Shown here: positions 1 to 38,770 of the stretch, one piece after another | Layout of the letters: every line of letters starts with the position of its first letter | Position numbering within the stretch: the first letter of the stretch is position 1 | Program-made: the position numbers and the translations under genes | From: an uncultured Anaerolineae bacterium | GTDB taxonomy: Bacteria; Chloroflexota; Anaerolineae; Anaerolineales; Villigracilaceae | Direction: 5' to 3' | Length of the DNA stretch: 38,770 nt | Assembly (NCBI GenBank): GCA_903846015.1 | Contig: CAIMZS010000482.1 | Location: forward strand, 1-38,770 | The notes under the pieces: generated by a model | What the model was told of the DNA's origin: nothing | The model's input: only the letters and a program-made list of their open reading frames with translations | Databases searched by the model: none

Positions 1-509
1 AGAATCTCAACCCGCTTGATCGAGTCGATCCCCAGATCAGATTCCATATCCATGCCCACTTCGAGCGTCTCGACCGGGTAGCCGGTTTTTTCACTGACCA
101 CTGCCAGCATGGCCTGGGTCAACTCGGCAAAATCAATGCCAGATGTTTGGGATGCTTGTTCAATCGCCACAGACGCGCTGAACGCCGGCGCTGTTGCGCG
201 AGGCTCCTGCCGGATAGGCTGTTCCAATGAAGCGAGACTGTTGCTTCGCAGAGAAGTATCTTCTTGCATACCAATCCCGCTGTTCTTCGGGAATGACCTG
301 TTCATGTGCTCAATGATTTGAGCCAGGGTGCGCAGTTCGGCAAGTTCTTCCGGTTTGAGCCTGGGCAGGTTCGGATAGCGCGTTTGCATCGCGCCGAGAA
401 TCTCAACCCGCTTGATCGAGTCGATCCCCAGATCAGATTCCATATCCATGCCCACTTCGAGCGTCTCGACCGGGTAGCCGGTTTTTTCACTGACCACTGC
501 CAGCATGGC
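1..509 (-). repeat. In-frame tandem duplication of the ACP segment (period 396 bp)
   Basis: Bases 1-113 and 397-509 are identical. The offset of 396 bases equals 132 codons, so the two carrier domains stay in frame. Identity stops after base 113/509. The left copy runs off the window, so the identical stretch may be longer. Confidence 0.95.
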
Positions 510-3500
510 ATCAACCAGACCGGCAAGCATGGCGAGTGGGGCGGCTGCCTGACGGGGTGTTGGTTCCGCCTCAATCAAAACAGCAGGCTCAAAAACTGGC
601 GGCGGGACAGCCAGCGGGTTGACAAATACAGTCTCGGCTGAAGAAATTCCGATAGTGCCCGTTCTAGCAGGGCCATCCTGCATGCTGACAGGCTCAAGAC
701 CAGCGAGCAGCTTCATCAGGGCCTGGGTTTGTTCCGCATGCTGACGCATAAACTGCTCATGCACACGCGTGGCATCAGCTTGTTGTTGGATAATTTGATT
801 CAAGACAGCCGCAGCGGCTGATGGAACTACCGCTTCGCGTGCCGAAACAGGCGCAGGCGGTTCCGAGACAATCCTTTCCCCGGCCGCTTCCCCGGCAGGT
901 ACAGGCGCGTCACAGGACATAAATGTCCGAACTAAACCGGTGGGGGGCTCACTCGGTGCGGAACTCGCCAGCGCGGTTTCGTACATGGCGCGCGTGCGCT
1001 CACTGACATAGTTACTGCCATTCAGTTGGATGCTGAGCGTGCGCCGCTTAGATTCAGGAATTTTGGAAATCGCTCCAAAAGGATCAATATCACGAAGCTG
1101 CAGACCCGCCACACGCAGTTGGGCAACAGCTTCACGCAGCTGCCGGTCACTATCCTTGCGCAGCCGCAGCCCAGCCTTTGAGGCTTCTTGTGAACTTGGC
1201 GACCGTGCTAAATCCGGCACTGACGCGGAACCCAAATTGAGCGCCACAGCCACGTGCTCGCGACCAGCCAGAATATTTTTCACCAAATTGGTCAGGATGT
1301 TGCGCGGACCGAACTCAATAAACAGGGCAGCACCCGCCGCAACCATGTTTTCGATTTGCTGCGTAAACAGAACGGGTTGCAGTAAATGCTGTGAAAGTTG
1401 TTCTTGAATGGCTGCGGGGTCTGAAGGGTACGGCTGAGCAGTGGCATTGGCATATACCGGCAGCGACGGGCTTTTAAATTCAGCCGCCCGGATGGCTTCT
1501 GCAAATGGCAGCTGGGCGTGCCCAACCAGCGGTGTGTGGAAGGCGGCGGCTACAGGCAAATTTGTGACAGTGTATCCCTTGTTTTGCAGGGCAGTTTGAG
1601 CAGCCTGGATGGCTGTGGTCGGTCCCGCCAGCACCACCTGGTTATGCGCGTTCCAGTTCGCCAGATAAACACCTGGAAGATGCTGCAGTTCAGATTGGAG
1701 CTGGGCGTATGAACCCGTGACGGCCAACATTGTGCCGGCATCAAAGCCAGGGTGCGCAGGTGGGGCCATGCTGGCGCCACGCGCCTTCATCAAATGGAAA
1801 TATGTCGGCTCGTCCAACACGCCAGCCGCCCATAACGCCGTCAATTCACCAAAGCTGTGACCCGCCACGAAATCGGCGCGGAAACCCGCTTCGGTAAATA
1901 ATTGATACAATCCGGCACTGAGCGCGCCGATGGCAGGTTGGGCGTAAGCGGTACGCTGCAAGGCTTCCGTTTGAGCGCGTTGCGCCTCAAACCCCGCTGC
2001 GGGAGGGGGATAAACTACTTGCGAGACTGGCGTCTGCCCGCCAGCTCGGAAAAGGGCGTCGATCTTGTGGAAGGCTTCACGCAAAACAGGGAAATTAAGC
2101 AGCAGCTCGCGTCCCATTTCCAGATGCTGGGCACCCTGACCTGAAAACAGTGCGACAACCTTACCCTCCAAAGCTCTGCGACGATAGAACAAACCCCGGG
2201 GATGCTGCCAGACAGCTTCGCCCGCGCGGGTGTGAAGATGTTCAGCGGCAAGCGTGAGCAGTTCACAGGCATCTTCAATCGATTCGGTCACAAAGGCAAG
2301 CCGAGCTTGGCCTGGGCTGACAACGCTGCTGCTTGCGTCGACTGCATTTGCAAAACTACGCCGGCTTTCAGGCGATTGCAGTTGGGCATTGAGTTCCATT
2401 ACACGAACGCGCAATGCCTCAGGGGTGGCCGCATGCAGCAAAATCATTTGGGCATGGCGATGAAGACGGTAAGGAGCGCGCTGTTCCGGCTCGTATTCTT
2501 CCATGACCACGTGGAAGTTGGTGCCGCCAAACCCAAAGGCGCTGACACCGGCGCGGCGTGGATGCTCCCCGCGGATCCACGGGCGGGTCTCAGTATTCAA
2601 ATAAAAGGGTGAATTTTCGATATCCAGCTGTAGATGTGGTTGTTGAATATTAATGGTGGGGGGTAAAACCTTGTGATGCAGCGACAATGCAACTTTAATC
2701 ATGCTGGCTGCACCCGCCGCGGCCTTGGTGTGTCCAATTTGCGATTTGACGCTGCCCAGGGCAATATGCTGGGGCTGAGGCTGTGAATGGGGATAGCCCG
2801 AATTGGGATCGCGAAATACCTGGTTGAGGGTGGTAACTTCACATAAATCACCCGCCACGGTACCAGTACCATGCGCTTCGATCAGACCAACGGTATCGGG
2901 CGAAAAGCCAGCTGACTCATAGGCGCGCTTGAGCGCCAAAGCCTGGCCCGCGGAACTGGGCGCATAAATGCTCTTATAACGACCGTCACTGGAAGCTCCC
3001 AGCCCTTTGATAACCGCGTAAATCCGATCGCCATCGCGCTCAGCATCCGCGAGACGCTTGAGCACAAGGATGCCCAGACCTTCTCCGATCAGCATGCCAT
3101 CCGATTCAGCATCAAAGGGCTTGATCTCATTCTTTTTTGAGAAAGCCGGGGTCTTGCTAAAACTCATGTACATGAAGATGGAGTTATCAGTATCCACACC
3201 GCCGGTCAACATCATGTCGGTTCGTCCGGCGGTCAGCTCGCCAACGGCCATTTGAATGGCGCTGAGGGAACTGGCACAAGCCGCATCGACGACACAGTTG
3301 ACGCCACCGAGATCGAGCCTATTGGCAACGCGCCCCGAAATAACATTGCCGAGCATACCGGGGAAGGAATTTTCCTCCCACGGTATATAAGCCAGTTTCA
3401 TGCGTTCAACGGCGGCCAGCACCATTTCATCACTGAGGCCCAAACTGCGTAAAACTTTTTCCCAGATTGGATACTGGAGGCGAGAAGTAAGCGGGGTGAT

Positions 3501-3917
3501 CAGTTTTTGGCCGCCGCCGATGCCTAGAATGACACCGGTGCGCTGGCGAACTATCTCACTTGCCGCTCCGTAGCCAGCGTCTTCCATGGCCTGCTTGGCT
3601 ACCACCAGGGTTAGTAGCTGCGAGACATCGGTCAGTTCAAGGATATTCGGTGGCAAGCCAAACTCGAGGGGGTCGAAAGAAATATCAGGAATAAAACCAC
3701 CGCGCTTGCAATAGGTTTTATCCGGCTGGCTGGGATCAGAATCATAATAATCTGCAATATTCCAGCGGGACAAAGGCACATCGGTAATGCCATCTATCTT
3801 TTTAACAATATTATCCCAATATTCGGGCAAGTTAGCTGCTTTAGCAAAAATCGCCGATAATCCGACAATCGCAATTGGCGTGGCGAGACGATGAGATGGT
3901 AAATCAGATATAGTCAT
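1..3917 (-). CDS. PUFA-synthase-like type I polyketide synthase (KS-AT-ACP-ACP), 3' end outside window
   Basis: The reading frame starts at the ATG at 3917 (weak AAAGAG ribosome site) and stays open for about 1305 codons to the left edge, so the gene is partial. The N-terminal ketosynthase shows the active-site Cys214 (DAACASSL) and His349 (EAHGTGT) and His396 (IGHTKAA), the usual Cys-His-His triad. An acyltransferase follows, with GQG at about 593-595, Ser688 in GHSFGE and His794 in AAFHTP. After a Pro/Ala/Glu-rich linker come two carrier domains with the motif LGIDSIKRVEIL; the phosphopantetheine serines are about S1167 and S1299. This ACP motif and the KS-AT-multiple-ACP order are typical of PfaA-type polyunsaturated fatty acid synthases and related iterative PKSs (family knowledge). 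The product cannot be told, because the reductive domains would lie off the left edge. The linker holds one in-frame copy of the dispersed repeat (residues about 1082-1089). The gene follows the CIS operon on the same strand after a hairpin, so it is probably a separate unit. Confidence 0.9.
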   Translation of the reverse strand, partial: MTISDLPSHRLATPIAIVGLSAIFAKAANLPEYWDNIVKKIDGITDVPLSRWNIADYYDSDPSQPDKTYCKRGGFIPDISFDPLEFGLPPNILELTDVSQLLTLVVAKQAMEDAGYGAASEIVRQRTGVILGIGGGQKLITPLTSRLQYPIWEKVLRSLGLSDEMVLAAVERMKLAYIPWEENSFPGMLGNVISGRVANRLDLGGVNCVVDAACASSLSAIQMAVGELTAGRTDMMLTGGVDTDNSIFMYMSFSKTPAFSKKNEIKPFDAESDGMLIGEGLGILVLKRLADAERDGDRIYAVIKGLGASSDGRYKSIYAPSSAGQALALKRAYESAGFSPDTVGLIEAHGTGTVAGDLCEVTTLNQVFRDPNSGYPHSQPQPQHIALGSVKSQIGHTKAAAGAASMIKVALSLHHKVLPPTINIQQPHLQLDIENSPFYLNTETRPWIRGEHPRRAGVSAFGFGGTNFHVVMEEYEPEQRAPYRLHRHAQMILLHAATPEALRVRVMELNAQLQSPESRRSFANAVDASSSVVSPGQARLAFVTESIEDACELLTLAAEHLHTRAGEAVWQHPRGLFYRRRALEGKVVALFSGQGAQHLEMGRELLLNFPVLREAFHKIDALFRAGGQTPVSQVVYPPPAAGFEAQRAQTEALQRTAYAQPAIGALSAGLYQLFTEAGFRADFVAGHSFGELTALWAAGVLDEPTYFHLMKARGASMAPPAHPGFDAGTMLAVTGSYAQLQSELQHLPGVYLANWNAHNQVVLAGPTTAIQAAQTALQNKGYTVTNLPVAAAFHTPLVGHAQLPFAEAIRAAEFKSPSLPVYANATAQPYPSDPAAIQEQLSQHLLQPVLFTQQIENMVAAGAALFIEFGPRNILTNLVKNILAGREHVAVALNLGSASVPDLARSPSSQEASKAGLRLRKDSDRQLREAVAQLRVAGLQLRDIDPFGAISKIPESKRRTLSIQLNGSNYVSERTRAMYETALASSAPSEPPTGLVRTFMSCDAPVPAGEAAGERIVSEPPAPVSAREAVVPSAAAAVLNQIIQQQADATRVHEQFMRQHAEQTQALMKLLAGLEPVSMQDGPARTGTIGISSAETVFVNPLAVPPPVFEPAVLIEAEPTPRQAAAPLAMLAGLVDAMLAVVSEKTGYPVETLEVGMDMESDLGIDSIKRVEILGAMQTRYPNLPRLKPEELAELRTLAQIIEHMNRSFPKNSGIGMQEDTSLRSNSLASLEQPIRQEPRATAPAFSASVAIEQASQTSGIDFAELTQAMLAVVSEKTGYPVETLEVGMDMESDLGIDSIKRVEI
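651..675 (-). repeat. Mosaic repeat module A, inside the PKS linker
   Basis: The plus strand reads GATAGTGCCCGTTCTAGCAG followed by GGCCA. Read in the PKS frame it encodes GPARTGTI. Near-identical copies lie at 8327, 17853, 21913 and 25766. Confidence 0.85.
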
Positions 3918-4142
3918 ATTTGCTCTTTACTGAATGGGAAGGAAATTTCAAATATACCTGGATGCTTCGATCAGGCATAATCCAAAGGCGGGGTTCCGGT
4001 TTCTACACAGGAAGGTAGAAATTATAAACCCTACCGCCTTTAAACTACAACACCCCAACCCGTAATTAGACACGCTTGGGCGATAAAGCCAACTTTTTCC
4101 TGTATTATGCGACTCAATACTTGAATTAATCCCCATCCCTCG

Positions 4143-4184
4143 CTAGTCCCGGTTCTAGCGACAGTGCCGGTTCTAGCACGGTCA
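4143..4184. repeat. Mosaic repeat module A, two tandem copies
   Basis: Two adjacent, slightly different copies carry GTCCCGGTTCTAGCG and GTGCCGGTTCTAGCACGG. They lie between the terminator-like hairpin and the PKS upstream region. Confidence 0.8.
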
Positions 4185-4185
4185 C

Positions 4186-4216
4186 GGCGGCCCCAAACTA
4201 AATGTTTGGGGCCGCC
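4186..4216 (-). terminator. Strong hairpin at the end of the CIS operon
   Basis: A perfect 13-bp inverted repeat (GGCGGCCCCAAAC with its complement at 4204-4216) encloses a 5-nt loop. It sits 23 bp downstream of the last CIS stop codon. No U-tract follows on the minus strand, so it may be a U-less terminator or an mRNA 3'-end stabiliser. Confidence 0.6.
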
Positions 4217-4238
4217 CCTTCCCTGGCAAACAAATCCG

Positions 4239-5570
4239 TCAAGCAGAATTGTTTTCCCTTGACGTAGCCGGAATAAGGCCAGAACCGCGCAAATTGATCA
4301 GTTTGGACAACAAATCAAACCAATAAGAAGCTCCCTGGGATACAGCCATCGCCATGATCACAAATCCAAGTAATTTACCCAACGGCGTTGTGTTCGGGTT
4401 CGGCACGGCATCCGTCAAACCAGCGAAGCACTCCGTCTCGGAAATTCCCCACAGCCCTCCCAACCTTTGTTGAAACCAGTTACAGTTTGCCCCATTTTGT
4501 GAAACAACATAGGTTGCCGGACGCCAACCTATGGGTAGCTGCAAATCTTGCCCTAGCTTCGCATTGAGTTCATTAATAGCAGTGGCAGCTTCTTTGGGGT
4601 TGGAAATTGGTGTCCCATCACTGGTTTGGTTAAGCTGATATTTCAGAGCCTGCTGCACCACACTCTGACGCAAGGTTGGGTCCCGCCAAAGTGTCGTTGT
4701 GATATTCATGGCATCCACATTCAACATCAGCGCCAGGATAAACCCGGCCAACCCCAACCACAATTGGGTGCGCCGCTTGTAAAAACCGCCAGCGCGGTCC
4801 ATCGTATCATCGAACCACTGCTCCACATTGCGGCGAGCCGCAGCGAGCTTCGGATCGCCTACTGCAAGGGTCGCATCCAGCCCGGTAAAGAGACTCGTGA
4901 TCAACTGCGCCAATTCAGGGCGTACCTGTGTAAGTTTTGCCACGCTCGTGCGCAGCTGCTCCAGGTGCAGATCGCCATCAGTGGTTATCGCCTGAATTAA
5001 AGCGTTAAAGGTCTGCGGTGAAATATGGTAATTTTCAAGGAAGCCACTAAGTTCCTTATTCAGGCGTGGAGGCAGGGAAATCCCGGCGATGGATTCATCG
5101 CTCTGGCCTTCAACGCGGGCACTTTCTACCAGGGCCTGGATGTCAACCAGTAATTTAATAAGTTCCGGACCAGCAGTAGCAGGCAAGGCTGCCAGCAGAT
5201 GATTTTTTACCTGTTCAAGACCCAACCGCGCCTGCCCAATGCTGGATGACTCAGAACCGGCTGTCAATATGACATCGAACAAGGCCAACGTAAAATTACT
5301 GGCAGGGATGTAAGAAGGTTTCGATCCAGGTCGTACAAGCGAGGCTATCAGCGGATGCGCATACAACATATCCGCTAACACCAGCCCTTCCTTATCCAAT
5401 TTTCCTTTAACTTCCGGATCGTTCAACATGGAGCGGATCGAATTTTCAAGTTCTTTGGCCCGCCAACCTCGATAACTGGCGACCCATTCAACGATCTGCG
5501 AAGAAACCATGCTCATTAAAATGAAGACAAAGAACAGACCGATGGCTGTTTCGATGATCGCTTCAGGCAT
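4239..5570 (-). CDS. Three-TM membrane protein, last gene of the CIS operon
   Basis: The protein has 443 aa with the start set at 5570, where GGAGG sits 5 nt upstream of ATG (MPEAIIETAIG). A longer frame reaches 5702 but reads through repeat DNA. Hydrophobic segments lie at residues about 7-24, 269-289 and 397-419. Between the first two is a long, soluble, helix-rich domain, and a conserved-looking stretch (WFDDTMDRAGGFYKRR) stands just before the second. I recognise it as a widespread bacterial hypothetical family but cannot name a function. As the only clear integral membrane protein of the operon, it is a candidate for docking the injection particle at the cytoplasmic membrane. This is inferred from position and topology; a co-encoded membrane protein (CisA) is known for Streptomyces CIS, but I see no specific sequence link to it. 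Confidence 0.85.
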   Translation of the reverse strand: MPEAIIETAIGLFFVFILMSMVSSQIVEWVASYRGWRAKELENSIRSMLNDPEVKGKLDKEGLVLADMLYAHPLIASLVRPGSKPSYIPASNFTLALFDVILTAGSESSSIGQARLGLEQVKNHLLAALPATAGPELIKLLVDIQALVESARVEGQSDESIAGISLPPRLNKELSGFLENYHISPQTFNALIQAITTDGDLHLEQLRTSVAKLTQVRPELAQLITSLFTGLDATLAVGDPKLAAARRNVEQWFDDTMDRAGGFYKRRTQLWLGLAGFILALMLNVDAMNITTTLWRDPTLRQSVVQQALKYQLNQTSDGTPISNPKEAATAINELNAKLGQDLQLPIGWRPATYVVSQNGANCNWFQQRLGGLWGISETECFAGLTDAVPNPNTTPLGKLLGFVIMAMAVSQGASYWFDLLSKLINLRGSGLIPATSRENNSA

Positions 5571-5872
5571 CCGAACCTCCTCCCGGTTTTTTGCAGAGGT
5601 GTAAACCAATCCGGGATCAACCTCAAGATGATTCGCGCGTAAAACGGGTATTAACTCTGTTCGCGCACGAGAGAGATAGATATACAACCATTCTGGTTGC
5701 AATCACACGCAAAATTTGAATATTTCCGGATCTTCTCGTTCTATTTGGAACTGGAACGGTGGTCCCGGTTCCCAAACGAGACGGTTCAGACACTCGCTCT
5801 TGCTCTAATCTGGACCATCCTCGTAATCAACGAAAATCTGCGGTTCAGACACGAGGCGCGAGAACGGTCTGT
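5571..5872. other. Repeat-rich intergenic region inside the CIS operon
   Basis: This 302-bp gap separates the DUF6519 gene from the membrane-protein gene. It carries degenerate repeat modules: a GGTATTAAC module at 5646-5672, an A-like copy at 5760-5780 (CCCGGTTCCCAAACGAG), and two exact copies of CGGTTCAGACAC at 5782-5793 and 5841-5852. A small inverted repeat (CAACC/GGTTG) sits near 5688-5702. No gene is seen. Confidence 0.6.
5646..5852. repeat. Cluster of degenerate mosaic repeat modules
   Basis: The modules match others in the window. TATTAAC..TGTTC resembles 9490 and 25745, CCGGTTCCCAAACGAG resembles 26431, and CGGTTCAGACAC is also found at 21936-21947. Confidence 0.65.
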
Positions 5873-7153
5873 TTAAGCAGCCGTTTCCTTTCCCAAATAA
5901 TCGATCGTTCTGCGGCAGTCTTGAATCCAATTGAATTGGGTTGAATCTGACTGCACTATCGCCAGTGGCGCAAAATGATGCTGGATACCGCGCGGAGGCA
6001 GGGACGCTGGTTTATCACCCACCAGCGGCCATTCGATCTCGCCAGTTGCGACCCGGGCCGGGATCAACCAGTAATCTCCGGAGAAATGATCATTGCCAGA
6101 TTCAAAAAATACCTGGATGCCATCTTCCAAATCGATCCAAATATCCTCAACGCCCTGGACAGCACCGTTGTTCCACTTGACATCCCCGCCTTCGCGTTGG
6201 TCCCAGCGGCGGATCTTGACCAGGCTGGCAGGGTCCCAACTCTTCTCGGGTCCCGATTCAAGATAAAGAGCATCCCCTTCAACCTTGATCACCCTGGTCA
6301 GCTTGCCGGGTAAATTATTTAATTCTTCTATTTCGCTGGTGATCTCAACCCAACCACCCGCTTCAAAACCACGGACGCTGCTGACCACCAACCCGCCATC
6401 TTCATTATTGCCCAACCATGCCGCCACTATTGATCCATTTTCCCGCGACCATTTAAAGGTCCAGCTTTTAACTTTGGTTCCATCTCGAATGACCTCATGG
6501 ATCTCAACCCGGTACAGTTGGTTCTCCGCACCCCGGTATTTTGAATCCGGCGCTGTGATGCACGGATCAGCCTGGGCATCTTCCTTTACTAAATGCGCCT
6601 GCATAGGTCCCTTAAGCTTGGGATCCATTAAATCGGCGAGTGGAATATAGATGTCATCACAATTTACAGCGGGCATAAGTTTTACTTGCCAGACAACCTT
6701 TGCCCGTGTGGCAGTATCCGGCCCACCAAGCGCCACTTCACGAATCAAATTATCATCAAGATCGGTGATATGCCGCTCCCAAACATCCAGATAAACGGCA
6801 TAACTGCCTCTTTCCCAAAAGGTTGGCATGTTAGTCTTTAAATTAACCAAAGGGAAATCGGGCTGGTCATCATAAGTACATGGGGTTTCGTTTTCGCATA
6901 AAATTCCATCGACATAATAACGTCCGGCTCCAATGATCAGGCTTTGGGCCTTCACCTGGATTTCAAATCCTTTTTTCCCTGCCGGTCCGCCATGAGGTCC
7001 GATCAGATCGGCAGCCAGGGTTTCTAAATAGTGCAGCAGAATGGCAGCCTGCTCGTTCCAATCAGCATCCAGCTGCACCCGCCCTTGCTGCATCAATACC
7101 CGGCTAAAGTGCCTGGCAGGATCAAATGTATCTCGAGTAAAGTCGCCTTTCAT
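5873..7153 (-). CDS. DUF6519 family protein of the CIS operon
   Basis: The protein has 426 aa; AGGAGG lies 6 nt before the ATG and overlaps the stop codon of the upstream gene. The N-terminus (MKGDFTRDTFDPARHFSRVL, then QQGRVQLDADWNEQ) is the recognisable signature of the DUF6519 family, which recurs in phage-tail-like and contractile-injection loci (family knowledge). The rest is rich in beta strands and Gly/Asp, with no signal peptide or membrane segment. A surface, fibre-like or baseplate-decorating role is the likely reading, because the gene follows the tail-protein-I-like gene where phages place fibre genes. That role is inferred; no receptor-binding motif is visible. Confidence 0.85.
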   Translation of the reverse strand: MKGDFTRDTFDPARHFSRVLMQQGRVQLDADWNEQAAILLHYLETLAADLIGPHGGPAGKKGFEIQVKAQSLIIGAGRYYVDGILCENETPCTYDDQPDFPLVNLKTNMPTFWERGSYAVYLDVWERHITDLDDNLIREVALGGPDTATRAKVVWQVKLMPAVNCDDIYIPLADLMDPKLKGPMQAHLVKEDAQADPCITAPDSKYRGAENQLYRVEIHEVIRDGTKVKSWTFKWSRENGSIVAAWLGNNEDGGLVVSSVRGFEAGGWVEITSEIEELNNLPGKLTRVIKVEGDALYLESGPEKSWDPASLVKIRRWDQREGGDVKWNNGAVQGVEDIWIDLEDGIQVFFESGNDHFSGDYWLIPARVATGEIEWPLVGDKPASLPPRGIQHHFAPLAIVQSDSTQFNWIQDCRRTIDYLGKETAA

Positions 7154-7162
7154 CGTGGCCTC

Positions 7163-9472
7163 CTAATTGACAAAGATAATACCGGCATTCATACCTGCCG
7201 GGCTGAATTCATCCAGGCGCGCGCGCAGATTAGCCTCGCGCTGCGGCTGGAACAAGTCGTGAAAGACACCCAATTCAGATTCATCATCCGCTCCGCGCTT
7301 GATTTCATCCGCGCAAGTTGCCGATAATTGGCAAAAAGTGGGCACGCCATAAAGCGTGCTGGTGAACTGGGGTTTCAGCCGTTCGCGTTCCAACTGGCGT
7401 TCGAAGTCCACTTGTACCCTGGTGATTTTTGGGTTGGCAGCCCGTAGTTCGTTTTCCCTTGCCTGTTCCGCTGTTTCAGGCTGACAGTGATAACGCTTGG
7501 GAGTCCGGCAGCCATGTGGAATATAACAAAACCGCATGCAGCCAATCTGACGGCGGGCCACATTTACGCAATCGTTAAATATACTGTTTTCTGCCAGTTC
7601 GATCGCATGCACAGCGAGCATGCCAAAAATGGTACTACGCTGGATGATCAGGGACACATGCGCGATGCTTCCGATCCTGTCTGGGTTGCACAGTGCATAA
7701 TGATCGACTGTGGCATCATCATCCTCCGTTGCATCAATAATACTATCGCTGACATGAATTAATATTGGATCGCTGCCGACATCATCCGCTTCAACCTGGA
7801 TGGCGCCCAGGATGCTGTGCTCGATTCGCACGTTCACATTTGCCTGGTCCAGTTCAAGGCTTGGTTCGGTCGGTTCGTTCGGATTGCAGTCGTAATCAAG
7901 TCCCCAACCTGGTACGAGCGTACAATGCCTGATAATCAGCCGACCACGGCAGTCATTAATATGGACTTTCTCGAGGTCACTCTCACTTGTCACATATACC
8001 GGGCGATTGGCAATCATCAAGCCATCCAATGTCAGGCAGCTGCCAGCCCCAAGCGTAACGTTAAAGGCATCCGGCGCCGCAATGGACAAATCCGGGATTG
8101 AAAGCACCGGACGATAATGGTTGCCCGCCCGGATTTGCAGACTGTGATCCTTGTTGAGTTTTATGTTAAATGGGATGGTGATGAAATCGTTGCTCTCAAT
8201 TTCAATCACCGCATCCTTGGGCTGCTGGTCAAGGGTTGGATCGCTTTCACTTGGCGTCCATGGGCGCAGCGCATCTTGCAGTCTTTCCTGTATGCTCGCC
8301 GGCAGCCTGGAAGAACGCTTTTCTGCGATATTACCCGTTCTAGCAGGGCCAAGGAAGGCCATTGGGTCAATCGGGTCGGCGCCTAGCACAATCACCATCG
8401 CGTCGCGTGCCTGGATCATCTGCCGGTCATATTCTCCGCCTCCAATTTCAGCGCTGAAACCATAATGATAGGTGACTGAAACCTGTATACGCTCATTGCG
8501 TTTGGGCAGCATGGTTGGAGAGAAATGCATTTGTCCACGCACCGGGTCAACTGCCACCTGCCCATCCCTGGGTTGATATTGCAACCCGGTCAGGTCGGCC
8601 ACAACCACGCTGCTAGCCGGTAAAAGCGCACCGTTAACCCAAATAGCAAAACTTTTATCCTCGCCGTAATAAGCCGATAGGTTGTGAAACAACTCCCGCC
8701 GGGGTATTGCAGCCGGAAGATTTCTCTGACCTGCCGGCTCCGATATTCCTGATTCGGGCCTGGTGAAGAGCGGCATATCGTTCCCCATTGGGCTGAAACC
8801 AAAACAATGCCAGTTTTTTTCCAGGCTGCGCGCTTGGGCGCGGGTGGATGGCAAAGACTTTAAACGGCAGGTAAACAAGCCCACACTCGGGATGTTAAAA
8901 CGCCCCTGCTGTCCATTGGAGTTGATCCGCCGCACATCCACTGTATGCCCAAAAGTATCATAAGGGCCATCAATACGGTCCAGGGCATGCCCACGGCGCA
9001 CATCTACAGTGCGGGCCCGCTCAAGATGTCTATGATTGATATTTTGCGTCCAGCCCAACCGTTTAAAAAATTCAACCGCGTACGCAGGCCAACCGGCCAC
9101 GGTATTCGACAATTCTTCCAAAAGTGCCAGGCTCCCTTTGCGGCGGCGGTATCGGATAGTGTTGGCTACTTCGCGCCGAGGGAACAGGATTCTGTTACGC
9201 ATTTGGGTTTCTAGCGTGTCGATTGCGCCAGGCTCACCAGCCTGGTGCTCGGGCTGATAACCCACCAGCTCCCCAATGTATGGCACCACCCAATCCTGGG
9301 CGGTTTCAATAAACCAGTTATCATACATCTGCCGGATGTCATCTTCGACCACATCTGCTTGTTCATTGATGACAGCCAGCAAGGCGCGCAAAGGAAAGCC
9401 TTGTTCGGCATCGCGCTGGCGGTAAATATAGGGTAATAAGTTATACAATCGATCAGTTTCGGTAGCATTCAT
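7163..9472 (-). CDS. Tail protein I-like baseplate protein with long C-terminal extension
   Basis: The protein has 769 aa and starts at ATG 9472 behind GGAG. The N-terminal ~100 residues (LYNLLPYIYRQRDAE, AVINEQADVVEDDIRQMY, DWVVPYIGELVGY) match the phage tail protein I / gp7-like wedge pattern that links the baseplate to fibres. The remainder is long, with a beta-rich repeat-like region (about 440-620) that looks like a beta-helix, and a Cys-rich part near 640-720. It lies directly after the two giant baseplate proteins, as in other contractile tails. Residues 375-382 read GPARTGNI, encoded by an in-frame copy of mosaic repeat A at 8327-8351 and absent from the family as I know it. The fold assignment of the C-terminal part is tentative. 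Confidence 0.85.
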   Translation of the reverse strand: MNATETDRLYNLLPYIYRQRDAEQGFPLRALLAVINEQADVVEDDIRQMYDNWFIETAQDWVVPYIGELVGYQPEHQAGEPGAIDTLETQMRNRILFPRREVANTIRYRRRKGSLALLEELSNTVAGWPAYAVEFFKRLGWTQNINHRHLERARTVDVRRGHALDRIDGPYDTFGHTVDVRRINSNGQQGRFNIPSVGLFTCRLKSLPSTRAQARSLEKNWHCFGFSPMGNDMPLFTRPESGISEPAGQRNLPAAIPRRELFHNLSAYYGEDKSFAIWVNGALLPASSVVVADLTGLQYQPRDGQVAVDPVRGQMHFSPTMLPKRNERIQVSVTYHYGFSAEIGGGEYDRQMIQARDAMVIVLGADPIDPMAFLGPARTGNIAEKRSSRLPASIQERLQDALRPWTPSESDPTLDQQPKDAVIEIESNDFITIPFNIKLNKDHSLQIRAGNHYRPVLSIPDLSIAAPDAFNVTLGAGSCLTLDGLMIANRPVYVTSESDLEKVHINDCRGRLIIRHCTLVPGWGLDYDCNPNEPTEPSLELDQANVNVRIEHSILGAIQVEADDVGSDPILIHVSDSIIDATEDDDATVDHYALCNPDRIGSIAHVSLIIQRSTIFGMLAVHAIELAENSIFNDCVNVARRQIGCMRFCYIPHGCRTPKRYHCQPETAEQARENELRAANPKITRVQVDFERQLERERLKPQFTSTLYGVPTFCQLSATCADEIKRGADDESELGVFHDLFQPQREANLRARLDEFSPAGMNAGIIFVN
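8327..8351 (-). repeat. Mosaic repeat module A inside the tail-I-like gene
   Basis: The plus strand reads GATATTACCCGTTCTAGCAG then GGCCA. It differs from the PKS copy at 651 by two bases. In frame it encodes GPARTGNI. Confidence 0.85.
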
Positions 9473-9489
9473 AAATTATTGGCTCCTAC

Positions 9490-9553
9490 AAGTATTAACC
9501 CGGTTCCCGCATCAACCGCAGGGGCGCAGCGCTACTGCGTCCACGGCCACGAG
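9490..9553. repeat. Composite mosaic repeat between two baseplate genes
   Basis: A TATTAACCCGGTTCCCGC module (9492-9509) is followed by the GC-palindromic module B (9520-9553, core GCGCAGCGCTACTGCGTCC) and ends in GGCCACGAG. It fills almost the whole gap between the 769-aa and 1287-aa genes. Confidence 0.8.
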
Positions 9554-9563
9554 AAGCAGTAAG

Positions 9564-12500
9564 TCACTTCACCTGGTTTAGAACAAGCATATCGGGCGAC
9601 TGTGGACTCAGGTAAGCGAATGCTGCTGGCACCAGCACGGCTCCTGCCAGCCTGGATGATAACAATTGCGGAAAACGGCTGAAAGGAATCCTTTGAATCG
9701 GCTGTTGGGTCAGGCTTTGTCTGGCACTACCGTTTGCGCCCGGCACTTCTGGAATGACACCAGATAATCCACGAATTTCCATCATAGGGCTAATTTGCCC
9801 TCGCACAATATTGCTGATTTCATTCGGGGTGGGCGGCCGGTTTGATGTGTACGACTTTTCCGGAACATAACCCAAAAAATTGACATCCACATAATCAACA
9901 CCGGGCACAGCCTGAACGGCTGCAATGACCTCACTTAACACCAGATCCTGGCCCAACTCACGACGTTCGAAGCTGAATGTGTCCAACAGCTTTGCCCGTA
10001 CCATTTTGACCACCGGCTCCCATTGATATTCCTTTAATATGCGCACATCAGCGCCGATGAACAGCAAGAATAGGAAGCGCGTTTGTAAAATAATGGGCAG
10101 GTGTGGATCTCCGGAACCGCGAAGAGCCAGCAGCAGGTTGCGGAACAGGTCTGAGCTGCTGTCAATCGGCATATCATCAGCGCCCGCGATGGTCACCTGC
10201 ACCACTTCGCGCTTCTGATAAACGACACGTGCCGCGGTCGATTTGGCGATACCGGCATATGTGCGCGCAAAATCGGCATAATCACTGACCGAGACAAGCC
10301 TGTCCAGCGCAGTGACGGTGCGTGGCGCGTTTTTGCGCGCCGTATCACGGCTTTCTGGGTCTGCGCCCCCGGAGGAGCGCAGCGGGTTGTTGACGCTCTG
10401 TACCCCAAGCGGCCTGACCATTAACAAGCTAATCTTTCCAGCCTGCACATTACCTGGTCGCCCAATCCCATTTCGATATTCGGCGCGAACGTTTCCGGGT
10501 GCAGTTGGCAGGCGCGCGCCGCTCTGGCCGTTCCCAAAGGTAACCGCTGTTTTTCCGTTGTCATCCGTTTTAGTGACGAATTTGCGATCCGTGGGCTTCA
10601 GGTCTGCCAGGGTGTCATTTTCAAACCAGCGCACATCATTGACGAAAACCTGTAGCGAACTTTCTGCCCCAGACGGGGTGGCCGATGAAGTAAAAGTCAG
10701 GGGGCTTTGCTTAAGGTTGAATGACTGAAAGGCCTGGCTGGCATCACCCCCACCCATTGTTTCCTTGCGCGTTTCGCCATGTGAGGCCTTAACAACATTG
10801 GCATAGATAATAGTGGTATCGCGCAGATAACAATACTCCAGCTTTTTAGCCAGCCGCAGCCAGGTGTGCATTTTATCGTTATCGACGATTGGAATTTTTG
10901 GATCGTCAAGCATGTACCTGGGCATATCAATCACCTGATTGTGATTGCCATTGTTTGCCTGGTTATAATAAAAAGGCTGACCATCCTGCCCGGCTACATC
11001 CTGGATCACATCAGCCAACATCACCAGTTCGCTGGATGCAATCCCGCGCACCACCTGACCAGCAGCATCGTTGATATCAGTCCGTTCGCCTGAGATGATT
11101 AGCCAGCGCCCGGATTTCATACCGCTGTAAAGCCCATCAAGTTCTATCCACACATCGCCCCCGCAAATGGGGGTTTCGAGCGGTGCTTCCGCCAGAGGTA
11201 ACTCTTCGCTTTGCCCCAGGATCGTGGTGGCACGCATCACACTCAGCAAGCGGTCGTCATTAGTCAACCAGTCATCCGTCAGAGTCAACCGTGTCGATTT
11301 TCCGGTGATCCCGTAATCAGCCCGTGAAAGCGCCTGTATTTGGGTGACATTCGTGATGATCTGCTGATTTGTATCTGCCCTCAGGATCACCACCTTGCTG
11401 CCGGTTGTAATCTGGTCATAAGAACCATCCAGGTCTATCACATTGGTCGGGTCCGGCGGCTGGGCGGTTTCATCCAGCGAAGAAATGGTAAAACCAGATC
11501 TGGCGATCGTCACGGTGCGGCTGCCATAAGTTTGACGGGCGGTTTGTTCCATACTCACAGTGTCAAGGACGGTACTACTGGGTGTAACAACGGTCACCTT
11601 GATATCAGTACTTTGATCAACAACCTCAAACGTGACTTGATAATTAATTTCATGGAATTTAAAATCGTAAGATTCTGGTAGATACATCATTGTTCTACCC
11701 GCAGTGATAGTAACATCCATATTTTTGAATTGGACAGTCGCAACATGGCCCGCCAATGGCAGCTTGTCCTTGCCATAGACTTGCCGAATGGTATTACCTA
11801 AATGAGACGATGATATCTCTACGGTAATATTGCCAATACCAGTTCTACCGGTTGCATTGGCGCCGGTTACATCCCACATCCGGATTTTTATGCCTAATGA
11901 ATCAGAGAATGCGATCGGCCACTCTTCATGATCGATCACCAACCCGGCGTCATTCAAGATCGGTTTTAGCGGCGCATTGTAACCAAAAGGTCGCGCCATG
12001 GCGCGAAATGCATAGGCGTGAAAATTCCCATCCGGCGCTGCCCTGACGCCCGCCATAGCGGCAGGCAGCGATCTTGCCAGACGGTCGTCAAAGATCGCGC
12101 CTAGCTGCAGCCCATTATCCGCCCCATTACCAAAAGCGCTGCTCAGATCACGCACCAGGTTAAGCGTATTGCGCGGCGGTTGCGAAGCGGTTTTTACCAG
12201 TCCTAGTAATGTTTGTTGAAGAGGGTCTGTGTTTTGGATTACGCCAGGCTGGCCGGCGCTCGACCCGCCGCCCGCGGCAGCCGCAGCGGATTCAAGCATC
12301 AAAGATGATGCCCGAATCGCCTGCAAACCCTGGTGAGCGGCATCCAATTTCTCAACCATTCCACCCAACCAGGGGGCCAATTTTGAATATTGTTCACCAA
12401 CCGCCATCGCCTGCTCTTCAGAAATTTTTGCAAGGCTTTCGTGCACACTTTGGGTGGCTGCTTCAATACTTAAATTCGGGGACTTCAGGTCAGATACAAG

Positions 12501-13427
12501 CCCGGTCAACTGTCCGATCACCCTTTGAGCCATCTCGGTACGGGCCTTGCTCCGGTCAGCGCTGGGTTTGACATCGATATAACTTTGAGCTACCTCGATC
12601 ACTGCCCGGACGTCCAGCGGCTGCGAGGCAACCACAATGGCAGCCTTTTGGTATTGATTCGATGGGTTAAAAGTAACCAAGGTGCGGTCCCTGGCCGGGT
12701 CAGGCATGACCTTGTCCAGGTGGTACACGTTCAGGACCAAACCTTCACCCAATAAAATGGCATCGTTGTTTTTAAGATTTGTGCTGATTCCTTTAATATA
12801 CAGGCGTTCGGGCTCCTGCCGGCCGTTCCTGAGGACCGAATAAACCGTTTGCTGCTGGCTCTGCCTGGGTTTGAGCCTGTTCCAGGTGAAACGAGCATCG
12901 AGCGCCTCGTCATTTTCAAACACTTGCGGCAATTCACCCGGGCCTGGCACCGTCTGCGCCTTGATCTCGCGCGGCTGAATCGTGACTTGGTGGTTTTTAT
13001 CGAGTTCGAGCGCCAGGAATACGCTGGCAGAAACACCCGGCCGCAGAGTATAGCCGATCATCCGGGCCAGTTCAAGCACCGAGCGGCGCTCAATCGCTGT
13101 TCCTAAAAAGCCCTCGTTGGCAATTCTTTCCTGGTAAAAACTGAGCACATCCGCGATGGTGGCCCAGCAGTCCAACAGCGCGATGCCTGGATCGCTGCCG
13201 GCGCGTGTTGTCAAGGCGCCAAGTGGATACGTGGTAACCAGCCTGGCCGCATCATTCGGGTCTGAAACTCCAATCGCCATATTAGACAGGCGGGCCTTCA
13301 TCGTTTCAAGAAAGCGGGCATGCGTGCCCACCCTGTAATTCAACGCTGAAAGTCCTGGCCGGTTGGCCTCGTTGGCAGGTGTCAGGCTTTGAGTGCCTTC
13401 ACAGCAATCACAATTTTGATCTTCCAT
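9564..13427 (-). CDS. Giant baseplate assembly protein (Afp12/Pvc12-like)
   Basis: The protein has 1287 aa; GGGAGG lies 7 nt before the ATG. The N-terminus carries a CDCC cluster and then the pattern NRPGLSALNYRVGTHARFL and DPGIALLDCWATIADVLSFYQ, which is characteristic of the large putative baseplate assembly proteins of eCIS and phage-like tails. The C-terminal third has the baseplate J-like arrangement (VSDYADFARTYAGIAKSTAARV, then VPGVDYVDV). With the 1016-aa protein it should form the wedge ring around the spike. A helical, Ala/Gly-rich insertion near residues 310-400 contains a glycine run. The gene overlaps nothing and lies 3 nt downstream of the 1016-aa gene. Confidence 0.9.
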   Translation of the reverse strand: MEDQNCDCCEGTQSLTPANEANRPGLSALNYRVGTHARFLETMKARLSNMAIGVSDPNDAARLVTTYPLGALTTRAGSDPGIALLDCWATIADVLSFYQERIANEGFLGTAIERRSVLELARMIGYTLRPGVSASVFLALELDKNHQVTIQPREIKAQTVPGPGELPQVFENDEALDARFTWNRLKPRQSQQQTVYSVLRNGRQEPERLYIKGISTNLKNNDAILLGEGLVLNVYHLDKVMPDPARDRTLVTFNPSNQYQKAAIVVASQPLDVRAVIEVAQSYIDVKPSADRSKARTEMAQRVIGQLTGLVSDLKSPNLSIEAATQSVHESLAKISEEQAMAVGEQYSKLAPWLGGMVEKLDAAHQGLQAIRASSLMLESAAAAAGGGSSAGQPGVIQNTDPLQQTLLGLVKTASQPPRNTLNLVRDLSSAFGNGADNGLQLGAIFDDRLARSLPAAMAGVRAAPDGNFHAYAFRAMARPFGYNAPLKPILNDAGLVIDHEEWPIAFSDSLGIKIRMWDVTGANATGRTGIGNITVEISSSHLGNTIRQVYGKDKLPLAGHVATVQFKNMDVTITAGRTMMYLPESYDFKFHEINYQVTFEVVDQSTDIKVTVVTPSSTVLDTVSMEQTARQTYGSRTVTIARSGFTISSLDETAQPPDPTNVIDLDGSYDQITTGSKVVILRADTNQQIITNVTQIQALSRADYGITGKSTRLTLTDDWLTNDDRLLSVMRATTILGQSEELPLAEAPLETPICGGDVWIELDGLYSGMKSGRWLIISGERTDINDAAGQVVRGIASSELVMLADVIQDVAGQDGQPFYYNQANNGNHNQVIDMPRYMLDDPKIPIVDNDKMHTWLRLAKKLEYCYLRDTTIIYANVVKASHGETRKETMGGGDASQAFQSFNLKQSPLTFTSSATPSGAESSLQVFVNDVRWFENDTLADLKPTDRKFVTKTDDNGKTAVTFGNGQSGARLPTAPGNVRAEYRNGIGRPGNVQAGKISLLMVRPLGVQSVNNPLRSSGGADPESRDTARKNAPRTVTALDRLVSVSDYADFARTYAGIAKSTAARVVYQKREVVQVTIAGADDMPIDSSSDLFRNLLLALRGSGDPHLPIILQTRFLFLLFIGADVRILKEYQWEPVVKMVRAKLLDTFSFERRELGQDLVLSEVIAAVQAVPGVDYVDVNFLGYVPEKSYTSNRPPTPNEISNIVRGQISPMMEIRGLSGVIPEVPGANGSARQSLTQQPIQRIPFSRFPQLLSSRLAGAVLVPAAFAYLSPQSPDMLVLNQVK

Positions 13428-13430
13428 TTT

Positions 13431-16400
13431 TTACCTCCCGCCAGCCATCACGAGTGCGAATCGGCCTCGCTCCGGGAAATCTGGGTCACTATCGATTTGA
13501 CCGATCTCGAACGGCCCAAACGGCAGAACACCATTTTCAATCTCATGGTTTGGCGCCTCAAACAAGCGCTGCAGCCGTGTCACTTCCACGCTGTTTACAC
13601 CTTCCACGGCCTGGGCCCGCGCGATAATCCGACTCAGATAAATATCTTCTCCAAAAGTCAGCCGGTCCGGGTGAAAGAAACCAGGATCACCTTTCCTCAT
13701 CAAACCGCTGCTAAATACATCAAGCAGCGCCGCTTTGACATGTCCGCGCAAAAAACCGGGTGATACGCACACATTTAATTCAATATCTAGCGGGACATAG
13801 CGCGCTTTTTCTACTCTCAGATCATGACCAATCCGGCGGTAATGATTGAGGCAATCACAGACATCCTGCTCCAGCCCAAAACTTTCAGCCTCAGTTCTGA
13901 ACGGGTCAAGCGCTACATCGACCTCATCCCAACTACCGTTCCAGGCCAGGCTGGCTGTGGCGCGCTGGATTTCAGGCTTGAATTCACGCATCGCTATATT
14001 GGCATAATCATCGGCAATCACAGCCCGTTCGATCTGCTTGCGGAAGGTAAAAGGAGCATATAACTTGGCTTCGGAAATGGGCTCCGCATCCAAGCCACTG
14101 GTAGCCGGCAGCGGGTTTCGAGCTGCCAGCGAAGCCCCGTTCAAGTTGTAAACCGTGTGCTTAAGAGCCTCTGCCCCCAGATTGCCACGCGAGCCATTGC
14201 CTAATCGGTAAGTTGCATAAAAACTGGAACCGGCCTGAGGTTGTTCACCCAGGTCGCCGTTCCCAAACCGCAGGTTTGCCACCCCATTATTGTCCACCTC
14301 GACCACAAAATGCAGGTCATCCGGACCGCTGCTAAGCAGGTCAAAGCGAGGCAGCCAGGTACGAAGCAGGGCTTTTAGATCGGCGCTCACATCATCCAAC
14401 AGGTTCTGCGGCGCATCTTGACCATCCGACAATTGGGCCAGGTTTCGCTGGGTCTTAAGGCTGAGCTTACCAAATAGCATCTCGTCAAATGGGTTATGCG
14501 AAACGCGTAAACGCTTCACCAGATCGGACGAGTCTGCCACATCACTCATCTTGAAAAGGGGTATCAACCCTCCTTGCCCATCTGGAGCACTCGGCACCTC
14601 ATCCAGCCAGATTTGGGGCAGCGCTGAACGTGGATCCTGCTTCTGCAGCCCCTTGGCAGAAAGAGAGGCGAACCTGGTGCTGAGTGACCTTTCTGGAGAA
14701 TTTTTGTGAGAGTGCTTATGCCCGGGCCGTCGAGAAGAACCATTTGCGGGAAGATCCTGTCGGTAAGTCATCCCCGGGAAACTTATTCTAGGGTTATAAC
14801 GTCCTGCAATGAAAATTTCATCTGCCGGGTGGCCCTCGCAATCACAATTCGCCGATTTTGATCCTGCCAATTGACCAACGTCAAGCGGTACCGTACCAAT
14901 TTCTTGCGGCGGCCTTATCGTGCGTCCATGGTCTACCAGTAAAACATTTGCACGTGCCAGGGTGATATTCTGTATATATTCGCACCCCGGCGCGGAAGTA
15001 ACCGCCGAAAGGCACAGCGCGAATGGCAGGGCATCTTCCGTTTGCCACTCAATTTCGACCACGGGTGTGGGCAGGTCTGCCGAATAATCACCCGTCGGCA
15101 CTACCAGGCTGGATGGATTGGTATTTATGCTCTGGTTCCGCGGGTCACTTATCATCACCAATTGATCATGGTTGAGAGTAACCTTCGTCAGGCGCACCGC
15201 TATACGGTGCGATGGATCGGCATCGGCGAACTTGCCAGTTTTTGGTCCTATCACTTCCTCAAAAATCAATACATCCCCGGCCTGCAAATTTAATGCACGC
15301 TCCAGTTCCGGGTTGGCCGGTTCTTGAGCCTTTTGCCTGGCTACTGACTTGGATTTGCCCGCCCTTGCTTGGGGAACGCTGCCGGTCGTATTCGTTGACA
15401 TTGGCAGGGTCGCAGGAAGGACATAATGGTCGAGCAGGGTTGCGCTGGTAGTTGCTCGCAACAGACAGCACTCGCGCTGCCCCCATGTATAAAACTGGAT
15501 TTCATTGCCTGCCTGGCGCAAGGTAAACTTGGAACGGGTCACGGGTTCAAAAACTTCATAGGCATCGGGCGGGATCTGTCGAAACTGGTCTGCAGAAAGC
15601 AGCTCGCGCTGGTCAGGTAGGCTTGAGTCGAGCATCGCCAGGAAGAAGATCTCCTGCGGATCAATCTCAAGCACATCCGTCCCAAGCAAGCTGAGCGCCA
15701 GCCAGGCGCGGGCATTGCAACCTTCATGCAGGTAATAATCTACCAGGCGAGCATGCCGGCGCACCGAGATGCGCTGGCGGGCTGTATCCAGGTAAGATTC
15801 GGTTGCCACGGCATCCTGGTAATAACTGAGGTGATCTCCGGCATAGGACAGCAGTTCCACCAGGGTGATCCCCAGGTCAGGCGCGTGGCGCTCTTTCCAA
15901 TCCGGCATGATCAAAGCCAGGCGGTCGAGTAAAAGTTGGCGAAAACTAGCATAATCCTTAGCCAGGTAATTAATATCGGGCTCGTCCAACACTTCAGGCG
16001 GGCAGGGATTCTGCGAGGCGCAGTCCAGATCACTCGGACAATCCACCTTGAATGAGAACTCCGCATGATCATAGAACGGGTCGATTCCTTCCACACCCAC
16101 CAGGCACAGGGAATAAGTGGAAAAATCTCCTGCTTTATCCAGGCTGATCACCAGGTAATCGTCTGTTTCTGCGCTACCTTCAACATGTGGGTCAACATCC
16201 AAAACCTTAATATCCCTTACCCGTCTGCCGCCTTCTATCCTAACTGTCTTATTCAGCGAAGGCCCATTGGTCTGCAGGGAAACCGGCAGTTTACCGATAA
16301 AATACGCCAACAATGTCTTTCCATCATCGCTGACTTCAACATAATCCAGGCCGTTCATATCCGGCTTGCCATCCTTATCGAGATGGGCGCGCACCAACGC

Positions 16401-16481
16401 GCGGCGCTGATCGTTCCGGCATTCTCTGGTCATATTGTCATTAGTAGGAGCATGCTCTCCGTGACGTGGCAATCTGGTCAT
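13431..16481 (-). CDS. Giant baseplate J-like protein (Afp11/Pvc11-like)
   Basis: The protein has 1016 aa. Its ATG overlaps the gp25 stop codon (ATGA) and follows a strong AAGGAGG, which fixes the start at 16481. The family-typical sequence begins only at about residue 17 (MTRECRNDQRR, then MNGLDYVEV). The preceding residues (TRLPRHGEHAPTN) are encoded by repeat module C at 16446-16480. The middle contains PDIN-LAKDYASFRQLLLDRL and DLGITLVELLSYAGDHLSYYQD, signatures of these wedge proteins. The C-terminal 250 residues match baseplate J-like domains (DDYANIAMREFKPEIQRA, AQAVEGVNSVEVTRLQR). A basic, low-complexity insertion with several His residues lies near 590-620. The role is structural in the baseplate, partnered with the 1287-aa protein. 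Confidence 0.9.
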   Translation of the reverse strand: MTRLPRHGEHAPTNDNMTRECRNDQRRALVRAHLDKDGKPDMNGLDYVEVSDDGKTLLAYFIGKLPVSLQTNGPSLNKTVRIEGGRRVRDIKVLDVDPHVEGSAETDDYLVISLDKAGDFSTYSLCLVGVEGIDPFYDHAEFSFKVDCPSDLDCASQNPCPPEVLDEPDINYLAKDYASFRQLLLDRLALIMPDWKERHAPDLGITLVELLSYAGDHLSYYQDAVATESYLDTARQRISVRRHARLVDYYLHEGCNARAWLALSLLGTDVLEIDPQEIFFLAMLDSSLPDQRELLSADQFRQIPPDAYEVFEPVTRSKFTLRQAGNEIQFYTWGQRECCLLRATTSATLLDHYVLPATLPMSTNTTGSVPQARAGKSKSVARQKAQEPANPELERALNLQAGDVLIFEEVIGPKTGKFADADPSHRIAVRLTKVTLNHDQLVMISDPRNQSINTNPSSLVVPTGDYSADLPTPVVEIEWQTEDALPFALCLSAVTSAPGCEYIQNITLARANVLLVDHGRTIRPPQEIGTVPLDVGQLAGSKSANCDCEGHPADEIFIAGRYNPRISFPGMTYRQDLPANGSSRRPGHKHSHKNSPERSLSTRFASLSAKGLQKQDPRSALPQIWLDEVPSAPDGQGGLIPLFKMSDVADSSDLVKRLRVSHNPFDEMLFGKLSLKTQRNLAQLSDGQDAPQNLLDDVSADLKALLRTWLPRFDLLSSGPDDLHFVVEVDNNGVANLRFGNGDLGEQPQAGSSFYATYRLGNGSRGNLGAEALKHTVYNLNGASLAARNPLPATSGLDAEPISEAKLYAPFTFRKQIERAVIADDYANIAMREFKPEIQRATASLAWNGSWDEVDVALDPFRTEAESFGLEQDVCDCLNHYRRIGHDLRVEKARYVPLDIELNVCVSPGFLRGHVKAALLDVFSSGLMRKGDPGFFHPDRLTFGEDIYLSRIIARAQAVEGVNSVEVTRLQRLFEAPNHEIENGVLPFGPFEIGQIDSDPDFPERGRFALVMAGGR
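16446..16480 (-). repeat. Repeat module C at the start of the Afp11-like gene
   Basis: The plus strand reads AGCATGCTCTCCGTGACGTG then GCAATC, near-identical to 17878-17910. On the coding strand it supplies about the first dozen codons of the 1016-aa protein. Confidence 0.7.
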
Positions 16482-16840
16482 GAGGAAATCCTCCTTGTCA
16501 ACTGGCTAGTACGCACTTCATTTGTGCGCCGCACAACATAACTCAACGTAATGTGCAATTCCGCCCCATCATTGAGAACTTCGAGTGATCGCAGTTCGAT
16601 CAGATCGCCCAACCAGCGGTTCAACCCAGCTTGTATAGTGAACTGTAAGGCGGATGCCAGCTCAGGTCTGTTTGTCGTATAGATCAGCTGCTGCAAGCCG
16701 CTGCCAAAATCAGGGCGGTTGAGACGCTCACCAGGGTTTGTAAAAATAAACTGCTCGATCATTTCACGGATATGACCATCATTGTCGCTTTCGGCACTGC
16801 GACCACGTCCATCGATATGATATGGGAAAGCAATATTCAT
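16478..16840 (-). CDS. gp25-like baseplate wedge protein
   Basis: The protein has 120 aa with GAGG about 6 nt before the ATG. It matches the GPW/gp25 family in size and pattern: an N-terminal FPYHID, a DNDGHIREMIEQFIFTNPGERLNRPDFGSGL core with the conserved E-R pair, and a C-terminal beta-rich part. gp25 proteins connect the sheath to the baseplate and trigger contraction (family knowledge). The stop codon overlaps the start of the Afp11-like gene, so the two are translationally coupled. Confidence 0.93.
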   Translation of the reverse strand: MNIAFPYHIDGRGRSAESDNDGHIREMIEQFIFTNPGERLNRPDFGSGLQQLIYTTNRPELASALQFTIQAGLNRWLGDLIELRSLEVLNDGAELHITLSYVVRRTNEVRTSQLTRRISS

Positions 16841-16847
16841 AATGACC

Positions 16848-17171
16848 TCATTGGCCTGTCACACGGGTTTGTGTCTGAACGATCATTAAAGGTGTGCCAG
16901 TAGGCACGCAAGTGGCCTGGCTGTCAAACAACAACAGCGGCTGCCCATTAGATATGACCCGCGTTGCGGAGCTGACAAACTGGGCGGTTACACAAGGTCC
17001 GTTTGCGGCTGGCGGAGGGGGCAGCGCACAGCCAGCAATCACATACGGCCCGCTCATTGTTACAGTTGGCTGACCCGAAACCGTTACACGCGGGTTGGGC
17101 ACGGTAGCCTGGGCCTGGCCACCATGCGAACATAAAACCGTCGCGCCGACATGCAGTAAAAAACCAGGCAT
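16848..17171 (-). CDS. PAAR-like spike tip protein
   Basis: The protein has 107 aa, starting 3 nt after the spike gene's stop. The N-terminus MPGFLLHVGATVLCSHGG and a glycine/proline-rich, all-beta pattern are typical of the PAAR-like tip proteins of contractile injection systems, which cap the spike with a metal-stabilised cone. Candidate ligands are H7, C14, H16, C48, C60 and C88. Position between the gpV-like spike and gp25 supports the call. The Shine-Dalgarno site is weak, as expected for a coupled gene. Confidence 0.85.
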   Translation of the reverse strand: MPGFLLHVGATVLCSHGGQAQATVPNPRVTVSGQPTVTMSGPYVIAGCALPPPPAANGPCVTAQFVSSATRVISNGQPLLLFDSQATCVPTGTPLMIVQTQTRVTGQ

Positions 17172-17174
17172 AAT

Positions 17175-17714
17175 TCACATCACCGTAAGGGCGCCGTTGT
17201 TGACTGTCACATTCGGGCCAACCAGGGTGATTGAGGCGCCTTTGCCATTATCGATATAAATACCTGAATCGTTGACAACTATCGATGCGCCAGTCGTGCT
17301 TTTAAGAATGATGCCGCCGGTTGCCGGGGAAGGCGGCATATCGCTAATCATGATCTTATGCTGCAGCAGCGATTGGAAGACGATATTCGGATCTGCCGGA
17401 TTGCCGGAAGTACCGTCCGAAGGGACATCCGACGGCCCGCCCCAGCGGCAGCCAGTCCAAATGGGGTAATCCGGGTCCCCATGCTCAAACTCAACCCACA
17501 CACCAGCACTGACTGGCGGAACAAGATAGATGCCCATCGGCGGCCCGGTCGGCCCCGATAAGGGCACACATGGTTCGGCCCAACTGGATGGGATGGAGCC
17601 TAATACATCCGGAACGCTGAGCATCAACCTCCCACGCTGATCGGGATCGATGTTATTCAGCACAGTTCCGCGGTATTTGCCGTAATATACATTGTTGGAC
17701 GCGTTGACTGTCAT
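17175..17714 (-). CDS. gpV/gp5-like spike protein (OB-fold plus beta-helix tail)
   Basis: The protein has 179 aa with AGGAT upstream of the ATG. Residues about 8-95 show the OB-fold pattern of gp5/VgrG/gpV spikes (YYGKYRGTVLNNIDPDQRGR, VPPVSAGVWVEFEHGDPDYPIW). The C-terminal ~60 residues are short alternating strands (GIILKSTTGASIVVNDSG) suited to a trimeric beta-helix. No lysozyme domain is present. It should form the central spike below the hub and carry the PAAR-like tip encoded next. Confidence 0.9.
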   Translation of the reverse strand: MTVNASNNVYYGKYRGTVLNNIDPDQRGRLMLSVPDVLGSIPSSWAEPCVPLSGPTGPPMGIYLVPPVSAGVWVEFEHGDPDYPIWTGCRWGGPSDVPSDGTSGNPADPNIVFQSLLQHKIMISDMPPSPATGGIILKSTTGASIVVNDSGIYIDNGKGASITLVGPNVTVNNGALTVM

Positions 17715-17852
17715 GAAATAATCCTGGTACTCGCCTGAAGTAAATCGAATCTAAATTTATTCTTTCTTAACATAAAAAGTGTTTTACTGCCATGCTGAAG
17801 AACTGCCGCTTTTTAATAAAATTTCACTTGCTTATAGCCTTATTCTCATTGC

Positions 17853-17910
17853 GATAGTGCCCGTTCTAGCAGGGCCGAGGAGCGTGCTCTCCGCGACGTG
17901 GCAATCCGAT
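17853..17910. repeat. Composite mosaic repeat (modules A and C) between hub and spike genes
   Basis: Module A (17853-17877, identical over 24 bases to 651-674) is joined directly to module C (17878-17910; GAGCGTGCTCTCCGCGACGT then GGCAATC). It lies in a 278-bp AT-rich gap that shows no gene. Confidence 0.85.
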
Positions 17911-17992
17911 CTACATGCCCAAATTTTTTTGAATATTTCGTATCCTTGGTAAATAATCCTTGCTGCATTCACGCTAATCCAGATAATCACAG

Positions 17993-19120
17993 TTAAGCTG
18001 GAATTACCACTGGCGTAAGAGAAATAAGACCATCACGCGAAAGAGTAAAATTTTGTTTATATTCTCCGCGCTTCAAATTGTGAGTTACGCTTTCAACGTA
18101 ATACAAGCCGTCATAACTCGGGCCGGCGCCTCGCACCCCCACATACATGCGCGACCGCAGGATCCAGCCATAGCGTAAAACACTCAGCGAGCCACTTGCA
18201 GTGACCGAATCCGCCCCTTTGCGAATCAGCCCAAAGACGCGTTTGGCCGCCTGGTCAGGTTCGAGGTTGGCCAAATCTTCCGACAGCTTGATCTTGGCAG
18301 GTGGTATCGACCGCACCGTCAGCGGAGGCTTGAGGATATCGATGCCCGGAAGTGGAATGGGCAGCGGTATCTTCTTGGTAACCGGATCCATGATCGTCAC
18401 CACGGTGGTTTGCTTGGAGAGGCCATTAAGTGTGAAATTGAGCGATTCAACATTGGTCTGCCAATCCATGTTCACATTTAGCGCAGGCTGGGGCACTGGC
18501 AAGCGTTCATCTGGCCCGAAGTAAGCCACACTGCTGTACGGCAATGGGCCAGGTTCAATAAAAAAGGTATAGCCGGTCCTCGCCGCGATACTCTTGATAT
18601 AAGTCAGGTCAGTGGTGGTCTGTGTATCAGTACCCTTATTTGGCGTGCGCGCATTATCGGCATTCGGCGGAATCACCACAGGTATAATGCCGTAAGCTGC
18701 GTATTTGCTCAACATGGTCATCAGCTTGGCCGAATCAGGCATTCCTGGATAGGGGATCTTAATCTCCATCACATCCATCAATACGCTCAAATCCTCGCCT
18801 GTGACCGTTAATGTGGACTGTCCGGGCTGGTTACTGGGCGAGATCTGGTGCTGGGTAACCACACCATCACATAACACGCTGGGCATGCCCTTGTACGTGA
18901 CGATCACGATCACGCGTGTCGCCATCGGATCCAATTGGCCGGCAGAGATTAAAACCTGCAGCGGTGATATGTTACCGATCGTAAAGCTGAGTTGAAACCC
19001 TGTCCTATCGCGCCCCGAATTGACCTGAACGCTCACCAGCGCTTCAGTCAATGGCAGAGGCGCTGGGATGGGAGTTTCCAACGGCCCGATCAGCAGGGTC
19101 AGAATAATACCGTCAAGCAT
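17993..19120 (-). CDS. gpD/VgrG-N-like hub protein (Afp8-like)
   Basis: The protein has 375 aa if started at the ATG at 19120 (MLDGIILTLLIGP), which overlaps the end of the LysM-like gene by eight bases. A longer frame to 19180 would overlap it much more. The sequence has the phage late-control gene D pattern: an N-terminal beta barrel (SVQVNSGRDRTGFQLSFTIG), a middle LTYIKSIAARTGYTFFIEPG motif typical of hub proteins, and a C-terminal barrel ending VESVTHNLKRGEYKQNFTLSRDGL. It should form the trimeric hub between tube and spike. In Afp/PVC, hub and spike are fused in one protein; here they are two genes. Confidence 0.88.
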   Translation of the reverse strand: MLDGIILTLLIGPLETPIPAPLPLTEALVSVQVNSGRDRTGFQLSFTIGNISPLQVLISAGQLDPMATRVIVIVTYKGMPSVLCDGVVTQHQISPSNQPGQSTLTVTGEDLSVLMDVMEIKIPYPGMPDSAKLMTMLSKYAAYGIIPVVIPPNADNARTPNKGTDTQTTTDLTYIKSIAARTGYTFFIEPGPLPYSSVAYFGPDERLPVPQPALNVNMDWQTNVESLNFTLNGLSKQTTVVTIMDPVTKKIPLPIPLPGIDILKPPLTVRSIPPAKIKLSEDLANLEPDQAAKRVFGLIRKGADSVTASGSLSVLRYGWILRSRMYVGVRGAGPSYDGLYYVESVTHNLKRGEYKQNFTLSRDGLISLTPVVIPA

Positions 19121-19424
19121 TCGGTATCCCAGGAATACCTTCAGGCAAAGTGATGCGGATCCGGCGGCCAGGTTCCTCAAGTTCTTCAGGTATCATGACG
19201 GGGTTGGCATCACAGATGCGCCAGAATTGTTCAGCATCGCCAAGATAGCGCGCGCTGATATTATCCAGCCGGTCAGCCTGGCTGACTTCGTGTTCCTGCA
19301 GCAGTGTAAAGCGCTCAACAGCCGGCAGAAAACGGCGGCGCAGGTAACGAATGGTTTTGCCATCCGGGGTTTCAAAACTGGCTGTTTCGGTCGATGAATA
19401 ACGACTGGTAAGTTGAAATGCCAT
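19113..19424 (-). CDS. LysM-like / gp53-like baseplate protein
   Basis: The protein has 103 aa with GAGAGG before the ATG. The core HEVSQADRLDNISARYLGDA followed by FWRICDANP is a LysM-type fold signature. In contractile tails a short LysM protein next to gpD acts as a gp53-like clamp or hub adaptor (family knowledge). Its position between the tube-initiator and hub genes fits. Confidence 0.88.
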   Translation of the reverse strand: MAFQLTSRYSSTETASFETPDGKTIRYLRRRFLPAVERFTLLQEHEVSQADRLDNISARYLGDAEQFWRICDANPVMIPEELEEPGRRIRITLPEGIPGIPNA

Positions 19425-19442
19425 CTTCGCCTCTCAAGCTGT

Positions 19443-20090
19443 TTATAAGTTCAAGGATGTGCCGATGTTGCCAATGCTGTTAAAAACATTGCTGGTAGCC
19501 ATGATTTCCTTGGTAATGTGGTGCACCAGGAACAGCGCGCGCGCCGGGCTAAGCATCGGCAGATCCTGGTAACTGAGCACCGAAAGTGACAGATCCACTT
19601 TCGCGCGCAGCGGGTTGAGCATCGTGTCGTAGGCTTCCTCGGTAATGCTGAAGCTGGTCAATCTGACAGGCAGCACCCGCGATGGTCCCCACACAAACAG
19701 GATCATCGGGCTGTCAACCGGCATGATTTCGATACTGCCAAGTGAAGCCAGGATGTCATTGGCAACCACCGAGAGCACCTTGGGATACAACATCATTTCC
19801 AACGCCGCCAGGGTAGGGTGAATCCCCAACGTAACCGCCAGTGGGTTGGCCTGTTCGAGCTGGTCAGCCGCATCGATCTCGATGTTAAGAGTGATGGTTT
19901 CCTTCGGCGCACCCGTCAACCGCATCGCCTCGCCGCGCTCGCCTTCCTGACTGACTGCCCTGGCCTCGAGACGGCGGGTCATCGTATCCGGGTTATATTG
20001 GAAAACAACCACGCTGGCGAGCGGATTGAGCGGGTCAATGCCGATCAGGGCGCCTTTGATGATGCGGGGGGAACCTGGGAACGATGACAT
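19443..20090 (-). CDS. CIS tube-initiation protein (Afp7-like)
   Basis: The protein has 215 aa. The pattern VVFQYNPDTMTRRLEAR near residue 30 and the later VRLTSFSITEEAYD and NPLRAKVDLSLSVL are hallmarks of the 'contractile injection system tube protein' family, which sits between hub and inner tube. No good Shine-Dalgarno site precedes the ATG at 20090, so the start is the weakest of this operon. A gap of 89 bp separates it from the DUF4157 gene. Confidence 0.87.
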   Translation of the reverse strand: MSSFPGSPRIIKGALIGIDPLNPLASVVVFQYNPDTMTRRLEARAVSQEGERGEAMRLTGAPKETITLNIEIDAADQLEQANPLAVTLGIHPTLAALEMMLYPKVLSVVANDILASLGSIEIMPVDSPMILFVWGPSRVLPVRLTSFSITEEAYDTMLNPLRAKVDLSLSVLSYQDLPMLSPARALFLVHHITKEIMATSNVFNSIGNIGTSLNL

Positions 20091-20179
20091 GGGTGAGAAC
20101 TCACTTTTTGTGATAACTATTAATGATCAATTTCAATCGGGATGCCGAAAATACGGATATTAGGGTCGTTCTACCTAAA

Positions 20180-21484
20180 TTAAGGTGGTGGGCCCATGTC
20201 CGTGCCAACCCCAATTTTCGGTGCAATATTCACCTTTGGAGCAGCGGCAGCCTTGGCGTCCTTTTCGTCCTGGAGAAGTTTCTTATATTCGTCCGCAGTT
20301 AATACCTTACCATCCCGCATGAGCACATCGATTGACATGGCTTCAACTGTGCTCTCATCGCCCTTCCCGCGCGTCACTCGCCGGCGGATGATATCCCTGC
20401 GGCTGTTGCGATACGCCCGGCGGACCGTCGGGCTGGGAGAATCGTTAACAATCCGGATGCTAGGATCACCAAAAAAATCGCGCAGGAGCTCTTCTTCAGA
20501 TTGAATACCGAGACCATGAGCCCGTTGAAATTCGGCGTCAGTGAAGGTGTCGCTTCCGATGCGGTGTGCATAATTGGATGTGACCGAGCGCTCGCGCAAA
20601 AAATGCACCAAAACAGATTGAAGCCCAAGATCATTACTGGCCAACAAATCATCAATATCCACATAGCCAGAATTAAAGGCATCGACATCGACCTGGGCAT
20701 GGAAACCAGCTGACTTGGTTCCCAATAAGCCATGCCGGTTGGTCAGGCGCAAGGGTACAAGTGCGTTCTGGTCAATAAAACCCATCATTTGAGTATCAAA
20801 AAAACCGGGTGTAGCTCCTTCCTTTTTGATGTAAGTCAGTTCCTTACCGGTCATTGAATAGGTTAACGCCTGCGACATGCCGTTAAGCCGGTCAATTAAT
20901 TCAGGGAGCCGGGCAAACCCGGACTGTTCCCCGCGACCTACATCACGCATTTCCACTTTTCTCTGGAGCGATGAGCCAATACTCGCCGCTAAATGCGGAT
21001 TTGCGGAAGGACCGGCGATCGTTTGAGCCGCGCTTTCGGCCTCCATCTCGGCGGAACTTCCGGCCGGACCCAGACCGATTGTGCTGGGATTGCTGGTATT
21101 CCCATTTTGCTGTACAACATGCGATAATTCGTGCGCCATCAACCTGCGCCCGGCGCTAGTCCCTGGCGAATATTGCCCGGTACCAAAGACGATTTGCTCA
21201 CCAACCGTAAAGGCAGCTGCATTGACGGACCTGGCAGATTCTGCCGCGCGCGCATCTGAATGAATCTGCACATGGCTGAAATCGTGCCCAAAACGCGGCT
21301 CCATAAAGGTGCGTGTCTCTCTATCCAACGACTGCCCAGGTGAATGCAGCACAGAATATACAATCGAAGGAATTTCTTTCATTGGCTCAGAACTGATTGC
21401 CGTGCGCTGCAACACTCCGGATGGCACAGGAGTAATCGATGAACCACTGGAAGAAATATGTTGAAGATTTGAAGAATCTTTCAT
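20180..21484 (-). CDS. DUF4157 (eCIS core) metallopeptidase-like protein, possible cargo
   Basis: The protein has 434 aa; GGAG lies 7 nt before the ATG. Residues about 48-130 form the DUF4157 domain (LDRETRTFMEPRFGHDFSHV, RSVNAAAFTVGEQIVFG). An intact zinc motif HELSH lies at 118-122, with acidic candidates for a third ligand at E146-E150. DUF4157 is a marker domain of eCIS loci, often fused to effector domains. The C-terminal ~250 residues hold a second conserved-looking block (DIDDLLASNDLGLQSVLVHF, NYAHRI, RAHGLGIQSEEELL) and a very basic stretch (YRNSRRDIIRRRV). The tail is Lys/Ala/Pro-rich. No signal peptide is present, as expected for cargo loaded in the cytoplasm. Whether it is a toxin, a maturation protease or a structural factor cannot be decided from sequence. 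Confidence 0.88.
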   Translation of the reverse strand: MKDSSNLQHISSSGSSITPVPSGVLQRTAISSEPMKEIPSIVYSVLHSPGQSLDRETRTFMEPRFGHDFSHVQIHSDARAAESARSVNAAAFTVGEQIVFGTGQYSPGTSAGRRLMAHELSHVVQQNGNTSNPSTIGLGPAGSSAEMEAESAAQTIAGPSANPHLAASIGSSLQRKVEMRDVGRGEQSGFARLPELIDRLNGMSQALTYSMTGKELTYIKKEGATPGFFDTQMMGFIDQNALVPLRLTNRHGLLGTKSAGFHAQVDVDAFNSGYVDIDDLLASNDLGLQSVLVHFLRERSVTSNYAHRIGSDTFTDAEFQRAHGLGIQSEEELLRDFFGDPSIRIVNDSPSPTVRRAYRNSRRDIIRRRVTRGKGDESTVEAMSIDVLMRDGKVLTADEYKKLLQDEKDAKAAAAPKVNIAPKIGVGTDMGPPP

Positions 21485-21628
21485 TTGGTTTCTCCGATAT
21501 TAATCACGATTCCCAATAATTTTATAAATCGAACAATCTTCATACAGAAGTTTGTCAGGCTGTTCTGGTTTCAATTTGACATGAAACCAGTTCCTGCTCA
21601 TTGCTCGCAAAATGGGAATGCAGGGCAT

Positions 21629-21892
21629 TCATTTTGTGTTTCCAATTCCACTGTAAACAGATTGGGCAATTTGGATGCCCAATTCGGCCGGGCTGCTGCC
21701 GGGTGACAACTGCATCGGGCCGGCTTCCAGGTTGCGCAATACTCCACCACTCTGCAGTCCCGAAGAAAGGCCTTGTTCCGTCAATAGGCGCGTTAATTCG
21801 GCTTCAATAGCGGTCTGCAGAAGCATATTCTGACCGCGTTCAAGCTGCAGTCCATCCAAAATCAGGCGCTCAATGTGTAAATTTATGTTCAT
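21629..21892 (-). CDS. Small conserved CIS-operon protein
   Basis: The protein has 87 aa (MNINLHIERLILDGLQLERG, then a Leu/Gln-rich helix). Short proteins with this start often stand between the AAA+ ATPase and the DUF4157 gene in eCIS clusters, which is its position here. I know no function. The helical prediction and location suggest an assembly or cargo-loading adaptor, but this is conjecture. The Shine-Dalgarno site is weak (GGAAACC). Confidence 0.75.
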   Translation of the reverse strand: MNINLHIERLILDGLQLERGQNMLLQTAIEAELTRLLTEQGLSSGLQSGGVLRNLEAGPMQLSPGSSPAELGIQIAQSVYSGIGNTK

Positions 21893-21912
21893 AGGTTTCC
21901 ATCACCATCAGC

Positions 21913-21947
21913 GATAATGCCGGTTCCAGCAGGGCCGGTTCAGACAC
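21913..21947. repeat. Mosaic repeat (module A plus CGGTTCAGACAC) at the AAA+ gene stop
   Basis: GATAATGCCGGTTCCAGCAG is followed by GGCCGGTTCAGACAC. The copy overlaps the 3' end of the AAA+ gene: its TGA at 21940 and last residues (MPGV) lie in repeat sequence. Confidence 0.75.
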
Positions 21948-24153
21948 CAGGCATGAGCTGGAACTCCGCTTCGTTGATCTGCTTATCCAGTTTGCGGTAT
22001 TCGCTTCGAATAGCAGAGAGTACCACCGGCATGCTGACCTTTGAATTGTCCTGCGCCGCCATAAAAGCCGCGTTTAGCGCAATGCTGTGAATATTTCCAC
22101 CAGTGATATTGAAGCGTGCCAGACGATCATAATCCAACTCTTCGATAGGCGTTTTCGCAGGGAAAACCTTTTGCCAGATATTTTTACGCTCATTTGGACC
22201 AGGAAATGGAAAATTAACAATGAAACGCAGCCTTCGCATAAAAGCCGTGTCCAGCGCGGATTTCATATTGGTTGCCAGGATGGCCAGTCCGCGGTAGGTC
22301 TCCATCCTTTGCAGCAGATAATTAACTTCAATATTGGCATACCGATCATGGCTGTCCTTTACCTCGCTGCGCTTGCCAAACATAGCATCCGCCTCATCGA
22401 AGAACAGGATTGCCCCGCCGTCCTCGGCGGCATCAAATAACCTGCGCAGGTTCTTCTCTGTTTCGCCGATATATTTACTGACCACCGCTGAAAGATCGAT
22501 CCGGTAAAGATTTAATTTCAGTTCGTTCGCGATCACTTCAGCCGCCATGGTTTTACCGGTACCGCTCTCGCCAGCAAACAAAGCGCTAATACCCATTCCG
22601 CGGTTCATTCTTTCAGCAAAGCCCCAATCTTCGTACACCGTTTGGCGCTGCCCAACCTGGTGGGCAATTTGATGCAGCAGGTTGGCTTGTTCCACTGGCA
22701 GCACCAGGTTATCCCAACTCTCTTTTAGTTCAATCCTCTGGGCCAGAGCGTCCAACCTTGGGCGGGTCGCGGTACAGCATAGTTCCCATAATCTGGCCCC
22801 AAGCATTGTCAAGTTGGCGTCTGACCCGTCAACCGCCAACTTGACAATCTGCGAAATACTGGTTTCATTCAAGTTAAATTGAGCGGCAAGCTGCCTGACT
22901 CCCAAACTTGACCTCATTTCCGTGCTGCCCTGCGAATCGACCAAGAAATACCTTGCCAGTGCAGATTCCCAAAGTTCTTGTTGTTCAGCCGTGCTCGGCT
23001 TATCGATATCGACTGAAAAATTTGCGCGGGAGAGCTGTGTCCAATTTTCACGCGTACCCAGCAAAAGAATGCCATCTGCCCGTGAAATAAACCTTTGGAT
23101 CAATCCAAATGATCCCTGATTCCCTGCTCCATCAGCCCCACCCAATTCTTGGACATCCAGATAGAGCGCCACCGGATTCAGTGCACTCTCACGCTGCCAT
23201 AAACGCGCCAGAGTCTCAAGGTCACTCAGCTGCGCCGGCAAGTTTTCGGCTGCCAGTGTATACACTTTCAAGCCCAGCGCCTGAGCAGCCTGCGCTGCTA
23301 CCAACTGTTTGCTGATTGGGTCCGGCCCCAGCAGTTGGGCAATCGGCAGCTGGCTGGATTCCGCATCGTGTTCAGCAACGCTGTTTTGCCAATGAGCGAT
23401 AATGGCATCTGCCGCGGCCTGCTGCGAAGGTGGCAGCTGCAGGACCTTAGATAAAGGAGAAAGCAGGATAGACAAACGGTCATCCAGGCCGCTCATCCCC
23501 TTTAAATAATTGACAATCCGTTCATCGGCGCGCACAGCGCTGGTGGTCAGCGGCTGCGCCCCAGGTTGGTTGATCTCTACCAGGCGCCAGTATCGAAGCG
23601 GGCGGTCCGCTGCCAAAGCATCCCAGGCAGGGTCATCAAAAAGCGCCATAGCCAACGCAAAAGTCGCGTAGCGGGCATTTGGATCGGCTTGCGCCCGCGC
23701 ACATAAACCCGCAATCCGCGTGTCAAGTTCGAGCGCTGCGCATAATAGCAGCACATTTTGCTCGAATGGTGTCAAACCCAGGCGCTGCCCTAATTCCTCC
23801 AGCGCCGGGGCCGGCTCCATTTGGGCAGCTGATTCGCGCGCAGCCTGAGCCATTTTCAATCTTTCCTGGGTGGCGCTTACCGGCGGCGCATCGCTCTCGA
23901 GTGGAGTGCTTATCATTCCAACCGGGCGGCTGAATAACTGCTGCCAGAAAACCGAAGACGATACTCCCGGTTCCTGCACGAGACCAGCACGGCGATTTAT
24001 CGCAGTGGGCATTACCAATCCCGGTGCGCTTCCCATTTCATCAAATAATGCCTGTGAATTTGAGGAAATCATCATCTCCAGCTTGAGCCGCAGCCAGGCT
24101 AGTGAACAGGAAAGATAATTCGTATTACCGTCGAGCCAGGTTTGTGCGTTCAT
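21940..24153 (-). CDS. AAA+ ATPase of the CIS (Afp15/Pvc15-like)
   Basis: The protein has 737 aa; its ATG overlaps the stop of the DUF4255 gene (ATGA). The C-terminal AAA+ module has Walker A GESGTGKT at 528-535, Walker B ILFFDEAD near 582-589 and downstream RRLRFIVNFPFPGP (sensor/arginine-finger region). An upstream module (about 200-400) aligns in general shape with a AAA domain but has lost Walker A (GPDPISKQ). This two-module layout matches the eCIS ATPases that are needed for particle assembly or cargo loading (family knowledge). The last residues are encoded within a dispersed repeat, so the C-terminus may differ from relatives. Confidence 0.93.
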   Translation of the reverse strand: MNAQTWLDGNTNYLSCSLAWLRLKLEMMISSNSQALFDEMGSAPGLVMPTAINRRAGLVQEPGVSSSVFWQQLFSRPVGMISTPLESDAPPVSATQERLKMAQAARESAAQMEPAPALEELGQRLGLTPFEQNVLLLCAALELDTRIAGLCARAQADPNARYATFALAMALFDDPAWDALAADRPLRYWRLVEINQPGAQPLTTSAVRADERIVNYLKGMSGLDDRLSILLSPLSKVLQLPPSQQAAADAIIAHWQNSVAEHDAESSQLPIAQLLGPDPISKQLVAAQAAQALGLKVYTLAAENLPAQLSDLETLARLWQRESALNPVALYLDVQELGGADGAGNQGSFGLIQRFISRADGILLLGTRENWTQLSRANFSVDIDKPSTAEQQELWESALARYFLVDSQGSTEMRSSLGVRQLAAQFNLNETSISQIVKLAVDGSDANLTMLGARLWELCCTATRPRLDALAQRIELKESWDNLVLPVEQANLLHQIAHQVGQRQTVYEDWGFAERMNRGMGISALFAGESGTGKTMAAEVIANELKLNLYRIDLSAVVSKYIGETEKNLRRLFDAAEDGGAILFFDEADAMFGKRSEVKDSHDRYANIEVNYLLQRMETYRGLAILATNMKSALDTAFMRRLRFIVNFPFPGPNERKNIWQKVFPAKTPIEELDYDRLARFNITGGNIHSIALNAAFMAAQDNSKVSMPVVLSAIRSEYRKLDKQINEAEFQLMPGV

Positions 24154-25511
24154 GTCAGGTTGATTTGCTGTGAATCGTCAAACTTCGGATGGCTGGGATC
24201 GCTGCGGTCAATAAACGGGCTATCGACCCCATCAACCCTCAACCGCAGGCGAAAACTGCCGGCGGCGATGGCGGTTAATGCGAAGCTGAGCGTATCCGTC
24301 TTGGCAATATGCGCACCGGCTGCTACTTCCCTGCTGCCCAATATCAGCGAGACGCTTTGTTCAGGAAGGACGTCCGGGGTACATTTGATACTCAATATCA
24401 CATTCCCCAATCCGTTTTGCACATTGCTCCGGACGACGTTGATCGGAGCGGCTGGGGGAATGGGTAAAATAACTGCGTTGATTTGCAAGATCTTTGGCGC
24501 AATAAATAATGCCAGTTCATTGCTCTCCTCCATCTCGAGTGGTTTCCCATTTGGAGACACCTGGGCTGAAACTGCATACAAACCCGCCGGGTAATAGATC
24601 CCAGGCAAGTGCGGAATAGTCAGCTTGATTGTTTGGTCCGTGCGCTGCGCTGCCAGCACATCCGCCCGGATCGGGTTCGGCAGCCGCTTATTAGAGAACA
24701 AAACACTCACGGTCACCTGCGACGAATTACCCTTATCCCCTGCCAGGCTGTGTCCGTTCAGAATTATCTGATCATTCATCTGGGCACTGACCTGATTTTT
24801 CGGCAGGTCGATCCGCTCCAATGATGCAAATGGGGATACCAGGTCGGATTGCGCCTGAGGACCCTGGTCTTGCGGTCCCTGAGAAAGAACAGGCAGCGCA
24901 GAACGGGTGGCCTTACTGGCCTGGATCAACACAACAGAGATCTGGTATGCAGCGGTTGGCCGGTATCGCGCCTGTGTAGCCGTCCACAGCTTTGATACTT
25001 CCTCTGTGGAAAGGCTCTCAGGACTGATTTTTATCAATTCAACCTGTTCTGCCAGGTCAGTAGTCGACAACATTTGCAAACCAGCTGGAAGTGTTACACC
25101 GTTTGGCAACGCTGGTTTGAGGGTCGCGTTGATCATCGCACGCGTCAAAACCGGGTTTTCATGCAGCACTTGCATCGCATAGCCCAGCAACGCCTCAGCA
25201 TGGAATTCAGCATCACCATAAGCGGTCACTAGATAATGCAAGTCAAGCGCCAACGGCGGGTTGGTCAGTCTTCCACCTGCTGCGTAGTCCCGTGATGGCA
25301 ATCCGACATTCCTCCAGCCAATGTTGGGTGTCACGTGATAAAGGAAGATGTTAATTTGGCCCTTCTCCTTGTCACCGGTCAAAACCCTATCAGGAGGCCA
25401 GGCGGTTACACTGATACCTCCTACTGCCGAAAGGTCATGGTCAGCCAGCCCGTTATTTAATAGGTCTTTCAGAACGGCGGTCACCGCTGCGATTGCAAAC
25501 GCGCTGCTCAT
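24150..25511 (-). CDS. DUF4255 / Pvc16-like tail terminator protein
   Basis: The protein has 453 aa; its ATG overlaps the stop of the preceding gene. The N-terminal ~190 residues show the DUF4255 pattern (AIAAVTAVLKDLL, INIFLYHVTPNIGWRN, LALDLHYLVTAYGDAEFHAE). Afp16/Pvc16 proteins cap the tube and sheath end and set particle length. The C-terminal ~250 residues look like two Ig-like beta domains (DQIILNGHSLAGDKG, NAVILPIPPAAPINVVRS), an extension seen in several bacterial homologues. A short PQDQGPQAQS linker separates them. Confidence 0.92.
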   Translation of the reverse strand: MSSAFAIAAVTAVLKDLLNNGLADHDLSAVGGISVTAWPPDRVLTGDKEKGQINIFLYHVTPNIGWRNVGLPSRDYAAGGRLTNPPLALDLHYLVTAYGDAEFHAEALLGYAMQVLHENPVLTRAMINATLKPALPNGVTLPAGLQMLSTTDLAEQVELIKISPESLSTEEVSKLWTATQARYRPTAAYQISVVLIQASKATRSALPVLSQGPQDQGPQAQSDLVSPFASLERIDLPKNQVSAQMNDQIILNGHSLAGDKGNSSQVTVSVLFSNKRLPNPIRADVLAAQRTDQTIKLTIPHLPGIYYPAGLYAVSAQVSPNGKPLEMEESNELALFIAPKILQINAVILPIPPAAPINVVRSNVQNGLGNVILSIKCTPDVLPEQSVSLILGSREVAAGAHIAKTDTLSFALTAIAAGSFRLRLRVDGVDSPFIDRSDPSHPKFDDSQQINLT

Positions 25512-26650
25512 TGACTGCCTCCCTGCCTTTGGCGCAGGTATTCATCCAAACTCATCGTTGCAGCCAAAGGTGTAGTTCGTTTTACTGGGGCATTGGCTGG
25601 GCTGGCTTTGATCTCAATATGGCCAATCGTGACATAAATGCTCGCAGGTTCTGAATTTCGTCTCTGCGCCTGTATCGATGCAATTTTGGATTGAAATTCA
25701 CCAGAAGATTGGCTCGACTCAATCCTTGGTGAAATTTGTTTGACGGGTATTAACCCTGTTCCCGCGATAGTCCCGGTTCTAGCACGGCCATGAGAATAAC
25801 TCTCATCTTGATCCCTGTTTTGCTGAGCAGGCAACTCATGCTCAACCGCCTGGTTGAGGGAGACCTTTGCAGAGCTGACAGTTACCCCGGCAGAATTCTG
25901 TTTCGATAGTACCGGTTCTAGCAAGGACGCAGCGCTGTGTCCCTGGCCACGAGACACGAGACTTTCCGGCCTTAAAGGAGGGTTTAATGTTCCTCCCAGG
26001 CTTTTGTTTTGGCGCGCATCCTGTTCGCCAGTCCGTATCGGTTCGTTTTCCAAACTCTTCGAGCTTTCCACTCTTTTCGTTCCACTGGCTGGGATATGTT
26101 GAGTCGTTTGGTCGTCTGACCTGAGCCAAGAATCGTTACCAGTGTTTTCTGTCAAATGCCTGTCTTCGCGCCTTGTACTGGGAACCAGAGATGGAGCCTG
26201 CGGTAGGGACGCAACGCTGCTGCGTCCGTCCACGGCCAAAGACTGGATCATCTTAGGCATTAGCGCTGTTAGATGGGCTTCTTTATCATCACTGCGGTAA
26301 TTTTGGGCACTTTGCCATCCTGCTCTGCGATTCATTGGGTTTTGAATGACTTCGCTTGCATTGGAGAGTGTTTCGGTCTCATCCAAATCAATATCCATCA
26401 ATTCCTGGTTCAACCTGGGCAGAGTGTCGCGATAATCCCGGTTCCCGAACGAGGCAGTCATAGAAGGTTCAAAAGTGGAAGCCAACCGCGGTCTTAATAC
26501 ACCTGCACCCGTATCATTATTCCGAGCATCGATCCCATTTGGCGCGTTCCACGGTAGTCCTGATTCCCTCGGTGGGGACGCAACGCTACTGCGTTCGGCC
26601 ACTTCACGGATAGCTCGTGTGTATAAACTGCTTAGAAAATCTTTCTGCAT
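25508..26650 (-). CDS. Disordered, repeat-riddled CIS-operon protein with conserved C-terminal tail
   Basis: The protein has 380 aa and is mostly polar, low-complexity and probably disordered. The recognisable part is the C-terminus (about 336-378): IYVTIGHIEIKA, then TPLAATMSLDEYLRQRQ. This tail pattern recurs in proteins encoded upstream of DUF4255 genes in CIS loci. At least five segments derive from dispersed repeats: ERSSVAS (19-25), FGNRDYRDT (68-76), DGRSSVASLP (141-150), GHSAASLLEPVLS (237-249) and GRARTGTIAGTGLIPV (288-303). The frame stays open through all of them. It begins 2 nt after the upstream stop. The function is unknown; a flexible linker or scaffold is possible. Confidence 0.75.
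   Translation of the reverse strand: MQKDFLSSLYTRAIREVAERSSVASPPRESGLPWNAPNGIDARNNDTGAGVLRPRLASTFEPSMTASFGNRDYRDTLPRLNQELMDIDLDETETLSNASEVIQNPMNRRAGWQSAQNYRSDDKEAHLTALMPKMIQSLAVDGRSSVASLPQAPSLVPSTRREDRHLTENTGNDSWLRSDDQTTQHIPASGTKRVESSKSLENEPIRTGEQDARQNKSLGGTLNPPLRPESLVSRGQGHSAASLLEPVLSKQNSAGVTVSSAKVSLNQAVEHELPAQQNRDQDESYSHGRARTGTIAGTGLIPVKQISPRIESSQSSGEFQSKIASIQAQRRNSEPASIYVTIGHIEIKASPANAPVKRTTPLAATMSLDEYLRQRQGGSQ
25745..25790 (-). repeat. Composite mosaic repeat inside the 380-aa gene
   Basis: GGGTATTAACCCTGTTCCCG is followed by CGATAGTCCCGGTTCTAGCA and CGGCCA. In frame it encodes GRARTGTIAGTGLIPV. Confidence 0.85.
25915..25954 (-). repeat. Composite mosaic repeat (A joined to B) inside the 380-aa gene
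   Basis: GATAGTACCGGTTCTAGCA runs directly into the palindromic module GGACGCAGCGCTGTGTCC and ends in CTGGCCACGAG. It encodes GHSAASLLEPVLS. Confidence 0.8.
26202..26241 (-). repeat. GC-palindromic module B inside the 380-aa gene
   Basis: GGTAGGGACGCAACGCTGCT is followed by GCGTCCGTCCACGGCC. The core is palindromic (GACGCA..TGCGTC). It encodes DGRSSVASLP. Confidence 0.85.
26431..26453 (-). repeat. Degenerate mosaic module inside the 380-aa gene
   Basis: GATAATCCCGGTTCCCGAAC then GAG matches the 5760-5780 copy and the first half of module A. It encodes FGNRDYRDT. Confidence 0.65.
26572..26610 (-). repeat. GC-palindromic module B near the start of the 380-aa gene
   Basis: GGTGGGGACGCAACGCTACT then GCGTTCGGCCACTT. 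It encodes ERSSVASPP in the same frame as the other B copies. Confidence 0.8.
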
Positions 26651-26652
26651 GG

Positions 26653-27438
26653 CTACCCGATCTGTTCCAAATAGAATTGACGCCGCATTGGGCTGAGAGC
26701 CAGGATGTCTGCCTCACACCAACCATAATTACTGGCAATCTTGTGCACATCACCCAGCAGGCGTATCGCCCAAGCGTTGATTTCAATCCACAAAGTTGAA
26801 ATGATATCGAATGGAGCAGACCACTGCCAGGCGCAAGCCGGGCAGGATAACTCTATCTGTATATCAGCCTGCGGATCATTCTGCGCCATCTGATTGGAAA
26901 CACTCTCCACCACCTTGTCAGGCAGGTCAACAACAGCAATCGGCCTTCCGCCTTGAGTGGCCTGCTGTACGCATCTTTCCAGCAGGGTTTGGCGAGCCTG
27001 CCTGGCTGTCGGCAAGTTCGCGATCGCAAGCATATCAGCGCTGTTTGGCAGCCGGAACTGGATATCGCAATCTTCGACAGTCAAAGTGTACGGTAGGAAC
27101 GCAGCGCTGCTGCGTCCGGCTACCTCCACGGCCATCCGCTCAAACAAATGGGCTGGTTTCGGCTCGGACGAGCGCATTTGTGCAAGATCAAGCGCCAATT
27201 CCAGCTTCTCTCCGCACTGCGGACAGGAAGTCACGCAAGTGAGATGCCTGCCAAATAAAGCCTCGCGGATCTCCATCAACCTGATATCACGTTCTCCAAC
27301 GGGCAGCGCTTTAATTTGTTCAAGCGAGGCTTCGAGATGGATGCTGGCCAATAAGTTGATGGCGCGTTGAAGCGGGCGTTCATTCAAGCTTCGCTCCCAT
27401 ACGTCAAGCAGATCACTGGTCGTCAATACGCTGTCCAT
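26653..27438 (-). CDS. gp51/gp26-like baseplate protein with split zinc ribbon
   Basis: The protein has 261 aa. Two cysteine pairs, CPQC at 72-75 and CPAC at 199-202, suggest a zinc ribbon split by ~120 residues. The surrounding pattern (RDIRLMEIREALFG, FRLPNSADMLAIANLP, PFDIISTLWIEINAWAIRLL) matches the T4-like baseplate/hub assembly family found just after the tube gene in bacterial CIS loci. An assembly or chaperone role is inferred from the phage relatives. Residues 108-116 (GRSSAAFLP) are encoded by repeat module B and form an insertion between the first Cys pair and the next conserved block. Confidence 0.82.
   Translation of the reverse strand: MDSVLTTSDLLDVWERSLNERPLQRAINLLASIHLEASLEQIKALPVGERDIRLMEIREALFGRHLTCVTSCPQCGEKLELALDLAQMRSSEPKPAHLFERMAVEVAGRSSAAFLPYTLTVEDCDIQFRLPNSADMLAIANLPTARQARQTLLERCVQQATQGGRPIAVVDLPDKVVESVSNQMAQNDPQADIQIELSCPACAWQWSAPFDIISTLWIEINAWAIRLLGDVHKIASNYGWCEADILALSPMRRQFYLEQIG
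27092..27133 (-). repeat. GC-palindromic module B inside the gp51-like gene
   Basis: GGTAGGAACGCAGCGCTGCT then GCGTCCGGCTACCTCCACGG. It encodes GRSSAAFLP, matching the peptides from the copies at 26202 and 26572. Confidence 0.85.
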
Positions 27439-27454
27439 TGCATCAATCCAATTT

Positions 27455-27973
27455 TTAAACTGTCAGGGTCGGTTCGCTGGGTTCAGGAACTTCAGCATCC
27501 CGCTCCCAACCTTCGTTTTCAAGCTTGATATGCTGAATGGCGACTGCATTGGCGTTAGCATCCAGGTCAGGCATGGCCTGATACTCAGATACCCAACAAC
27601 GAAAAACCTTGTAGGCAATCGCCAGTTGGCCGGCTTCATTGTACATTTCGATCGTAATATCTTTTCTAAAATCCTTAAGCGACACTTCAGAGCCTAAACC
27701 AGCCTGGAAGTTCCACACCTTGCTGGCCCACTGCTCAAATTCCCGATCGTGAGTAACCCCGCGTTCGAGCGTAATCGCTTCAAACTCTGTCCTGCCCGGT
27801 GATTTGCGTGTGCTGCTCGGATCGCCGCCTTCGCGGTGTTTGACCACTTCTGTTGTACGCTTGAGTGACCCGACCTTGCTGATACCGGCTACATATTTGC
27901 CATCCCACTTTACGCGGAATTTAAAATTTTTATATGGATCAAAACGCTGTGGATTAACGCTAAACTGAGCCAT
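27455..27973 (-). CDS. Inner tube protein (gp19-like)
   Basis: The protein has 172 aa and AGGAGG lies 6 nt before the ATG. It has the T4 gp19-like tail tube pattern: FDPYKNFKFRVKWDGKYVAG, VVKHREGGDP, TLERGVTHDREFEQW, and a C-terminal strand region ending in IQHIKLENEGWERD. It polymerises into the hexameric inner tube that is expelled on contraction. Only one tube gene is present (Afp/PVC have several). It follows the sheath gene by about 10 nt. Confidence 0.95.
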   Translation of the reverse strand: MAQFSVNPQRFDPYKNFKFRVKWDGKYVAGISKVGSLKRTTEVVKHREGGDPSSTRKSPGRTEFEAITLERGVTHDREFEQWASKVWNFQAGLGSEVSLKDFRKDITIEMYNEAGQLAIAYKVFRCWVSEYQAMPDLDANANAVAIQHIKLENEGWERDAEVPEPSEPTLTV

Positions 27974-27982
27974 GTCTGCCTC

Positions 27983-29686
27983 CTATGCCTGAATCTGGCC
28001 AGCCAACTGTTGAAGCTTGATGATGACAAACTCAGCGGGCTTTAGCGGGGCAAAGCCGACGACCACGTTGACGATGCCCTGATTGATATCGTTTTGAGTG
28101 GTAGTTTCTTTGTCGCATTTCACCAGGTAAGCATCGCGCGGCGTGCTGCCTTGGAACGCACCCTGCCGGAACAGGTTGTGCATGAAAGCGCCCACATTGA
28201 GACGAACTTGGGCCCAGAGAGGTTCATCATTTGGTTCAAAAACTACCCATTTAAGACCACGATACAGGCTTTCTTCGATATAAAGCGCCGTCCGTCGTAC
28301 AGGAATATATTTCCATTCATCCGCGAGCTGGTCCGCCCCGCGCAATGTACGCGAACCCCACACCACTCTCCCTGCAACCGGAAAAGCGCGCAAACAATTG
28401 ATGCCGAGTGGGTTCAGTTCGCCATTTTCATCATCCGTCAGCGGCACACTTAATTGCGGCACACCAGCCAGGGTCGCATCCAAACCAGCCGGCGCCTTCC
28501 AAACACCGCGCTGTGAATCGGTGCGGGCAAAAATACCGGCTACTGCCCCGGATGGCACAAATTCTTCAACCTGGTTGCCGCGCTTCGGATTGCCCTGTTT
28601 AAGACGTGGGAAAAACAGGGCTGCATTCTTGCTGCGCGTACCGACATAATCGGTGTTGGCATCCGAGAATTTTTGCTTGGCCAGGGTCTTGGACTTCCAA
28701 TCGCTGGGAGGATCAACCAGCAGCATGGCGCGGCGTTTCTCGCAATAAATTGCTGCATCTGAAATCAGGCTGACATCCACATCACCGCTCAATGTGTAAG
28801 GTGGGATGCTCAAAATGTTAAAAAGTCCATCAATAGAATACAGTTGTTCAAGCGCATATAACCCAGTTTTATTAGTTTCAGCCAGGTTGGGTGTAAAGTC
28901 ATCCGCCTTTGTAAGCTTTATCCCATCCGAAACAGACGCCTCCATATCAGAATAGGCTGTAATTAGAGCTGCCTGGGCAGTCGTAATGTTTTGAGGAACT
29001 TGCGGATTGGCATTCTTGGCGGTCGCCAGCGCAGCCTCAGCAGTAGTAATTGGATCGGAGGCAGCCGTAATCGATGGCAAGGCATTCTGCTGGTTGAGAT
29101 CGGTCACGGTTGAGTTCCAATGCACAAGATTAGATTCGGCCGCCAGGACTTTGTCCACCCGCCGCGCGCTGTCTTTATAGGAAACATTCAAGAAGCGCTC
29201 AGTAGTTTGACTGGCGCCCACATCCTTGACCGTCAAATTGAACAAATCATTTACCGTCAATCCCATGCTCGCGGCAACATCCGGGGACGCATTGGTTGTC
29301 ACTATTGCCCGCAAATTAGCACCCCATTTTCCAGGTGAAACCGAAATGAGCTTTAACCCGCCAGCCGCAAGGATGGCATTAGGGTGATTTGGGGGGATGG
29401 CATTCGCACCCGCCGGATCTTCGTGGTAAAGCCGCACAATCACGGCCTGGCTGCCGCCGTTCAGGTAGAAGTCGCGGACGGCATAACCGAGCGAACTATC
29501 AACCCACAAGCCGCCAAAGATGCGTTCAAAATCGCCGAAGTTATTGATGGTTGTTGCTTCGTTGACTGGGCCTCGCAAGGTCCGGCCAATAAAAGCAGTA
29601 ACCGCGGTCGCCACTCCAGTGATGGTGCGGACACCGCTCGAAATTTCTTCGACATAAACGCCAGGATATGTAGGTGCTACTGGCAT
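27983..29686 (-). CDS. Contractile tail sheath protein
   Basis: The protein has 567 aa. The start at 29686 is chosen because AGGAGG sits 6 nt upstream and the sequence begins MPVAPTYPGVYVEEISSGVR, the canonical sheath N-terminus; a longer frame begins at 29737. The C-terminal domain carries the family's conserved parts (VVWGSRTLRG, YIPVRRTALYIEESL, GFAPLKPAEFVIIKLQQ). A helical Ala/Thr-rich insertion lies at about 190-255. A single sheath gene serves the particle, unlike the three of Afp. It is the first gene of the CIS operon. Confidence 0.96.
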   Translation of the reverse strand: MPVAPTYPGVYVEEISSGVRTITGVATAVTAFIGRTLRGPVNEATTINNFGDFERIFGGLWVDSSLGYAVRDFYLNGGSQAVIVRLYHEDPAGANAIPPNHPNAILAAGGLKLISVSPGKWGANLRAIVTTNASPDVAASMGLTVNDLFNLTVKDVGASQTTERFLNVSYKDSARRVDKVLAAESNLVHWNSTVTDLNQQNALPSITAASDPITTAEAALATAKNANPQVPQNITTAQAALITAYSDMEASVSDGIKLTKADDFTPNLAETNKTGLYALEQLYSIDGLFNILSIPPYTLSGDVDVSLISDAAIYCEKRRAMLLVDPPSDWKSKTLAKQKFSDANTDYVGTRSKNAALFFPRLKQGNPKRGNQVEEFVPSGAVAGIFARTDSQRGVWKAPAGLDATLAGVPQLSVPLTDDENGELNPLGINCLRAFPVAGRVVWGSRTLRGADQLADEWKYIPVRRTALYIEESLYRGLKWVVFEPNDEPLWAQVRLNVGAFMHNLFRQGAFQGSTPRDAYLVKCDKETTTQNDINQGIVNVVVGFAPLKPAEFVIIKLQQLAGQIQA

Positions 29687-29861
29687 GGTGAACCTCCTAT
29701 TTGAATTGAATTCTTGAAAATATTCCCAACTCACCAAATTTTCGAGGTGAGCTGGGTACGGTATTTCTTACTACAAATTTCTCGTGTTGTTACCTTGAAA
29801 TATTATTTACTCGCCTTTAAGAACAATGCTGCGCTTATAAAACATTTCCCGACCCGGTTCT

Positions 29862-29920
29862 GTTAATATTCCGACAATAGTCCCGGTGTCTGCGATAGTG
29901 CCGAGTTTAGCACGTCCAAG
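29862..29920. repeat. Degenerate mosaic repeats in the CIS leader region
   Basis: Two tandem, diverged module A copies (ATAGTCCCGGTGTCTGC and GATAGTGCCGAGTTTAGCAC) follow a weaker CTGTTAATATT module. They would lie in the 5' leader of the sheath mRNA. Confidence 0.7.
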
Positions 29921-29996
29921 AAAAGAAACCATCTCTTTCACCAAATCCATTAGCCTACTGAAATGAATGAAATTCGATTTTCACCACTTACATCCA

Positions 29997-30040
29997 ATTA
30001 TATAAACAGTATATATGCCCAGCGTGTCGCCAGCGTGTCG
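29997..30040 (-). promoter_or_regulatory. Putative SARP-controlled CIS promoter with 11-bp direct repeats
   Basis: CCAGCGTGTCG occurs twice without a gap (30019-30029 and 30030-30040), an 11-bp period or one helical turn. On the minus strand a perfect TATAAT occupies 30002-29997; with 17-bp spacing its -35 position (30025-30020, ACGCTG) falls inside the repeat and lacks TTGACA. SARP regulators bind direct repeats spaced 11 or 22 bp that overlap the -35 of activator-dependent promoters (family knowledge). The SARP gene lies next to it, so control of the CIS operon by this regulator is a direct inference. Confidence 0.6.
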
Positions 30041-30216
30041 TATAACCGATTATTCTTATCTATTTCACATATTTTGTCAGAATATATTAAGTATAATTTA
30101 TTCATCCTGCCTTGCAACCTATCAGAAAGAATATTAACTTGGTACTGTTTTTTTGTAAAACACTGCTAATTCATATCTGCACCATAGAATGGCTTGACAT
30201 AATTGGAAGGAACGCT

Positions 30217-31581
30217 ATGTCTGCGAAACTTGCTCTTCACTTCTTGGGTCATCCACAATTGGAATTAGAAAATCATCCCATTGAAATAAACCGTCGCGCG
30301 GTTACGGCTTTCATCGCTTTTATTACGCTCAATGGGGAAAGTAAATCCAACCAGATAGTTTCGCGCGAAGTTTTAAGCGCATTATTATGGCCAGATTATG
30401 ACCAATCCAGGGCTTTTACAAACCTGCGTCACACTTTGTGGGAATTTCAACAAATATTTGGCAGAGGTTGGTTGGTTACCAACCGAGAGACTGTTGCCTG
30501 GCATCCTGACATAGATATTTGGGTGGATGTAAATCAGTTTGAAACTAAATTACTTGAAAGCTGCAATCAAAATGATGTATCCCTGCGTATCCCATTGCTG
30601 ATTAATGCTATTAACCTTTATCGAGACCATTTTCTCGATGGTTTCAACCTGAAAGAATCACCCACCTTTAATGAATGGATTGGATCCAAATCTGAAGTTT
30701 TACAAAACAAACTAGTTACCGCAATATCCATGCTTGTAGAAGGGTATTGTTGGATCGACAAGGCAGAGGCAGCTATCCCGTATGCCAGGCGTCTTGTGGC
30801 GCTCGATCCACTTAATGAATCTGCGCATCGCCAATTAATACAAATTTACATACAAGCAGGGCAGAGAAACGCGGCATTAAAACAATATAAATCGTGCGAA
30901 CGTATCATACGTAAAGAATTAGGGGTTGACCCGCAAGTTGAAACGCGCTCGCTTAACAAGCGAATTCGAAAAGGGGAGCTGGTAAACCCTTATCCTGTCT
31001 CGCGAGAAAAAAGCGATCCCTTGCAGGCGTCGCAACAAAATGCCTCGATCGACAGGAAAGATGGAACCCCGAAAAATGCTGATCATCAAACTTCAAGTCT
31101 TTTTGAACAAAAAATATATAATTTAAAGCCATCACCTGGATCAGAATTTGACGGGTTATTAGTAAAAATTCCTCTGAAGAAACAATATATTTTTACCTAT
31201 CGTGATATGCTCGAAAATCTCACGATAGCCATCAAGATGTTATCCAATCTCCAGGCATCGCTCGATCGAATTGACCCGGATTCGATTGGCTTACAAGAAC
31301 ACACGATGGTAGAGGCTGGCACATTATCAAACCCTTCGAGCCAGGAGATAGATCCGACTGGACAGAACATTTCCAGATCCAGACATGCAACAATTGCAAT
31401 TTTGCTAGAAATTAGAGGGGATTTGTTGAAAATACTGGATGCCCAGGAGGAGTCATTCCAAGCTTATGAAAATGCATTCAATTTAGCACAAATGGAAATT
31501 CAAAAAACGCGACTTGCTAGCAAATTGTTCGCTATTTCAAACAGCTTACATCTCGCCAGCATTCAAGCAATCGAAAAGTAA
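30217..31581 (+). CDS. SARP/BTAD-type transcriptional regulator
   Basis: The protein has 454 aa from the ATG at 30217, preceded by GGAAGG; an upstream ATG at 30112 gives an unlikely hydrophobic extension. Residues 1-100 form an OmpR-like winged helix (LHFLGHPQLELENHPIEI, LSALLWPDYDQSRAFTNLRH). Residues about 105-245 are a bacterial transcriptional activation domain (HFLDGFNLKESPTFNEWI, ARRLVALDPLNESAHRQLIQ, YKSCERIIRKELGVDP). The C-terminal ~200 residues are helical with no NB-ARC or other NTPase motif. It is divergent from the CIS operon and probably its activator, acting at the 11-bp repeats. Confidence 0.88.
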   Translation: MSAKLALHFLGHPQLELENHPIEINRRAVTAFIAFITLNGESKSNQIVSREVLSALLWPDYDQSRAFTNLRHTLWEFQQIFGRGWLVTNRETVAWHPDIDIWVDVNQFETKLLESCNQNDVSLRIPLLINAINLYRDHFLDGFNLKESPTFNEWIGSKSEVLQNKLVTAISMLVEGYCWIDKAEAAIPYARRLVALDPLNESAHRQLIQIYIQAGQRNAALKQYKSCERIIRKELGVDPQVETRSLNKRIRKGELVNPYPVSREKSDPLQASQQNASIDRKDGTPKNADHQTSSLFEQKIYNLKPSPGSEFDGLLVKIPLKKQYIFTYRDMLENLTIAIKMLSNLQASLDRIDPDSIGLQEHTMVEAGTLSNPSSQEIDPTGQNISRSRHATIAILLEIRGDLLKILDAQEESFQAYENAFNLAQMEIQKTRLASKLFAISNSLHLASIQAIEK

Positions 31582-32126
31582 CTCCGAGTCTAATTACGCA
31601 ACTTAAATGACGCTATCAGCATGGAAAATAATTCCAGGCACTCTACCATTTCCAGCTTCAAACGCCTATTCAGTCCAAGGAAAGTAGCGCGATCCTGGTA
31701 ACAGTTAATCCATGGAAGTTGAAAACACCCGAAGCATTCGGAGCAGGAGGGGCACAAGGCGAAAAAGGTTAATATTTCTTAAAATGTTCTTGAATTTCCT
31801 TGGTGCTCTTCGTGTCTTTGCGATAAAAAAGTTTTTGCAGTGAGAACTTATCCAAAAATAACCAGGGCCTACCCTCAAAAGATTTTTATCCTCCCCATCC
31901 TTCGAAGTAGACACGGGCCCTTGTGATGTTACATCCTGTTCCCTGCCCATATTTCGCCACAGCTATCAACCGCGAACCCTTTTATTGAGTTTCAGGTAAA
32001 AAAGGGCTGGTTATTCTTTTCACGTTCCATATCGAATCCAACCACCTTGGGTGAGGTAAAATAAAAACATAATCTACCCTGAGACCCAGCGTTTTCAAAA
32101 ATGTCGAGATCAGAAGATTTCTCGAA
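31582..32126. other. Intergenic region with a decayed dispersed repeat
   Basis: No credible gene is seen. 31735-31840 carries a sequence (CTTGGTGCTCTTCGTGTCTT and flanks) that I recognise as a common dispersed non-coding repeat of many environmental bacterial genomes. A loose CCCTTTT/AAAAGGG inverted repeat near 31978-32010 might serve as a weak hairpin. Confidence 0.5.
31735..31840. repeat. Dispersed CTTCGTGTCTTTG-type repeat remnant
   Basis: It contains GGCGAAAAAGGTTAATATTT and TCCTTGGTGCTCTTCGTGTC. This resembles a frequently seen dispersed element whose spurious translation gives basic, Arg/Leu-rich peptides. The identification is from memory. Confidence 0.45.
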
Positions 32127-32849
32127 ATGAAAAATTTTGTCGGGAATTATCCAACTTCAGGAGAAGTGTGTTTGACAGATCGATTCCAAAATTACCGTGA
32201 GTTACAAGGTGCGAACCTGGAAGGGATAGATTACCGCATCGAGACTGCTATCCGCTCACGAAACCACGAGTCAATTGGCCAATCCGCGCTTGAAAGAGCA
32301 AAATCAATCATCATCCTGGGGGTTCATGCCGGCGGCATCGAGCCTGGAACATCAGAACTGGCACGCTCGATTGCCGGGGAAGATTTTTCGTTGTATTTAT
32401 TTGAGGGTATCACTGGCAATAATAAGGTATTGCACATCACCAGCACACATTTTGATGAGCCGCGCTGTACAGAATTGGTAAAAAACCATCACAGTTCGGT
32501 ATCGTTGCACGGTTTTATTGAATCACCTTCCGATCCGTGTGTCTACGTTGGCGGTAAGGATATTGGTTTAAAACAGCAAATATTGAGTAACCTGATGAAT
32601 AACGGTTTTTCAACAGAGATAAATACCGGTAAATATGCTGCAACCGCAGCAGGAAATATTTGCAACCGCACGTCTTCAGGCCAGGGCGTCCAAATTGAAA
32701 TTGCGAAGGGGCTGCGCACTCAATTCTTTGAAGATTATTCAAGCCGTAGAGGCAGAGAAAATACAACCGCGTCATTTGAAAGCTTTGTTAAGGCAATCCG
32801 AAATACTCTGCTTAATGACTCATTGGGCCGTCAAGATCATTACCGCTAA
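32127..32849 (+). CDS. Poly-gamma-glutamate hydrolase family protein
   Basis: The protein has 240 aa. The motif VHAGGIEPGTSELA (about 66-79), then HITSTHFDEP (103-112) and VSLHGF (125-130), are the conserved blocks of the phage PghP/YmaC-like gamma-PGA hydrolase family. H67, E72 and H128 are likely zinc ligands. Such enzymes cut poly-gamma-glutamate and are common in phages and bacteria. No signal peptide is seen, so it is either cytoplasmic, exported with phage or CIS particles, or released by lysis. It lies between the SARP gene and a convergent operon. A weak ribosome site (AGAAG) precedes the start. Confidence 0.85.
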   Translation: MKNFVGNYPTSGEVCLTDRFQNYRELQGANLEGIDYRIETAIRSRNHESIGQSALERAKSIIILGVHAGGIEPGTSELARSIAGEDFSLYLFEGITGNNKVLHITSTHFDEPRCTELVKNHHSSVSLHGFIESPSDPCVYVGGKDIGLKQQILSNLMNNGFSTEINTGKYAATAAGNICNRTSSGQGVQIEIAKGLRTQFFEDYSSRRGRENTTASFESFVKAIRNTLLNDSLGRQDHYR

Positions 32850-33063
32850 AGCTTCTGGCAAAGCTCATTGGTGTGTGTTGCAATACCCCGGTTCTAATTG
32901 TGTCAAGGCTCGTTGACTTTGAATACACGATAATTGGATACAAATTTTCGATGTATTTATTGGGTATTGTTTTTGGTGGGGCAGTTTCTAAAGAAAATAA
33001 TCGCGTCAACAGTTCCGCCTGATTCTCATCCTGCTTATGAACCTGGAGGGCTGGCAGGTCAGC

Positions 33064-35571
33064 TCAGGTAAACGTCCTGATTAACTCTTCATCCAGTTTA
33101 TTAACCGAATTTTCTGAATTTTCAATTATTCGCGCGGCTATCAATGATTTCATCTGGCTAAAATAATTATTCACTGAGCGGGCATTCCCAAAACTTGACT
33201 GTTTTGTAATGCTCATTATCAACAGGTTTTCTATAGCGGTCTCAGCCAAAGATTCTGAAAGCAAATAACCCTCCCCTTCTGACAAATTCACCAGAATTTT
33301 TCGGAGATCATGCCTGTCAAAATCTTGAAACTCCACCGATTGAGCAAACCGGGAACCAAGCCCAGGATTGCTATTGAGAAAATATTTCATTCGGTCCGGG
33401 TAACCCGCGACGATCACCACCAAACGATCTCGATTATCTTCCATCATTTTCACAAGCGTGTCAATTGCTTCTTTACCGAAATCGTTTTCAGCGCCGCTGC
33501 TGCTAAGCGAATAAGCCTCATCAATAAACAAGACACCATCGAATGCTTCCTTGATTCGGTCGCTTGTCCGAATCGCAGTTTGACCAACATATCCCGCCAC
33601 CAGATCGGCACGGCTGACTTCAACACAATGACCTTTATTCAGCAGCCCCAGAGATCGATACATCCTTCCAACCAAACGGGCAACAGTCGTTTTTCCGGTT
33701 CCTGGATTACCCAGAAACACCAGGTGCTGTATTAAAGGGCCGGGAGAAAAAGCCGGGGAGATATTTTTCCGGATATCTTCATATTTTAGACGGTTCACAA
33801 GCTGCTTAAAGTAATTTTTGACCGAGGCTAACCCGGTCAGACCATTCAATTCATCCAGGATTGATTCAATTGAGAATGTTTCTTTTGGAAGATGTGCGTT
33901 GTAACTATCCGGTAAATCGACGATTGAAAGCGGGGTATCCAGGGGTTGCGAGGCAGCCTTGATACGCACCGCTCTTCGGCGGTCAAGTGCTTCTGCCAGA
34001 TTGCGCATCTCGCCAGCATTCCCAAAATGTTCATCCCTCGATTTATGCAGACTAGTGATCACCTGATTAAGCCAAATTTCTGATTCTTGAGACACTGGGA
34101 TTGAATTTCGGTCCAGGATTTGGTGTAAGATTTGCCATAACTCTGCCGGTGAATAATCTGGAAACATTAAGACATTATCAGCAGGGAAGCGGCGTGATAA
34201 CCCCGGGTTTGAATCAAGGAATTTTTTCATCCTCGTTGGATAACCAGCCAGGATCACCACCAGTTTTGAACGTTCACTTTCCAGCCTTGGGAGAAGTGTT
34301 TCAATTGCCTCCTGCCCATATCCGCCTCGCTCTGGTTCACTCAATGTATACGCCTCGTCAATGAATAAAACCCCATTCAAAGCCGAATTAATCACCCGGT
34401 CGGTTTTCTGGGCCGTTGCACCGACAACATCTCCAACCAGATCGCTCCCAGTTGCTTCGATCAGGTGACCTCGTTTCAAGATTCCTATATTGTGCAACAA
34501 TTCGCCAAATAATCTGGCAACTGTTGTTTTTCCTGTCCCTGGGTTTCCGGTGAAAATCATGTGCATGGTTGGAATCTCAATTTTGGATGAGTTTTTTATA
34601 GACAACCAATTTGCAGTCTCCTGAACGCGTTGTTTAACCGCCTGCAAACCAATCAAAGCATTTAAACGCTCTTCAGCGGAAACACTTCCAGAAATGGAGG
34701 CGCTGAACCAGGCCTGCTTGCGGGTGGTTTCAATATCCAGTCGCTCGATCGCTCTTAATTTCAGCACCCACTTTCGAATGCCAATGGGTTCTGCGGCCAT
34801 CCAGGAAATTATCTTCTTGATTTCTCCTGCTTCCACCTTCAGGTTGGATACACTCTGAGCCTGTACGGTCAAACGCTCAATTTCCTCTTCGGTGGGACCA
34901 TCGATTTTTATTACTGCATGGCGGCTGCCAATCCCTTCTTTTTCAGATATTGCTGCTCTTAATTCGGGGATGGGTAGCTGAGACCCAACCTCCAATAATT
35001 GAGCATGGCTATCGGCTGAAAATAAGAACAAACAGCTATTCTGGTTTGTGGAAGGTAACCTCCCCCAACTGCCGATCAATCCCGATAGAATTCTTACATC
35101 ATCATGGTGAAATAGAAGTGCTTCCGCTTGCATGATCACTATTGCAGTACGGTAATCGGTCAGGTTCATTAAAGTATTTAAGAATCGAATCGTGAACAAA
35201 TCCCCCATCGCGGCAAGCGGCTTTTCAATTTTGGGCTCATTTGGAGCAGAAAACAGCATTAGGGTATCAAATGGACCATTAGACAGACGTTTCATCTGAC
35301 CCATCGAACGCATCGATTGACTGGATTTTCCGCGCTGTGCCAGGATGGTAATCTGTTCCGAGCGAGAATCCTTGAAATAGATTGATTGGTGTGGAGAACT
35401 GAACACGACTCGATCATAATTGTTGGCTTTTAACTCATCCAACAACACCGTTTCGATCTCTTTTTCTTCATATTTTTCATCAATAAAGGCATCCTCCAGG
35501 CCTGGACCATAAAGCACAAACAGCCTCTTCCCCCAATGAGGCTGCATAGCAAGTTTAATTCTCTCGATCAT
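33064..35571 (-). CDS. Tandem CbbX/SpoVK-like AAA+ ATPase
   Basis: The protein has 835 aa with two intact AAA+ modules. Module 1 has GNPGTGKT at 342-349, LFIDEA at 402-407 and NPGLSRRF at about 455-462. Module 2 has GNPGTGKT at 621-628, LFIDEA at 691-696 and NPGLGSRF at about 735-742. Pore-region and RF(P/A) arginine-finger motifs match the CbxX/CfqX (SpoVK, CbbX, EccA) family. The first ~290 residues form a separate domain without Walker motifs, possibly a degenerate AAA or sensor module. The family remodels protein complexes by substrate threading. It is the last gene of a three-gene operon, 7 nt after the coiled-coil gene, which is its likely partner or substrate adaptor. Confidence 0.9.
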   Translation of the reverse strand: MIERIKLAMQPHWGKRLFVLYGPGLEDAFIDEKYEEKEIETVLLDELKANNYDRVVFSSPHQSIYFKDSRSEQITILAQRGKSSQSMRSMGQMKRLSNGPFDTLMLFSAPNEPKIEKPLAAMGDLFTIRFLNTLMNLTDYRTAIVIMQAEALLFHHDDVRILSGLIGSWGRLPSTNQNSCLFLFSADSHAQLLEVGSQLPIPELRAAISEKEGIGSRHAVIKIDGPTEEEIERLTVQAQSVSNLKVEAGEIKKIISWMAAEPIGIRKWVLKLRAIERLDIETTRKQAWFSASISGSVSAEERLNALIGLQAVKQRVQETANWLSIKNSSKIEIPTMHMIFTGNPGTGKTTVARLFGELLHNIGILKRGHLIEATGSDLVGDVVGATAQKTDRVINSALNGVLFIDEAYTLSEPERGGYGQEAIETLLPRLESERSKLVVILAGYPTRMKKFLDSNPGLSRRFPADNVLMFPDYSPAELWQILHQILDRNSIPVSQESEIWLNQVITSLHKSRDEHFGNAGEMRNLAEALDRRRAVRIKAASQPLDTPLSIVDLPDSYNAHLPKETFSIESILDELNGLTGLASVKNYFKQLVNRLKYEDIRKNISPAFSPGPLIQHLVFLGNPGTGKTTVARLVGRMYRSLGLLNKGHCVEVSRADLVAGYVGQTAIRTSDRIKEAFDGVLFIDEAYSLSSSGAENDFGKEAIDTLVKMMEDNRDRLVVIVAGYPDRMKYFLNSNPGLGSRFAQSVEFQDFDRHDLRKILVNLSEGEGYLLSESLAETAIENLLIMSITKQSSFGNARSVNNYFSQMKSLIAARIIENSENSVNKLDEELIRTFT

Positions 35572-35578
35572 ATTGATT

Positions 35579-37069
35579 TCATCTCCGCTGAATCTGGGGG
35601 TTCCGTGTGTTTCCGGGCAGATTGATCCATTCTTCTTCAGGTTTCTTTAATACAGCCGCGTTCCCAGCATAAGAATTAGGACGCGATCGCTTATAGCTTC
35701 GGTCAGGTTGACGTGTCTGCGAAGGCGCCTGGTATCCATCCGGAGTTTGCATTAAAACTTGAACGGGCAAACTCTCAACATGGGTAACGCGCAGCTCATG
35801 CTTGAGCAGGGTTTGAATTATTTCATTCGAACGCCCTATTAATTCATGTTCTGATTTTTGGTCAACATCACTGGACTGAACGACCAGGTCGCTGCGATTT
35901 TGCTGGTTATCGACCGGGTTGACCCAAATCGTCACCTCGCTGCCCTCAATGTTTTTAACTCGCAGAAAATAGGTACCGCGCCGGTCATCCGAGACATAAC
36001 CGTATTCATTTTCCACAAATCCTTGTGTTGTTAGAGCCTCCAGGGCAATATCTGCGATATTTATCCGGAGTTGAGAATTGATGGCAGCCAGCCGGGCTTG
36101 ATAAATAATGTTATCGAATTCTCTTCGATAGACAGGCAGTGTTTCCTTCAAAATAAATTCGAGATCCTGGCTGCTTACGGTTGCTAGATTGGATTTGACA
36201 CACAGAATGGTATTTTTTAATCGAAGCACCAGGTCATTGTATTGGTTGTTGGACCAGAAATTTAATTGCAGGGGGATTGGCAGTTCTCTGCCCTGCATAT
36301 CCAGAGCCGGACAATTAGAATTATTTTTCATCAGATCGTATAGATCATTGGCAGCTTGGAATGTAATCTGACAGATGGTCTGCCATTCCAAAGTTTTCTG
36401 CTCAAGCTGAAGATGCAGTTCAGACAGGCGCAGCTTGACTTGTTGAGCGCCTCCCAGCGCAGCCTCAGGCATGCCCATGGAAAGGTTCGCCGCCACCTGA
36501 TGGAGTAGTTGGTGTATTTTATTCAATTCACCCGGGAAAAATCGATTATGATCATACTGAATGGAAATAAATTCAGCCAATTCACCACAATCCTTCAACC
36601 AACTTATGGCTATCTCACTTTTTTTCTCTTGCTGACAAGCGAGGTCGGTAACGATCGATTCAACCTGATACGCAACCTGCTCCATGAATTTATCGCGCTG
36701 AAGCCCATCCCTTATATTTTGTTCCTGGAAATTCAGGACGATGGTCTCGATCCGGTTGGAGTTTTCCCATAAATCATCCAAATGTTCTGTCATCTCCCGA
36801 AAATTGGCAATTTTCTCTTCTAATATTGCCCGTTCCGCCTCGATTTCAAAATTGGAGATTTCATTTCCAAGAGCTGCGACCAATTTTTCATAATCATTTT
36901 GACGATTCAGCATGTCAGATAAGTTTTTTTCGAGAACCAAAATCTGACCTTGATGATCAACCTCCTTGACAGGTTTGCTGATCTTAAATCGTTTCTCGAT
37001 ATCAGCATTGTGTAGTTTACGGTATTCTTCCTCGCTTATCGTGACCATTGCGCGTTTAAATCCGCTCAT
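35579..37069 (-). CDS. Coiled-coil protein of unknown function
   Basis: The protein has 496 aa with GAGGAG upstream of the ATG. No known family is recognised. Residues about 40-150 and 200-250 look like long heptad coiled coils (LEKNLSDMLNRQNDYEKLVA, ERAILEEKIANFREM). Residues about 350-430 form a compact alpha/beta domain (ALTTQGFVENEYGYVSDD, YFLRVKNIEGSEVTIWVNPV). The C-terminal ~80 residues are polar, Pro/Arg-rich and probably disordered. It is tightly linked to the tandem AAA+ gene and follows a radical SAM gene after 95 bp, so it may bridge the two. Confidence 0.75.
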   Translation of the reverse strand: MSGFKRAMVTISEEEYRKLHNADIEKRFKISKPVKEVDHQGQILVLEKNLSDMLNRQNDYEKLVAALGNEISNFEIEAERAILEEKIANFREMTEHLDDLWENSNRIETIVLNFQEQNIRDGLQRDKFMEQVAYQVESIVTDLACQQEKKSEIAISWLKDCGELAEFISIQYDHNRFFPGELNKIHQLLHQVAANLSMGMPEAALGGAQQVKLRLSELHLQLEQKTLEWQTICQITFQAANDLYDLMKNNSNCPALDMQGRELPIPLQLNFWSNNQYNDLVLRLKNTILCVKSNLATVSSQDLEFILKETLPVYRREFDNIIYQARLAAINSQLRINIADIALEALTTQGFVENEYGYVSDDRRGTYFLRVKNIEGSEVTIWVNPVDNQQNRSDLVVQSSDVDQKSEHELIGRSNEIIQTLLKHELRVTHVESLPVQVLMQTPDGYQAPSQTRQPDRSYKRSRPNSYAGNAAVLKKPEEEWINLPGNTRNPQIQRR

Positions 37070-37115
37070 AGCCGCTCCTCAAGCTGCCCAATTTGGGGAA
37101 AATGAAAAAAATGAC

Positions 37116-37137
37116 CACCAATTTACTAAATTTGGTG
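37116..37137. repeat. Inverted repeat between radical SAM and coiled-coil genes
   Basis: CACCAATTTA and TAAATTTGGTG form an imperfect palindrome in the 95-bp gap. It could be a small hairpin in the operon mRNA or an operator. A related AATTTGGGGAAAATG stretch lies just upstream. Confidence 0.4.
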
Positions 37138-37164
37138 AAAATTGTTTGGATTAATGGGAAGTGA

Positions 37165-37809
37165 TTATTGGCCCCTGGATATTCCCTCCATACTCTTCGC
37201 AAACAATGTTTTTGGAATAAAGCTTTCCAATGAGATCGGTGGAATTCCCACCATCATGATTTGTCCAGAGCCAATGGTTATATCAACTCGCCTGGGGTAT
37301 TTCTCCAAATGAAGATGTTTCAACTTCTCGGTTAAATGGATGATCCGCTGGTTGCTGCTGCCTCTTAAACCGGTGTTGTCATTGAGTGAGTGAATATACG
37401 GACCGTCAATCAAGACATCAATTTGTCTTAACAGATCACTAACACCCTCACTCGGTGGGTGTTTCATCAACTGCTCCAGGCGATAACCCGTAAAACAAAT
37501 AATATCCAACTGCCGGCGTTCTCTGGCAATTCTGGCTAAATTAGCCAGGGCCAGAGCCTGCCACATAGGTTCACCACCAGAAAAGGTAAGCCCAGTAACG
37601 CTTGGGTATGCAAGCAGTTCATCCACGAGATCAAGAGGTGAAACGAGGCGAGCAGTTTCAAATGGAAGCCATTCCGGCGCAACACAGCCCGGACATCGAT
37701 GCGGGCATCCCTGAACCCATAAAACCGCTCGATCACCCGGACCAAGGTTGTTGGTACACGCCGTTAAATGGGCAACATTAAGGTTATTCTTGTCGATCTG
37801 GGCATTCAT
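37165..37809 (-). CDS. Radical SAM activase-like protein (NrdG-like)
   Basis: The protein has 214 aa. It has the radical SAM cysteine motif CPHRCPGC (C35, C39, C42: CX3CX2C) and the SAM-binding GGEP at 78-81. The N-terminal pattern NNLGPGDRAVLWVQG resembles activases of glycyl radical enzymes such as NrdG. No glycyl radical enzyme is encoded nearby; the downstream genes are a coiled-coil protein and a tandem AAA+ ATPase. Either its partner lies elsewhere, or it modifies a partner within this operon. It is the first gene behind a promoter with a LexA-box-like element. Confidence 0.87.
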   Translation of the reverse strand: MNAQIDKNNLNVAHLTACTNNLGPGDRAVLWVQGCPHRCPGCVAPEWLPFETARLVSPLDLVDELLAYPSVTGLTFSGGEPMWQALALANLARIARERRQLDIICFTGYRLEQLMKHPPSEGVSDLLRQIDVLIDGPYIHSLNDNTGLRGSSNQRIIHLTEKLKHLHLEKYPRRVDITIGSGQIMMVGIPPISLESFIPKTLFAKSMEGISRGQ

Positions 37810-37884
37810 GATTTTTTCCGTTTGGCTAGGGTAATGTAAGTTGATATAAAAAAGTCATCGCTCAATTATTAGCAGCGAGGACTC

Positions 37885-37912
37885 CTATTATAGCACATTT
37901 GTTCTAAGTCAA
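37885..37912 (-). promoter_or_regulatory. Promoter with embedded LexA-box-like inverted repeat
   Basis: On the minus strand TTGACT (37912-37907) is followed by TAGAACAAATGTGCTA, an inverted repeat with one mismatch (37906-37891), and TATAAT (37892-37887). The spacer is 14 bp to TATAAT, or 16 bp to the overlapping TAATAG. The element resembles GAAC-N4-GTTC SOS boxes of Gram-positive-type LexA. It lies ~80 bp upstream of the radical SAM gene, and a LexA-like gene is adjacent. SOS control of the three-gene operon is inferred. Confidence 0.6.
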
Positions 37913-37931
37913 GGGTTATTTCTTATTTCGT

Positions 37932-37947
37932 GGAGATGATCATCTCC
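37932..37947. promoter_or_regulatory. Perfect 16-bp palindrome upstream of the operon promoter
   Basis: GGAGATGATCATCTCC is a perfect palindrome centred about 30 bp upstream of the -35. It may be a second operator. Its location supports this; no protein is known to bind it. Confidence 0.4.
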
Positions 37948-38110
37948 CCTCACCTTCGCCGATTTTTATCAAACCTTGTTATCACAAGGAATAGCACCTG
38001 CCGGATTCATCCCCACAAACCTCAGCGATGCCAGCAACGCGGCAAAAGAAACTGTTCGTCTTTTAACTGCTGAATACAATTTTCTCAATACCGCACGAAA
38101 TGCTTTTTAA
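37940..38110 (+). pseudogene. Possible relic of a coding sequence
   Basis: A 56-codon frame without a start codon ends at a TAA near 38110. It reads protein-like (LTFADFYQTLLSQGIAPAGF, then LSDASNAAKETVRLLTAEYN). An in-frame stop lies just upstream at 37937. I cannot identify the family; it may be a decayed gene end or chance. Confidence 0.3.
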
Positions 38111-38298
38111 TAACATCGTTACAAGTGCGGTTTCAAAGCGTTTACCCACACAGAAAAACCATTTTGATGTGGCTTTCCGTGCATATGCGTTAGCCCAGAA
38201 GATATTTGCTTTTTCCGCTCTCGTCGGCGCTCGTCCGCGTCCCGAAAGAATCGGGAAAAGCAAATTATGCGCTGCTTCCAATTTCCATCAAACAAATT

Positions 38299-38770
38299 TC
38301 AAAAAGAACGAATTAAACCTACCATCTTTCCAAGGATCTGAATATCTGCCTGGTTTTCCACCCGGGTTTGATGTTTATGACTGGCAGGTCTTAACTTTAC
38401 GACTCCTGGTCTGCCCGGATATATCTTTTTTAAGGTTACACCATTTTCATTATTGAGCCAAACGGCAACAATATCGCCTTCTTTCCATTGATCCCCCTTC
38501 TGCAAAATGACAGTATCTCCGTCCAAAATATGGGCACCCTCCATCGAATCTCCCTGAACCGTCAGCGCATAGATATCTTGCATGTTTTTACCCTTCACCA
38601 TGTTGGGCGGCATTTCCACACTGCTGGTCATGTCTTCGTCCATAATGACCGCCGGATTTAAATTATTCGCCGCAATCACCCCTTTTAATGGGATTGAAAA
38701 ACCGGTTCTGTGGCTCTCTTCAAACCCAGGTATCGAAATTCCACGCGCCATTCCAGCCTTGCGTTTTATC
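38299..38770 (-). CDS. lexA: LexA-like repressor, S24 peptidase part (N-terminus outside window)
   Basis: At least 156 codons are visible, and the frame stays open to the right edge (IKRKAG before MARGISIPGF). The ATG at 38751 is therefore probably internal. The catalytic region has the serine in VQGDSMEGAHILDGD and the lysine in GVTLKKIYPG, the Ser/Lys dyad of LexA/UmuD-type S24 peptidases. The residues before it resemble the end of a LexA winged helix (RGISIPG). The expected autocleavage site (usually Ala-Gly) appears as GVIAANN, so cleavage may be at a non-canonical Ala-Asn or Ala-Ala. It lies upstream, on the same strand, of an operon with a LexA-box-like promoter. Confidence 0.8.
   Translation of the reverse strand, partial: IKRKAGMARGISIPGFEESHRTGFSIPLKGVIAANNLNPAVIMDEDMTSSVEMPPNMVKGKNMQDIYALTVQGDSMEGAHILDGDTVILQKGDQWKEGDIVAVWLNNENGVTLKKIYPGRPGVVKLRPASHKHQTRVENQADIQILGKMVGLIRSF

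What the first reader, a model, noticed from the sequence alone, without database searches (positions are those of the whole stretch)
651..27133. Repeats sit in frame inside unrelated genes and add the same peptides
Module A encodes GPARTGTI in the PKS linker (about 1082-1089), GPARTGNI in the tail-I-like protein (375-382) and GRARTGTI in the 380-aa protein (288-295). Module B encodes DGRSSVASLP and ERSSVASPP in the 380-aa protein and GRSSAAFLP in the gp51-like protein. One reading phase recurs and no copy breaks its gene. This is like the in-frame palindromic elements of Rickettsia, here in a very different lineage. It could be selection for tolerated insertion or a mechanism that favours coding phase.
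Basis: partly seen in the sequence, partly recalled or inferred. Interest (0 to 1): 0.85.

Follow-up and report, generated by a model that had tools for sequence, protein, structure and literature searches.

The report
24-base repeat adding 8-residue peptides
A 24-base repeat occurs more than 360 times in one draft Anaerolineae (Chloroflexota) genome and lies in frame inside dozens of otherwise different predicted genes, in the clearest cases adding eight amino acids that relatives' proteins lack, most likely because copies that broke a gene were weeded out rather than because the repeat aims for a reading frame.

Summary
The in-frame repeats are real and genome-wide. Module A is a 24-nt unit with 364-386 matches in the window's own genome. 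Nine of 10 congeners have none, the tenth has two, and 395 other genomes of the class hold one 2-mismatch hit. In 1.13 Mb examined, 75 of 213 copies (47 predicted genes) lie inside genes. Orthologues of a NAD kinase, a family-B DNA polymerase and a rhamnosidase lack exactly eight residues there. The 56 genic arrays use all four stop-free readings about evenly (17, 14, 14, 11), and no genic copy was found in the two TAG-bearing readings. Sister units with 23-nt and 25-nt tandem periods are rarer inside genes (2 of 50 and 7 of 64, against 63 of 202). Insertions avoid Pfam domains (9 of 52 arrays, against 47% of residues). The peptides show no amino-acid constraint (23 synonymous, 41 non-synonymous changes; p=0.60). 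This fits random insertion of a frame-neutral unit followed by purifying selection. It works like Rickettsia palindromic elements but is 4-6 times shorter, tandem-forming and in another phylum. What moved it is unknown. New variant of a known kind.

The parts
650..673 (+). Module A (24 nt) inside the PKS gene 3-3917 (-); reads GPARTGTI on the gene strand
4159..4182 (+). Module A, intergenic, preceded by a partial unit (nested type)
8326..8349 (+). Module A inside the tail-I-like gene 7163-9472 (-); reads GPARTGNI
   Evidence: none of 119 homologues contains ARTG or RTGTI and 110 have all eight columns empty
17852..17875 (+). Module A, intergenic
21912..21935 (+). Module A, intergenic, just past the stop codon of the AAA gene
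25765..25788 (+). Module A inside the 380-aa gene 25508-26650 (-); reads GRARTGTI
25904..25927 (+). Module A inside the 380-aa gene in a second phase; reads SLLEPVLS
29893..29916 (+). Weak, diverged module-A match (5 substitutions as counted), outside the main genes; not in any count
23959..23983 (+). Sister unit A3 (25 nt, 3 substitutions) inside the AAA gene 21940-24153 (-)
26430..26454 (+). Sister unit A3 (25 nt, 3 substitutions) inside the 380-aa gene
26207..26227 (+). Module B (21-nt imperfect palindrome) in the 380-aa gene; GRSSVASLP
26576..26596 (+). Module B in the 380-aa gene; ERSSVASPP
25925..25942 (+). Shortened module-B-like stretch abutting module A in the 380-aa gene (GHSAAS)
   Evidence: by eye
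27097..27117 (+). Module B in the gp51-like gene 26653-27438 (-); GRSSAAFLP
   Evidence: two distant homologues differ and are gapped in this stretch
9522..9542 (+). Module B, intergenic

Best explanation
A 24-nt repeat (CGATAGTGCCSGTTCTAGCASGGC), predicted to fold into a short hairpin, is dispersed in more than 360 copies in this one Anaerolineae genome, and its copies inside genes are in frame most likely because it inserted without regard to phase and purifying selection then kept only tolerated insertions. The unit is eight codons long, so neither one copy nor a 24-nt tandem array shifts the frame (shown), and four of its six readings lack stops (shown). Genic arrays fill those four readings about evenly and none was found in the two TAG-bearing readings inside a gene (shown in the sample). 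Sister units with 23-nt and 25-nt tandem periods are rarer inside genes (shown), which fits a filter on length modulo 3 (inferred). The peptide looks like tolerated filler: depleted from Pfam domains (shown), no amino-acid constraint detected (shown, low power), low confidence in one modelled loop (predicted). Insertions fit C^R dinucleotides, and copies nested in other repeats sit at TCT(A)G^C. No mobilising enzyme was identified; copying in trans through a single-stranded hairpin by a lost or unrecognised enzyme, followed by tandem duplication, is my inference.
For: 364 copies at up to 2 mismatches and 386 of a 25-mer at up to 3, reversed control 0. Absent from 9 of 10 congeners, 2 in the tenth. 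75 of 213 sampled copies genic. Phases 17/14/14/11 over 56 arrays, p=0.73; orientation p=0.50. 33 read through against 1 stop, null one third, p=1.9e-5. Homologues lack the insert: NAD kinase, 118 of 119 with all eight columns empty; polB, clean 8-residue gap in 4 of 6 rows; rhamnosidase, in the closest of 5 non-self rows. 24-nt unit more often genic than the 23-nt (p=2e-5) and 25-nt (p=0.001) sisters. 9 of 52 arrays inside Pfam envelopes against 47% of residues, p=9e-6. Synonymous:non-synonymous 23:41, p=0.60. Positions 11 and 21 complementary in 201 of 213, shuffle mean 109. NAD-kinase model: insert in a loop with pLDDT below 50 at 133-138.
Against: A3 (25 nt) is not absent from genes (7 internal of 64; 12 of 74 with looser limits), and E has 6 of 52 with looser limits. 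Sister families differ in more than length, so modulo 3 is not isolated. The stem covariation could reflect only one or two founding changes. No mobiliser found: the two Y1_Tnp matches have no unit in their 3-kb loci. Insertions were compared with homologues for few genes, and several are composites rather than one clean unit (XdhC 17 residues, MobA-like larger, cytochrome b about 7). The genome is a fragmented draft with 5.85% estimated contamination.
Confidence: 0.8

Rival explanations
1. Insertion itself favours coding phase (for example by recognising codon-phased or transcribed DNA), so one reading recurs without selection.
For: In the window three of four genic module-A copies share a phase and all copies share an orientation.
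Against: Across 56 genic arrays the four open readings are used evenly and orientation is unbiased. Arrays are 14 times denser between genes than in them. Module B falls in five orientation/phase classes.
Confidence: 0.04
2. The peptides are useful (a tag, linker or binding motif) and are kept by positive selection in the proteins that bear them.
For: Same peptides in many different proteins, some as tandem repeats, e.g. IVPDLARP in PKS-type linkers.
Against: Four different peptides from one DNA unit; no excess of synonymous change (23:41); most copies are intergenic.
Confidence: 0.07
3. The units are REP-type elements moved by a RAYT or IS200/IS605-like Y1 transposase acting on a single-stranded hairpin.
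For: Short hairpin with complementary changes, high copy number, nested insertion at a fixed short target.
Against: Only two Y1_Tnp matches, neither with a unit in its fetched locus, and 8 of 10 congeners, 7 of them without the unit, have such matches too. The GTAG/CGTC tags of the main REP families (recalled; a paper title) were not looked for as such.
Confidence: 0.3
4. Assembly or library artefact: adapter-like or chimeric sequence in a draft genome.
For: Fragmented draft genome; arrays lie at several contig ends.
Against: 83 distinct 24-mers, nesting at fixed sites in other repeats, avoidance of stop readings and domains, and two similarly nested copies in another genome of the genus.
Confidence: 0.02

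Closest known systems
Rickettsia palindromic elements (RPE) and the related Wolbachia elements
   Same: Selfish-looking repeats inserted in frame in many conserved genes as well as between genes (passages of PMC2229807 and PMC10969869)
   Different: RPEs are 105-150 bp with long stem-loops; here 24 nt with a predicted 4-bp stem, tandem arrays, four readings in use, Chloroflexota
REP elements / REPINs / BIMEs
   Same: Short (20-40 bp) high-copy hairpin repeats in mosaics (abstract starts seen)
   Different: Those are chiefly extragenic; here about a third of sampled copies are genic, and no RAYT partner was found
ERIC, Correia and other bacterial MITEs with in-frame fusions
   Same: In-frame fusion to host ORFs; in Correia the stop-free 107-bp form is found in genes and the stop-rich 155-bp form is almost exclusively intergenic (passages of PMC2229807), the same kind of filter as here
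   Different: About 100-200 bp with terminal inverted repeats; no length-modulo-3 set of sisters was seen in the passages read
PARCELs and Methanocaldococcus jannaschii coding palindromes
   Same: Palindromic coding repeats inside proteins; PARCELs form tandem arrays (passages of PMC2996958)
   Different: No sequence comparison made here; PARCELs are described as amphipathic repeat coding sequences of other microbes

Membership tests
Rickettsia palindromic element | In-frame insertion in conserved protein genes, absent from homologues | tested here: met
Rickettsia palindromic element | Size about 105-150 bp | tested here: not met
   Unit is 24 nt (27 of 31 adjacent pairs at period 24)
Rickettsia palindromic element | Long palindrome / terminal inverted repeats | tested here: not met
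   Predicted 4-bp stem with 9-nt loop only
REP / REPIN | 20-40-nt hairpin repeat in high copy number | tested here: met
REP / REPIN | Associated RAYT (Y1) transposase flanked by the repeats | tested here: not met
   Two Y1_Tnp matches, no unit in their loci
REP / REPIN | Extragenic | tested here: not met
   75 of 213 copies genic
MITE | Terminal inverted repeats shared with a full-length IS, and target-site duplication | tested here: inconclusive
   No such repeats in 24 nt; aligned empty sites leave at most a 1-nt (C) ambiguity; no parent IS was searched for beyond Y1_Tnp and RVT_1

The most novel reading that the evidence does not exclude
A minimal coding-neutral mobile hairpin: among three sister units of 23, 24 and 25 nt in one genome, the 24-nt form reached the highest copy number because a length divisible by three let it colonise coding sequence as well as spacers, turning dozens of enzymes into carriers of 8-residue tags and giving a natural experiment on how selection filters insertions by length modulo 3.
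Probability: 0.4. Interest if true: 0.82.

Novelty: new variant of a known kind. Interest (0 to 1): 0.68.

Why it matters
In-frame selfish repeats have been described mainly as elements of 100 bp or more. Here a unit of 24 nt lies inside a family-B DNA polymerase, a NAD kinase, a cytochrome b and dozens of other predicted genes of a Chloroflexota genome. The 23/24/25-nt sisters allow one to measure, within one genome, how frame, stop codons and protein position filter new insertions. It also shows how unrelated proteins come to share a short peptide without homology, which can mislead motif searches and annotation.

Tried and rejected
Phase-favouring insertion: against it, uniform phases.

Y1/RAYT as resident mobiliser: two matches, no unit in their loci; 8 of 10 congeners have matches too. 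Reverse transcriptases: five RVT_1 matches, no unit in the fetched loci; not classified further.

Comparable repeats in congeners: a 14-mer scan of 156-200 kb each of G001, G002, G008 and G010 (10 stretches each) showed none at six or more copies except one 16-mer at 7 in G001; stretches, not whole genomes. Viral contigs: no exact match.

Window genes against homologues: the tail-I-like site is length-variable; gp51-like had two homologues at 38-45% identity in 40 relatives; the 380-aa protein is an orphan; the PKS linker was not tested.

Other results against a neat picture: of seven genes three gave clean 8-residue gaps, XdhC a 17-residue gap in 4 of 6 rows, cytochrome b about 7, MobA-like a larger composite, and the MoCoBD gene no aligned row among the 30 loci fetched. 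At 35 simple genic sites G at -1 was 14 (p=0.054), so the TCT(A)G^C preference rests on nested copies. In one search, with looser gene limits, D1 and D2 each have one genic copy. A pattern slip: the letter R in my regular expression was literal and always cost one substitution, so 'up to 4' there means up to 3 real ones; one search repeated the count without it (225 copies, 63 internal to well-scored genes, 139 intergenic, 23 at edges or in weak genes).

Literature: searches listed no paper on such repeats in Chloroflexota as far as titles and abstract starts show; only passages of three papers were read.

Full report
What is there. The window is contig C482 of a 6.5-Mb, 662-contig draft genome, 97.4% complete with 5.85% estimated contamination. 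The congener G008, which carries the same 24-mer, is deposited as an uncultured Anaerolineae bacterium; Anaerolineae is a class of Chloroflexota. Module A is a 24-nt unit, CGATAGTGCCSGTTCTAGCASGGC; adjacent copies are 24 nt apart in 27 of 31 pairs. The genome holds 386 matches of a 25-mer pattern at up to 3 mismatches and 364 of the 24-mer at up to 2, none for the reversed control.

Where it occurs. Nine of ten congeners have none and G008 has two; 50 other genomes of the family and order have none. Of 395 other genomes drawn from the class, some of them also, one has a single 2-mismatch match. The named genome collection gave one contig, that of the congener (records very near the window's own genome may be left out there). 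Viral contigs gave none. The expansion is specific to this genome as sampled.

Sample and gene calls. I fetched 1,095,588 bases of the genome. Most contigs were picked because they carry exact copies; most is every third contig from C465 on (155,286 bases; 8 copies, 3 genic). With the window this is 81 stretches and 1,134,358 bases, 17,554 of them N. Genes were called with my own hexamer model (coding fraction 0.867). Of 213 module-A copies, 131 are intergenic, 7 overlap a gene end and 75 are inside 47 predicted genes, 42 of which score 30 or more. Per base, arrays are 14 times denser between genes.

Phase. On the host strand the unit can read GxARTGTI, AVLEPALS, DSAGSSTA or IVPVLAxP; the other two readings contain TAG. 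The 56 genic arrays use these 11, 14, 14 and 17 times (uniform, p=0.73), without orientation bias (p=0.50); in 41 arrays well inside well-scored genes the result is the same (p=0.46). In the window the copy at 25904 already departs from the phase of the other three. Because ORF calling hides stop-bearing copies, I also asked which arrays have flanks that form one ORF when the array is skipped: 33 are read through and one meets a stop, against one third expected (p=1.9e-5). By eye that one is the end of one gene beside another. In this test 17 of 180 arrays were too near a stretch end and 129 had no such flanks, 18 of them called genic.

Homologues. The NAD kinase carries AVLEPALS between GGDGTARDIFAAV and GAQLPVLGIPAGV. 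In 118 of the 119 best homologues the eight columns are empty, and one has five residues there; the nearest, 84% identical, is 383 residues long instead of 391. A family-B DNA polymerase carries GPARTGTI after NISPETT: matches in three congeners span 696 nt against 720 here, and four of six rows show a clean gap of eight. The rhamnosidase gap is eight in the closest of five rows. XdhC has a 17-residue insert in four of six rows, a composite that is again a multiple of three nucleotides. Cytochrome b differs by about seven residues and the MobA-like protein by more. For the tail-I-like protein none of 119 homologues contains ARTG or RTGTI, and 110 have all eight columns empty, but the region varies in length.

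Why this unit. Two sister units share the core CCGGTTC: E with a 23-nt period (4 of 4 adjacent pairs) and A3 with 25 nt (8 of 9). Counted by hand on one consensus unit, six and five of their six readings are stop-free, more than the four of A. Yet inside well-scored genes they are rare: E 2 against 48 intergenic, A3 7 against 57, A 63 against 139 (Fisher p=2e-5 and 0.001). Two other repeats, D1 and D2, have none internal (0 against 42 and 46; one each with looser limits). Length modulo 3 is the simplest account, though the families differ in other ways.

Position and peptide. In 43 Pfam-scanned proteins 9 of 52 arrays lie inside a domain envelope, although envelopes cover 47% of residues (p=9e-6; best stretches, two repeat regions set by hand; the other 4 of 56 arrays were in unscanned short ORFs). 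Within genic copies 23 substitutions are synonymous and 41 not, as expected without constraint (p=0.60). A model of the NAD kinase (mean pLDDT 86.6, 48 sequences) puts the insert in a loop between a helix (119-130) and a strand (143-147), with pLDDT below 50 at 133-138.

The unit itself. Positions 11 and 21 are complementary in 201 of 213 copies (G-C 123, C-G 78; shuffle mean 109, maximum 129), consistent with a stem GCCS/SGGC around GTTCTAGCA. On 30 of the 83 distinct copies, chosen by eye, the covariation score was 0.261 against 0.126 shuffled. One or two founding changes could explain this. Inside other repeats the unit sits at one place: in E 14 (48 matches intact), in D1 22 (55 intact), within itself 19, all TCT(A)G^C. 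Simple genic sites share C^R: C next to the unit in 31 of 35 and a purine after it in 33 of 35. The two copies of the congener are preceded by E-type units in the same way.

How it most likely works. Insertion of a frame-neutral 24-nt unit without regard to phase, local tandem growth, and loss of insertions that break genes or core folds account for these observations. What copies it is open: two Y1_Tnp matches without units nearby, and one to three such matches in 8 of 10 congeners.

What is known. RPEs and similar elements are the closest in effect (passages of PMC2229807, PMC10969869 and PMC2996958; other papers seen as search listings only). They are about four to six times longer. The literature searches listed no counterpart in Chloroflexota. 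Failing the size and palindrome tests, this is not filed as an RPE; it works like one. I call it a new variant of a known kind.

Noticed in passing
G000 contig ends, e.g. C56:60-156, C124:19-115, C158:49-121, C211:22-118: Tandem arrays of the 24-nt unit lie at contig ends, so the assembly probably breaks there and true arrays may be longer.
   Followed up: no
window 4239-29737: The cluster holds a Pvc16_N-domain protein, an AAA protein, a T4_baseplate-like protein and tail-like proteins, which looks like an extracellular contractile injection system (label recalled), next to a PKS; a match to two of its proteins was found in 2 of 40 relatives, neither a congener.
   Followed up: partly
window 1-130 and 397-526: Two 130-nt copies, 94% identical, in the PKS ACP region; contig C471 (L075) begins with three similar ACP units whose linkers carry IVPDLARP or IVPDLPRP, so it may continue this PKS.
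   Followed up: partly
window 25508-26650: The 380-aa ORF carries at least three module-A/A3 units and three module-B stretches and has no homologue but itself in the search; it may be partly built from repeats.
   Followed up: partly
G000 intergenic regions, e.g. L018-L037: Spacers are mosaics of several other short repeats (E, A3, D1, D2: ATGGTACCCGGTTCTGCACGGGC, CGATAGTCCCGGTTCCAGCACGAGG, AAATCTGCGTAAATCTGCGGTTCAGACA, CTTGCTCTAATCTGCGTAATCATC).
   Followed up: partly
window 22805-22848: A near-perfect 21-nt inverted repeat with a 2-nt spacer inside the AAA gene.
   Followed up: no
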